Shown here: positions 1 through 64,000 of the stretch, one piece after another
How the letters are laid out: each line of letters opens with the position of its first letter
Numbering within the stretch: the first letter of the stretch is position 1
Origin: Capitulum mitella
Lineage: Eukaryota; Arthropoda; Thecostraca; Pollicipedomorpha; Pollicipedidae
Direction: 5' to 3'
NCBI GenBank assembly: GCA_030062745.1
Contig: CP099839.1
Span: forward strand, 27,961,451 to 28,025,450
Length of the DNA: 64,000 nucleotides
Notes under the pieces: generated by a model
What the model saw: only the letters and a program-made list of their open reading frames with translations
The model's database searches: none
What the model was told of the DNA's origin: nothing
Made by a program: the position numbers and the translations under genes

Positions 1-479
1 TGGGTTGAAAACTAATAAGTACCAGCTTAAACCACCCAAGCACACCAAAACGCCTAACGTAATAAAACCTGTCGAGACGATGTTTTGCGTTATCCAAATT
101 GCATTGCTGTCTGCTTATCGCTGAAGTGATCCGTGAGACTCGATCCCGCGTGTGCAGAGGCGTTTTATTTCTGGTGAGACAGAACGCTGAGGAAAGCTGC
201 AGGCAGACACAGGAAATATGCCCGCACCATGCAAACTGCTGGCATGCAGCGGCCCGGCTGGCTCAGCGCCGATCTCATGCATGCCTGCGTCCCAGACCCA
301 TTCTCTCCGTGAAAGTTCCATTTTCCGTTCTCCTCGGCTGCCGATGCGGCCGTCCCGCCCGCGTTCCGCGAGCGCGAAGGGCTGCGTGGCCTTGCATTGT
401 CCGGCCGACTTCACCAGCGCATTGTGTCGCCACTTCCGGCGCGTCTGGCCGCGCCACTTTTGACCCAGTCCGCCGGCAG

Positions 480-590
480 GCCAGCGCCTCGAGCGACGAG
501 CCGCCGCCATGCCCGGAGGCGGCCGCGCGGCCGCCGCCCGCTGAGGTCGGAGCCGAGCTGAGCCGACTGCGGCGCGAAATGGACGCATTG
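480..590 (+). CDS. APC: APC exon 1 of window (putative)
   Basis: The acceptor is CGCCGGCAG and the donor TTG|GTGAGT. The exon is 37 codons, phase 0 at both ends, and encodes an acidic/Pro-rich stretch ending in the helical-looking ELSRLRREMDAL. It fits the phase of the next exon, but I see no residue match to the APC N-terminus, so assignment rests on splice sites and frame only. Confidence 0.4.
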
Positions 591-3500
591 GTGAGTACAT
601 GGATATGGACCCGCCATATGGACGCACCGGCGGGTCGCCACCGGTGCGGACGGCCCGCCAGACCGGCCGGCCGGCCGCCGGACGGCAAATATGGCGGCGC
701 CGGCCGACGGCGGAGGGGGAGGGTGACGCCGCAGCGTCACGGCCGGCCGGCGGCCGTGACGCTGCCGGCTGCCTGTTTGTTTTGTGCCGGACGGCGGCCG
801 ACGAAACGGGCCGACCTTTGGCGCGTGCCGCGGTGACCGTTACCCTTCTCTGTCCTCCCGCTGCTCTGTCCGACTTCGTCCTTGATCTTGTCTGAGATAC
901 GACTGAAAAGTGTGCGCACAGAAATGGCTGTCAGCAGTCGTCTGGGAGCGTAGCTTTTACGCAAACGCACAGCACAGTTGCGCCCGCCCGAATCATTTTC
1001 GACGTCCCGTTAGCCAACGTCCTGCCGCATTTAAATTTCCCGTCTGGGAATTTGCGCATTACCCTGTGTGCTGGCTGACATCCTCTCCCGCCCTCAGTCG
1101 TCCTCATCGTCTGACGTTCTGTCCCACCCTCGCACGTCCTCGTCGTCTGACGCTCTCTCCCGTCCTCAGCCGTCCTCGTCGTCTGGCGTTCTGTCCCGTC
1201 CTCAGACGTCCTCGTCGTCTGACGCTCACTCCTGCCCTCAGTCGTCCTCGTCGTCTGACGATGAGGAGGAGGCCGTCTCCGGCTCAGGCGCAGGGGACGG
1301 GGGCGGCCCCAGCCTGCAGGAGGCGCCGCTGCGGAGGCGGCGCGGTCCGCTGATGGGCGTGGACGAGGTTGACTGGGCCGACAACCCGCTCTGGCACAGC
1401 GGGCCGCCCTCCATCGGGGCCCGCGACATCGGCCCACTCCGACTGCCGCTCGACGACCAGGTCAGTGCTGGTGACCTCAGGCCAGTCAGCGTAGTGACCT
1501 CGGGTCGGCCCTCCTAACGGGCGGCACCACTTTGGTGGGAGTCTGATGACCTCAGGTCAATCTTCATGACACGTGGCACCGCTGTGGTGGCAGTCTATAA
1601 ATCTCAGGTTAGCCTTCCTGTTGAGGGATGTGGTAACGTTCTGATAGCTTCTAGCTCCAGCCTTGTACTTACGATTTGGTGACGTTTGGTCAGTCTGGCT
1701 GGCAGTCCTGTGGTGGTGGTCTGATGGCTTCAGATCTGGAGCTGGGGAAACAATCTTGTGAGCTTGAGTCAGTGCGTTTCGACTGTGGGTTATGGGTCAA
1801 AACCGCCGTGAGCTCCTGGAGAAAGGTTGGAATTTGATTAGACTCATGTAACGATTTCGGATTCAAGCGCGGGATTTTGTGCACAGATTCAGTAAGAATG
1901 TTGAACAGAAGCATGAAATGTTGGTAGTGATAAACGTTGGGAAAACGTCAGATAAAACCTCATTTTGACCCTGAAAGTTCGCCTCGGCCCACACACGTGG
2001 GCGTCACAGCGACTCGTGCATCAAGGGATACCTGGGATAGACGCGAGATAGAAAGCGTCATATTGATCTCTTTCTCCCTCCCCTCTTTCCTCTCCCTCTC
2101 TCTCTCCATCTTCTTCCCCCTCCCCTCCTTCCTTCTCTGCCTCTCTCTCTCATTCTCCCTCTTTCATCCTCTCTTTCTCTCTCCCTCCTCTTCCATGCAC
2201 TCTCTCTCTGTCCTCGCTGACCGTCCCACTTTCTCCTCACCCCCGCCGCACGACGCATCCCCTATGCACTGCGTCACACTGCGCCACACTGTGCCGCGCG
2301 CCGGCCGGCCGCCACTCTCATCTCCATCTCCGGCACGCCTGTCGGCCGTAAAACACTCGACTGCCAGCCTGGGCCGTCTCCCTGAGGCCCGTCTCGCCGG
2401 CAGGCGACCACCGGCGGCCGGCGGCTGCCGCCGGCCGAGCCGGGCGACGCCTCGGAGCTGTCGCTGTCGCTGCTGCGGCTGCTGCACTGCTCGGACGGCG
2501 AGCTGATGACCAGCACCCTGCTGGGCATGTCGTCCAGCGCCGAGAGCTGCGCCGCGCTCCGCCAGCAGGGCGGCCTGCCGCTGGTCGTGCAGCTGATCCA
2601 CGCGCCGCAGACGAGTCCGCCGGCCGGTGCCCGGCCACGGCCCGACAAACAGGTAACCGGCAGACAAACAGGGAACAGGCTGACAGACAGATAACCGGCT
2701 GGCAAATAGGGAACCGGCCGACAAACAGGTAACTGTCTGCCTGCCTGTTTTGGGCGGGCAAACAGGTAACCGGCCGACAAATAAGGAACAAGCAGACTAA
2801 CAGGGAACCGGCCGACAGTCAGGTAACCGACCGACAAACAGAGAACAGGCAGACAAACAGGAAACCAGCCAACAGACAGGCAAACAGATAACCGACCGAC
2901 ACGGTGGCAGCCCGACAAACAGGTACTCTGCCAACAAATAGGGAACGGACCGGCAAACGGGTAACGGTCCACACATGGCCAGGGCGTGACAAACAGGTAA
3001 CGGTCGACATTGCGGCGTCTGACGCCCGGTACTGGTGTCTAGTCCACTGTCCACGCGATGGATCACTGCACAGGCTGCTGAAGAACAGTACAAAACACAG
3101 ACAACGACAATGAATAGGAACAGGCTGCACGTGCTATGAAAGTAGATGGGAAAGTACAGAGCACGGACTGTGACGGAGGTGGGAACTGTACACGCACTGT
3201 GAAGGTGGCTGGAAAGCAGAGGACCCGGACCACGGAAGCAGCTGGGAAAGCGCAAGCCACACCGTGACCGTGGATGGGACCACGAAGACCGGCCGTCATG
3301 ACCGGGGAATGCAAGCCGGCGGAACGCACCGGCCGTGCCGACGCGCCCGGCTGCCGGCCGGTGCACGGCTGCTGATGCGGCGGATGTCGTTCCCGCGATA
3401 GCCGTGCACACCTGCCGGCGGCCTTGGTGCCGCTCGGCGGACGTGCGCGATGCATTGCGTCCGGCGGAGAGCGGGTCTGTCGACGTCGCGACGCCACGGT

Positions 3501-6500
3501 GCCGGCGCGCCGAGTGACGCGTCACAACACACCCGCCCGAGGGCGCCAACCACAACAGCGGCGTCGCAGGAGCTACCGGGAACGCTGACATCAGAGTGAC
3601 TCAGGCCGCTCCTGTGTGTTGCGTCCGTTTGGACAGGGGTGGGAATGCTGGCTTAGTTTGATGGCGGCCGATTTAATGGTGCGATGCGGTTTCACGTGTC
3701 GTCCTCGCCCGGTCTGACAGAGCGATTACTCGGTGTAATTAGGCGGCAGGCGCAGGCTGTTGTCCATCCGTGCAGCCGTGTCAGGTTTTGCGCGGTGGCG
3801 TTTCGCCACTTTGCCTCTAGATTTGTGAGAACAACATAAGTTGCTCAGCTCTGACAACTTTCATGCTTAACATTAACCTCGACTTTAATACGCAACATTA
3901 TTTTAATACTTTAATACGCAACATTGCTGTTCGCAAACGATGTAAGCTGCGCCGTCTGCGGTCGGCAATATCTGCACCTTTGAATGAAAACCGCGTTAAG
4001 GCCCATTACCTGTCGCTGATCAGCACGGCATTCTGAGCAGAGGGACTATACTTCGTACAAATAAAAATATAACTTCCCGTCACGTTAGGGACCGATGGTT
4101 TGAAGGACCATTTGCTGGATATTGTAGATTTGTCGTCATATCATGTAATTTCTTCAACAGCTAGCCAAATATCACACGCAGATTTGTCGTACCTTTCATT
4201 CAGCGTCTGATTCACCTCAGTTCGTTCAGTACATGCCTCGCAAAGAGCCAACAAAGTTCAAACATTAGTAGACTTCTGAGCGATCATGAGTGGAAGATAT
4301 TCGTAATGTACGAGTTTTCGTCTGCCTTTACGTTCAGGCGGGCTTCTACGTTTCTGGCGCGCGTGCGACATTTGCTGCAGCTGTGCGTTTCAGATAGAAC
4401 TGTGTACTGAGGCGTCCGAACAGGGCCGTGGTCCGAACTTTGCTCATTTGTATGTGTACCGGGCGTATGCTATTCATTGACGTATGAAGACAGCAAGTAT
4501 GATGGATTGACGTAAGTAGCTGGACACTTTTTTTGAACTTTTCTCAGTGCTAGGCACGCTGGAACATGTTTAAATGGGGAATGTTTCTGAAAAAGACGAG
4601 GCAAATATGAGGTAAGGCATTGCTTAGCAGTCCGAAGGTCAGGCCTATTTCGTGGTGATTTTCTGACCAACCGTAAATGATTATCTCTATTAACAAAGCT
4701 ATATAATGAATGAGGATGCTGCATGAGTGTTAATTTCAAGATCATATAGGCCTATTGATTTAAAAAAGCTGAAGTCCTTTTCACTTTGAGAAGCCACAAA
4801 CCTTTTGAATTTTTAGGAATGCAGGCATCTGATTTTTAAAAGCATGCTTTCTTTATATTTTTGAATGTGCTCAGCCTTCTGACTCCTTACCACCTGCTCA
4901 AAAGCCACAGGCTTTGTGCATGGTAACATGCTGCAGGCATTCAGCCTGTTCACATACCACAGCCTTTCCACATGTTCACATTCTGCAGGTTTTGTGCATG
5001 CTCACAAGTTGCTCACTTGCAATTTGCTAACAAGTTGCTGGACTTCTGTTTGCAGGCAGGTTGCAGGCTGTTGGCATGCTCACGAGCTGCAAGCTTTTTT
5101 GTGATCACTATGTGGGCTTTCTTCATACTCACAAGCCACAAACTTTCTGCATGCTCACTCATTGCAGGCATTCCACTTGCTCACAGGGTGCAGGTTTTTT
5201 CTTTGCTCACAAGGCACAGGGTTTCTGCTTACCCACAAACTGCTTGCTTTCCATATGTTGACCAGCTGTGAGCTCTCAACATCTCACAACCTTCAGGCGT
5301 TGTGCCTGCTGGCATGCCTACGCTTTCTGCATGCTTACAAGCTGCACGTTTTGTGCTGTCTTATAAGTTGTAGGCTTCCTGAGTGTTTACGCACATGCTG
5401 CAGACTTTCCTCAAGCTTGAGGTCAGAATTTCAGTATTTTTCAAGGTTTTCTGATCTGAGGACATTTCCCTTGCAAATTTTTGAAATGAGTGACATGAAA
5501 TCTTTTGTTTTCAAATGATGAAAAAACAAGTCATGCATTGCACATTCATCGAAGTCCTCCATCATAACACTGTTTAATAAGGATTTCCACAGTAAGTCAC
5601 ACATCAAGATTGTCAATCTACTGCCAATTTGGAACATCATTACCATGTTTATGAAGTCTCACATCAGGCTGTAGCTGTACAGGTTAATCTGAATGTGCAC
5701 ACTGTAAACTTTTTTCAATATTGGCATAATCACATTGCAATGGTACACCTTTGGTGGTATTCTCATTTTTCATTTTGCTCTCATGGATGTCACATGTGGA
5801 AAGTAAAACTCTAGCCTTGGCTGCTCATAAACTGCAGGTTTTATGCATGTTCACAGTCTGCAGGCTTTCTGCATGCTCACAAATTACAGGTTTAAATGAT
5901 TATAATTTAAATAGTGATTTAAAGGATTAAATGTATGATTGACACAGATTGCGGGTTTAAATGATTAGTACTGTGTTACAGAGCCATGTCAAAGGCAAAG
6001 CTATCAGTTTCTTGAAATGTCGTATGTAATAGGCTTTCGGTAAAATGTGTGTGGTTGAGGACAAGGTGAAAGGACAGTTAAGTATAAAAAAAATTCCTAC
6101 ATTATATTGGTTTGCATAATGCCACTCACAAGCGCTACTTGGCAACTCGCACGCTTGAACGAAGCTGTAAACATTGTCGGTCTGGCCACAGAATGAACGA
6201 GAACTTCCCGTCGAGGCAAGCAAAGATGGAGCTTGGCTGGACCTCGCGTCAGCTCTGCAAACTCTGCACCGGACGCCATCTGACGAGAGAATTCGAGTGA
6301 AGATATTGGGTAAGCCACATATTTAATATGATAGCGTACAGTCCAACGGAAGGTATCGATCACCAACAAGCATTGCAGTGAGGTTACTAAATAATGCACT
6401 CCGAAGTTGTCATTCCTTCGTCTTGATTTGCCAGGTTTTTCGCATATTGGGTTTGGCGATTTTTCGCATTTGTACAGGAATCAAATACTTTCGAATTAAA

Positions 6501-9500
6501 ACTATCAATAAGAGAAGACTTCCAAATAAACTGACGTGGTCCGGAGGGGAAGATGTAAACTTCATCGTTGTTGCATTTTCTGTGTAACGAGCCAGCTGAC
6601 ACAAAGCACATGTTTGTGCTCTTGTTGCGTGTTGTTATGCCTGGGGCCTAACTGATTTGTATCTATTAGTGCGGTCACTGTCTTGACACGCTTTGATTCC
6701 CAACGTTTTGCGTTCCAGGAGATGGTGCCCAGGCGGGAAAGTTCACCGTCTTTACAAACTTCTCCATCACTCTTCTCTACGAGACTCTCCCTCACATGAA
6801 GAAGCCGCTTGTGATTGGGACTGGAAAACTGAGCGAAAATTATGAAAACTTAAGTGAGCCTGTGAAGAACCTAAACGACCAAATTTTTTTCTGTGCAGCG
6901 CGATGGCTTGATCATTGATGAGCATCAACAGCTGTTCGACTTTTACCTTGGCGGTGATTACAAATTCTTTTTAATTGTGTTAGGTTTTAACGCTGCCCAT
7001 TCCACTTTTGCTTGCATTTACTGTCATGCTTCCAACGCGGACCGGTATCACGGAGATCACAAGCGTACACGTACGTCGACAAGACGTGTGTGTGAAAGAT
7101 CCAGGCGTAGTGCGACCGAGTTTGGTGACGGCTGTGCCATTGGACCGCGTGGCAATCGACACTTTGCATCTGCATCTCCGTGCAACTGACAAACTTTTTC
7201 AGTGTGTATTCGATCACGTTCATGGCCGCGCTGAGCGTGAGCAGTTTGTAACCGCTATACAGAGCAGCGTTACAACGTGGGGCAAATTCGCCGCAGGAAA
7301 GGAAAAGATTGAGACTAGCGGGCTATCTGCGTCGGACAGGGACGGGATCCTTCGCGCACTGACAACAACTGACGCTTTGCTTGAGTGTGCGTCGTCTGAT
7401 GTAGGAGGTAAGAAACTCAAGGAGATACTCGCGGAGCATTGTCACCTGTATCAGCTTGTCAAGACCAGTAGACATGCGTTAGGTCTGAAAGAAGCCGGGA
7501 AGAAATTTATCAGGCTGTTCCTTGAAGTTTTCCAGAAAAAAATGGTAACATCATGCCTACATATCATGTGCTTTCATGTTCCAGAATTAGTGCAACGATT
7601 GGGCGTACTAGGTGCTTTTTGTCAGCAGGCTGACGAAAAACTTAACCATGACATCGCGGCAGGATAATTACGGTGTTCCAACTACAAAGATGGACCGCGT
7701 CAGGTCATTCAAAGGCACTGCAGGAAAACGCTGTATCGTACCCGTTAGCGGGTACGATACAGTGTTTTCCTGTGTTTTCCAGCGTTACCCGCTAGCGGGC
7801 ATGTTGTAGCGTTTTCCTGTGTAGTCGTTTTCACAGATGTGACGTTCGTTTGACTCGTGCCAATACAATCACATGAGCTGGATTGATTTGATGTGGTGTT
7901 ATTTGCAGCGAATGCGACTAGCAGTTTATTCTGATCAAGTCTGCACTATCGCACATATACCAGCTGATTATTCTCTGAACCACTTTTTGGTGGTCATATA
8001 CTCTAATTATGACGTTCTGATGAACATTTCTTGGGATCGGGTGATTATTTCGCAATGTTCACTTTCTGCAACATGTTTGCAATCATTGCAGTCATAGGCT
8101 GCCATATATGGTATATTATAGGTACGTATGTGTTCGCCATTGTTGATGAACGCGTTTACAGCAAACTTCAGTTTGCCCTTCATATCTAGACCATTCTGCA
8201 ACATTGCATAATCTAAGTGCAGTCAATTCTTTGGTCGCACACCTTTTGCAATTCACATCTGATGTTGTGAAATTATAATGAAGACGCGGTGATCGAAATA
8301 ACCTGGTAACTCTTGGCCGCACCAGCGTTTCAAACAATTTTCGGTTTTTGCAATGCATTTGCAGCAGTTGCAAACAAATGTCCCTTTTACTTCGTTATCA
8401 GCGCGAACATGTTTATGTGCCATCATTGATGAGCAATGAAAATCTCAATGTTAAGTACTAGATGGCAGCTGATTTTAGGCCGTGTTGCAATATTGCAGAA
8501 AGCATTAAACACTACGCTCGCACATATCTTGTGCACTTCGCAGGCATTCAACGTAGCCGACTCTTGGATGAAAGCTCTGCCAAAAAATACACAGGATTAT
8601 TCAAGCCATTTCATAAATTACATGCATATCATCGGGATTGCTATTGAATCTACTGGCTGTTGCACGCCAGTTGCACATCTTCCAAACGAATCCACATTGT
8701 GTGCTCACCAACGTCTAAAATTTGTGTTATCTCTTGTTAAAGGTGTGCAGTCTCTGACTGGTCGTATTACATCATCGAGCACACATTTCACCTATTTGCA
8801 GGAATGAATTGCAAATGCAACCCAACTTGGCCCCTTAAGTTACTGTAGTACGACATCCCGGATATTTTTCCCAGTTTCCTCAGATATCGCCCTACTTGAA
8901 AGTGTGCGTCGAAATTTGAAAATGGTTACACGGCTAAGATGAGAGCTAGATATGGTCAGGACGCGCCGAAATTTCACGGATCTCCTATGTTAAAATCGGC
9001 TTGTGTGCAGTTCTTTCATGCAAATTGGCCTCTTAAGTACCAACGCTACGGCCACAACGAGTAGTGCATGTTATAGCGAAAGCTTTGTTCTACTTGGGAC
9101 CAGGCGTCGAATTTTAGTTTTCCAGGTTAGTTAGTAACTATACTGGTTACACCGCGATTTCAGGCAAATTTCCCTATGGCGGCCTTACGCTTAGGGCCCG
9201 ACCGGAACGCCAAATGAGCGGCTCGGTCCGTAACGAGGCCATTTGTGTTCATTTTTTAGCACGCCGGCCTAATCGATTGATTTCTTCCTCCTCTGTCTTT
9301 TCTCTGTCTAGCCGATCGACGGATTTGAGACATGCCCTAACGTTTGGTAGGTCACTGATCTTTCTTTGTTCTGCTCATTTCCGACTAATCGCCGGTCTCT
9401 GTCGCTCCGCAGATCCGCTCTTCGGCGTCGCACGCGTTGCACAACCTGGTGCACTCGCAGGGCGACGACAAGCGGGCGCGGCGGGAGGCTCGCGTGCTGC

Positions 9501-12500
9501 GCCTGCTCGAGCAGCTGCGCCAGTTCACAGAGGGCCTCTGGCAGCGGATGGATGAACAGGGACACGGCATGATCATGGACGGTACGTCGCCGTGCGCGAC
9601 CAAGCTGGCGACTTTTGTACGGAAGCGGCCAGGGCCTTTGAAGAACATTTTGTTACTACTGTTCTTTCGTTCGTCCGTTTGTTTGTTTGTTTGTTTGTTT
9701 GTTTATTTGTTTCTTTTTGCCTGAAGACTCGATCTGAGATATATGCCGTACGTCTGTGGCAGCTGCATATTATTTTTCGATCCAACAACGCACTCAGTGT
9801 TGCATCCAAAATCATTTGAGTGCCAAACACGCCATTTATTGAAGTGCCCAAAGACCATTTCGTTATGAGGACTATTTTTGGATTCATCTAGGCTGCATGC
9901 TTGCCGCTCTATGACCACTGACTCGGTGTGCTTTTCAACTTCTCCCAAACAACACAGATAAGCTTCAGTTGCTCTGGTCTCGCGCATAGCCAGAGCGAAA
10001 TTCCAATGAAATAATCATAGTGTTGTTTCTAAGATGCTTATTGTGCGTAACAATTTACGTACGGTTCACTTATCATTTTGTTACACGTCATGAAGTGTAT
10101 TGGGAAGGTCGCTGTCCTCAGAAACATCATTCCAGCAATCGCTTCTTGCCGCCGGTTTTGTCCAACGCGACGCGTTCCGTGAGAAGCCGATGCTAAGCTG
10201 GGGGCGAACGTGGCGCACGATCTGACCTGAGTCGTTGTTGACTCCGTCAGACTCGATGGACCAACACCCGGTGCCGACGGTGGTGGCGCTGATGAAGCTG
10301 TCCTTCGACGAGGAGCATCGCAGCGTCATGTGCCAGCTGGGCGGCCTGTACACGGTGGCCGAGCTGATCCAGACCGACCACGAGGCGCACGGCTCGGCCA
10401 CGGCCCACCTCACCTGCAACAGCACCCGCAGGTACGGTCCGTCTGGTCGTAAAGCAGGGACTCCGTCTGATCGTAAAAAAAAACAGAGTCTGCAGGTATG
10501 GTCCGTCTGACGTAACGCAGCACCCGAAGTATGGTCCTTGTGACCCTAACGCAGTGCCGACTGGTGCGGCACCGCTGGCCTGGTTAACGCCGACTCGATC
10601 TGCTGTATTTGCCATATCGACGGCTCATATGAGCTTCAGAAACCAGAGCAGGAGCAGTGTGGTGGTATTGCACTGCTCGTCGAAGCTCTGACTCGTCAGA
10701 ATCAAGTAAATTACTTGCACAAAGCACCTTTGACAACCAACGCGTCTTGACGCACCGTGGTCACTACTCAGTCGTGCCTTTTATTTAGCTAAGCACCACA
10801 CCAGCTCATCAGTCTGAGATCCCGGCGCGCTCCGGCTGCCCGGGACGGTTCCCTCTGCGGCTGGGACGCGGCCTGTGACCTGCCTCTCTCTCGCCCGGCA
10901 GGTTTGCAGGCATGACGCTGACGAACCTGACGTTCGGGGACGGCACCAACAAGGCGCTGCTGTGCGGTCTGCGCGGCTTCATGAGGGCACTGGTGGCCCA
11001 GCTGCACTCCCCGAATGAGGATCTGACCCAAGTGAGACGACACGGGACGGGAGAGGCATGGGATCTCAGCTGCGGCAGATGAATCATGCGCCGTGACGAT
11101 GAACCGTGAAAGAACCATGCATGCCTTTGGGTCCGCACGGAATGCGGATCAGCATGGTTTTGCGTCCAATTCTCAGTTGGCCTGGGTAAATGTTGCATTA
11201 CCTGGACGCCGCTTTGCTCCGCTGGAACGCGACGTTTCCGAAATGACGCGATGAAACGCCCACCTCAGCAAGCGGGTCAATACAAAACGGGGATAACCTG
11301 CATTCCATCGGGATCCAGCGGCATATCTGGTACCAACCGTCGACCAGACTTCTGCCTGGTCAGGGCCGGCGCACTGAGGAACCTGTCGTGGCTGGCAGAC
11401 TGATATTCCGACCCCTCGCCTGACCTGCCCGAGGCCACGACCAGAGTTCCAAGAAACCTCTCATGGGAGGGGGGGGGGGGCGGTTCTGGTGTTCTGACCC
11501 GTCGCCTGACCTGCCACAGGTCACGGCCAGCGTGCTGAGGAACCTCTCCTGGAGGGCTGACACGGCGAGTAAACAGACACTACGGGAGGTGGGGGCAGTG
11601 ACGGCGCTCACCCAGGCGGCCATGGCCGCCCAGAGGGAGTCCACACTCAAGTCGGTGCTGTCGGCTCTGTGGAACCTCTCCGCCCACTGCGGCATGAATA
11701 AGGTCAGGGCTGCGGCCAGCGGGCGGCAGAACGCTTGCCAGCCGTTGAGTAACGATCCGAAGACCCCGTATGACGTTGAAGGCTCGGCACTACACTTACA
11801 AAACATACGTGGAGTTTCACGCATGCTAATTGAATTTCATTGTGATATCTAATTTAACTGATAACGATTTAAATTGTGTTGACGGTGATGTAATTCGATG
11901 ATTGTGATTTAGTCATATTGACAGTGTGGTTGCTCAGCTGATGGCCCGGTTTCAGGCCGACATATGCGAGGTGGACGGTGCCCTTGCGTTCCTGGTAAAG
12001 ACGCTGACGTACGAGTCGCCTTCCAAAACAACGGCGATCATAGAGAACGGCGGCGGAATCCTCAGGAATATGTCAAGCCATATCGCCAGCAGGGAGGATT
12101 ACAGGTACCAAACGGCGCGCAAAGTACCGCTAAATGAATTCTGGATAACAGATGCAAAGAAGCCATTTGTGTTGTTAGTTGCGCGCCTTTGCGTGCGCCG
12201 TACATCTCCCACAAAGCGACTGGTGCCTGGGCTGAAAGTCGTTCGTGACATTAATCTGTTGCCGCATCCTGCATCTGCAATATCAAATTGGTGGCCCTGG
12301 TTCTGTGGTTACTCCGCCACACCGTAAATAACGGCGGATACCGTTCCGCTAAAATAAAACGTGCGGTTTCCTGCAGTCACGAGCAATATCCTTCCCTGAC
12401 CGCTTCGCTCGTTCCGCAGGCAAATTCTGCGCGAGCACAACTGTCTGCAGACGCTGCTGCAGCAGCTCAAGTCTTCCAGCCTGACGATCGTCAGCAACGC

Positions 12501-15500
12501 GTGCGGCACGTTGTGGAACCTGTCGGCGCGCTGCGCAGAGGACCAGCGCACGCTCTGGGAGCTGGGCGCCGTCTCCATGCTGCGCTCGCTGATCCACAGC
12601 CGGCACCAGATGATCGCCATGGGCAGCAGCGCCGCGCTCAAGAACCTGCTGGCGGCGCGGCCGGAGGGCGTGCCGCCGCCGGAGAACGGCGGCGCGCCCA
12701 GCACACCCGGCCTGCCCGCGCGCCGACTGCGCGCTCTGCAGGCCGACCTGGCCGCCGGCGGACTGACCGAGACCTGCGACGACCTGGACTCGGCGGGCGC
12801 CGGCCGGCCGGAGGCGCGTTTCCTGGCGGCCGGGCCGGAGCCGGCCGGCGGCGGCCGCGTGCCGCGCTCCGACAGCCGCGACTCGGTGCTCAGCTCGCTG
12901 TCCGACCCGGGTCTGGAGCGGCTGCGGCGGCGGCCCGGCGGCGGCGACGACGCGCGGCTGGCGGCCGCCGTGCGCCAGGTGGCGCTGCGCGCCGGCGTGT
13001 CGGAGCTCGAGCTGCGCCGGCTGCTGCGGCGGCCGCGCGCCGACGGCTGGACCGGCTCGCTGCCGCGCGTCTGCGCCGAGGCGGCACCGCGCCCGCAGCC
13101 CGGCGGCGGCGACCGGCCGGCCGACGCGGCCGCCGAGGAGGAGGAGGACGCCTCGGACGGCGACACGGTGCGCGTCTACACTACGGACAGCTCGTTCAGC
13201 GTCATCAGCACGGACAGCTCGCTGCGCAGTCTGCGTGAGGCGTCGGAGACGCGCCGCCGCGCCGCCGCCTCCCAGGAGACGCCGGCCGCCAGCGTGTCTC
13301 AGGAGACGCCCGGCGCAGCCTCCTCCCAGGAGACGCTTGGCCCGGCCCCCTCTCAGGCGGTCCCGGCAGCGGGTCTCGATGAGGCGTCGACGGCCGGGTT
13401 CGTGACGGTCAGACGGGATGGATCCCCGGGCAGCGGCGGCGGCTCCTGTACCGACCAGAGCTCCGGCGTCGGTGAATACAGGTCAGGATACAGATTCTGC
13501 GAGGTCGCCCCGACGTTGTGGGAGGAAGAATGCCCCAGCCTCTGTGTTTTACTGACGTCGTCTGCAGCCAACTGCGGACACCTGCCATGCATTTTGCTAT
13601 TCTTCTGGAACGTGGAGGTGCTCTGCGCCACCTCGAAATACCACGCCAGCAGCCTTGACTGCAAATGGCGCAGACGATGGCGTCAGCGTTTTTTAGTACC
13701 TTGAGGACACTGCCCCGAAGAAACACCTATGAATATTTATACTGTTAGATCAAAAATGTTCTGACATGAGACTTAGATCTATTCCTCATTTCAGTTCGAA
13801 TGTTTGCTTTTTATTCTTGAGTTTCTAGGAACTGAAATGATAGTTCATGTCTTCATTCACTAGAACCATTTCGAGTCTATGGTTATGGATTACCAAAACA
13901 CTGCTTATTTTGTCTGACATGAAATTGGCCCCAGACAAGAGTTGTATTGTTCCGATCTAGTCGCACCGTCTTTGCTTTCCTTTGTATTGAAATCAGGCGA
14001 CGGAATTCCGCGCGGCACGCATTAACACTCGTCCTGCACAGCCGGCAGATGAGCGACACCACGTCATCGAGCGCTGTACCGGACTCGGACGACCAGTCGA
14101 CAGACTCGCCGCCGCCGCTCAGGAGGGCGGCGCCCGGCCAGCCGCCGGCCTCCCCCCGCCAGCTGCGCCGGCTGGTGTTCGCCGGCACGCCCGGCCGGCT
14201 GCCGCCGTCGCCGCGGGCGCCGCGCCGCTCCGCCTCCGGCGAGCCGGCCGCCGCCGAGCGGTCGCTGCCGTCGCCGAAACTGCCCCGTCGGCCGGCCTCT
14301 CACGAGCTGGCCGGCTCGTGCGGGCCGGCGCCGCCCTCTCCGGCGTCGGCCCGGCGGCCGGTGGCGCGCGCCGCCACCGCCTCCCCGTGCCAAACGCCGG
14401 CCTCGCCGCAGCCGCAGCGCAGGTCGGTCTCCGGTGAGCCGGCGCGCTCTCCGGACCCGTGCCCGGCGTCTCCGCGGCTCCAGAGGAGACCGGGCTCGCG
14501 CGGCGAGGCGCGGTCTCCTAGTCTGACGAGGTCCTCGCCCGGACTGCCGCGTAGGCGGCCCGGTTCGCCGCAGAAGAGGGCGGCAGACACTGCAGGTGAG
14601 TCAACGTCGCCGCAGCAGCTGGAACGTGAAGGACACCCGTTTGAAATGGTTCTTGGTCTGAATCTATGTTTTCTTGTCGTCACTTTCACCCGTATCTTCA
14701 TAGCCAGATCCTTTTATAGTACAGAAAGCCAGACAACGGTGCCATCCTTCAGGTTTTGTTCTTGCAGCTCACGTGGACGCCATAATCAAGGATACCTCTA
14801 TGTCTTAGCTGGATGCTCATCCTACGTAAGCAGCATTCTCATTGCGATAAATTGCACGATACCGTTCCCGAATTCTTTGGGTTTTAGCGCGGTGGTGGTA
14901 ATATCAGTTGGAGAGGGCAAGGGGTGGGGAGAGCACAGCTACTCTGTCAAGTTCAGTGTTGCACGAAAATGAACAGGTTTAGCCATTGTGACGATGGAAA
15001 GTTTGGAATAATAGAATACTTTGGAATAGTTCGCGTATCCCAGTCCATGCTGACATATCCTATGCACAAAGCTCCATCTACTTTCGCCGTGCTGGGATTC
15101 TACTAAAACCTCATCTGCGTTTCACAGATGGCACTGCCTCCATATCGTCACCCTTGGCCGGCAAAGCGGACGATGAGACTGGCATTTCTCGCACCGAGTC
15201 AGCCGCTGCAGCCAGGTGGGTCCTGGCATGTTGACGTGTATTTGTTGATTCTCGCTTAAGTCTCACGTTCGCCATGTGTGGTGAGTCAGGTCCGTTGGCT
15301 GGACAAAGAAACTGTGAGCCAGCAGTGTTTAAGCTGGCGACACAGTAATTCTCAGTATATATGGGGTTATTGTATTCCGTGTAATAGCGTACATACCGCT
15401 GCATATTCTGCCAAGTCAAGCCCGTATATTCCAGTACACACGCTTAAGTGCTGGTGTAACATACGAGATTTGTGCACGGGCAGGGTAAAGTAATCGGCTG

Positions 15501-18500
15501 AACTTCAGCTTCAGATCGACAAAAACTGCACACGCCAGAAGTCAGAACCAAGCGGGCAACAAACTGGGTCGGAAACATTTGATTGTCCGTCTTTTTCCGT
15601 AGTGAAAGCGCCCCATCACCGACGTCCTTTACGGATGACATCATCGCGTTTAGAACATTGTCGAGTGCCATCGAGTGAATGTTCTGTCGAGTGGATTGTT
15701 TCCTGCTGTCATCACTGCGTGGCCGTTCTCACGGTACTCTGGCTTTCCCATTGTCGAGCCACGCTGTGGCAGGACCCGCCACCCTGTCAGCCGTCCCAAT
15801 TTCTATCGGATCGTCAGCAGCCCATGTCCCCGGACCGGGAACACGTGTGGACGGCGGGCTGCCTCGATCGCAGCACGCGCTGGGTGAACCAAGCCATTGG
15901 CGGGTCAGCTGGGGGCGTAATTATAGCCACGAGGATGAAGTAGTATAGTGGCCGTTGGTGCGGCACAGATAAAACCATAGTAAATCGGTGTTTATCGAAG
16001 TTTCGATTACGGGTAATGCCGCTCCAGTCGGCAACTGGAGCCAGGATACGGGTATGTATAAGGTTGTAGCGAATTCCTGCCAACTCCAAATTCAAATGGA
16101 CGTTGCGCCCCGATTCAGAAACTATGATACCTTTTGTATCGCTTGGTACTATGTTCTAGGCGTGACAGGGTCTGTCGCCTGTCCGTTTGACGTGAGGTTT
16201 TGTGTGGGTCAGATAATTTCATGAACGTCCTTTGTAACTTGACTGGAATGGGCCGCACGGAATCCGACCGCTTCCCGTGTGACAGAAGAATGTTTTATTG
16301 GCCACACCGATAATGTCACCTTCTGTGCGTCAACTGGACTCTTTCAAGGGTCATATAGTACATGCCTCATGACCTTTGACTATCTGACGCAGAGCGCGCG
16401 GTGTCCTCAGCACCGCGCATCAATTGGACCCGCGCCACGGGCCCCGTGGGCCCCATCACCCGCACCGTTTCCGTGGGCCCCACCACGCGCCTGATTTCTT
16501 CGCACGGCCGCGGTCTGGCGGGACCTGCTGATGGGATCAGGCGCGCGGCGTGCGGCCCGGCCGGCCACCTGTGCCGGGCCGCCTGCTCACAGCTGCGGCC
16601 GCCGGCCGGCCCGGCCCGGCCCGGCCCGGCCGTGCTGACCTGGGCCACGCTCCGGTCTTTGTCGCCGCGCCGGCCGGCGACGCTCTGTGCCGGTCAGTTG
16701 TGTCGCTGGCACCACGCGGTGCGTTGCTTGCTGCAGGCGGGCGGATAGTGCGCGGCACGGCCGGCAGCCGGCGCCACCGGTGGCGCCGCCGGACGCAGCC
16801 CAGCGAGGTCCGCACATCAGCCGACTGGCCGCCCCCGGCTCCCTCAGCAAGGTCAGTCCCACCGGCACGCTCCGGAGGAACCTTAAAATTCCGGTCTGCG
16901 GCTGCCAGCATCGATCTGTTTTTGTGGTTGGCCGAACCGCTTCCGTGCTTGTTCTGACGGGAACTTTAAAGTGGTGAATGTAAACAGAGGCTCCGAAAGT
17001 TTGGCCGCACGCAAGCGGTGTCTGGTCGTTTTCACAAAGGTAAGGATGTGGTCGTCATAATTTGCCTCAGATAATTATCTTGGAATGTGTACCTTCACGT
17101 GCGTAGAAGCGTTTTATTGCTGGAAGGACCAGAGCCGTTTCTGGCTCTTTCCTTCGGTGCAACACTGTTGGCATTTATGTCAAAATTGTCCAGTGTTGGT
17201 ATGGTCGCCGCCCTACCCGCCCTATTGCCCAGCGTGATACTTTGGTGTAGACGAATTTTGATTGGAATTATAACGAATACGTGAAACTAAACGCCTATAA
17301 ACTGAAGAAGAAACCACCATAATGGTCGCTTGCATCAGTCAGATGGCCAGAGGCGTGCCATTTCTTTCAGAACCAGGTTAGTCTGATTATGTTCCTTTTT
17401 GAAGTTGATCTGCGGCCCAAGCAATGAAGCAAATTAATCAAAGGCACTTGAAAGCTATATAAAGGACAGTTTTCCCCCTGGATATGGTTCTTTCCGTTTC
17501 TGTCATTATCGTTCCTTCTGCCGTAGCTTTATGAGCGTTAGCATTCCTGCCGTCAGGCATGGATGTTGGAATCAGACAGATTACGCTTTGGCCGCGACAC
17601 AGAACTACCGCCAAAAAGGCAGCGCAAAATATCTGGAACGACCACGTGAGAAAGGATTACTTCGAATGTAAAAGTGAACAATGCTCGTTAGTGCCGGATT
17701 CGAAGCTGATTTCTTTATTGGGCTGTAAAGCATCAAGTTCTTGTGGCAGAATTTCATTTGAGACAAAGATGTGAATTACAAGACCTGTCATGTACTTTGT
17801 ACTCGATAGCAGTCAAGTTGGATTTGTCATGAATAACTGGTTCAGTATTTTTTTTTATTTCGCAGTTTTCACATTTACATAACCATCAATTTTCAGTCCA
17901 CTATGTTACGTTCAGTATGTTATGTTCAGTCCAGTATGTACATTTGATGTTAATGCTGAGGGAGACAGTTTTGTGAATTTGACCTTAATTTTGCACCTTT
18001 TTTACGCCCATCTGCTTAGTTTTGCAAGTGTCGGTAGCCTACCACTTGACTTTGCGACTTTTCTGCAACTATTTAGGTCCCTTTTCATGCTTGGCCATCG
18101 TTTAAGTGCTTCGCAGTGCCAAAACTCACCCGGATGTGCAGTTTGCATGTCCCAGATCTCACGCGCCTCGCACAAGCCCGGTCGTATCTCACGGTAAACG
18201 GTGCCACTCGGGCCGGTTACGCTGGCAGGCTGCGCGCTGCCGGCGTTACCCGGCCCTCGTGGGCGCCGACCGCCCGGCGGCTCTCGGCCCGGCCGTGCGG
18301 CAGCCGGGGGCGCGGACAGTGCCTGGGTCACGCCGCGGCCGCGTGAGAATTCACGCCGTCCGCGCGCCGCCGGCCCGTGAGAGCCGCGCGCCGGCGCGAA
18401 ATCACGCCGCCGGCTGTCTTCAGGCCATTGAGGCGCCTGGGAGCCCGACCCGCGGCGGCGCCGGCGGCGGGTGGGGCGGAGCGCGGGGACGGTCCCGGCG

Positions 18501-21500
18501 TTGGGAGGCGGCGCCACGTTAACCGTCGGCGCAGCTCGGGTCAGGAGTGAGCTGTGGCGCCGCCGCCGCCCTCCGTCGGTGCCTGGACGCGCCACTGCCG
18601 CCCCCTTATCGATCGGCGCCCCGGGGCGGCGGGACGGCGACGCCCCTGCCGTCGGAACGGCCGGGGGGCAGGCTGACCGGGCTCGATGGTTCGGCCGGCC
18701 GCTCCCTGCTCCCTGTGGCCGGAAATCCGGCGGCTGTCTCCGGGAGCGGAACAGCGTCGGCTCCGACCCCGCCGGCCCCGCCCGTCGCCCGGCCTCGTGG
18801 AAACTCGGCCGCTGCCGACTGCCGGCGGCGGCGGCGGCGGCGGCGACGGTGGCGGCGGCGGCCCGGGCGCCGGCGATCGATCCGGTCCGCGGCGGCGGCG
18901 GTGACGCGCCGCGACCGCCGCCGCCGTGCAGGCGCGCTGACGCCAGTCGGCGCCGGCCGCCACTGACAGCGGCGTGCGTCTGCCGGCAGGGAGCCGCCGT
19001 CTGCCGCCTGCCGACGCCGGGCGGGCAGCGGCCGGGCCGGACACAGGACAGCGGCGCCGACCCGGCGCCGGCCGCCGCCGCGCCGGCCGCGGACGCCGGC
19101 GGCCGCCAACCGGAGCCGACCGCCGGCGACGACCAGCCGGCCGGAGTGATGATTCAGCGGGACAAGCCCAAGGTAGGGTCGCGCGGCCGGCGCCCTGCGC
19201 CGTGGCTCGGATCAATAGGGGCCGGAGGTCGGCACTCGTCCGACTTCCCTCGCGGCGCGCCGGATTCGCCGTCGGTGCGGACAGCCTCCACGGTGATTTG
19301 TAGCCGGTGGTCCGGCCCCACGGCCGGGCCAGGCCATCAGGCGGGACGAGCTGGCGTCGCAGTGCAGAACTGACTGACTAGGTGAACTGTCGTGCAACTT
19401 GAAGAACTGGTCACCTTGGGACCGAGCTGGCTCGGCATTATCAGGCAGTCACTCATCCCGCCGACGTCGACTTTGTGAGCGTGAAGGGCACTCGACGGAA
19501 GCCATAAAGCCAGGTTGTTACGCTCGTCCGTATGACTGTCTCGGAAGGCGGCATTCTTATCACTTCGTTACCCACGGGACTTACGCGAGACTGCGAGGAA
19601 GCACGCGATGGGAGATACTGCCTCAGACCAGTCAGCCTTTGCTCACGGTTGGCCGAATTTTTGCTTCCCGGCGCTATAAATTACCGGGACCGCACCGCGC
19701 CCGGGCGCCCCGCTCGCCGGGGAGTAATTGGCGTCCGAAACCATTACACGTGTCGAAGCGCTAACAGCCCGCTCGCCAATAACCGGCCAGTTCGATTAAC
19801 TGGAGTCGGACGGCGAGAGGAATGGCTGTGCCGCGGTGTCGGTTTCGTTGATATCGACGACCGGCGGCTTTATGGGCCATTGCGAGCCCGCGGGAGAGCA
19901 ATTCAGTCCAGCGGGGCACCGTCACCTAAAACAAAGCCAGGCGGGTCTCTGTCGTGGATTTGGACCATGTTGCCGCCTGCTTCTTCTCATATCCCGCAAC
20001 GGCTCTGTAGGGAAATGAAAGCTGCCATGTGCACGGGCTGGTAAGGAAGCCCTACAGCACAGACGCTTGGGGGCTCCGTGGTGGCTGCGTGCGCGCCGGG
20101 CGGCGGGTGACTCAGCATCCCTGCTGTTCACGCCGCCGTCTCAGACCACGATAGCGGCGCAGTAGCGGCACCAGGCGGAACAGTGCCGATAACAACGGGA
20201 GATGCGATTACCATGCCGGCCCACGGAGCAGGAACTCGACAGATCCGGAACTCGGCCGGTTTGAATAAATCACCAGCCTCGATTTGCGGCCGGGATCATT
20301 GATTGGGCAATTCGCCGAACCGTGTTCAGTGAGTGGCAGGCAATAGCCCGGAGAAACAGTTATATATTTTCATCCAAAGCTTGTTTACTTTCGTCCAAAG
20401 CTGTACGCCTTAACTTTGGTTCCGTGTCTGTTTAATATGCATGATTACGAACTTTACCAGCCAGGAATTCTAAAACCTGAGAAAACCACCACTGCAGTTC
20501 CGTGATGCACTGGCACGTTTCCGGTCGAGCCCATCTGCTGGTGTTGTTTCAGGAGGGCCGCTCGGGCCGGCCGGCCGTCTCTCGCCTGCCTCAGCGTGTG
20601 CCGTCGGACAGTTCTCCGTCAGGCCGCCCGGCTCAGACCTGGAGCGTCAAACACTACCACAGGTAACAGCAGTCAACCAATACTACCGATAACTGGATTC
20701 AGCTGCCGCTACTACTTGATAACAGGAGTCAGCCGTCACTGCCACAGGTAACAGCAGTCAGCTGCTGCTTCTGCTGATAACAGGAGTCAGCCACCAATAC
20801 TACCTGGAACAGGAGTCAGTCGCCTCCATCGCAGGTAACAGCAGTCAGCCGCCAGTACTACTGGTAGCAGGATTCAGCCGTCACTGTCACAGGCAACAGC
20901 GGTGTCAGCCGCCAATACTACTGGTAACAGGAGTCAGCCGCCACTACCACAGGTATCAGAAGTTAGCTGCCAGTACTACTGGTAACAGGAGTCAGCCGCC
21001 ACTACCACAGGTAACATCAGTCAGCCGCCACCACCGCAGGTAACAGCGGAGTGGGCTGCCGTTACCAGAGGTAACAGCAGAGTCAGCTTACACCACCACC
21101 ATGGGTAACAGTGGAGACATCTGCGGCTATCACGGTTAACAGCGAAGTGCCACAGGTCAAGGCTGTGTCAGCCACCGCTGGACTCTGCAGCGCTGCTGTG
21201 GCAACATTCCGTACCACGACGCCATCCGTGCCTGGTGCAAATGCCAAACGGCAACTTCCGGCCCTGCGGCAGTTGTTGTTCAGGTTCGGCTGGGTAACGC
21301 CCAGGACGTCATTGGCATTAGAGTCATTCCGAAAGTGCCTGCCCGGCATTGCTGAGATCTGTCATCAAAGGGAATCGCGCGTCCTACTACTCGAAGCAAC
21401 GGCAACCCTGTGGAATAGCGAAAACCAGTAGAACCGAATTGGGACCAGATTCTCACTCGCAGGGCAGGAAGCATGCCGGTATGCACTGGAATCGCTGGTA

Positions 21501-23249
21501 CGCGCCAGATATCGCCAACCTGACCTGTGACCCCTGCCCCGTCCAGGAGAGGACCCATCCCCTCCCCACAGTGGGGCCTGCCTGCCGGAGGTGTGGTGAC
21601 TCTGACACCTCGCGTGCGGTCCGAACGTTTCATTAGTGGAGCCGGGGTTTACCGGGAGCCCCGCCCTGTGGCCACATCGATTTCTGCCGTCGTCGACCGC
21701 TGTCCGCAACAGAGCCACGTATTTCTACCGGCTGTGACCGAGAACTGTGACGTCAGTAGCCCGTCACCTGCAGTGATTTCTGCTGTCCGGTCGCAACGCC
21801 GGCACCGAGTGCTTTGAGTGCAGGGGCCGGGGGATTGTCCGCGCCCACGGCTGTCGCACTGTGCCAAATGCTTATATGCACTTGGCATGGTGTTTCACCG
21901 CGCAGTTCGATACGATGCCAACTTTGGCCATTTATCAGTCTGTAAGGTCCTTGGTCGCCTGCCAGCTGCCAGCTGAGCTCTTCCAAGTTTGGCATCGTCA
22001 GCTTCCGTGCGAGCCAGAAAATGTCGGTGCTTTTCGCCGGATCCCGACATTCTTTCGTTCACCGCGCTTTATTTCAGCATCAGGGGACGATTTACGGTTT
22101 TGCCGTTTGACTTTATTCGGTATTGGTCTTAGTTGAAATCGCTATTAAAGCCTCCAGTGTTCATTTATTTCATCCGTCAGAAATGGGCCTAGTTTGGTAT
22201 TCTGCAGTCTCCGCCCAGAGCGAGAATAACACGGTCCTACCAGCATCTGAGTAGATTTCAAACGCACCTGCCCTCCGGAGATCAGGCGACGGTGCTGGTT
22301 CCAGACGCTCGGAGCGTCAGGCGGACCTGGGCGACGCGGCCGCCGGAGATCTCGCCCTGGAGGACCTGGAGAGTCCGGCGCCTCCGCCGCACAGGGCCAG
22401 GACGGCCCGGCTGCCGCCCGAGTGGACCGCCGCCTCGGCCAAGGAGGCCCTGGCCAACGTCGGCCAGACCAGAGGTGCGCCGCAGAGCGGAGCTGTGTTG
22501 AGAGGACGATCCATGTTTGAGAAGAGGCTGTGGATGCCAGTTTTTTCTATGGCGTTATAGCGGAGGCATCTGGCCTTTTCATTGATCCATGCGGCGAGCT
22601 TTACGCCAGATATCTTGTGATTCGTCACTCTAGAGCTTTCATTTATTGGATTTTTGCTACGCCTGAATTAGCTTTACAGTGATATCACCATGTAATGATG
22701 CATTCCGTCGTGGAAAAATGCGGAAGATGTTCAAAAAGGAACACACTGAAACCTCGTTGTATTGACATCAGGAACCGAGCGACAGCCCCGAAAGTCCGGA
22801 GCAGACCGCCTCGTGCCGTGATCCCATGTGCGACTGCTCAACTGACCTCGCTGCGTGTCGGCAGAGTCGGCGAGAGAACGGGGCCGGCCTGCCGAGCCGC
22901 GGGCCGCCGCCGGCTGGGGCGCGCGTCTGTTCGCCGCCGACGGCACGCCTCTGTCGCGCAGCAGCTCGGTCGGCTCGATCGGCGTCCACTCCGAGGAGGA
23001 GCCGAGCAGCGCCGACGACGAGGACGCCCGCCTGCTGGAGCGCTGTATCCGCGCGGCGCTGCCCAAGAGCCGGTCGGAGGGCAGCTGCCTACGGCGGCCG
23101 CGCGCGCGCCGCCGCCGCCGCTCGCCGGTCGAGCCCGGCCGCGCCGGCTCGGCCTCAGACGACGAGGCAGCCGAGGCGGCCGAAACGGCCGAGTCGTCCC
23201 CCCAGCCGGCGGCGACCGAGCCGCCGCCACCGCCGGCGCAGCCGGTGCA

Positions 23250-23280
<31 letters not shown>

Positions 23281-26244
23281 ACGCTGAGCCTGTCTCTGTC
23301 GTCTGAGCGGGGCGAGACGGCGGCGGCTGCGGCTCCGGTCGGCCGCCCGATGGCGCCCCGTCTCGACCTCTCGCCGCCGACGGCTGCCGAGCCGGAGGGC
23401 ATGACCACCTCGCAGCGGGTAGAGCGCGACGCCTCGGTGGTGGCCGCCGCACTGGAGATGTCCCGCGCCGTCATGGCGCAGAGCACCGAGCTGACCAGCA
23501 GCCTGGAGCTGCTCGAGGGCGTCGGCCCGCCGTCCATGATGGACAGCGGCGCCTCCATCAACGGCTTCCAGTCCAGCGGCTCGCTGAGCAACGGCCGCTC
23601 GCCGCTACTGCCGCGCCGGCCGCCGGCCAACAGCCGGTTCGTGCCGGAGCTGATGCGCCGCGCGCTGGGCGGGGGCGGGCCGCCGCCCTGCATGCAGGAG
23701 TCAGCCGAGGGCCTGAGCAGCCTGAGCAGCTGCCAGTCGAACCTCGACCAGGTGAAGCCGCCCTCCCACATGGAGGAGTTCGACATGGAGAACAGCATGC
23801 TGAGCCTGGACAGCCTGCGCTCGGAGGTGGCGGAGTCGCGCGGCGCCGGCGCCGAGAACCTGGCGCTGCTCGAGCCGCCCACGCTCTTCCACGAGGTGAC
23901 CGAGCGGTGCGACTCGACCGTGGAGCCCGGCTCCGAGTCGCTTGGCAGCGACACGGAGATGTGTGGCCAGGAGGAACTGCCGCTCGACCCGCCCGAGCTG
24001 CCGCTGGACGGCGCCACGCCCGAGCCGTCACCGCTGCCGCGGCGGCGCGCGGCGCGCGAGGGCCGCCGCTCGGCCGAGCGGTACCGCACGTTCACGCGCG
24101 CCGCCGTGTCGGACGACGCCAGCAGCGCGGCGCTCTCCGAGCTGACGCTGACGCCCGGCGCCGACTCGGCCGCCACCGAGACGGACGAGACGCTGCGCGC
24201 GTCGGCGGCGACCACGGCGTCGGCGCGGGCGCGGCGCACGTGCCGCCAGCGGCGCCAGGAGGAACGCGAGCGCTACCGCACGCAAACGGTGGAGGGCGGC
24301 TCGGACCTGCTGCGCCGGCCGCGCGCCGACGAGCCCGCTTCGGCGCCGGCCCGGCTCGATATTCGGCAGCTGGCGCGCGAGGTTCTGGCCGCGCCCGAGC
24401 CGGCCCCCGGCCGCGTCAACCTGCGCCAGCTGGCGCAGGAGGCGCAGAAAGCGATCGCCTGCTTGCATGCAGCCGGCCGCGGCGCGGCGCGGCGCTCCGG
24501 CGACGGCGAGGTGCCGCTGCCCAGCTTCCCGCCGGTGCCGCCGCCGCAGACCAGAGCCGCGCCGCCGCCGCTGCCGCCGCCCGGGGCCGAGGCCGACGGC
24601 GAGCCGGAGCCAGAGCGGGAGCCCGAGCCGGAACCAGAGCAGGAGCCGGAGCAGGAGCCGGAGCCGGAGCCGGCCGGCGACAGCTCGCCGGTGCGGCTGC
24701 GGCCGCGGATCGTCAAGCCCGGCGAGGAGACGCGTCGCGAGCCGCTCGAGGAGGAGCCGGAGGCCAAAGGCATCCGCGGCAAGCGGAAGCCGCTCTACTC
24801 GGCGCCCAGGCGGACCGACTCGAGCCGGCGCGAGCCGTCGACGCCGTCACGAGTGCCGGCTGTCCAGCGGCCGGCGGCCAAGGCGGCGGCGGCCGGCGGC
24901 CGGTCGGCCTCGGCCGGCGCGCCCGCCACCTGCCCCGTGCGCGGAACCAAGACGACGCAGCTGCGGAAGGTGATCAGCGGCGCGGCAGTGGCCGCCGGAC
25001 GGCCGCTCTCACGGCTGTCGCGCTCGGCCACGCCCAGCCCGGCGAGCAGCGCCACCTCGAGCCCGCAGCTGGGCCTGCGACGGTTCGGCTCGGCCGGCAA
25101 GGCGGGCGTGGTGAGCCGTGAGCTGCCGCGACCGGCATCCACGCCGACGGCGACGGCGGCGGCCGGAGCGGCGGCGGCGGCCGCTGGGCGCGGCGCCGGC
25201 CGGCGGCCCGTGTCCGTGCCGGCCGCGGCACCGCCGTCCCGGCTGCAGCGGCCGGCCTGGGTGGGCGCCGTGCGGCCGACGCGGCCCGTCACCTCCTCGG
25301 CCGCGCGTCCGGCCGCCGCCGCTGCCGCCGCAGCTGCCGCGCCCAGCACGCCGGAGTCTGCGGCTGCCCCTGCGCCGGCGCCGGCGCCGCCCGCGCCGCT
25401 GGTCAAGCAGGGCACGTTCACGCTGGACGAGCCGACGCAGGAGCAGACGGCGGCCGAGGCTGAGGCCGAGCGGGCGCGCGGCCAGGCGCCGACGCCGAGC
25501 CGGGGCGGCCAGATCGCGCGGGCCCTGTCCGCCCAGCTGAGTCGGCCGCCCAGCGGCAGCCGGCCGCCGCCCAAGTCGCAAAGCGGCCAGGCGTTGACCA
25601 CGCCGCGCTCCCGCATCCCCAAATCTCCCAGCTACGAGAGCACGCTGACGCTGCGCGTGCGCTGCTCCAGTCAGTCGCCGGGCGCGCGCCGCCAGCGGCC
25701 GGCCTCGCCGCGCCGCGGCCGGCCGCTGCGCCAGAGCGCCAGCAACTCGAGCATCAGCGGTCGGGCGGCGGCGCGCGGCGAGCGCAGCGCCAGCAACTCC
25801 AGCGTCAGCTCCAGCGCATCGGCGGCCGGCCGGCCAGAGGAGGCCACCGGCAAGATCGCCGCCCTCTGGCGGCGGATCGAGGAGAGCCGCGCCCGGCAGC
25901 AGCCGGTCGGCCGCGACAGTCGCGTCTGGCTCAAGTCCCCCGCCGCCGCCGCCGCCGCCGCGCCGGGCGACGCCAACGCCAACCAGCCGGCGGAGTCGGA
26001 ACGCCGCGGCCCGCTGACGGAGGGCGCCACGCCGCGCTCGCGCATGGTGTTCACACCGCAGGGCTGGCGCCGCCTGATGTCGCCGGCGCAATCGCCGACG
26101 GACGCGGCGCGGCCCAACGCCACGGCCGTCATCCCGCCGTTCAACTACAACCCGCCTGGCGGCGGCGGCCGGCCGGCCGCCAGCGCCCCTGGCGACGGCG
26201 CCGAAAAGCGCAAGCGCAAGTCGGCCGCGCTGTCGGCCACCTGA
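480..26244 (+). CDS. APC: Adenomatous polyposis coli (APC) homologue, 16 exons, 5' end missing
   Basis: APC is a large scaffold of the Wnt beta-catenin destruction complex that also binds microtubule plus ends. Sixteen exons (480-590, 1242-1460, 2404-2652, 9413-9581, 10251-10431, 10902-11031, 11520-11702, 11956-12104, 12420-13481, 13997-14595, 15128-15215, 16737-16851, 18990-19172, 20553-20662, 22281-22474, 22865-26244) join with matching phases into 7,122 nt, a multiple of three ending in TGA. Exons 3-9 encode the armadillo domain, with motifs such as LMKLSFDEEHR, SVLRNLSWRAD, SALWNLSAH and NACGTLWNLSAR that I recognise from APC. The last exon has LLERCIRAALPK (SAMP/axin-binding-like), PRIVKPGEETRRE (start of the basic region), an SRIP motif (EB1 binding) and PFNYNP near the end. 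Vertebrate APC keeps the C-terminal half in one giant exon; here introns divide it. The usual C-terminal PDZ ligand is not seen. The N-terminal coiled coil must lie upstream. Identity is secure; exons 1, 2 and 11-15 are inferred mainly from splice sites and phase. Confidence 0.93.
1090..1260 (+). repeat. 36-bp tandem repeat spanning the acceptor of APC exon 2
   Basis: Four to five units of 36 bp, each with the pattern CCTCAG, TCGTCCTCGTCGTCTGACG, CTCTCTCCCG. Units begin after positions 1097, 1133, 1169, 1205 and 1241. The second has lost its AG (CCTCGCA). Each unit contains its own pyrimidine tract and YAG. Translated in the exon frame it gives a 12-residue SSSSDVLSRPQ-type repeat. Confidence 0.85.
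1242..1460 (+). CDS. APC: APC exon 2 of window, alternative in-frame acceptors upstream
   Basis: The donor is CGACCAG|GTCAGT at 1460 in phase 0. The most proximal acceptor is CCCTCAG ending at 1241. Equivalent CTCAG acceptors end at 1205, 1169 and 1097, all in the same phase, because the junction sits in a 36-bp tandem repeat. The peptide is Ser/Asp/Glu-rich, then LRRRRGPLMGVDEVDW. It has no clear counterpart in vertebrate APC and probably belongs to the linker before the armadillo domain. Confidence 0.5.
1450..1680 (+). repeat. Degenerate repeat downstream of APC exon 2 donor
   Basis: The donor context (GACCAG|GTCAGTG) recurs in degenerate form as TGACCTCAGGCCAGTC, GTGACCTCGGGTCGG, TGACCTCAGGTCAATC and AATCTCAGGTTAGCC. 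The last three head units of about 65 bp that also share GGCACCactttGGTGG-like cores. Confidence 0.55.
2062..2215 (+). repeat. Pyrimidine-rich CT tract
   Basis: About 150 nt of nearly pure C/T (CTCTCTCTCTC, TCCCTCCCCTC runs) within the intron before APC exon 3. Open frames across it are compositional artefacts. Confidence 0.8.
2404..2652 (+). CDS. APC: APC exon 3 of window: start of armadillo domain
   Basis: The acceptor is CGCCGGCAG and the donor GACAAACAG|GTAACC; 83 codons, phase 0/0. It encodes LLRLLHCSDGELMTSTLLGM and SSSAESCAALRQQGGLPLVV. These match the APC segment with the vertebrate motifs MSRTLLAMSSSQDSCISMRQ and SGCLPLLIQLLH. The donor is the founding unit of a 19-bp minisatellite that fills the start of the intron. 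Confidence 0.9.
2641..3010 (+). repeat. 19-bp minisatellite seeded on the donor of APC exon 3
   Basis: About 18 units of consensus GTAACCGGCCGACAAACAG. The first unit spans the exon 3 donor (GACAAACAG|GTAACC at 2652/2653). Many units retain the CAG|GTAAC donor; others are CAG|GGAAC or CAG|ATAAC. An interruption occurs at about 2731-2758, and the spacing becomes irregular after about 2880. Confidence 0.9.
3075..3300 (+). repeat. Degenerate 40-odd-bp tandem repeat in APC intron 3
   Basis: Four to five diverged copies of a GTGAAGGTGGCTGGGAAAG-type unit, at about 3135, 3175, 3205, 3245 and 3270, lying directly after the 19-bp array. I see no coding potential. Confidence 0.5.
3301..6600. other. 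APC intron 3, first part: no gene seen outside repeats
   Basis: Apart from the minisatellites listed separately, I find no exon-like open frame with splice sites, RNA gene or recognisable element. Base composition shifts from GC-rich to AT-rich at about 3.8 kb. Confidence 0.5.
4870..5420 (+). repeat. Degenerate minisatellite of about 25-30 bp in APC intron 3
   Basis: Repeated words TGCATGCTCACAAG, CTGCAGGCTTT and TTTGTGCATG recur about 18 times in alternating variants. A short outlier with the same words lies at about 5820-5890. It gives open but low-complexity frames rich in Cys/His/Leu, which are not genes. Confidence 0.75.
6718..7667 (+). pseudogene. Decayed copy of a transposon-associated protein family
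   Basis: Three frames read in succession give GDGAQAGKFTVFTNFSITLL (6718 on), YLGGDYKFFLIVLGFNAAHS with CIYCHAS (6893 on), then VVRPSLVTAVPLDRVAIDTL and VTSCLHIMCFHVPELVQRLG ending in EKLNHD (7008-7667). The order and motifs match a high-copy, transposon-associated family I recall from invertebrate genomes, whose members share GDG.....NFTF, GD.KF, C..C, HL.LR and VTPY.H...HVPEF followed by EKLN. At least two frameshifts, one in a T-run near 6885 and one near 7030-7060, plus an upstream stop, show it is dead. Function of the family is not known to me; it may be DDE-transposase related. Confidence 0.6.
7718..7822. repeat. Palindromic hairpin element (possible small MITE)
   Basis: 7722-7771 is an inverted repeat with a 23-bp stem, one mismatch and a TTAG loop (AGGAAAACGCTGTATCG... 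against ...CGATACAGTGTTTTCCT). It is followed by a second, looser hairpin with related ends (TTTTCCAGCGTTACCCGC / GCGGGCATG...GTAGCGTTTTCC). It sits 50 bp after the decayed transposon-related gene and may be part of the same element. Confidence 0.7.
7823..9412. other. APC intron 3, last part: nothing recognised
   Basis: AT-rich intronic DNA. Short open frames (for example 8436-8807) lack splice signals, motifs and the strong GC3 bias of the real exons, so I do not call them. Confidence 0.5.
9413..9581 (+). CDS. APC: APC exon 4 of window
   Basis: The acceptor is GCTCCGCAG and the donor GACG|GTACGT; it starts in phase 0 and ends in phase 1. It encodes ASHALHNLVHSQGDDKRARR and EARVLRLLEQLRQF, a close match to the APC armadillo segment ALHNIIHSQPDDKRGRRE. 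It is separated from exon 3 by a 6.8-kb intron. Confidence 0.95.
9677..9716 (+). repeat. (TTTG)n microsatellite
   Basis: Seven to eight GTTT units in the intron just after APC exon 4. Confidence 0.9.
10251..10431 (+). CDS. APC: APC exon 5 of window
   Basis: The acceptor is ACTCCGTCAG and the donor CACCCGCAG|GTACGG; it completes the phase-1 codon and ends in phase 2. It encodes PTVVALMKLSFDEEHRSVM and LGGLYTVAELIQTD, unmistakable APC armadillo sequence. Degenerate copies of its donor follow downstream. Confidence 0.95.
10421..10556 (+). repeat. Three-copy repeat seeded on the donor of APC exon 5
   Basis: The real donor CACCCGCAG|GTACGGTCCG is followed by TCTGCAGGTATGGTCCGTC at about 10489 and CACCCGAAGTATGGTCC at about 10521, each leading to GTAACGCAG or GTAAAGCAG. 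Copy 2 keeps a usable CAG|GTATGG donor; copy 3 has lost the GT. Confidence 0.75.
10902..11031 (+). CDS. APC: APC exon 6 of window
   Basis: The acceptor is CTCGCCCGGCAG and the donor CCCAA|GTGAGA. It restores the split Arg codon, then reads FAGMTLTNLTFGDGTNKALL and FMRALVAQL, matching the APC armadillo stretch YAGMALTNLTFGDVANKATL. It ends in phase 0. Confidence 0.95.
11360..11519 (+). repeat. Two decayed tandem copies of the APC exon 7 acceptor and exon start
   Basis: Upstream of the true exon start (11520) are GCACTGAGGAACCTGTCGTGG (trimmed form, 11371-11391, reading ALRNLSW then a stop) and GTTCCAAGAAACCTCTCATG (11447-11466, reading VPRNLSW). They are separated by copies of the intron sequence CGCCTGACCTGCC that also precedes the real acceptor. 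The unit is about 75-80 bp. A G-run at 11468-11480 interrupts copy 2. Confidence 0.8.
11520..11702 (+). CDS. APC: APC exon 7 of window
   Basis: The acceptor is CTGCCACAG and the donor AATAAG|GTCAGG; 61 codons, phase 0/0. It encodes ASVLRNLSWRADTASKQTLR and STLKSVLSALWNLSAHCG, nearly identical to APC armadillo repeats. Two decayed copies of the acceptor and exon start lie just upstream (11360-11515). Confidence 0.95.
11956..12104 (+). CDS. APC: APC exon 8 of window
   Basis: The acceptor is CGGTTTCAG and the donor GATTACAG|GTACCA; it starts in phase 0 and ends in phase 2. It encodes ADICEVDGALAFLVKTLTYE and IIENGGGILRNMSSHIA, matching APC armadillo ADICAVDGALAFLVGTLTYR. No splice-site repeat is present here. 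Confidence 0.95.
12420..13481 (+). CDS. APC: APC exon 9 of window: end of armadillo domain and first degenerate 20-aa-like repeat
   Basis: The acceptor is CGTTCCGCAG and the donor GAATACAG|GTCAGG; 1,062 nt, phase 2 in and phase 2 out. The first 85 codons finish the armadillo domain (QILREHNCLQTLLQQLK, NACGTLWNLSAR, HQMIAMGSSAALKNLL) and are followed by ALQADLAAGGLTETCDDLD, the counterpart of APC ALEAELDAQHLSETFDNID. The rest is low-complexity, with SDSRDSVLSSLSD and VYTTDSSFSVISTDSSLRSL, the latter resembling a weak 20-aa beta-catenin-binding repeat. Three SQETP-type units follow near 13270-13345. This exon joins what vertebrates place at the end of the armadillo domain to the start of their giant last exon. 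Confidence 0.93.
13997..14595 (+). CDS. APC: APC exon 10 of window, Ser/Pro/Arg-rich
   Basis: The acceptor is TGAAATCAG ending at 13996; a second in-phase acceptor (CCTGCACAG ending at 14041) would remove 15 codons. The donor is TGCAG|GTGAGT, phase 1. The peptide is a disordered series of SPR.LRR/SASGEPA units with evenly spaced SP and RRP motifs, consistent with phosphorylated linker sequence. No specific motif match; placement rests on phase and gene context. Confidence 0.75.
15128..15215 (+). CDS. APC: APC exon 11 of window (short, by phase)
   Basis: The acceptor is GCGTTTCACAG and the donor GCCAG|GTGGGT; 88 nt, phase 1 in and phase 2 out. It reads DGTASISSPLAGKADDETGI then SRTESAAAA without stops. 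Both phases fit its neighbours, but there is no recognisable motif. Confidence 0.55.
15216..16736. other. APC intron between exons 11 and 12: nothing firm
   Basis: The segment 16400-16660 is GC-rich and open in more than one frame with a CCTCAG acceptor at about 16410, so an alternative exon is possible. The simpler 15215-to-16737 join already satisfies phase. Confidence 0.35.
16737..16851 (+). CDS. APC: APC exon 12 of window (by phase)
   Basis: The acceptor is CTTGCTGCAG and the donor AGCAAG|GTCAGT; 115 nt, phase 2 in and 0 out. It encodes Pro/Ala-rich sequence ending ISRLAAPGSLSK. The phase fit on both sides is exact; family identity is not visible. Confidence 0.5.
16852..18989. other. APC intron between exons 12 and 13: nothing firm
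   Basis: AT-richer to about 18.2 kb, then very GC-rich. Long open frames at 18.4-18.99 kb on both strands are compositional and lack recognisable motifs. Confidence 0.4.
18990..19172 (+). CDS. APC: APC exon 13 of window (by phase)
   Basis: The acceptor is CTGCCGGCAG and the donor CCCAAG|GTAGGG; 61 codons, phase 0/0, ending GVMIQRDKPK. It is disordered and Ala/Pro-rich. The upstream 500 bp is also open and GC-rich, so a longer exon is possible. Confidence 0.5.
19173..20552. other. APC intron between exons 13 and 14: nothing recognised
   Basis: GC-rich intron sequence with no convincing exon, RNA gene or element. Open frames are compositional. Confidence 0.4.
20553..20662 (+). CDS. APC: APC exon 14 of window (by phase)
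   Basis: The acceptor is TTGTTTCAG and the donor CTACCACAG|GTAACA; phase 0 in and 2 out. It encodes EGRSGRPAVSRLPQRVPSD and AQTWSVKHYH. The donor is the first unit of a repeat array running to about 21150. Confidence 0.6.
20640..21150 (+). repeat. Composite 30/60-bp minisatellite seeded on the donor of APC exon 14
   Basis: The exon end CACTACCACAG|GTAACAG recurs as TCACTGCCACAGGTAACAG (about 20733), CTCCATCGCAGGTAACAG (about 20824), CACTACCACAGGTATCAG and CACTACCACAGGTAACATC (about 20942-21010), CACCACCGCAGGTAACAG and others. They alternate with TACTACTGGTAACAGGAGTC half-units. At least seven copies keep a CAG|GTAAC-like donor. Confidence 0.88.
21151..22280. other. APC intron between exons 14 and 15: nothing recognised after the array
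   Basis: Mixed-composition intron; open frames on both strands are short and lack splice context. Confidence 0.4.
22281..22474 (+). CDS. APC: APC exon 15 of window (by phase)
   Basis: The acceptor is CCCTCCGGAG, phase 2 (a second in-phase acceptor ends at 22304); the donor is AGAG|GTGCGC, phase 1. It encodes SERQADLGDAAAGDLALEDL and LPPEWTAASAKEALANVGQT. Acidic and helical; no specific repeat recognised. Confidence 0.6.
22865..26244 (+). CDS. APC: APC terminal exon: SAMP-like, basic region, SxIP, C-terminal motif
   Basis: The acceptor is CGTGTCGGCAG, phase 1; an in-frame stop (TGA near 22819) rules out an earlier CATCAG acceptor. The exon encodes 1,125 residues. In order: GTPLSRSSSVGSIG and LLERCIRAALPK (about 23030-23067, a degenerate 20-aa plus SAMP pair that should bind axin); QVKPPSHMEEFDMENSMLSL near 23750, which I recall as conserved in APC; RARRTCRQRRQEERERYR near 24225; RIVKPGEETRRE and EAKGIRGKRK near 24700-24790, opening the basic microtubule-binding region; VKQGTFTLDEPT near 25402; SRIPKSPSYE with SxIP at 25609-25620, an EB1-binding signature; and IPPFNYNPPGG near 26130. 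Poly-Ala, poly-Pro and EPEP tracts fill the spacers. The protein ends in KRKRKSAALSAT, a basic tail without a typical PDZ ligand. Confidence 0.95.
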
Positions 26245-26616
26245 GCGGGGCGGCCGGGGCCAAACTGTGTGATACTGCGGTCGGCCGGTACGTGGGGAGG
26301 ACTCGCCCGCGGCGGCGGCGCACGGCCTGGACGCGGTGGAATGTCTCGTGTCGGCGCGAGGCCTCGCTCCCGTTTCGGTTTCGCAGCTCGACGTCGCGCT
26401 GTCGAGCTTGCTTTCGGAACCCCAGGGGAACTCCAACCATGCAGTTGTGTGTCTTGTACGATATTTTGAACCCGAAGAAGGGCATTTTTTCCAATAGATG
26501 CTCACCTAGCCTTCGCGTTCCGATGACGCGGTTATGGACTTGATTTTTCAGCATCGTTCGCGGCGTACTGCCGCTGTGTATCGACTCTTCTGCTCGTGGA
26601 AAGCAAACTATTGCAT

Positions 26617-26622
26617 AATAAA
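26617..26622 (+). terminator. Probable APC polyadenylation signal AATAAA
   Basis: A canonical AATAAA lies about 370 nt after the APC stop codon, the first I see downstream. A GT-rich stretch (GGTCTGTCTGG) follows at about 26660, as expected for a downstream element. Confidence 0.55.
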
Positions 26623-26644
26623 CGCGCAGCTCTCGTACATCAAG

Positions 26645-28329
26645 CATCTTTGAACGGATCTGGTCTGTCTGGCCCTGTCAGAAAACGAGAACAAGCAATA
26701 CAATATCAAGACTTTTTCCTTCATTTAGTGCCATTGTCGACGTGATATCCAGCTCCTGTGTTCGCGGTAACGTGATCGACGTTCCTCTTGCAATGACAAT
26801 GAAAATGGCCCTGGGCATGCCAACCGCAAGAACGCACAATGCGTCTTGCGTCTCTGCCCCGTTGTCCAGCCTCCCCGGCATCACCAGCCGTCAACCGTTA
26901 CAGAGCTGCAGCCCATTTGTCAGAACGTCGGCCGCCTGGTAGCGGTGACGCCGCGATCTCTGATAGTCCCGGGCGGCCGGCGGCTGTCTGCCCTTCAGAT
27001 CCCTGCGCGTGCGAGCCGGGAGTTCCCGCTCCGACTCCGCCGGCCAGCCCACCGCCACGCACACACCACCGCGCGCCGCTCTGTTCTGCATTTGTCTACG
27101 GTCGGCCGGACGCCGCCAGTGTCCCGGCACCAGCCAGGCCTTTGGCAGTATGGGGGCGGCTACGGGGGCCGCGGGCGCCGACCGTCATACGGCCGGCACA
27201 AGCTCACGCACGAGCCACAGCACCGAACAACCACACAAACAGATCGGCCTGGGGCACCGCCGCAACCGCAACAAGGGCAGGGTCAAACCCGTTGGTAAAA
27301 ATCGGCGCAGGCAAGGTTAGACCTCAGCGTACAAACAGGCGTCAGTTCGGGCGAGGCCCGCTCATACTCACTACTTCACATTGGTTATTGGGGATGGGCT
27401 AGGCCCGTTCACAGGACGACTGGTGCGCATCTGACTAATACTTACACGAGTATTAGTCAGATAAATAGTCTGACTAATACTTGCACGAGTTATTCGGCAT
27501 CAATCACGTCTGGTCGTGCACAAATTCACAAAAATCCACGCTCGGCTAAACGTGAATTACAAACGCTGTGTATACCAACTGCCAAAATTCACACAGCGAC
27601 CAGATCGAACACAGGAGCCGACTCTTCCTATGGTACACGCAAACGTACAAAATCCACCTGCCATGGTTGCCCGCCCATCTCACAGCCAAAAGGCAATGGC
27701 GTCGCAGACTCCCTCGAAAGGTGATCGCAGACAATGCTGATTACACTAGATTCAGAACAAGAAAAACAAACGCAAACGGATGGAAAGATGACTTAGCTGG
27801 TTGCGAATATTCCATCAATAGACCCCCCCCCCCAAGTAGCCGTGACGAAAATCATCAAACCCACAAAAAGAAACCAAATACAAAAATAGGGCATTAACAG
27901 GGAAACAGACAGCGCAATCTTGTTCATGCAGACAGCGCGAATCATTTCAAACTGGTAAGCATCGTGGTAAGCACCCCTATCCTAGACATTGCTGTGCACC
28001 AAATTGCCACGTACGAATGCCTTTACAACCGTCAAACCCGTCTGGCGTTTCCTTCCCTGGTCAGGTACAAAATACGCGTATCAAACAAGCAACCCAATTT
28101 CCCTCGAGAGTCGCGTAACACCATGCGGTTCCGCAGGCCGGGCTGCAGCCTCCCGCAACGTTCAGTCAACGCAGTTCCAATAACTCTGGTCATATCAATA
28201 CTCAACGGTCGACGCCATTCCTCTAGGCCACGGGTGTGACAGGTGTTGGGCGCCGGACGGCATCTACCGGTCCGCAGGACGCACACGCCGCCGTCCCACC
28301 GACGAGTCCCTAACGCCGACCTCCGGCGC
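26645..28329. other. Convergent intergenic region between APC and the zinc-finger gene
   Basis: No gene seen. It contains a perfect short hairpin at 27431-27460 and a C-run at 27823-27833. The poly(A) site of the minus-strand gene should lie here, but I see no clear AATAAA complement. Confidence 0.5.
27431..27460. repeat. Perfect 12-bp inverted repeat with a following direct half-copy
   Basis: CTGACTAATACT and its complement AGTATTAGTCAG flank a TACACG loop. A further partial copy (CTGACTAATACTTGCACGAG) starts at 27470. Confidence 0.85.
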
Positions 28330-29399
28330 TCACGGCGGCCGCTGGGCGCGGCACTGCGCCGACATGCACGCCACCACGTTGTTGCGCAAGTTGTCGAACA
28401 TGGTGGAGAGGCCGTCGAAGGCGGCGTCGCCGATCAGCTGGCGCAGGTGGTTCTGGTAGCTGGTGAGCTGCGCCGGCCGCTGCGGGCCGTGTTCGCCGTC
28501 GCCGGGCCGGTGGCCGTACGGATCCAGCGCCGCCTGCCGCCCGCCGGCCGGCGCAGGCAGCGCCCCCTCAGGCGGCGGCGGCGGCTGGTGCGGCGCGTGG
28601 CCGTACGGCGGCCGTTCGTCCGTCGGCGACGGCCAGTCGTCGGCCGGGTACCGGTGGATCAGCTGCGCGGCCACCGGCGGCTGGCCGGCCTCCAGTCGGA
28701 CCGGCTGCAGCTCGGCCAGCCGGGGCTCGTCGGCGCCGGCCGGCTGGCAGAACTTAAGCACCGAGCCGCGCCGCGCCGGCTCCAGCCCGACCAGCGGCCT
28801 CTGCGGCCACGGTCGGGCCGGCGGCGGCGGAGGCGGCGGCTCACCGGGCGACGCGCCGGCCAGCAGCAGCGCCCGCGTCTCGCCGGCAGGCTCGTCGGCG
28901 GCCGTCTGCCGGAGCCCGTCGGCCGGCCGATCGACTGCCGGCTGCTCAGCCGCCGGCTCTCCCAGCTGGCCGCCGGCCGGCTGGAGCAGCAGCTGGCCGT
29001 CGGACGGCTGGAGCAGCAGCTGGCCGTCGGCCGCCGGAGCCGCCGGGTCAGCCGACCCGGCCTCGGCCGGACCGCAGACGGGCAGCGGCACCGGCCGGCC
29101 GCCAGCCGCAGGCTCCTCTATCACCTGCAGGTCGTCTTCGTCCGCCTCCTCGACCGGCGCGGCGAAGTCGTGCGGCCGCAGCTCCGCCGCCGCCGTCGCC
29201 GCCGCCGGCGGAGGCGCCGGGCTGTCTCCCGGCCCCGCGCCGGCGTCGGCGGCGTCCGGTGCCGGGCCGTCGAGCGGCCGCCGGATCCTCTGGCGCGCTT
29301 CATCCCGGCTCAGGCCATGCGAGGCCGACATGTGGCGCGCCAGCGTGTCCAGCCGGCCGCTGGTCACCCGGCAGAACGGGCAGCTGAACTCCTTGTCCT
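28330..29399 (-). CDS. Zinc-finger gene terminal exon: last finger and disordered tail
   Basis: The acceptor is CATTTCAG, phase 1. It encodes EFSCPFCRVTSGRLDTLARH and MSASH (last C2H2), then an acidic/Pro/Gln-rich tail with a tandem DGQLLLQP duplication near 28980-29040. The end contains LTSYQNHLRQLIGDAAFDGL and STMFDNLRNNVVACM, a helical segment that could be an interaction motif. Stop at 28330-28332. Confidence 0.88.
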
Positions 29400-32300
29400 C
29401 TGAAATGACCACAGGCCGCAGTTTTGAGCCGGAACACAGAACAGACACAGCCGCGGACCGCGTCTCAACGCACGGTGAGATCACAACAGCAGTGTATATC
29501 AAACGAATCGTCAACTGCCGCTAACGAAAGCAGTGTCCCCATCTGGTGGGCGGAAACATAAGTAGTGGTGCCAGCGCTGACCAACAGATGAGGAAACTGA
29601 AACTCCAAATCCGATTGTATCCAGGTCAACGCACTCACCATGACGGGGTAAAAACGCCTGAAAGCGGCCACATGCACGAATGAACGGAACACGAACAGGC
29701 GATGGTGGTATAGTGGTGAGCATAGCTGCCTTCCAAGCAGCTGACCCGGGTTCGATTCCCGGCCATCGCAAATAATCGTTTTGAAAATTACCCAAGAGAT
29801 CCTGAAAGCACCCTCTGCCTCTTATAACATAAGAACCTTCTTAACGTCGAGACGCGGCCGTAGATTTTTCGCAGATACTCATCGCGATATCGTCGGAGAC
29901 CATGCCCAGATACTACATAAGAGGAGTCCAGCGGTGGGTTGTTATTCAGCCACTGGTCTGCTGACTTCTGGTCTGACCTATGACCTTGACCTTTAATCTC
30001 CCTGACCCCACCTCTGGGCTCTGCCTATTCTATGTATTACCCTCTGACCTCTGCCTGCTGACCTGTGACATCTCCCCTCTGACCTCTGGCCTCTGCCTAG
30101 TAACTTCTGGCCTCTAGCCTCTGGCATCTGCCTGCTGACCTCCGACCTGTGACCTCTGCCCGCTGACCCCTGACTCCTGCCTGACCGGTCTCTGCCCCGT
30201 GACGTCTGAGCGGCGGCTGACCTGTGTGGATGCGCTGGTGGCGGCGCAGGTCGGAGCGGCGGGAGAAGTGCTTCTCGCACGAGGGGCACGAGTGGCGCTG
30301 GGCCGGCCGCGGCAGGTCATGGCACTCCCGCAGGTGCTGCGCCAGCGTGGCCGGCGTCCTGTACAGCCGCGGCTCCGGACACGCCGGACACCGCTCCTCG
30401 GCACTGTCTGCGGACACCGCGGACACTGAGCACCTCCGGACACACCGGACACTAAACACCTGCGGACACCGCGGACACTGAGCACCTCCGGACACACCGG
30501 GCACCGCGGACACTGAACACCTGCGGACACCGCGGACACTGAGCACCTCCGGACACACCGGGCACCGCGGACACTGAACACCTGCGGACACACAGGATAC
30601 CGCGGACATTGAGCATCTCCGGACACACCAGACACCGCTCCTCGGCACTGTCTGCGGACACCAAGGACACTGAACACCTGCGGACACAGGATACCGCAGA
30701 CACTGAGCACCTCCGGACACACCGGACATAGCTCCTCGCACTGTCTGCGGACACCGCGGACACTGAACACCTGCGGACACACCGGACACCGCGGACACTG
30801 AACACCTGCGGACACACAGGATACCGTGGACAATGAGCAACTCCGGACACACAGGATACCGCGGACACTGAGCACCTCCGGACACTGGACACCGCTCCTG
30901 CGCACTGTCTGCGGACACCGCGGACACTGAACACCTGCGGACACAGGATACCGCGGACACTGAGAAGTTCCGGACACACAGGACACTTAAGTCAGTGAAC
31001 ACACGAAAAACAGACGCCGAGCATCTCCGGAGATATCGCTTACTGCAGTCACTGACTAGCTCCGGACATACCGGACACTGCGGACATCAGGCACCTCAGG
31101 ACAAACCGGCCACCGCGGACAGGGGCAGCTTCTGGAACAAGCGGGATGTTGCCCCGGCACGATTTAAGAACGACGGGACCTGTATTTCAGGACATAAACA
31201 CTTTGTATGACGTAGCTGACAGAGTCCACCTGCGCATAAGCCGGGTGTCGGATCACATGCGGTAGTCTGCCTGCCCCTGTGCTGGACAGGATCAGGAAGC
31301 TGCAAGTGTTGCCTTGGCACTATGAACCACAGGAAAACATCATCAAATCCACTTCATATTATCACGGGCGCATCCGAAAAAATGCCAGAAAGAGCCAGCT
31401 TTTCTTCGTGCACCCGTGTTCAACAAAAGAGGACATGACCGCAAAATCACCACACCCAAACCATGCTTCAGCAAAATGAGCCTCATGCAAAGATGTGCGG
31501 GGCCAGCGCCGCTGCTTCTCCTCCCTCATTTTCGTGAATTTGAATATACTGCTATCGCAAGACAAGAATGCTCACGTACTTGTAAAACGATCCCTACCCC
31601 ACCTTTCAGAGGTTCTTTCACAAAGAAATCCGATACAGTCAAATCTCGTTACTATGCCACCCGTGGGGACCGAGCGAAAGTGGCATAGTAGCGAGAGTGG
31701 CATAGTAACGAGGGTTTGTAAAACGGCTTTATTCTCTCAAGTTACCCATCAGCTCAACCCAAATCTCTCAAGAATCGTCGGCTGGCGCATCTTCTTTCGG
31801 CGGATCTCGTGCATCTCGTTGTCTAGCCGATCGCACGCTTGCATCACACCGGGCTTCCCCCTTCTCTGCTGCATGAACTTCCGGACGGTGCTCCATGCGC
31901 AGCATCTCCTCAGCAATCTCCTCCAGCGTGAAAGACCCGCCAGTCGCGAGGCGCTCGTCGGCTTCGAGAAAGTCACACAGCTCGATCTCCTCGTTCTCGT
32001 GCAACTTTTCCTCGGCAGGCAGAGCTTCCCAGATCTCGAGCAGCTCAGCATCCTCTGGCTCAGTTTGGATCTCCTCTTCGATGAACTTGGCCTTCGCGAA
32101 ACAGTTCCTGATCGTCGACTCGCTGACCTGCTCCCAAGCACGCGGGGCGACGTGTAGAGCGTCGAACAATGTGAACTTGAACTCCTTTCCCTTGTCCATG
32201 GCCTCGAGCCGGAGGCACAGCAGGAACTTCTTGTAGTGGCGCTTGAGGCTCTCTATGATTCCCTGATCCATTGGTTGAGAATTGGCTGTCGTGTTTGGTG

Positions 32301-35300
32301 GGGGAAAAAGACCAGTTGGATGTTGTCCAGCTGGAGCTCGGGAGGGTGGCCAGAGAAGTTATCGAGACAGAGCAGCACTCTGCGTCTCTGCTGGCCGAGT
32401 CGTCCGTCCCACGCACGCAACACCTCCTCGAAAAGCTCCGCCGTCATCCACGCCTTCGAGTTCGCCTTGTACTTGACCGGGATCTCCTTGTTCTTGAAAG
32501 CACGGGGTCTCTTGGAATTGCCGATCGCCAGAAGAGGGAACTTCTCGCTGCCGCTCATGTTTGCCCCGACCAGAAGAGTGATCCTTTGCTTGCTTCTCTT
32601 TCCTCCAGTGCACCGCTCTCCCCTGAAAGCCATGGTCTTGTTCGGAAGCAGCTGCCAGAAGAGTCCAGCCTCGTCCAGGTTGAAGACGTCGTCTGCGGAG
32701 AACTGCCCGAGCAAGGACCGGAGAACCTGTTGTTGCCACTCAAGAAGGGATTGCGAATCCACCGCTCCAGCGTCGCCCTGCACTGTCTTGAACGTGATGC
32801 CGTGGCGCTTCTTGAAATTGTCCAGCCAACCGTCGCTCGCCATGAAGTCCGGGATGTGCATCACCTCCGCCAATCTCATCGCCTTCTCCTTGATCAGATC
32901 GCCGCTGACTGGCAGATTCCGTCCTCTTGCTTGCTTCAGCCACATGAGCACCCCCTCATCGAGCGTCGGGTCGTGAGCCTGCGTCAGCTTCATGCGCTTC
33001 GATGGAACTCCAGCTTTGATGGCCGCCTCGATTGCATCCTTCTTGCTGAGAATGCCCTTCACGGTGGTTCTCTTAACTTCGACGCCCCATTTCTTGTTCA
33101 TCTCCCTGGCCAGCTTGGACTGATTCGGCTCCTTCTTCGCGGCATCGATGATCTCCTTTTTGTCCTTCAGCGTAAAGTCGGTTCGCTTGCGCTTCTGAGC
33201 TGACATTGTGGGCTGAATTTGAAAAAAATTGAATTCGAAAATACAACACACACAATCGTGGCACAGTAGCGAGATTAGGGGGTGGCATAGTAAATTTATT
33301 TTGTATTGAATCTTGTCGGGCCCGAGCAAAAGTGGTACAATAGCGAGAGTGGCATAGTAGCGAGGTGGCATAGTAACGAGATTTGACTGTACTGCCAAGA
33401 AAGAGAATGGGTGATGACGCTTCTAGCCCCATCTAGCGGCAAAACAGAAAGTAGTAATAGCGTATCCGAATACTAGATGTCAACAATAGCTTTCACTTCA
33501 CCGGACGGTGGCGAGGTCAACATACTCACAGTGAACTAGCAAACACCTGAGCGTGGCTGCATGCATCAAGAAATCACCCTCGAACAGGCGATGGTGGTAT
33601 AGTGGTGAGCATAGCTGCCTTCCAAGCAGTTGACCCGGGTTCGATTCCCGGCCATCGCAGTCAGTTGTTTAGTGGAAAGCAGAGTATACTGGTGTTACAT
33701 GTTATGGTGATTCGTAATACTGAATTGGCCTAAGATCGCGAAGGATCATTTGCTCCATACGACTGGAAGCTGAGAAGGTCTTTCCCCACACTTGACCTCT
33801 GCTTGAACACAGATGAACGCTTGTCAGACACAAATGCTGCAGAAGGAATGATAATTCCCACGAACCTCGGCCCAGACCGGGTAAGCACACTTAACATGGT
33901 GGGCGTCTCTAGACCCAAAGGACAACGCGGTCAGGGTAAACGCCACTGGATGACGGGGACAGAGGAAGTGCTTTCAGAAAACGTGGAGAAACTGGACGTT
34001 GTTACAGCTAGTTTAAGGACGCTAACAACGGTAGCGTCCTCGTGGTGGTATAGTGGTGAGCATAGCTGCCTTCCAAGCAATTGACCCGGGTTCGATTCCC
34101 GGCCATCGCAACAACGAGTTTAAAAATACGATATACGAGCAGCCTTGAACCCACTGTAGATGTACATCCTGACAAATCAAACAATGGACAGTCTCTGGGT
34201 CGGACAGGATCGGGAAGCTACGGGCGTTGCCGTGGAACCACAGTCAGATGAAGGGCATGGTATGGTACACATGAAGGGTACTACGGGAAAATATCATATG
34301 CTGGGAGGATCCAGTGTCTCCTTCAGTGGCACTGCTCCGTAAAAGGTGAAACAGCTGCAAATCACAACATCCAAAACATGCTTAGGCACCTGCAGCACTA
34401 AACTTGGGACCAGTTGTGCCCCCTCCCCTCACGTTTTTGTAATTCTGCAAATACTGAGATCACAAGGAGATCAGGTCCACAAACTTGCCGAACAATCCCT
34501 AACGCTGACTTGCGAAGTTTCCTTTATACCGCAACCAGGCAGTGCCAAGGAATAAACGATAAAGTCTTTAGCCCCATCTAGCGATCAAACCAGAAAGCAG
34601 TAATGACGCATCTCAGCAACAGATGACAATCAAAACTTTCACTTAACCGAAGGGTGTCGAGGTCATGTACTCACGGTGAAAGTAACAACACCTGAACGTG
34701 ACTGCATGAACCCAAGATTACATCTACAACAGGCGATGGTGGTATAGTGGTGAGCATAGCTGCCTTCCAAGCAGTTGACCCGGGTTCGATTCCCGGCCAT
34801 CGCAGCAAAGAGTTTTAAAAACTTTCAGCCGATTCAGTAACTCCGCAACAGAGCAAGAAGCCGTGGACACCTCGCTAAAGCGTCCATTCCAAAGCTGATA
34901 CGAGTCGACCCCAGTGCGGCGGCGGATCCCACTCACCACTGTGTTTCAGCATGTGCTTCTTGAGGTTGCCCTGGTCGGAGAAGGCGCGTTGGCAGAGATG
35001 GCAGCTGAAGGGCTTCTCGCCCGTGTGCGTCCGAAGATGGCGCTGATAGTTGTACTGGCAGGTGAAGCGGGTGAGGCATACAGCACACTGCAGACCACCC
35101 TCTGCAACGCAAATTAGCCTCTTTAGCAAGGTATCGGCAGCGCGCGAAGGGCGTCGGGGGACAGAAATGTTTCCAGACGTCGAATATCAATAGTTACGTC
35201 TATATATAACATCACATCAGTGTTGTACAGCACAACCGGCGCGATAGGCACGCGTTCACAGCGTCTTTCGAAAACAGTGACAACGCGGATCTCAGCAAAT

Positions 35301-38300
35301 GGACGCTTATAGCGGCGCTGGGATTATTTGTTCCTGAAAGTCGATGTTTTATAACATGTGTCTGATAGTCTTCGGTGTAAAATTGTTGATATTGTGGGAC
35401 TGAAATCCAACAGTCGTATTTTCTCTTGCATAAATAAATGTCATTACAGCTTACCAGAGTTGTGGGTGGCCATGTGTCTGTCCAAAGTAGACTTTTGCAG
35501 GAACTTCGAGGAACAAACCGTGCACTTGTGCGAGGGTGGCGTCCCTGAAGAGAAATAACGTTTTGTCACATGCTCAAGTCTACACGTGGGAAAAATGACT
35601 GAAGATTTTTCCGTTTGCACTTAGAGCTTCACAACAGGGGCGCAGTTGGAGCCCGACATCAGCGACAAGTCGGACTATTCCAGCGTTCTGTGATAACGAC
35701 CAAACACTCGTCAATGCCATAACCACTGGCCACGATAAAAGTCATCCAGCCTGGCATGGCGAAGCGCAGACAAGAATTGTTTCTTACTCGTATGCCAAAA
35801 TGTATAACACAAATGTCAAAGGGTAACAAAAACTATGCTAAGTACGAATCCTATATTGACGGGTGTGACATCAGAATTTCAGAAGGCGAGGAAACAGCCC
35901 AGAGAGCCGGTGCCAACCTCCCAGTCACCGTTCAGCCGACTGTTCACTGCCTTAAAAATCGTCGGAGAAGTGACTCGATCACACTGGGATCCACGCACGC
36001 ATTACTTACATTTTGAACCGCATACATCGCAACAACATTACGAACTTGACATTGCGTTCTTCCCGAAAATGTTCGCAAGGCATGGACACAATTTTGCTTC
36101 TGCCATAATGACTAACGATTCTTTCGATTCAACTACTGGTTAGGGAAAACTAACTACAAAGCAGGCTTGTGCCTGATTCTGAATCCAAATTTCGGACGTT
36201 TGTTGAACCTGCAATTTAAGTGAATTGGGCACAAGCCTTCTACAAACACATGCTTCTAGCATGGCGGTGAACTAGACTGAAACGTTAACTTGCGCCCGAG
36301 ATATTTGTTTTCGGACTGAAATATTACCTTCCCAATCGTTTTTTCTTCACATTCATCATATTCCATAGTACAAACTTAACCATTAGGAAATACCTCATAC
36401 CTTTATGTCTATTCATGTGATAGTTGTAGTGCTGCCTCACATTCCCTTTCCAAGAGCACAGCGAGCAACGGTACCGAGCTTTGCCCGTGCGACAGCTGAT
36501 GTGGTACTTCCAGTGGGAGAATGTGCAGAAGCGCTTGCTGCACGCCAGGCACTCATATGCAGGTTTAGAGCCCTCTGCAACGAGCACAGGCGAATCGCGA
36601 GTTTTTTTTTTAAGTTTGACTCAGACAATGAAGACAGAATCACGGTAAATCCAAGAAAACCAGTCACAATATTCACACGAAGGCCATTCGGAAACGGCTG
36701 GAACAAAAACAGCATGCCCTCCAGCAGGCGTCACTTCGCAGAAGCTCAGACACCCACCTGTTTCGACTTTCTTGACCACCATGAAGGCGGTGAGGCGTTT
36801 CGAGCCGGACCTCCTGGCGGCCTTGTCAGGGCGCTTGTCCCGCGGAGCCGCTCCGGCCTTGGCGTCCGCCGCATAGTCGGAGAGCGGCGCCGCGCGCGCC
36901 CGGCCAGCCTCCGCCGTCAGCCCGCCCTCCTGGTGCATCAGCGCCAGGATGCGGGCCTTCTTGGTGCGCGGCGGCGGCGGACCGGGCTCCGTCGGGCCCG
37001 TCTGCTGGCCGGTCGGCTGCCGGTCGGCGGGCGCCGCGCCGCCGCCGGTCGCCGCTGCCGGGCCGTCGGTAACGACGGTGGAGGTTCTCGCCGGAGAGGT
37101 GGCGGCAGAGGCGCGCGCCGGAGAGGCGACGGCTTCCGACACACGCCTGTCCGCATCGTGTGTCTCTCCTTGAGGCGCAGCAGACGGGGCCGCTTCAGGA
37201 CGGCGTTTGGACCGCGGCCGGAGCGGTGCGCTCCTGGAGAGACTGGGTTTGACGGTGTCGCTCGCCGACTCCCTGCTCAGCGCCATCTTTTTCCTGCTCT
37301 GTCCCGGGTCTAGAGAAGCCGCTGCGCGTTTCGGCGTTCTCCGTGCTGTCTCGGTGCTCCCTGGTTCGGGAGGTCGATGGGAAACGTTTCCGGTTTCGCC
37401 GGCGCTGAACGACTCCCCTGCACTTTCCGAACGTTTGGCCGACTTTGAGGCCGAAGCAGGCGCGTTCCCTGAGTGTGGAGGACCGGGCGCACTTTTCGCC
37501 CGTGGAACCGATTCCCCGGCCAGAGAGCCGCCGCCAATCGGATCCCCAACCGTCTGCGAGGACGATTCCGTTCGCGACGCAGCCGAACGGCTGGTCCCGG
37601 ACGCAACAGCTCGCCTGGCAGCCTCAACCGGCGGCCGCGCAGCCCGCCGCGGAGCCCCGTCCACCTGTCCCGCCTCGGCCGGCCGTCTCTGAGTACTACC
37701 CCAGCCCCGCGGACCGGCGGCTACGACCACCGGCCGCGGCGAGAGGTCCTCCGGCTCGGCCGCGTCCGAACGACGGACGGCCACCTCCGGGAGGACGGCC
37801 AGCAGCGGCGACGGCGGCGGCCCGGCGCCGGCCAGCTGCGTGCGCAGCTGCAGGATCCGCGCCGCCGGCTGCAGGAAGCTCGGCACCGTCGTCTGTCGCT
37901 CCGGCCGGTCGGGCGGCCCGCTCCCGGCGGCCGACACGCGCTGCCAGACGCTGCTGCCGGCGCCGAGCGGCGGCCGGCCGCCGCCGCCGACCGCGACCAC
38001 GGCGGCCGGCCGCGCGGTCTGGACCGCGCTGCCACCCTCCGCCTGCCCGGCGCCGGACCAGTCCGCAGCGGCCGCCGGCGGCGCCGTCCGCTGCCCATGC
38101 CCGCCGACTTGCTCGCTCGACAGCCGGCTCTGCTCCGACTCGGACGCCGTCTGCGGCCTCACGCGCACCGTTCGGTTCTGCCCCCGCGTTCTGACCGCGG
38201 CCGGGGCAGCGGCGGCCGGTCGGGCCGGACTGGCGCGGTCGGGCGCCGCCGTCGCCGGCCCGCTGTCCTGGCGCACAGGCGGCGGCGCGGCCGGACCGGG

Positions 38301-39591
38301 CTCCCACGCCCGCGGCTCGGCCGACGGAGCCGGCTCGGGGGGCGCGGGCGCGGGCGCTCCGTGCGCGTCGCCCGCCGGCCACGGCTGCTCGCAGGCCCAA
38401 AACGGTCCGGACAAGATGGAGGAGTCGACCGGGGCCAGTCGCACTGGCGACTCGACCACCTGCAGCGGCGCTGCGGGACGAATAAGACACGATGAGCCCC
38501 ATTGTAATGTACTGAGCATAGCATAGAGACGCCATAGCAAACGAGCTGCCAAGCAATGACAACCATGGGCGGTGCCACCGTGGGGTACGTGGGTTACCAG
38601 GACCTCACAGTCATTTGAATGTGGGGTACTGCCTATACTCAGTACCCCACAGCAATCGTAACCTGTGGGGTGAAATAATGTGAAGCATATGACTGGCATT
38701 TAGATTTCTGGGATGTGAAGAAAATTGTAAGTTTTTTTGCATATGGAAGCAGTTTTGAAACTCAGTCATTTAACGAAATGAATGATGCGAGACAATTATC
38801 GGTCCGACTTCGATATAGGCCTGAAATCTGGTGTACGATACAGGAAATTGTTTGACATTTGGTCCAGGAAATTTCACTTCGGATATACTGTGGTAAAGCT
38901 TGCTTTTATGAAAGAGATCACAGAAATCTGGCCATTGCTCCGAAGAGGAGACAAATTCCAAAACCCGCGTGATTACTAACTTCGGCTACTGCCCGTTTCA
39001 CGGCCATTTCGGCCAGATAAGCGACATATTCTCTATTGTTAAGACTGCACATCGTAAAATGAAGCGGCCAAAGCCCAGGAGGAAACCGCGTTTTGAGGGG
39101 GGGGGGGGAGAGGGCCTCCTTTCAAGAGCTCATCGTCTGCGCTGCGCCCTTGGCAATACCCCACAGTCCAAAATCCGTGGCGCCGCCCCTGATGTCAACA
39201 ACCCTAGGGTGTTGGCGCAGGAATCCAGCAATGTTTTTACAGCACACAGTTGTATCCAACAACCCAGAAAATGTTATTAAGAAATCGGTAACGTAAAATG
39301 AACGCTTGATGTTCTTAGCAGTGTCAGCCACCACCTTCTTCACAACACGTATGCTGGACTCTGTGAAACGCAGACTATGTCATGGACTTCAGAGTGTACC
39401 ACATTTTTACTTGGAAGAAAGACAAACAGCAAAACATCCGAGCAAGAGTCACAGCTTACCTTTGCACGACCAGCAGCCATCCTCCTCCGACAGAAGACAG
39501 AACCGACACTTTATGTGGCCGCAGGCATCTGTGACAAGTCTGTTCCCTCTGCTGGCCACCAGACGGTGACATTGTGGGCAGCCATCAGAGA
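28330..39591 (-). CDS. C2H2 zinc-finger protein with N-terminal RING-like Cys cluster, 7 exons, 5' end missing
   Basis: Seven minus-strand exons (39591-39460, 38470-36758, 36574-36401, 35544-35455, 35101-34937, 30407-30222, 29399-28330) splice with phase 1 at every junction and end at a TGA at 28330-28332, giving about 1,176 residues. The first exon carries a Cys/His cluster (GCPQCHRLV, TDACGHIKCRFCLL, GCWSC). The second is a long disordered Ser/Pro/Ala region. The next four hold C2H2 fingers, with a TGEKPF linker between two of them, and the last opens with CPFC...HMSASH, then a disordered tail. The layout suggests a nuclear, probably DNA-binding regulator. I cannot assign an orthologue. It converges on APC. 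Its introns host tRNA genes, a Tigger element and splice-site repeats. The start codon exon lies at higher coordinates and was not found. Confidence 0.85.
29699..29770 (+). tRNA. tRNA-Gly(TCC)
   Basis: 72 nt with a full cloverleaf: acceptor GCGATGG/CCATCGC, anticodon stem GCTGC/GCAGC, loop CTTCCAA (anticodon TCC), T-loop GGTTCGATTCC. The internal A box (TGGTATAGTGG) and B box (GGTTCGATTCC) are intact. It lies antisense in the last intron of the zinc-finger gene. Confidence 0.97.
30001..30221 (-). repeat. Degenerate GGTCAG repeat after the donor of zinc-finger exon f
   Basis: On the minus strand the donor CACAG|GTCAGC is followed by about 15 variants of GGTCAG/GGCAGAGGTCAC/AGGTCAGCAGGCAGAG. 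The plus strand reads as CTGACCTCTGCC repeats. Several units keep CAG|GTCAG. Confidence 0.7.
30222..30407 (-). CDS. Zinc-finger gene exon f: two fingers, flanked on both sides by splice-site repeats
   Basis: The acceptor is GTCCGCAG and the donor CACACAG|GTCAGC, phase 1/1. It encodes ERCPACPEPRLYRTPATLAQ and HLRECH, then HSCPSCEKHFSRRSDLRRHQ and RIHTG. The acceptor plus first 20 nt of the exon are re-copied several times upstream, and GGTCAG-type donor repeats fill the downstream intron. Confidence 0.9.
30400..30990 (-). repeat. Minisatellite re-copying the acceptor of zinc-finger exon f
   Basis: On the minus strand, units of GTGTCCGCAGGTGTTCAG and TGTCCGCGGTGTCCG alternate for about 580 bp, with 12/24-bp internal periodicity. 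The acceptor together with the first exon bases (CCGCAG|ACAGTGCCGAGGAG) recurs, slightly diverged, at about 30642-30660, 30730-30750 and 30890-30912. Frames through it are open and Cys/Val/Ser-rich but are repeat artefacts. Confidence 0.88.
31279..31633 (+). repeat. Duplicated tRNA-Gly module A, left part (split by Tigger)
   Basis: Shares GGACAGGATC.GGAAGCT, GTTGCC.TGG, AACCACAG and many later words in order with 34200-34540. The module resumes after the Tigger element at 33392 (CTAGCCCCATCTAGCG, CAACA..AGATG, CACCTGA.CGTG, AACAGGCGATGG) and ends with the tRNA at 33659. Confidence 0.75.
31636..33389 (-). mobile_element. pogo/Tigger-type DNA transposon
   Basis: 1,754 bp with terminal inverted repeats of about 27 bp starting CAGTCAAATCTCGTTACTAT at both ends, flanked by TA on each side (31634-31635 and 33390-33391), as expected for Tc1/mariner-pogo insertions. 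Subterminal GTGGCATAGTAGCGAG words repeat near both ends. A single transposase gene lies inside on the minus strand. Confidence 0.95.
31768..33206 (-). pseudogene. Tigger transposase, one frameshift
   Basis: The ATG at 33206 opens MSAQKRKRTDFTLKDKKEII (CENP-B/pogo N-terminal helix-turn-helix), then WLDNFKKRHGI (second DNA-binding helix), a DDE core with DEAGLFWQLLP (first Asp), LLCLDNFSGH (second Asp) and, in another frame, QPMDQGIIESLKRHY (third Asp). The two frames meet at a G-run on the plus strand (about 32297-32304), where one base is lost relative to the family. The downstream frame continues with acidic sequence to 31768. Otherwise the gene has no internal stop, so inactivation looks recent. 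Confidence 0.92.
33588..33659 (+). tRNA. tRNA-Gly(TCC)
   Basis: Identical to the copy at 29699 except one base in the anticodon stem (GCAGT, a G-T pair). All arms are intact. Lies 198 bp after the right end of the Tigger element. Confidence 0.97.
34039..34110 (+). pseudogene. tRNA-Gly(TCC) pseudogene
   Basis: From base 5 onward it matches the intact copies, but the 5' acceptor strand reads CTCGTGG against CCATCGC, destroying most of the stem, and the anticodon stem has a C-A mismatch (GCAAT). The internal promoter boxes survive. Confidence 0.88.
34200..34804 (+). repeat. Duplicated tRNA-Gly module B (no Tigger)
   Basis: Uninterrupted paralogue of module A, including the shared TAGCCCCATCTAGCG segment at about 34568 and the tRNA at its right end. 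It supplies the approximate empty site for the Tigger insertion (GCAGTGCCAAGGAATAAACG against CTGCCAAGAAAGAGAATGGG in A). Confidence 0.75.
34733..34804 (+). tRNA. tRNA-Gly(TCC)
   Basis: Same sequence as the copy at 33588 with an intact cloverleaf. It ends a duplicated module of about 600 bp shared with 31279-33659. Confidence 0.97.
34937..35101 (-). CDS. Zinc-finger gene exon e: two C2H2 fingers with TGEKPF linker
   Basis: The acceptor is GTTGCAG and the donor CACAGTG|GTGAGT, phase 1/1. It encodes LQCAVCLTRFTCQYNYQRHL, RTHTGEKPF and SCHLCQRAFSDQGNLKKHML then KH. The canonical linker implies tandem DNA-binding fingers. Confidence 0.93.
35455..35544 (-). CDS. Zinc-finger gene exon d: one C2H2 finger
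   Basis: The acceptor is TCTTCAG and the donor AACTCTG|GTAAGC, phase 1/1. It encodes HKCTVCSSKFLQKSTLDRHM then ATH, a textbook C2H2 finger. Confidence 0.9.
36401..36574 (-). CDS. Zinc-finger gene exon c: C2H2-type finger pair
   Basis: The acceptor is GTTGCAG and the donor ATAAAG|GTATGA, phase 1/1. It encodes YECLACSKRFCTFSHWKYH followed by YRCSLCSWKGNVRQHYNYHM and HK: two CxxC modules with downstream His pairs (the first ends H-x4-C, an unusual final ligand). Confidence 0.85.
36758..38470 (-). CDS. Zinc-finger gene exon b: long disordered region
   Basis: The acceptor is GTCCCGCAG and the donor GAAACAG|GTGGGT; 1,713 nt, phase 1/1. The translation is Ala/Pro/Ser-rich with basic patches (PRTKKARILALMHQEGGL, RRSGSKRLTAFMVVKKVE). 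No folded domain recognised. A nearer acceptor (CGCTGCAG) would break phase. Confidence 0.78.
39460..39591 (-). CDS. Zinc-finger gene exon a: RING-like C/H cluster
   Basis: On the minus strand the acceptor is TTTCAG and the donor TGCAAAG|GTAAGC; 132 nt, phase 1/1. It encodes SDGCPQCHRLVASRGNRLVT then DACGHIKCRFCLL and EEDGCWSC. The spacing C-x2-C, C-x-H-x2-C-x2-C, C-x2-C is RING-like, a head module I associate with arthropod C2H2 proteins. Confidence 0.8.
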
Positions 39592-39813
39592 CTGAAATGA
39601 ACAGAATATCACAAAACGGCCGGAAATGTTTATCACCTTGTCTTCAGACGAACAGCACTGATGCACAAAGGGATAAGGAACATCACCGAGTTTGTAATAT
39701 GGGCAAGCAAATCCCTCGAGCAGAAGGCGGCGAAGTTACAGAAAGAAACCATTGCAAGCAGGAATACATCTGAAGGGAGTGTAAATTAAACAGTATTAAA
39801 CACAAGTGGCATA

Positions 39814-39814
<1 letters not shown>

Positions 39815-39881
<67 letters not shown>
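39815..39881. repeat. (TA)n microsatellite
   Basis: About 30 TA dinucleotides preceded by GTGTG. Confidence 0.95.
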
Positions 39882-39885
<4 letters not shown>

Positions 39886-39894
39886 AGCATACAT

Positions 39895-39921
39895 AAGCTT
39901 CTCCCAAAAAGGGACTTGTAT
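39895..39921. repeat. 27-bp hairpin word shared with 50934-50960
   Basis: An identical 27-nt string beginning AAGCTTCTCCCAAAAAGGGA occurs here and at 50934. In the second copy, flanking bases extend it into an imperfect palindrome (ATACAAG ... CTTGTAT, with TCCC/GGGA inside). Confidence 0.85.
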
Positions 39922-40390
39922 AAGAATATAAGATATACATATAAGATATATAAGATATATAAGAACTCAGCTGTTGCAACATCAAAGGATAAAAACCCAC
40001 ACTATATGTAATGCAAACAAAAATGCATGGAAGCAAGTTTCTGAAACCATACAATGCATTATGAACGAATACCAAATTTGTGATTTAAGACTACACACAG
40101 GTGAAGTTAAAAATGACAACTTTTGTTCAAAAGCAAATACCATATGACGTCTTTTGGCATACATGACCAGCTTCGGCTAACGCGTTTCTTTCCAACTTTG
40201 AAAGCACACCTTAAACATTATTTAGCACATTTACTTTAACTAATGGCAGTTTGCAATACACACGGACATAAAATTGATCCATTTTGCTGTTTTGAGCCAG
40301 ACAACTGCCAGTGGCTGCAGCATTATAGTGGCTGAACCATGGCTGAGATCCCCGGCAGGCACCGGACGTTGTAGATCAACATTCCAAGAA

Positions 40391-40393
40391 TGC

Positions 40394-40429
<36 letters not shown>

Positions 40430-40640
40430 TCCTTCTGCCCACCACCAGGATGTCATCCAGGAACCATGACCCCAGGGATTCCCTGATGGATCCCATCTCT
40501 GGTACTAGATGTTTGTGTATATATATATATATATATATATTCCTTCTGCCCACCACCAGGATGTCATCCAGGAACCATGAACCCCAGGGATTCCTTGATG
40601 GTTCCCATCTCTGGTACTATATGTTTGGCCAAGATTTCAT
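40391..40640 (+). repeat. Tandem duplication of about 125 bp with (TA)n
   Basis: Two copies, each starting with a TA run then TTCCTTCTGCCCACCACCAG, GATGTCATCCAGGAACCATG and CCATCTCTGGTACTA. The second begins at about 40517. Confidence 0.9.
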
Positions 40641-42744
40641 CTCATATAAAAGTCTGCCATACATAACTCTCCTGAGATGTTCACTCTCAGATCTTGACAA
40701 CAGGACCAGATCACTAGCTATTTAGAACCATCATCCAGTTTTGTAAAAGAACTGTCTCTAGCCAGCTGACTGAACATCTCCAGAGGGGCCAGTAGGCAAG
40801 CAGGAGCCTTCACCTCAGAACTGGTGGTTGCCCCAGTCACAGTCAACATCACTATGCAGAGACCTTTGCCATCACCACAGCCTACTGTAATGGTGACCTA
40901 GAAGTCCACACAAATTATGATGTCATTTTGATCCCCAGTAACTGCAATCAGGGGGCACTCCACCCACAGAGTTCCACTTAGATTACCTCTGCAGTCTACA
41001 CTTCCTAATCCAGATCTTAGTCCATCTCATCCTAGGTTGTAAATGGCATCAGAAAACATCTGAAGCAAAGTGGCATGGCTCCCTTCTTCCTCCAAGCCTG
41101 TGCTCCAAAGATATCACCAAGCCAGAGACATGACCAAATCATACATTTTAACTGCTGTACTCAAGCACAAACCATGCATACTACATGGTGAGCAATTGTG
41201 ATGCGGAGTCAATGTTTCCCGTGGAGGTGCAAAAAAATACATTCTGACACCAAATGAAAGTTCCAGCATCAATCTTTCATTTAAGCCACATGCAAAACCT
41301 CACATCCTAAAAAATACCCCAAGGTGTGGAGATGTGTATCCCTCCATAACCATTTTAAGCATGGCTCCATAACCACTAAATGACTGTCAAGCCAATCATC
41401 AAACACCATGCTGCTATACAATGATGAGGAGGCACTGCTTAACAATTTTTCATTCCATCAGTATGATAGTGTAAATATTCATTTTCTATCATACCTAACA
41501 TACAAATCCCATACTGTCTTTAGGTTCCTTGTACCCATTTTGTTTGTGTGCTGACAACGTGGCCACCAATAGAAGGGATGTTCATATCCCCTCCATTCCC
41601 TCCAATTACTGAAGATCTACACAAGGCATCCACCACCTGGTGAGGAAAATGCCATGGCTTGCCTTCAAATGGCCTGTCAGCTGCTTCCATGACTAACTAA
41701 TAAAACAAAGACTCATAGGCCAGGATGTTCAGGGATAAATCTACAAGCTGAGACCACCAGGGATCCCCAAGAGATATACTTCTAGAGCACAGACTACACG
41801 GTTGGACTAGGCTCTTGAAGTAATCACCTCATTATGGTGCTGACACAGGCTTCAATGCATAATTGTTGCAGGCTGTGTGCAGCTGCACCAAATACTGGGT
41901 GACAGTCATGCATAACAATTATTGGAGATAGCCAAGCTTACCATTTTGTGCCATCCTATCATACTGTAGGGTATATTTCCAGGAAAAGTGCAGGAGGTGA
42001 ACTCATGATGGAGCTGTAATAAAAAACGGACAATTAGTCAGTCATGTGCAAAGGCATCAATCTGTCTGACTGATGGTTTAGATGCTCCAATCAACTAACT
42101 CAGTCAGATGTGCATAACAAAATATGACTTCTCTTTACCCCAAACCAAGGATCTGTATAGGACAACATAAAATAATGCCATGTATTAAATTATGAAGTAC
42201 ATGGTATCAATGACTTATATAAATGATTGTTCATACATTCAACCCCAATAATACCAAAAGCTTTATTAGCCTTTTTACGAAGAATTTGGCCAATCAGAGG
42301 TTATATTTGCTATGCCATAGGACAGATAATTTGGACTTATTTCCATCATGGAAATGCCATTTTTATAGCAAACTGAATTAGACCTTTCATACCAAGGCAT
42401 GGATAGAAATTTAGGAAAATTATTTTTGGGGAGGACCCCAATAGGACTTCAGATGAATTTTTTGTAACCAATGCAAACAGCCTAATGTTAAAATCCCTGA
42501 ATATTGGGAGTCTGAACCCCCTCATCCTCCTGGGATTGCCAGCCAAATAGCAAAGGTTGGGAGTACAGGAGGACTGTTCTGTAAACTGTCATTATAGGAT
42601 CTAACCCTTACCAGCATTATCAGAATCAAAGGCCTTGGGCTAGGCTCTTGCATCTAGATCAGGGTTGGAAATTCAGTTTTTGTCCCTGGCATTGGAGTAT
42701 GATTTACTTTTTAGAGTGCAGGGTTTCTCAAACTTTAACACTGG
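40641..42744. other. AT-rich gene-free stretch
   Basis: No open frame with coding bias, RNA gene or recognisable element. Composition differs sharply from the exon-bearing parts of the window. Confidence 0.5.
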
Positions 42745-43597
42745 TCAAGAACCAATGGTATGATAACCAATGGTTCGATTCGGCTGATTCGAACGCCAAT
42801 TGATAGCGCCGAACGTTCCGTTTCGGTGACTTACACACTTTTTGTACTTTTGACCCGCTGATGACGTCACAGGTGAGGTCAGTCACGAAAAGGGACCACT
42901 TTCTCCAGAATTGCCGAACCACAATGGAAAGCAGATCGAAACTAAATTATACGTGTTAATATGTTCCTGGCAACTTAATCTCTAGTTCTACGTGCCACCT
43001 GGCTCAAGGCCGCACAAGGTCAAAGCCATGTACTGAGTCAAATTTGATCCCTGTTACAACATATCGTGCGATACATCTTTCTTGGTCCATTTGACGCGGA
43101 GATTTAAAAATAAGACACATTGAAAGAGCCCAGGGCACAAAAAGCATTGCAATGGCCCCAGTTCTGTAGTTTCAAACTCAGAGTACCACAGCAGCACGCA
43201 TGTGACGTCCATTTTACATTTCTAGATGACCCAACAAGTCAGTTTGTCCCATGTTGTATATTTCCACGGAATGTTGAAGACATTGCAAAGGCCGATGTAG
43301 GCACACTGATCAAGGTTTGCATTTTGGTGTGCGCTAGGTAAGTAGACGGTGTGGTGACTACGTGGGGATCATATGGGTAATGACATTGCAATGATAAAGA
43401 TCATGATAAACAGAAGACGTCACTTCCGCCCAATATGACACCAACAGTGCTGATGTTTCACCACCACATTTCCTGCTCTTCATGAATAACCCGCGCCAGC
43501 AACGTTCCCATATTGGTGTGCAATATGGTAAGCAGACGGTGCGGTTGCTATGTAAGGATCACTTGGGTAATGTCATCGCGATGTTAAAGATCACGAT
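42745..43597 (+). repeat. Left terminal inverted arm of the fold-back element
   Basis: Near-identical, inverted, to 47307-48159. Contains the palindromic GATGACGTCA motif at about 42862 and a 73-codon open stretch that has no start-site or motif support. Confidence 0.9.
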
Positions 43598-45110
43598 GAG
43601 CAAAAAAACTCCCTGTGCGCAGTAGAACGTCAGCAGTGATGATGTACGACCATCACATTGCCTGTCCTTGATTAATCATCCATACCAGTACCGTCTGCAT
43701 GTTGGTGTCCGCTAAGTAAATAGACGGTGCGCTGGCTACGTTGAGACTGTGGGTAATAGCTTTGCGATGTGAAAGATCGCGCTGATGAAAAAACGTCGTT
43801 TCCATACAATTTAACATCAGCACTGATGATACACAGTCATCACATTGCATGTTCTTGATCAATAATCCGCACCAGCAGCGTTTGCATGTTGGTGTGTGTT
43901 TGGTAAGTAGACGCTGCGTTGACTATATGGCGACTCCATGCATTAAAATGTTAAAAATCACGTTGAACAAAAACACTGTCTTTCCACAGTAGATCGCTAC
44001 CAGTGATCATGCAGGACCATCACACTGCCTGTTCTTCATCAATAATCGTATCAGTACCGTTTGCATATTGGTGTGCGCTACGTAAGTAGACGGTGCGTTG
44101 ATTACGTGGGAGCCGTATGGGCAATGACAATGCAATGTTAAAAACAACATTGAAGAAAAAACACTGTCCTTACCCACTACAACGTCAGCAGTGCTGACAT
44201 TTGACCATCACATTGACTGCTCTTGATGAATAATTCGACCAGCAGCGTTTCCATATTGGCGTGTGCCTTGCAAGGACACGGTGCGGTTCCCATGGGGGGA
44301 TCGTATGGGTAATACCATTGCGTTGTCAAAGATCACCCTGAACAAAAAACACTGTCTTTGCACGGTACAACGTCAGCAATGATGATGCACGGCCATTGCC
44401 TGTTCTTGATCGGTAATCCGTAACAGGAACGTTTCCGTATTCCTGTGCGCTAAGTAAGCAAACGGTGCGAAGATCACGTTGAACAAAAAGCGCAGCCTTT
44501 GCACAGCATAAGATCATCAATGATGGAAGACCACCACATTGCCTGTTATTATCAATAATTAATTTCAGTAGTGTTTGCATATTAGTGAGCGCTAGGTTAA
44601 TACACGGCGCGTTGACTACGTGGGGGCCGTATAGATACTACGTGATACTACGTGGCCGTATAGTTACCATAGGTACTACGTATAGGACTACGTGGGGGCC
44701 GTATAGGCAATGACATTGCAATGTTGAAGATCATGTTGGACAAAAAACATTGTTTTTGCGCAGTATAAGGTCCGCAGTGGCAATGTTTGTCCGTCTTTGC
44801 TTAGTATAAAGTCAGTAACGGTGATGTACGACCATTATTTTGCCTGTTCTTGATCAGTAATTCGTACCAGCACCGATTGCATATTGGTGTGTGATAAGTA
44901 AGTAGACGGTGCTGTGACTACGTGTTGAGTATGTGGGTAATAGCACTGCAAGGTGAAAGATTATGCGGAAGAAAAACACCTTTTCTGCACAGTACTACAT
45001 CGACAATGATGACGCACGCCCATCACGTTGCCTGTTTTTCATGAATAATGCGTACCAGTACCGTTTGCTTATTGGTGTACGCTAGGTAAGCAGACGGTGC
45101 GGTGGATCTC
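43320..45110 (+). repeat. Left internal array, about 10 units of about 187 bp
   Basis: Each unit contains ATATTGGTGTGCGCTAGG, TAAGTAGACGGTGCG, ACGTGGG..GTATGGGTAAT, GCAATGTTAAAGATCACG, AACGTCAGCA.TGATG and CACATTGCCTGTTCTTGAT. Unit starts are near 43325, 43516, 43700, 43888, 44068, 44255, 44430, 44580, 44883 and 45072. The unit at 44580 carries a local TACGTGG amplification (44613-44700). Confidence 0.9.
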
Positions 45111-45149
45111 TCACATTAGAACGCTTAACCCACACGGTCCCAACGCAGC

Positions 45150-47580
45150 CATCCCAACGTAGCCAACGTAGCACTGTCTAGGTGCCAAGCGCACACCAAT
45201 AGGCAAACGGCACTGGTGTGGACCTATGATAAAAAGGGCAATGTGACAGTCGCACACCATTGCTGACGTTATGCTGTATAAAGAATGCGTTTTTTCTTCA
45301 ACGTGATCTTCGCGCCGCCGACTTACCTAGCACACACCAATATGGAAACGCTGCTTGTACGGATTAGCGATCTTACAGGCAATGTGATGTCGTACGGTAT
45401 CATTGCTGACGTTATTTTGTGCAAAGACAGCGTTTTTTTGTTCAACATGGTCTTTAACATTGCAGTGGTATTACCCATACGGTCCCACGTAGTCACCGCA
45501 CCGGCCACTTACCTAGCACACACCAGTACGCAAACGATGCTGGTACGGATCATTGATCAAGAAGAGGCAATGCGATGGTAGTCGATCATCACTGTCCATG
45601 TCATATTGCGCGGAAGACGTTTTTACTTCGGCGTAACCTTTCACATTGTAATGCTGTTATACCTACACGTTCCCAACGTAGCCACCGCAACGTCTACTTA
45701 CCTAGCGCACACCGGTACCCAAGCGGTGCTGGAACGGATTACTGATCACGAACAGGCATTGTGATGGTCGTACGTCATTGGTGACGTTATTCTGTGCAAA
45801 GATCACGCTTTCCTGACGTAGTCAACGCACCGGCTATTTCCGCAGCGCACACACACATGCAAACGGTACTGGTATGGATTCTTCATCAGCAACAGGCAAT
45901 GCGGTGAGCGTACATTATCATTGTTGATGTTACATTGTGCTGAAACGACGTTTTTTCTTCAGTGTGATCATTCGCATTGCAATGCTATTACCCGCACAGT
46001 CCTAACGTAGCCACCGCAGCGTCTGTTTACCTTGCGCACACCAATATGCGAACGGTACTATTTATCAACAACGGAGAGTGTGAGGGACTTACATTATTAT
46101 TACTGGCAACATATTGTTTGGTAAAAACGTTCGTGTTCATCGTGACCTTTGACGTTACAGTGCTATTACCCACACGCTCCCAACGCAGCCAGCACGTCTG
46201 CCATTACGCACACTAGATTACGCTACCATCCTACCACCACGTCTACTTATCTAGCTCACAACAATACGAAATCGCTGCTGTCACGGAATGTTGATCAAAA
46301 ACAGGCAATGTGATAGTGATAAATCATCATTGCTGACGTTATTCTGCGCAAACACGGTGTTGTTTGTTTAGCGTGATCTTTAACATTGCAATGTTTTTTC
46401 CCGTACATTCCCAACGTAACCACCGCACACTCTACGTGCCTAGCGCACACCAATGTGCAGACGGTACTGGCGCAGATTATTTATCAAGAACGGCACATGT
46501 GATGGCCATACATCATCATTGCTGACGTTGCACTGGGCACATACAGTGCTTTTTGTTTAACATGATCTTAAACATTGCAATGCTTTTGCCCATACGGTCC
46601 CAAAGTAGCCCACTTACCGCCTGTTTACCTAGCGCACACCAGTATGGAAACGCTGCCGATACGGATTATCGATCAAGAACAGGCAGTGTGATGGTCGCAC
46701 ATCATCATTTATCTTGTCATATTGTGCGGAAACGATGTTTTTACTTCAGCATGATCTTTCACATTGTAGTGCTATTACCGACATATTCCCGACGTAGCGA
46801 CCGCACCGTCTGCTTACCCAGCGCATACCAATATGCAAGCGTCCTGATATGGGCTGTTGTTTAAGAATAGACAGTGTGATGGTCGTACATCACCATTGCT
46901 GGCGATCGATGTGCAAAGGCAGTCTTTTCTTCGGTGTTATCTTAAGCATTGCAATGCCATTTGCCCATACGGTTCCTACGTAATCAACGTACCGTCTGCT
47001 TACCTAGCGCACACCAACATGCAAACGATGCTGGTACGGATTATTGATCAAGAACAGGCAATGTGATGGCTGTACATCATCAGTGCTAACATTCTACTGT
47101 GCAAAGACAGTCTTTTTGTTCAAAATGGCCTTAAATATTGCAATGCTATTACCCATACGGTTCCCACATAGCAATCGCACAGTCTACTTACCTAGCGCAC
47201 ACCAATATTGAAACGCTGTTGATCGGATTATTCATCAGGAACAGGTGATGTGATGGTCATACATGAGCACTGGACGTTATACTGTGCAAAGGCAGTGTAT
47301 TTTCTTCAATGTCATCTTTAACATCGCGATGACATTACCCAAGTGATCCTTACATAGCAACCGCACCGTCTGCTTACCATATTGCACACCAATATGGGAA
47401 CGTTGCTGGCGCGGGTTATTCATGAAGAGCAGGAAATGTGGTGGTGAAACATCAGCACTGTTGGTGTCATATTGGGCAGAAGTGACGTCTTCTGTTTATC
47501 GTGATCTTTATCATTGCAATGGTATTACCCATATGATCCCCACGTAGTCACCACACCGTCTACTTACCTAGCGCACACCA
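45150..47580 (-). repeat. Right internal array, about 14 units in opposite orientation
   Basis: The same unit reversed: GCACCGTCTACTTACCTAGC, GCACACCAATATG, TGATCAAGAACAGGCAATGT. Copies lie near 45185, 45328, 45517, 45705, 45845, 46036, 46255, 46445, 46637, 46825, 47010, 47198, 47382 and 47570. It is longer than the left array, so the palindrome is asymmetric. Confidence 0.88.
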
Positions 47581-48159
47581 AAATGCAAACCTTGATCAGT
47601 GTGCCTACATCGGCCTTTGCAATGTCTTCAACATTCCGTGGAAATATACAACATGGGACAAACTGACTTGTTGGGTCATCTAGAAATGTAAAATGGACGT
47701 CACATGCGTGCTGCTGTGGTACTCTGAGTTTGAAACTACAGAACTGGGGCCATTGCAATGCTTTTTGTGCCCTGGGCTCTTTCAATGTGTCTTATTTTTA
47801 AATCTCCGCGTCAAATGGACCAAGAAAGATGTATCGCACGATATGTTGTAACAGGGATCAAATTTGACTCAGTACATGGCCTTGACCTTATGCGGCCTTT
47901 AGCCAGGTGGCACATAAAACTAGAAATTAAGTTGCGAGGAACATATTAACACGTATAATTTAGTTTCGATCTGCTTTCCATCGTAGTTCGGCAATTCTGG
48001 AGAAAGTGGTCCCTTTTCGTGACTGACCTCACCTGTGACGTCATCAGCGGGTCAAAAGTAAAAAAGTGTGTAAGTCACCGAAACGAAACGTTCGGCGCTA
48101 TCAACTGGCGTTCGAATCAGCCGAATCGAACTATTGGTTATCATACCATTGGTTCTTGA
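47307..48159 (-). repeat. Right terminal inverted arm of the fold-back element
   Basis: Reverse-complement partner of the left arm. Differences seen are single substitutions plus one or two 1-base indels. Confidence 0.9.
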
Positions 48160-51100
48160 GCGGAACCATCCTAGCGAATGTCAGTATTTTTACGTACTCT
48201 TCCTAGCGGCGAGAAAAAGAACGAATATTACCCTGGTGGCGAAATCGGAAACTACACTCGCGCGTTAACCTTATCCTCGACTCTGCGCATGGTGTGCGAT
48301 CGGTAAGGATTACCCACTGGTCTAAGGTAGCATTTTTGATGTATGTCACATGACAGTACCTGCTCTTCATTGAATGGAGGCAAAATCATTTGCTAGCAAA
48401 GTGGGAAACTTGTCAACAGCTATAATATACCTTCTCAATGGAGGTACAAGATAAGACTTTTGGAAAATAAAACGCCTTTGCAACACATTTTTTCTGGTGT
48501 TCTTAAACACCAAAAACAAAAACTTTTCCAACTTTAATCTAAACACTATTCAACATAGTTAAGAAGGCGGAGGTTAAAGAGCACTTTGATTTCCTTAAAA
48601 CTCTGGTGCTAGCAGTACAAACAGCCATAATATTTCCTCTACACATTCGAAGGTATTACGCTTATCCCCAGAGGTCATGCGCCTCTTATCCAGAGCAAAC
48701 ATTGTATGTACATGAATGCATGGAAGGATTGCGCCGCGTTTGTGTCTTTGAATTAATTGTTTCTTCTGAAATAGGAAATATCTTTTTGAAAAAAGGACAT
48801 GCAATTTTAAAAAGGCTCGAGTTTTCACTATTTTTGTTTAGAAGAAATAAACTGTTTCCATATGTTTTCCTTTCTTTTACTTTTTATTTATTGTTGTTTA
48901 TCAAATACTTTAAGTGTTTCTGCTCAATGTCAAACAATGCTGCTCACAGTTTCTAAAAAGTGTGAGAGCTCGGTTACAAGGCCAATCAATGCGACGTGTT
49001 CCTCTTAGCAATAACGCCAATAGCGAAGTTTGATAACGAGGCTTTAAATGTAAAACTCAGTGGCATATACGGTGTTCACGTCAATGTCGAACGCCGCCGC
49101 GGCCGCCGCTGCGCTGCTGTAGTTTTAACGTTTACATCCGACTTCGTGCTCAGAGGGGCGACGGTGTTCCGTTTTCCGCAGGTCGCAAGCATATTTCTTT
49201 CCTGATTCCTTGAACAACGGGGCAGCATTAAACTTCAATATATCACGAAGGTACATCATGATCCTAATGCACCGTCAGATGGGTTGCTAGAAGTAAAAGG
49301 AAGCGCCGTAGAATTGGGTGCCATGAAGCCATCAGCTTGGATTCGTATCGGTATCGATATATCGATGCCCAAAGGAGTGGGGATAAAACTTACAAACTAA
49401 TTGAAAAGCTTAAGGCAGGGCCTCTGATCTACAAGCAAGGGGGCAGTCAGGATTCTCTTAAGATGGGGCCCCAAGCTCACTGTGAACTGATATATGAAAA
49501 CTGCCTGACAGGAAAGCAATGTGCTATGGCTTTCACACAAATGCAAACCTGAGGGAGGGGGGCCAGGGCCCCTTGGCTCCCCTGGCTGCATCTCTGTGAG
49601 GTGCAGATTAACTTGGTGCCATTATATTGCCTCAAGTTTTCAGCAGGGTCTGCATGCCCAGCACATTCCATGTATTTAGCTGTCAGTTAAATCTGCTTAT
49701 ATAAATAGCTGAGGCAGTAGGGTGGCAGATTTGACCCTCTATAACTTGTGACTCCTTAGTTTGCCTACAGATCCATTTCATGAAATATTTGCAGTCATGT
49801 GGTATATGAGAGATCTGAAGTCATGTAGTTTGCTTTTCAGGGTTTTTCATGGGTAGTCCTGTTTGATATGTTATTGATATGTAGTTGTGTTATTTTGTGT
49901 GTCAGATAAGATTTACTAGTATAAACATGTCATTTTATGTGTCAAATGATGAGATTTACCAGTTCAAAGAAGATCAAGATTTTGGGTATTTTAAAGTTTT
50001 TTGACTGTGAGACATTTTGTTCTCATAATCCTTAAACTGGTGAAAACTATTAATTGCTCACAAACAAATAAAAATACCTACCCCATGCAGTTACCCAACT
50101 GTCCCATTACTGCTTAGGTATGATTTTCATGGTTATCACATACCAGGATAGTAATCTTCTGCTTATTGTAGAATAACAAAGCAGTATTCCCCAGGGTTTA
50201 TGCTGTGACCGTGCAGATAGATCTGAATGTGTGCCTTGTAAACATTGTTCTTAATATTGGTCTATGCAAATTTGCCACACTGATCATACACAAAAGTACA
50301 CCTGACTTTGCTTCTGCTGTCTTTTTCATTTTGTTGTCATCAGCCTCAGGTTGCCAAAGTAGAAGTCTAACCTGGAATACAGAAAACCCAGCCATGCCAT
50401 GATTTTTTATTTTAAATATGTTTGACCTCTTGTCTAAGGATGTGCTGACTTGGATCTTGAAATTGGCACACAACAGAGTTCCCTTCTGTCCTTAGGTGTC
50501 TAGGGAACTTTGTGTTGACAGTTATTCATGTTCCCCATGATTGCATTCTGGCAATCATGGGGGTTCATATCCTCTCACTCCATGGAGTATAATGTTCAGA
50601 GGCCATCTGCTGTATGTGTTAAGTACATTAAGACAGGCAGAGGTAATAAGAGACTGTAAATCATACTTGTGTATCATTGGTAGTATATATCTTTGAGTGC
50701 TTCCATCAGTGTTCCATTCGAGTTGTGCATTGCTACTGAGATATTCTGTTATCAAAGAATCTCAGCTCACCAAAAGTGTGGTCTTTCTGTAATTAATTTG
50801 TCATATCTCTCAATTCAAAAGGATTATACTGATAGTAGGTACCTAGCCAAGAATTGGCCAAGGGAGAGTGGATCATGGGAAGGAGACCTCTAATAGACCA
50901 TGTTGTGGTGACCTCCCATAGCCCAGCTAATACAAGCTTCTCCCAAAAAGGGACTTGTATCAGATAAAGGGCCATCCTAAAGCATCATAGGATCCCCTTA
51001 TCTTCAAGGGGTTCTAAAGCATCAAGGGGACATCCTGTAGCTTCCATGGGGATCCCTGATAGCAGAGAGGGCCTGACTGGTTGTTTCATCTGATGGAGGA

Positions 51101-51386
51101 GCTTTCACTACTTTACCTGACTCATTGTTTTTATCTTGTAGGTGCTTATAATGTAACACTTCATTTCCTTATGTATGAAACTCTTCATGTATCCACATCA
51201 CTATGTATTAGGCAAATGCATTTTGTATATTCCTGTTGCTCATGCACTCTCATAATTACCTGCAGCAAACACAGGTGCAGGGCTTTTGCCACCCTGCCAT
51301 GTGACATATCAACAATCTCTGCACCAGCAGTCATCATTTACAGAGGTGTAAATCCCAGTTGACAGGTCCAGTTGAAGAGTGGCACC
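48160..51386. other. AT-rich region upstream of IPO13: no gene seen
   Basis: No RNA gene or exon recognised. It holds the second copy of the 27-bp hairpin word. The IPO13 promoter should lie in the last few hundred bases, but I see no diagnostic core element. Confidence 0.5.
50934..50960. repeat. 27-bp hairpin word shared with 39895-39921
   Basis: Second exact copy, embedded in ATACAAG...CTTGTAT, about 11 kb from the first. The two bracket the AT-rich block that contains the fold-back element. Confidence 0.85.
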
Positions 51387-51563
51387 ATGGCCAGCAACAT
51401 TGGCCAGCTGCCAGTGACAGTGGCCAACCTGTGTGAGGCCATCCGTCAGCTGTACGGACCGGCCAACCCGGAGGCCATGCAGGCCGCCAGTCGCTGGCTC
51501 ACTGCCGCCAAGGCCTCGCCGCAGGCCTGGGACTTCCTGTGGGCACTGCTCATGCCAGACAAG
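51387..51563 (+). CDS. IPO13: IPO13 exon 1 with start codon
   Basis: The ATG sits in GGCACCATGG; the donor is GACAAG|GTCAGT; 59 codons, phase 0. It encodes VANLCEAIRQLYGPANPEAM and KASPQAWDFLWALLMPDK, the importin-beta N-terminal first HEAT repeat. Confidence 0.95.
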
Positions 51564-54500
51564 GTCAGTATTACTACTCGGACTGGGGTGCCAGCCGATG
51601 ATGGGCGCTCGGGGACGCGGATACTGATCGTCCTGGCAGGGGACCTCATTGTCCGTCACTGCAGCTGGCGAGCTATTCCAGGCATGACGAATGCTCATCA
51701 CAGGCGACAGATTCCGCTTGCTAGCGAAGACGACGTCGCCCACCAGCGCCACCTTGCAGTTCTTTTCGAAGCAGCGTTTTGGCGGAAGCTCGTTGCGGAG
51801 CTAGCTCAGCTGGAAGCCCCTGATGAGAACATGGATTTGGTGTATGACGGCGTTGCGGACGTCGGCGCGGGTGGCGAGCATGAAGCGCGCCTGCACCACG
51901 TCGTGCACGCCCATGACGCCGAGCACGTCGCGCACGCTGTCGAGCAGCTGGCGGCGCTGCGCCGGCGTCAGGTCCTGGCGGACCACGGTGAGCAGCGGGC
52001 GGCAGCAGGGCAGCCGGCACGGGCCCGGCCCGCAGCCTGCCGGAGCGCGCAGAAACGACCGGGTTACGTGGCGCGGGCGTTGGAGCGGTGGCGGCGGGAC
52101 GGCGCACCGTGGATGCGGATAGAGGCACCGCTGCCAGCGTCCTGGACGTCGGGCTGGGCGTACCTGTATCTTGGCCAGTTGCGTAGCACGACAACAGTCG
52201 TTCTTGTGGTGGGGCCTTGAATTGGCGAGTGCGGACTACAAAGTTACGCGGTGTCAACGGAGACGTGATTTGTGGCACTTTAGAAGCGGAAAATTAGTGG
52301 TCCTTTACCGCGAAACCCCTGGCCTTTCTGCAAAAACCTTACATTTTTACCTGGATTTTTGGAGATCATCCGCAGACGCTGGATCGGACACGTCGTTTTG
52401 GCTGCCGCTGCGGTTCCCCACCGCTGCAGGACCGTGGCCACCAGCGACATGGTGTCCGAGAGATCCATCGACATGACGGGGTCGGTGAAGGCCTCGCCTC
52501 AGCGCGGTGACGTGTCCCCCTGCGAAGGGTTGAGACGGTGCAGAACCATGCGCCGATTTAAGTAGACATCAAGGCTAGTCCCTCAGAATGCTGGTCCGCA
52601 TGATTGGCCGTTTGTACTTGTGAATATCAATTTTTTTCTGGTAATGATGCGTTGCCGGATCGGAATTTTGGCCAGGCATCGTGGACTGTCGCTGCGTTGA
52701 CGACGTTTTATCGCGTTTGGTCCAGGCTTTCCTGTTCTCTGGCCGAGCGTTGGTCTGGGCTCACCTGCTGTCGACTGAGCGTTGGTCTGGGCTCACCTGC
52801 TGTCCGACGGAGTGGTGGTCCGGGCTCACCTGCTGTCTGACTGAGCGTTGGTCTGGGCTCACCTGCTGTCTGACGGAGCGGTGCTCCAGGCTCACCTGCT
52901 GTCTGACGGAGCGGTGGTCCGGCTCATATGCTATCTTGCGGAGCGGCGGTCTGGACTGACCTGCTGTCTGACGGAGCGGTCTTATAGGCAGACTATCGTG
53001 CTGCTGTGGTGTTGTGGCGTCTGCGGCGGCGACGCGGCAGACAGAGTGGTGTCCGCGCCGCCGGATGCGGCGTGGACTGGCCGGACGCGGCTGATAACTC
53101 TGTCCGAGACCGGACCGGACGCGGGGAGGCTCCGAGGGAAGGTTTACACAGACGTGACATCAGTGGAAATGAATCCTTTCCTTATCCCGTTCCTGGACGC
53201 CGAGGCTTCCACTGAGTTCTCCCCGTATTGTGTCTTATGGGGTCTGTAAGAGGCACACAGGTGTGCCTGTTTTGTAGTTTTGCATGGCAAGCGATGTTTG
53301 GCGGTATTCACAGCCATGTTCTTGTTTGTATATTCACTCGCCATGTTGTGAGGGTGGCCATCAGGAATAGGCGTAATATATGATTTTCCATCCCGTGTAC
53401 TTAAATGCACTATTTCGTAAGACAAACTGCAAACCTCAGTACGGCAGGGTGCAAAGTGGCAATTTATAGGAGATGTTTCTCTTTCATTTTATGTCTAGAA
53501 GTGAGATAACGAAGTTATGTGTCATGGAAGTGGAAATCGATGCGAAGTATATAACACAGCTCAAATTGTATGGTTCTTCAGTTGAACCAGTTACTCACGG
53601 TCTGCGTGGTGCAATACATTGGCTGCTTCATGACGAATAAGTGACGTTCGTAGCGAGTGCTGGCCAGTGGACTTCAGAAGAAAAGAATGATACCGGATCA
53701 GGTGTTCCTGATCGTATCGTTGTTTGGCTCACTGTGTTTGGCATACTACGACATATTCAGCTGAGGCAACGAAATAAGAAGGTTTTGTCGTGCTTTTGCT
53801 GTCCACCGATACCCCTAGATACCCCTATCGACCTCAAGGTAAATGTTGCGAATTTACCACAGTGACTCCTTGCTCGGTACCAAATCGGTTACTGCTGTCG
53901 GAAACCCATGTAGCGTCATCATTGGCCGAATGTTATTTTAACGTAGATGAGTATTTGCCATTTGTTGAATTTTGGTGTCTGCGACAATTTTCCAGAGACG
54001 TTAATGCTGAAAACGTGATTAGCGACATTTTTGACCAACCCAATGTTTTCTGCACAAGTAGGCATGGTGAAGCTTGCTCTTAAACGTCTGACTAGCTGAG
54101 CTTTTAAGTGTCAGTTTCTTTTTTTAGGCGGCCGTGAAGCTCCATGCATTTGTGCCTTAAGTTTGTATCTGCATGTGGCTGCATCGGCAGACTACGCTTC
54201 TTCCCTATGTGACATTGTTCCAGTGTGACAGGGACGCACTGGTGTCATGAATTCCATTCGGCCTCAGGTCATACGAAAATTGTGCAGCAAACAACACGCT
54301 ATAACGTGACGAACTTCCAGTATATGAATGGTACATTCGGTGTGGTCTACTTTGTTTCAAGGGAACAAGTACATTAAATCATACATTTTTCGTTGATGCT
54401 AGGATGCACATCCGAGATGCTAGTGTTACGACATGTCGCAGGGTTGAAACCAAAGTTGCGGCGATCAGGGCAGTCGCCAGGTAATTCGGTCGAATGGTGT

Positions 54501-57500
54501 CAGAAGGGCGCAGTTACCGGTGGATGATCGACTTTGGGGTAAAGCCGGCCTCTGTCTCACTTTTTGACGACGGCCGTGGACACTCGGAACCGAAGGCGCT
54601 CCGGCAACTGCGCAGGCCTGCTGGGTCTCCCTGAACCGCGGTCTGCTCTTTGGGCCAGTGTGCTCTGCGTCCCAGCTGCCGCCGCCGGCCGCAGTGACAT
54701 GTGCTCCGAGGCAGCGCCACGCACCGCCGGCCCAAACCGCACGACTGTGACTCGGCGGAGGTTGGCAGGAGCTGTCATGGGCGGCGTGGGGAATATGGTG
54801 CCGGCGCGTGTACCACACTGGAGCCTGTTAGCGCTGAACGGGCGGTGTTGGTGCCCGCACCGCACGTCCACGGAGGTCCAGCGCAATGTGCGTTGTTTGT
54901 TCTGGTGCACTCAGGTTGATTATAACGAAAGCTTCTCATGGGATTGTGTAGCCAAATGTTCACTCCCCAGGTTTAGCTGGGTTCCTTGAAGCGGTCGGTG
55001 GAGACCGGACTCTATGTTAAGCTGAGGTCGCTGCACGTATTGATTCTAGGGTTTGTGTATTTTCCGGTGTGGTTTAATTCTGCCGTACACGGCGAGCCAG
55101 ACATGCCGAGAGCTTCGCTGCGGTAGCGTGCAATCCCACGACATGGCAGTTCCGTGCCCGACGGCTGGTGGTGCTCGTTCCGGTTGTTGTGTCATAAGCT
55201 GGGCAGAAACATTGTGGTTCCATGGCTGCTTTTGTTTGTGAAATATCCTGATTTGGCGGCGGGTGGTTGGTCCAGCCCAGCACGCTGCGCAGTTGCGGTA
55301 GTGCCGAGAGGCCACTATCTTGCCCCGTCCGCCCGCTGTTCGGCCGGAAACGTCGCCATCCCCTTCCCCCTCCCCGCCTCGCTGTGGGATGGGGGACGCG
55401 ACGGGCCGGGTTGAGGCCGTGCTGTGGTGGAAGGCGTGCCGAGCCGGTTCCGATTCCGTTGACGTCACCGCCGCGGACGTTTCAGAGTCCGGGTGAGCAG
55501 TTCTTGGGCGCCACCTTCCTGCGCGATAAGATCCGCGAGCACTGGGGCGAGCTGCCGCCCGAGCAGGTGGCCGGCTTCAAGAGCCGCGTGCTGGAGACCA
55601 CCGTGGCGGCGCAGACCAAGCAGGACTCGTGCTCGCGCACCCTCAACGAGGCGGTACGCTCTCCGAGGGGGCGGCGCGCCGGCATGCCGTGCGTCATGAT
55701 ATGACTCGTATTTTGGCGTTTGCCCGAGTCCCCCTGCGGTCTTCTGTGCTGTTCAAGGGATGCTTTCGTAATCGTTGCCGAGGAGCACGTAATCGGCTGG
55801 AGCGCGTCACTTCAGGACGCTGTGGAGCGTGATACTCACGCGCCGCGGCCGTGGGCGGCGTCGGCGCCCTGCCGTCCGCCGGCCGGCGGGCGGAGGCGGT
55901 CTGTCCGCTGACGCCCCCGTCCGTGCCGCGCAGCTGGCGGCGCTGGCCGTCCAGATGACGCCCGACCTGTGGCCGGACGTGGTGCCCGACCTGACGCACA
56001 CCTGCCAGGCGCTGGGCGACGCCCAGCTCGGCGCCCAGGTCCTGCTCAGCATCCTCACCGAGCTGCCGAACGAGGTGAGTGGGGCGGGCCGCGCGCTGGG
56101 GCACAGGTGCCAGCCGGCAGTACCATTGTCCGGCTCTTCTGTGACCCAGAACTAGCAAGCCGCGTGCTTTGCGTCGTCTTGTTGCTGTTCGGACTGCACG
56201 TACATTGACTGTGGTGTGGTCGCGTTACATTTGGCTGATTTTCAACGTAACATTGATATCAGAGGTATGTTTCAGCTCAGCAAATGCCACATCAGTACGA
56301 CAAAGCGGGCTGAAGTCAAAGATAGTTTCAAGAAACACATTCCGCACGGTAAGCAGTTGAATTTAGGCATTTAGGCATTTGAGTATTAAGGCGTCGGAAT
56401 TTCGATGAAGTGCTCATCGGTTGTTTCAAGCTGCAAAAACATTGCCTGTTGTGCTCAGGCCGGAATTCCTTTTATTTCAAAACATTACTTGCGATGTAAA
56501 GACCCCTGCACGTCTCTTACGGACTTGGATTTTGTGTGGCTTCCCGCCGTAGTGTCCTCTGTGAGGACACTACGACCTGTGTGAGAGGTATTGGTTCGTT
56601 TCGTACGGCAGCAGTCGGGACGCGGCGGCTCCGGTTTACCCTGCGCGGCGTGTCGCTACGGCCGGCGTTGGAACCTGGGACGTGTGATCGCCTATGTCCG
56701 TCCTATGTCCGTATGCGATACCCGGGATGGATTTGGTGTGCGCTGCATCATAACTTGGGATTGGGGTCTCTCGTCTGGCCACAGTCCTGGACCTGGTGCT
56801 GAACCTGCTGAAGCAGGGGCCGCCGGAGCAGGTGGCCAGCCGCTGCATGGAGCTGCTGGCCTCCTGGGTGGAGCTGGACGTGCTCTGCTCGGACCTGCTA
56901 CCCATCCTGGACCTGGTCATGGTGCCCTTCGTTGCCTCCCCGGCGCTGGTGAGGGTGACTCATTCACCGCAGTTTGACGAAGAACTGCAGTCGGCTTGTT
57001 TGCTTCATACAAGCAACACCGCAAACGTCATCAGGTAGTTATTCATGAAGTTTGCGGTGTTTTCCTTGGTAGATACGTTTGGAAAGAGGTTAACAGTCCT
57101 GGCGCAGGGTGAGTTGGCTGGCCGATAACGGCTGTGTAAGTTCCTGAAAACATGACACCGTGCAGAGTACCGGCCGGATCGATGGATACATCACCGCGGT
57201 GCCGCGATGCGGAACGGAACCCCGGCTTTGTGGGTTGTGTGGGAGTCGCGTTTGCTGAAAATAGAACTGGGAAACCGTGTCGGCTGGGAACGTCCGTTTC
57301 GTACACGGGTGATTCCCATGCGGGACGGTTCGCCAGTTCGTCCGTGCCAACGGTAGTGTCATTTTCTGGCACGCCGGTAGTTTGAGTCAGTTCCATGGGT
57401 AAGGAATTGTTCACCTACCGCTTTCGGTGGCTGAAAACGTCCATAAAGGCAAGGTTGCTTCCTGGTGAAGTAGTGTGCCGCGGTCCATGACGTTGATGCT

Positions 57501-60500
57501 TCATATGGACGTTGCAGCTTTTGATGCGTGCACTACTGGTAGCGATCTCTGTACGTTCGTCATTGCCAGTGCGCCATTTGTGCGGGAATCACTGACGACA
57601 TTTGGAGGTTGTGGTGGGAGCGGTATGAGGCCATGTATGTGTCCCGTCCGGTGCCCCTTCACTTCGGTGTTTCTCCTGTTGCGCAGATCAGCGTCACCCT
57701 GGACATGATGGACAGGGTGGTGACCAGTCCGTTCAATTACAACTACCCCAGCGCCGTGATGGAGCTCGCCAGTCGCGTGCTGACGCTGACGCCGTTCATC
57801 AAAAAGTTTGTCGACGAAAAAGAGCCGGTAAGACCACAAAATCGTAACGTAATATTTTACACATTGACCTTTGTTAACGTGATAGTTTCCAGATATCGGG
57901 AAGTGTCATTTTTGTTCTGGCTCGGTCTCGTTTTTGCTTGTCGGTCGTTGACGAACATTGGCGGTGGGCCTATGAAATCGGTCCATAAAATTATTGTTTT
58001 AAAACACAATGTCATGCCATGTTATAGAGTTATCGGTAGCTCAGTCGCCGTAGCGTCGATCTCTCCAGCCTGACAAGTTGGGCTCAGATCGCCTGGACCC
58101 TCGATATTTGGCCCGCAGGTCAGCTGGCAACTGGCCAGTTTAGGACCATGTTAACCACCACACCCTCGTGTCGTACCCTTGGCGTTACGTTCAGCTGTCG
58201 CCACGTGATTAGCTGTTCCCGGGAAATGCTCGGTCAGGTGAAGGGGGTCGGAGTCAATGCAATAAGCTCTGATTCGAACGAGATCCTATCCCTGCTATCA
58301 TACCTGTGGCTATTCTGACCACATTTGTTCCGACAAAAATCGTGACGCATACGAGGCTGAAACGTCAGAAGATTTTCTGGTTCATATGTGTGCGTTACCC
58401 AAGCCGGACGTAGTGTAACATCATCGTAAACGTAACTTTTCTTGCATTTTTCAAACTAAAGCCTAAATCATTTGCATTTACGTTGCACATACTTTACGTT
58501 ACGTTACAAGATCGTTCTTGATGAAACATCCTGGCGCCGGTGGATCCGACCTTATTGCTGATCTCATCCATCTCCCCCCCCCACCCGTCGGCGTTCCCCG
58601 GCCTGACCCCGGCCGCCGTCCGCGCCCGCAGGAGTCGCTGGTGGCGCTGGGCAACGTGTTCACGTCGCTGGTGGCGTCGCACTCGCGGACGTTCGTGACG
58701 GCGCTGGCCGAGCGGCGGCCGCAGCAGGCGGACGTGGCGCGCCGGCTGGTGGCCGCCATCCTGGACCTGGCCTCGGTGCCCGGCCGCTACCCCACCGACG
58801 AGACCGTCTCTGAGCTGACGTTCGGCGTCTGGTACACGCTGCAGGTGCGCCGCGGCGCGACCGTCGGCGCTGGCGCACGGTGGCTGGGCTGGCTCGTAAT
58901 GATGTGGGTGTGGTGTTTGCGGGATGTGGTAGGGCGCTGCGGCCTGGGCTGGTGTTTTGTTCCAGCGCTGAGGTGGTGTCATTGTCGTGGTGCCTTGGCC
59001 TGGCAGCTTGGCCGTCGCGCGTACCGAGAAGAAGTACCGCTGACCACAGCACATGCAGGATAGCCTATTGCCTATAGACCCGCGTGCGGTGTTTGGTGCT
59101 CCGTTCCATGGACGCCACGGGCGCCACGTGAACCGGCAGCCCTGGTCATCTCACCGCCAGGACGACATCCTGGCCTCTGATGAGCACCAGGCGACGCTGA
59201 CGGAGCAGCTGCAGCCGGTCTACAGCTCGCTGCTCAACGTCATGGTGCAGAAGTCGATGCTGCCGAACGACGCCGGCGAGTACACGCCGGACGAGGCCGA
59301 GGCGTTCCGACGTTACAGACAGGACATCCTCGACTTCTACGTGAGTGTGACCGGTGCTGGCGGTTGGTGGTCGGTAGTTGTTTGCAGCGACGGGTGCATT
59401 CGTGCATCGGGATGGGCTATCGGCGAGACATGGCAGCTGGGAAGTTACACTACGCACATGTCTGACTGAAGCTTTTCGGCAGCTTCGTCTCGGAAAGCGA
59501 TAGAACTGACGGTTCTGCGATTTTGATGGGACGTACGATGTCCGTGACAGCCTGGCCGGCGTGTGAGACCTCTGGCCACCATGGTGACCTGATGCTGTCC
59601 GTCTTGGTGGTGCCCCGTTTGAGCCCCGCCCAGTCGGCGCCGTCGGCGAGATGTCCGTCCGTCCCTCGGCGAGCCGTCCGTGTCCGTTCTGCCGCAGACG
59701 TACACCCAGTCCCTGCTGGGCGACTACATCCTCAACTCGTTCATCATCTACCTGCACGGCGCCATGCAGGCGGTCAGGGAGGACCCGACGAAGTGGCCCG
59801 CTCTGGAGGCGGTGCTTCACGGCCTGACCGGTACGAGGCCGGCCGGGCGATCTGGGGAACGGGGACCCGGTCCCGTGCCGAGGTGTCGCTGGCATGGCGG
59901 CAGGCAGCCGTTGTTTGCAGATAGTTCCCCGTCGAGACCTAGACTTTGATCACTGTTGATTGCGGCTTACCACATCCGCATGCCAAAAATGTAAAAAATG
60001 GTGACGTTTCCACTTGTCTTTGTAGAAAAAAGCAGAGAAGAGGGTCAGTGACGACGAACTCATGGTTTGTTCCATGTACTGTATGTTTTGATTGTATGTA
60101 GTAATTGACCCGAAACTACCCTGGCACAGTATGCTGGGGCGCATATCTGAGTTGCGGTTGATTCTGATTCGCATTGTGACTTTCGTTACGTTCTTATAGT
60201 TGTTAACGCTGTTTTGCTATCGTATGGTTTGCCGTTGGGATGAAAAAAAATGTGTCAATGGGGGCGTGAATTATTGTGTGCTAGAATGTCTGGAGTGCTA
60301 GAGTACCTGGACGTTGTTGTCTGTTTTGTATGTTGTATGTTGGTCGGAGGTACTAGCATGTCTTGGGTTACGGCGCTCATGAATGGGTAACTTGAGTAAG
60401 ATACCGCGTGCAGGTATTTGTTTTATTTGAATTACGCCAGTTTGTTGAATGCAACATATCCCGCGCTTCCGTGGCGAATCATGCAATGGTTCATTTTTGG

Positions 60501-60978
60501 CAAGTTTTTTCAATCCTTTTTGTCGCAGCTTAAGTGTTAAAAAGTGTGAGTTACATCACAGCCCTTGAACGTGGTTTTATTCAAACGAGTGTAAAAGGTC
60601 TTGGAGCTCGACTACTTTTCCCTGACACGGCTTGGCTGTCAGGCCGTGACAACCTGTAGCGCTTTCCTAGTACCTGCTAGTATGAAGCCCAGCGTTACTA
60701 ACCGGTGCCGTCAGCTCTTTGTACGCTCTGTGGCCTCGATGAATTGGTCGGTGTCGCTTTTCCCATTGCGTCCCGTACACCCTCACGTTCCAACGAACTG
60801 TGGATTTGTATCCGTACTCTTTCATGCTCCCAGCAGTGGTTTATGTCGGCAGGTCTGGGTGAATCTTGTGACGACAACCTGTCCGTGGCGGATAGCATGA
60901 GGACTGTGCTGCTCACTCTGCCAGAAATACCCTACAGTAACAACAAGAAACTCATGTCCGCTGCACTCAAACTCATCG
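51387..60978 (+). CDS. IPO13: Importin-13 homologue, first 10 exons (3' part beyond window)
   Basis: Importin-13 is a Ran-dependent beta-karyopherin that carries cargoes in both directions through nuclear pores. Ten exons (51387-51563, 55486-55653, 55934-56074, 56276-56348, 56785-56948, 57687-57827, 58632-58844, 59161-59340, 59698-59830, 60853-60978) join in consistent phase to give about 505 residues, roughly the first half of a protein that is about 960 residues in vertebrates. Recognisable IPO13 features include SPQAWDFLWALLMPDK at the end of exon 1, LAVQMTPDLWPDVV, TVSELTFGVWYTLQDDIL, FRRYRQDILDFY and LLGDYILNSFI. The ATG at 51387 has a good context (GGCACCATGG). The frame ends in phase 1 at 60978 and no following exon is identifiable by 64000, so the next intron is at least 3 kb. 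Transportin-3 is the closest alternative, but DDIL and QPDK-type matches favour IPO13. Confidence 0.93.
51801..52036 (-). CDS. Putative terminal exon of an unidentified minus-strand gene nested in IPO13 intron 1
   Basis: Minus-strand acceptor CTCCGGCAG, phase 1, opens 77 codons ending in TAG (51801-51803). It contains LTPAQRRQLLDSVRDVLGVM, GVHDVVQARFMLATRADVRN and AVIHQIHVLIRGFQLS. The sequence is GC3-rich like the real exons and looks helical and conserved rather than low-complexity. I do not recognise the family. The plus strand is open too (a Val/His/Ala-rich shadow), but IPO13 does not need it. Confidence 0.4.
52351..52500 (-). CDS. Putative upstream exon of the same minus-strand gene
   Basis: On the minus strand the frame encodes DPVMSMDLSDTMSLVATVLQ then RWGTAAA and ends with donor ATCCAG|GTAAAA in phase 1, which fits the phase-1 acceptor at 52036. 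The 5' boundary is uncertain. The plus frame reads IIRRRWIGHVVL, faintly like the end of a non-LTR reverse transcriptase, so a decayed retroelement is the competing reading. Confidence 0.3.
52735..53000 (-). repeat. 32-bp minisatellite carrying CAG|GTGAGC on the minus strand
   Basis: Seven units of plus-strand GGGCTCACCTGCTGTC and GACGGAGCGGTGGTC. Read on the minus strand, five units contain CAGCAG|GTGAGC, a near-ideal donor; one is CAGCAG|GTCAGT and one is degenerate. It lies upstream, on the minus strand, of the putative nested exons. Confidence 0.8.
53001..55485. other. Rest of IPO13 intron 1: nothing firm
   Basis: No splice-supported exon or element recognised. The segment 54560-54900 is GC-rich and open on both strands but lacks motifs. 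Confidence 0.45.
55486..55653 (+). CDS. IPO13: IPO13 exon 2
   Basis: The acceptor is GACGTTTCAG and the donor GAGGCG|GTACGC, phase 0/0. It encodes FLGATFLRDKIREHWGELPP, the counterpart of IPO13 YFGASALHIKISRYWSDIPT. Intron 1 before it is 3.9 kb. Confidence 0.95.
55934..56074 (+). CDS. IPO13: IPO13 exon 3
   Basis: The acceptor is GTGCCGCGCAG and the donor AACGAG|GTGAGT, phase 0/0. It encodes LAALAVQMTPDLWPDVVPDL and VLLSILTELPNE. Confidence 0.95.
56276..56348 (+). CDS. IPO13: IPO13 exon 4 (short)
   Basis: The acceptor is ATGTTTCAG and the donor CACG|GTAAGC; 73 nt, phase 0 in and 1 out. It encodes LSKCHISTTKRAEVKDSFKK then HIPH, filling exactly the segment expected between the neighbouring exons. 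It is AT-richer than the other exons. Confidence 0.82.
56785..56948 (+). CDS. IPO13: IPO13 exon 5
   Basis: The acceptor is CTGGCCACAG (phase 1) and the donor GCGCTG|GTGAGG (phase 0). It encodes LDLVLNLLKQGPPEQVASRC and ELLASWVELDVLCSDLLPIL. Confidence 0.95.
57687..57827 (+). CDS. IPO13: IPO13 exon 6
   Basis: The acceptor is GTTGCGCAG and the donor GAGCCG|GTAAGA, phase 0/0. It encodes ISVTLDMMDRVVTSPFNYNY and LTLTPFIKKFVDEKEP. Confidence 0.93.
58632..58844 (+). CDS. IPO13: IPO13 exon 7
   Basis: The acceptor is CGCCCGCAG and the donor CTGCAG|GTGCGC, phase 0/0. It encodes ESLVALGNVFTSLVASHSRT and PGRYPTDETVSELTFGVWYT then LQ, matching the IPO13 stretch GHYPVNETTSSLTLTFWYTL. Confidence 0.95.
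59161..59340 (+). CDS. IPO13: IPO13 exon 8
   Basis: The acceptor is CACCGCCAG and the donor TTCTAC|GTGAGT, phase 0/0. It begins DDILASDEHQATLTEQLQPV and ends FRRYRQDILDFY, diagnostic for IPO13. Confidence 0.95.
59698..59830 (+). CDS. IPO13: IPO13 exon 9
   Basis: The acceptor is CTGCCGCAG and the donor GACCG|GTACGA; it ends in phase 1. It encodes TYTQSLLGDYILNSFIIYLH and WPALEAVLHGLT. Confidence 0.95.
60853..60978 (+). CDS. IPO13: IPO13 exon 10
   Basis: The acceptor is TGTCGGCAG and the donor CTCATCG|GTAAGT, phase 1/1. It encodes ESCDDNLSVADSMRTVLLTL and KKLMSAALKLIG. The rest of the gene lies beyond the window. Confidence 0.93.
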
Positions 60979-62608
60979 GTAAGTCGCGCTGCTCGCTTAT
61001 GGATAACCTGAGATCCGGCCGTGTAGGAGCTTGGCTATCGAGAAGACCCCGTGTGCCCTCAGACAGGACCCGCCTGGTGTTCCTTGGGCAGGGAGCAGGG
61101 ACTGGGTCCGAGGTTATACTAAGGACATAATTCGACCTCCTCGCTTGAGGTCACCTTGTTCGACGACGTGATGTCGGACCGGCGCCGTCTGGCTGGGCTG
61201 AACTGGACTGACGATGAGCACCAGTTCGTGCTCACATTCGCACCTTGGGCTCACGAACGTCAGCAACCAGAAATGACGTTACCGTTTTGTTCCTTCACTC
61301 AGCTGTGTCAGTGAGAAACCCGTGGACCTGCGCCAACATGTTCTTGTCATCGTCATTAGCGTTGTGTGGGTGGAATCCGTGGGTCCGGGCGCGTCGCGAC
61401 TCGGGCGTTTTTACTACAGCATGAGTAGGGTCTGTGGATCTCTTTCCGTGACGTTTCTGGTTTCTTGGTTTCAATTGAAAGGGCCGTCAGATTTACGTGC
61501 GCGGCACCTGAGCGTTTTAGGGGCGTTCTGAGAGAAGTATTTAGCTCCTGGCTGGTAGTCTCTGGCTATTATGAGTACCAGTTCGCCGGCTCCGGGCTGA
61601 CGTATCCGGGACCGCGCGGCTTTTTCTGGAATAAGTGAATGCCAGTAGCTTCGGGGTTCACGGGTCCATTTGCCAATGAAAAACAGTATGGGTTTGTTTT
61701 ACAAGTGAATACCCATAGGTTCAGGGTTGATGGGTCCATTTACCAATGAAAAACACATGGGTTCGTTTTGCGCAATTGGGGCATGTGATACAGTGTCCGT
61801 CTTCAGAAACCAATTGTTCCATTTCCACGTGACGAATCATTTAATAGGAGCTATTGGTCTGAGTGCATGTCAGCACTGAATATGATCCATGTATCCAAAA
61901 CCTCAAGTCTTTAGGACAATGCAAGACCCTTGAGCACACTGCTGAACTGTGTTTCACATTCTGATGGACCCCTAATGAGATACTAACCTTAAATAAGTTG
62001 GTATCATTCTTCAACACTGTTCAAGTACAATATGCACCTGTTCGAACCGTTACATGCTTATAACGCAATGTCCGTTGTAGCGAGGGCCCGGCGAGGGCCG
62101 GGCCAGTCTCCGGTCTCTACAAGGTCTCTAGGTCGGGCCAGTCTCCGCATTGTCCGTTCTCCGTTGTAGGTCGTCCGTTGTCCGGGGTTGGCAGATAATT
62201 TTATAATATTAATATTCATAATTTTAGTCATTTCGAATGGAATACGACAACCAATATGCATTCCAAGGCCGTGGGTCGTACTTGACGCAACCTTATGTCA
62301 GTGACCTAAGATGACTGGGTGTGAAAATTGACAAGGTGTAAAATGAGGCATGAAAGGTACGCGAAGTTTGATGTGTGCGCCTTTTGGTTTTTGGGCTATT
62401 CTCAGGAAACCGGACGGGGGTTGTCATAACTCCCTAGCCCGGCGCACTTTAATATAGTATTGTAGATTAAGTACTCCGGATCACGATTTTTCATCTTTGT
62501 GTGTTGATAGTAAGGGAGAAATGCCAACGCAAACTAAGGTGGTGGGGTGAAAAGGGTGGCTTTAGACATGCATGATTCTGGCTGAGAAGTCGCGGTGTTG
62601 CGTTCAGC
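60979..62608. other. IPO13 intron after exon 10: nothing else recognised
   Basis: Apart from the 70-bp duplication and short GTCCGTTGT/GGGCCAGTCTCC repeats at about 62070-62190, I see no gene or element. Confidence 0.45.
61634..61770 (+). repeat. Tandem duplication of about 70 bp
   Basis: Two copies share AAGTGAAT.CC, GGGTCCATTT, CCAATGAAAAACA and ATGGGTTTGTTTT, starting at about 61634 and 61704. Confidence 0.85.
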
Positions 62609-62681
62609 GGTCCTGTGGCGCAACGGATAACGCGTCTGACTACGGATCAGAAGATTCCAGGTTCGAATCCTGGCAGGATCG
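62609..62681 (+). tRNA. tRNA-Arg(ACG)
   Basis: 73 nt with acceptor GGTCCTG/CAGGATC (one G-T pair), anticodon stem TCTGA/TCAGA, loop CTACGGA (anticodon ACG) and T-arm CCAGG-TTCGAAT-CCTGG. A and B boxes are present. It lies in the IPO13 intron after exon 10, same strand. Confidence 0.96.
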
Positions 62682-63494
62682 GAACTTTTGGTTCTTCCGT
62701 AGTTGAGGTCCGTAACGAATACGAAGTCTTGGTACGATTTACATACACGTAGTCTGATGTATAGATGCCCAACATGACTAACATATAAGCAATGTGGACA
62801 AAATACATGCGTGTGTACTGTATAGGCTCGCAAGCTTGGATGCCGCCAAAGCCCGCTTGATTATTTCCCCAGTACAGAGAGTTACGATCGTACCCAAAAG
62901 TGTGGTGTTGAAGAATGTTTGCCAGCTCTTAAAACACGGTATAGCCTTTCAGAAGGGTGAACGGTTTCATGAAGATAAATCTTAACGCCTTAAATGGAGA
63001 CAAAACTGAGTTCAGTGGTGTTTTTTTAAGTTATTGTTATCCCGCGGTCTTACCCATGTCTCGAACTTCTCTCAGCAGTCCTGGACTAAAGAAAATACGG
63101 AACAGTTATTTTTGCTCTGATATGGAAGTAATGAGTATGTAGTTTTTTAGCCTCATCCAATTAATATTTTACACCTCGCTGGACTATGAGAGGTGGTTGT
63201 CATGAGTAAGTGCTGTGTATGTCGTTTTTTTCTTAGACTGCCGGTGAATGGCTTGAATCGAGAGCCTAAAATTTTCATTAGCTGACGTTTCATCCTTTTC
63301 GCATCCTTGTCCGGAATTTTTGTCCCTTATCCCAGCATTTACCAGGTCATGTCAGGTCAGGGAGTGTTCACGTCACTTTCGGGGTCTCCAAGCCGTTTTT
63401 CGAGACCTGAGCCACATTTTGGCTGTTACTTCAGGAGTTTTGAGGAGAAACCGAGCCAGTTTAAGACACAAGACTACTTGGACATAAGGTTGAG

Positions 63495-64000
63495 AGTAGG
63501 GGAGACCGGGGTCAAATGTAACACGGGACAATTGTAACAGAAGCTTTTACTTCGAAACTTACAGATGGATGACGCTGGAGGCACTACTGGACATGCGCAG
63601 TAAACTGTTCTTTTTCCTCACGGGGTTTCAGGCCAGTGCGGCGGGTGAGTCGATTGTGCTCTTCACAATTGTGTTTTCTGGAGTGTATTGTAACTTTGTT
63701 TATCTTTTAATATGATCAGCTCATTCACGTATCGTACTAGACACGGATTTAAGAGTTTGTGTGGGGTGGGTGGGGGTACCTGGTCAAAAAATGAGTGCAT
63801 CAGTTGCCGCCCGCGCCGCCTTGTTTTGCGTCATTTTTGTCTTAAAGATGGCGTGGCGTGACGGAGACAATTGTAACATTTTTGCTGGGACCAAATGTAA
63901 CAGTATTACAACTGACCCCTATGGCCAGACCATTAAACCCACATTTATGTAAAATATCAATGCACTTGGCATAAATGTAACCACTGGGGGCGGAGACTAT
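63495..64000. mobile_element. Possible transposon end with repeated TGTAACA words, cut by window edge
   Basis: GGGGAGACCGGGGTCAAATG begins a segment in which (A/G)CAA(T/A)TGTAACA recurs at about 63513, 63528, 63869, 63890 and 63976. The start resembles terminal repeats I have seen in invertebrate DNA transposons, but the partner end is not in view. Confidence 0.35.

Follow-up and report, generated by a model that had tools for sequence, protein, structure and literature searches.

Splice-junction minisatellites with a donor bias in an arthropod genome

The stretch of DNA analysed here (64,000 nucleotides, C1:27961451-28025450; hereafter the window) belongs to an assembly of 477 Mb in 16 contigs. 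The host genome is an arthropod's: matches to the cuticle family Chitin_bind_4, which we take to be an arthropod marker, number 150 scored among 627 candidates in a genome search, many of them clustered, and the myosin heavy-chain genes on C14, C15 and C16 carry one exon (profile about 377-436) in two to four versions. The plus strand of the window holds an APC gene, identified by Pfam APC_rep and Arm (a SAMP match stays below its cut-off), whose armadillo exons at 2458..13200 served as homology anchors; they were placed with these profiles and by tblastn, for which the query was a human armadillo stretch. A zinc-finger exon lies on the minus strand, with its first exon base at 30407 and a zf-C2H2 match below the cut-off.

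To score copies of splice junctions, the best copy of the 24-mer around each junction in the adjoining 400 bp of intron-side sequence was compared with 500 dinucleotide shuffles. Six of the 19 window junctions did better than all 500 shuffles, each at p=0.002, which is the floor of the test, and these are the six main places at which the first-pass annotation had put arrays. They comprise three of nine APC donors, two of eight APC acceptors and the zinc-finger acceptor, acceptor cases being as numerous as donor cases in the window.

Among the donors, that of APC exon 3, with its first intron base at 2653, is followed by a 19-bp array (2642..3010, plus strand; TRF, exon by tblastn, unit alignment), which gives 14 positions at 16/24 or better, keeps GT in nine of 19 units and ends at 2880 by TRF or at about 3010 by unit alignment. 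The exon 5 donor at 10432 (feature 10420..10545, plus strand; tblastn and sequence) has one tested copy, matching 19/24 at +52 with its donor at 10496; near 10530 the eye makes out a third, weaker one. A 29-bp array (20652..21110, plus strand; TRF and unit alignment) starts from the donor at 20663 of a putative APC 'exon 14', set by an open frame read by eye rather than by homology; here 11 positions reach 16/24 or better and GT is kept in 11 of 16 units.

On the acceptor side, a 36-bp array at 1075..1260 (plus strand; TRF and unit alignment) lies over the APC exon 2 acceptor, with four positions at 16/24 or better and CCTCAG, directly before the junction, kept in four of five units. Its 36 bp equal 12 codons and are open in frame, and therefore the acceptor in use is not readable from the DNA. 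The exon 7 acceptor at 11520 is preceded by two decayed copies of the acceptor and exon start (11340..11540, plus strand), found as two such positions and also as separate tblastn rows (11347-11400 and 11416-11466, the exon itself being 11502-11717). They translate as ALRNLSWLAD and RVPRNLSW, with RNLSW legible in both, and the exon reads VLRNLSWRAD; since the copies read as degraded forms of the protein that the exon itself encodes, the original copy can be identified. Upstream of the zinc-finger acceptor lies a compound array with copies of the exon start (30408..30986, minus strand; TRF and sequence), with two positions at 16/24 or better, the best at 23/24. A unit of 12/24 bp had been read here, and TRF instead returns periods of 26/35/61 and 164/224 among others.

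Three weaker cases had also been proposed. A 33-bp donor-like array at 52717..52980 on the minus strand (TRF, unit alignment and genome pattern match) is borne out, with CAG/GT in six of eight units and a position that makes it one of the genome's clusters of CAGGTRAG triplets (C1:28014210-28014348). The APC exon 2 donor (p=0.71) and the zinc-finger donor (p=0.35) show no copy excess in the 24-mer test. The donors of APC exons 1, 4, 6, 7 and 8 and the acceptors of exons 4, 5, 6, 8 and 9 were likewise negative against the 500 shuffles; the exon 3 acceptor, at p=0.046, is counted among the acceptors that did not beat all of them. TRF matches of 66-82% make an assembly artefact unlikely for the window arrays.

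To ask whether arrays lie closer to splice sites than chance allows, sequence was taken at 90 places with exons of myosins, kinesins or tyrosine phosphatases; after merging, this came to 65 blocks totalling 249 kb. Profile matches were taken in by hand (84 of 86 for myosin, 50 of 129 for kinesin and 56 of 112 for phosphatase), and rows inside the 65 blocks with stops or a long gap were left out (kinesin C5:23031607, C5:10239055 and C3:1035433; phosphatase C1:21382329 and C4:17522446). For the placement test, which used 148 exons including phosphatase C5:24154205 and a corrected start of C4:4140975, the 78 non-exonic arrays were placed randomly 2000 times; its outcome was unchanged by these corrections. 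The overall non-exonic cover, the description of single arrays, the stricter acceptor set and the tests of GC, re-copying, unit scores and intron gain described below used a set of 147 exons with that start uncorrected.

In the sampled genes, arrays occupy 5' splice sites, or the sequence directly behind them, at about 1.5 to 2.6 times expectation. At +15, eight of 122 donors are covered by an array against 3.1 expected (p=0.0115); mean cover over 0..+200 is 7.2% against 4.1% (p=0.012), and five donors are spanned from inside the exon against 2.1 (p=0.062). Under the same random placement the 133 acceptors show no excess, with two covered against 3.0 expected, cover of 3.5% against 3.6%, and none spanned against 2.1. 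This outcome is somewhat sensitive to the way in which acceptors are called, because a stricter set of 44 had 3-9% array cover in the first 120 bp upstream. The proximity of arrays to splice sites that the first-pass annotation anticipated is thus supported for donors and not for acceptors in these blocks.

Besides the five spanned donors, a sixth is followed, from +13 on, by an array in which the units contain that donor. The six donor-carrying arrays have units of 23 bp (17 copies, myosin), 38 bp (3.6 copies, kinesin) and 15, 36, 55 and 61 bp (phosphatases). Five of them begin within the exon, by 5-60 nt, and one begins 13 nt past it, so that the description of arrays seeded exactly on the boundary is loose, even if their units do carry the donor. 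Two of the eight donors covered at +15 have arrays from +5 or +11 whose units hold no visible donor copy. The C3 phosphatase array is nearly uniform, and an assembly artefact is conceivable there.

Motif counts over the whole genome, made without annotation, irrespective of where each cluster lies relative to exons and against a small number of control motifs, point the same way. Triplets of CAGGTRAG at gaps of 4-34 number 935 against 105 for the reversed motif, and at gaps of 35-65 they number 1116 against 90, whereas single motifs (33,212 against 22,494) differ merely 1.48-fold; counted in rows, the short-gap excess is about six-fold per single motif. CAGATRAG, in which one base change kills the donor, gives triplets in 66 rows and 15 clusters and its reverse 29 rows; its singles in the sample number 22, against 33 for CAGGTRAG. 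By hand count, C1, C2 and C3 up to 1.85 Mb hold 23 clusters of CAGGTRAG, two of its reverse and one of CAGATRAG. The rows behind the hand counts were 100 of 935 for the donor motif, 100 of 105 for the reverse, which fall into at least 25 clusters among those listed, and 66 of 66 for CAGATRAG; long-gap rows were inspected on C1, 100 of 1116. Acceptor-like TYTNCAGG triplets (829 against 640 reversed, 1.30-fold, counted in rows) show no donor-like excess genome-wide, their singles standing at 119:82 in the sample. Donor-motif arrays are therefore several-fold over-represented in the genome and acceptors lack such an excess, from which it follows that arrays outside the window favour donors, not junctions generally. 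A recurrent genome-wide tendency, as had been proposed, is accordingly supported for donors, by the triplets and by cover in the sampled blocks, and an attraction to acceptors beyond the window is rejected as a genome trend. Spacings in the donor arrays that are not multiples of three (23, 28, 31, 35, 44 and 52 among them) mean that those arrays are not simple coding repeats.

It is conceivable that all this is overlap by chance, in which introns rich in GC and in minisatellites happen to tolerate some arrays on their junctions and the dense cases are the ones noticed. Array cover of non-exonic sequence in the sampled blocks is indeed 4.5%, and it rises with GC, from 0.8% at 45-50% to 13.9% above 70%. 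Copies are found at three of nine APC donors only, and the spanning test alone does not pass 5%. Moreover, a second copy of a 20-mer at p<=0.05 is found for 12.5% of 120 donors, 6.7% of 565 intron points and 6.0% of 585 exon points, yet 20-mers taken at +120 in the intron are re-copied in 10.8% of cases, and at p<=0.005 more often than donors (7.5% against 4.2%); since they are re-copied about as often, the re-copy test does not single out the donor. Standardised for GC, the expected donor cover is 4.8%, against 7.3% seen, and GC thus accounts for part of the donor excess; the remainder persists. Together with the significant donor cover at +15 and with donor-motif triplets that exceed the reversed motif 9 to 12 times across both gap classes when singles differ only 1.48-fold, this persistence leads us to regard chance overlap as unlikely, if not negligibly so.

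The redundant splice sites that the first-pass annotation saw in the arrays could alternatively have been kept for a purpose, repeated donors offering spare U1 sites that make splicing robust or regulated. The myosin array fits such a reading, with GT in 16 of 18 units and higher conservation in the AGGT core than elsewhere in the unit (0.93 against 0.85), as do the six GT-bearing units at 52.7 kb. Over seven donor arrays, however, core and rest stand at 0.79/0.80, 0.78/0.86, 0.91/0.89, 0.93/0.85, 0.88/0.90, 0.95/0.98 and 1.00/0.91, with the core above the rest in three and below it in four, and the exon 3 array has lost GT in 10 of 19 units. Redundancy as a kept property is hence not what these units suggest, and we hold this explanation to be very improbable.

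A further possibility, also raised at the outset, is that the arrays record the gain of introns through tandemly duplicated AGGT segments, as in the Rogers model. Their units do carry AG/GT, and the authors of the amphioxus and human studies discussed below propose this route in the available portions of their texts. If it had operated here, the end of an exon would resemble the 3' end of its own intron, and six of 53 exon ends do so above the 5% level of mismatched pairs, where 2.65 are expected. However, the mirrored comparison, of the intron start with the next exon, gives one of 53, and the array at exon 3 sits in an intron of 6.7 kb whose acceptor is unlike the array unit. The 3' end of APC intron 6, considered as a copy of the end of exon 6, found no support as such (p=0.50 and 0.76). 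With no clear footprint of a duplicated exon, intron gain by this route is in our opinion only a slim prospect for these arrays.

The structure itself is already known, and the earlier statement that no described genome is known to have it so densely is wrong as regards the kind of structure. Amphioxus carries 'mirage' minisatellites in Adh3, the globins BflGb6 and BflGb9, troponin C and PGBD5, with units of 10-72, 150-160, 60 and 108 bp, for which the accessible parts of the reports describe normal splicing despite unstable copy number and put forward a way in which new introns could arise (PMC3087553, PMC3902484). As far as those parts go, the likeness is close: in both cases the repeats span the exon-intron boundary, splice signals recur in many units, unit lengths are gene-specific, and donors as well as acceptors are occupied, the latter as in the window. 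Between the genes of the window and the sample, units are unrelated in sequence and length (15, 19, 23, 29, 33, 36, 38, 55 and 61 bp), which together with the varied spacings upholds the earlier view that no single transposon family is at work. The differences, judged from the same portions, are the phylum and the genome-wide excess with donor bias measured here. The name 'mirage' is applied in them to cephalochordates alone, which is perhaps not defining, and the Chitin_bind_4 matches place the present host outside that group.

Other systems share some of these features, to judge from the sections available. Human segmentally duplicated genes have variable internal tandem repeats with units of about 30 bp, part of them located at exon-intron boundaries; they differ from one recent paralogue to another and are reported to have given rise to novel introns in some cases (PMC2812944); the present minisatellites are likewise in part at such boundaries, but leave no clear novel-intron footprint. 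The cases reviewed under the AGGT model, namely ATP2A1, 24-bp AGGT repeats in fission yeast and potato RdRp (PMC4974935), similarly have tandem AG/GT-carrying copies in genes, whereas our arrays lie inside introns behind existing donors, again with no clear sign of a new intron. Daphnia pulex also has tandem repeats in crustacean introns, where units above 8 bp are rarer than elsewhere, and the word 'splice' is absent from the seen part of that text (PMC3152781). Open-licence literature yielded no junction repeats in a barnacle, and the consulted portions of the amphioxus and human accounts give no genome-wide density for them. New, within these bounds, are the phylum and the genome-wide donor bias.

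We therefore favour, as the probable explanation, that the arrays are mirage-type minisatellites, which arise as local tandem duplications straddling a boundary and later grow or shrink inside the intron. A duplication reaching from the last exon bases into the intron would be harmless, and presumably tolerated, because the exon-proximal donor stays intact. By contrast, a short duplication at an acceptor would alter the spacing of branch point, pyrimidine tract and AG and would mostly be selected against because the acceptor signal is spread over tens of bases. Later copies in an array would afterwards erode neutrally. What draws arrays to donors above the intron background could be mutational, the GC-rich and G-skewed first 100 bp of introns (GC 0.598, G skew +0.13 in the sample) favouring slippage or R-loops; alternatively, a constrained first unit may act as a lasting template and prolong the life of the array.

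A bolder extension, possible and still on the doubtful side, is that minisatellites are born at 5' splice sites in this lineage and that a sizeable share of its introns pass through a multi-donor state, by duplication linked to transcription or splicing, be it through R-loops on the G-skewed intron start or through breaks where the polymerase meets U1. Should arrays seeded at donors be common in an arthropod, mirages are no peculiarity of amphioxus, and the donor bias helps to separate two ideas, that junction repeats are tolerated as noise or that junctions generate them. In every array, moreover, near-identical donors stand ready in competition, so that the choice of the first donor can be examined, and nature thereby offers a test of how cells decide between repeated splice sites. 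Scoring the units as donors gave a weak result, with seven of 79 in sense against four of 79 in antisense at p<=0.05; scored as acceptors, they do better in antisense (10 against one of 79 at p<=0.05).

Across the 65 gene blocks (249 kb, merged around myosin, kinesin and tyrosine-phosphatase exons), non-exonic minisatellite cover rises with GC content, from 0.8% at 45-50% GC to 13.9% above 70% GC. The search for long-gap triplets of the donor motif CAGGTRAG returned, on contig C1 of the same assembly, a very large array of 45-bp units (C1:4794772-4796793), which holds at least 40 triplet positions among the matches listed. Within the window, TRF also reports a tandem array at 46240-47597 in which a 189-bp unit occurs about seven times.

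A Tc5/pogo-like transposase (Pfam DDE_1 and HTH_Tnp_Tc5) lies on the minus strand of the window at 31673-33422, together with two similar short tandem repeats (TRF; at 31673 and 33341) that are possibly the terminal repeats of the element. Rfam matches mark five tRNA-like genes, all of them plus-strand (29699, 33588, 34042, 34733 and 62609), and because three of the five have an identical score (63.6 bits), they are perhaps a dispersed tRNA or a tRNA-derived repeat.

Profile matches in the myosin heavy-chain genes of the assembly (loci L014-L020, L023 and L026, on contigs C14, C15 and C16) reveal one exon (profile about 377-436) in several versions, two on C14, three on C15 and four on C16. 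Arthropod myosin heavy chain has mutually exclusive relay exons, which these versions recall.
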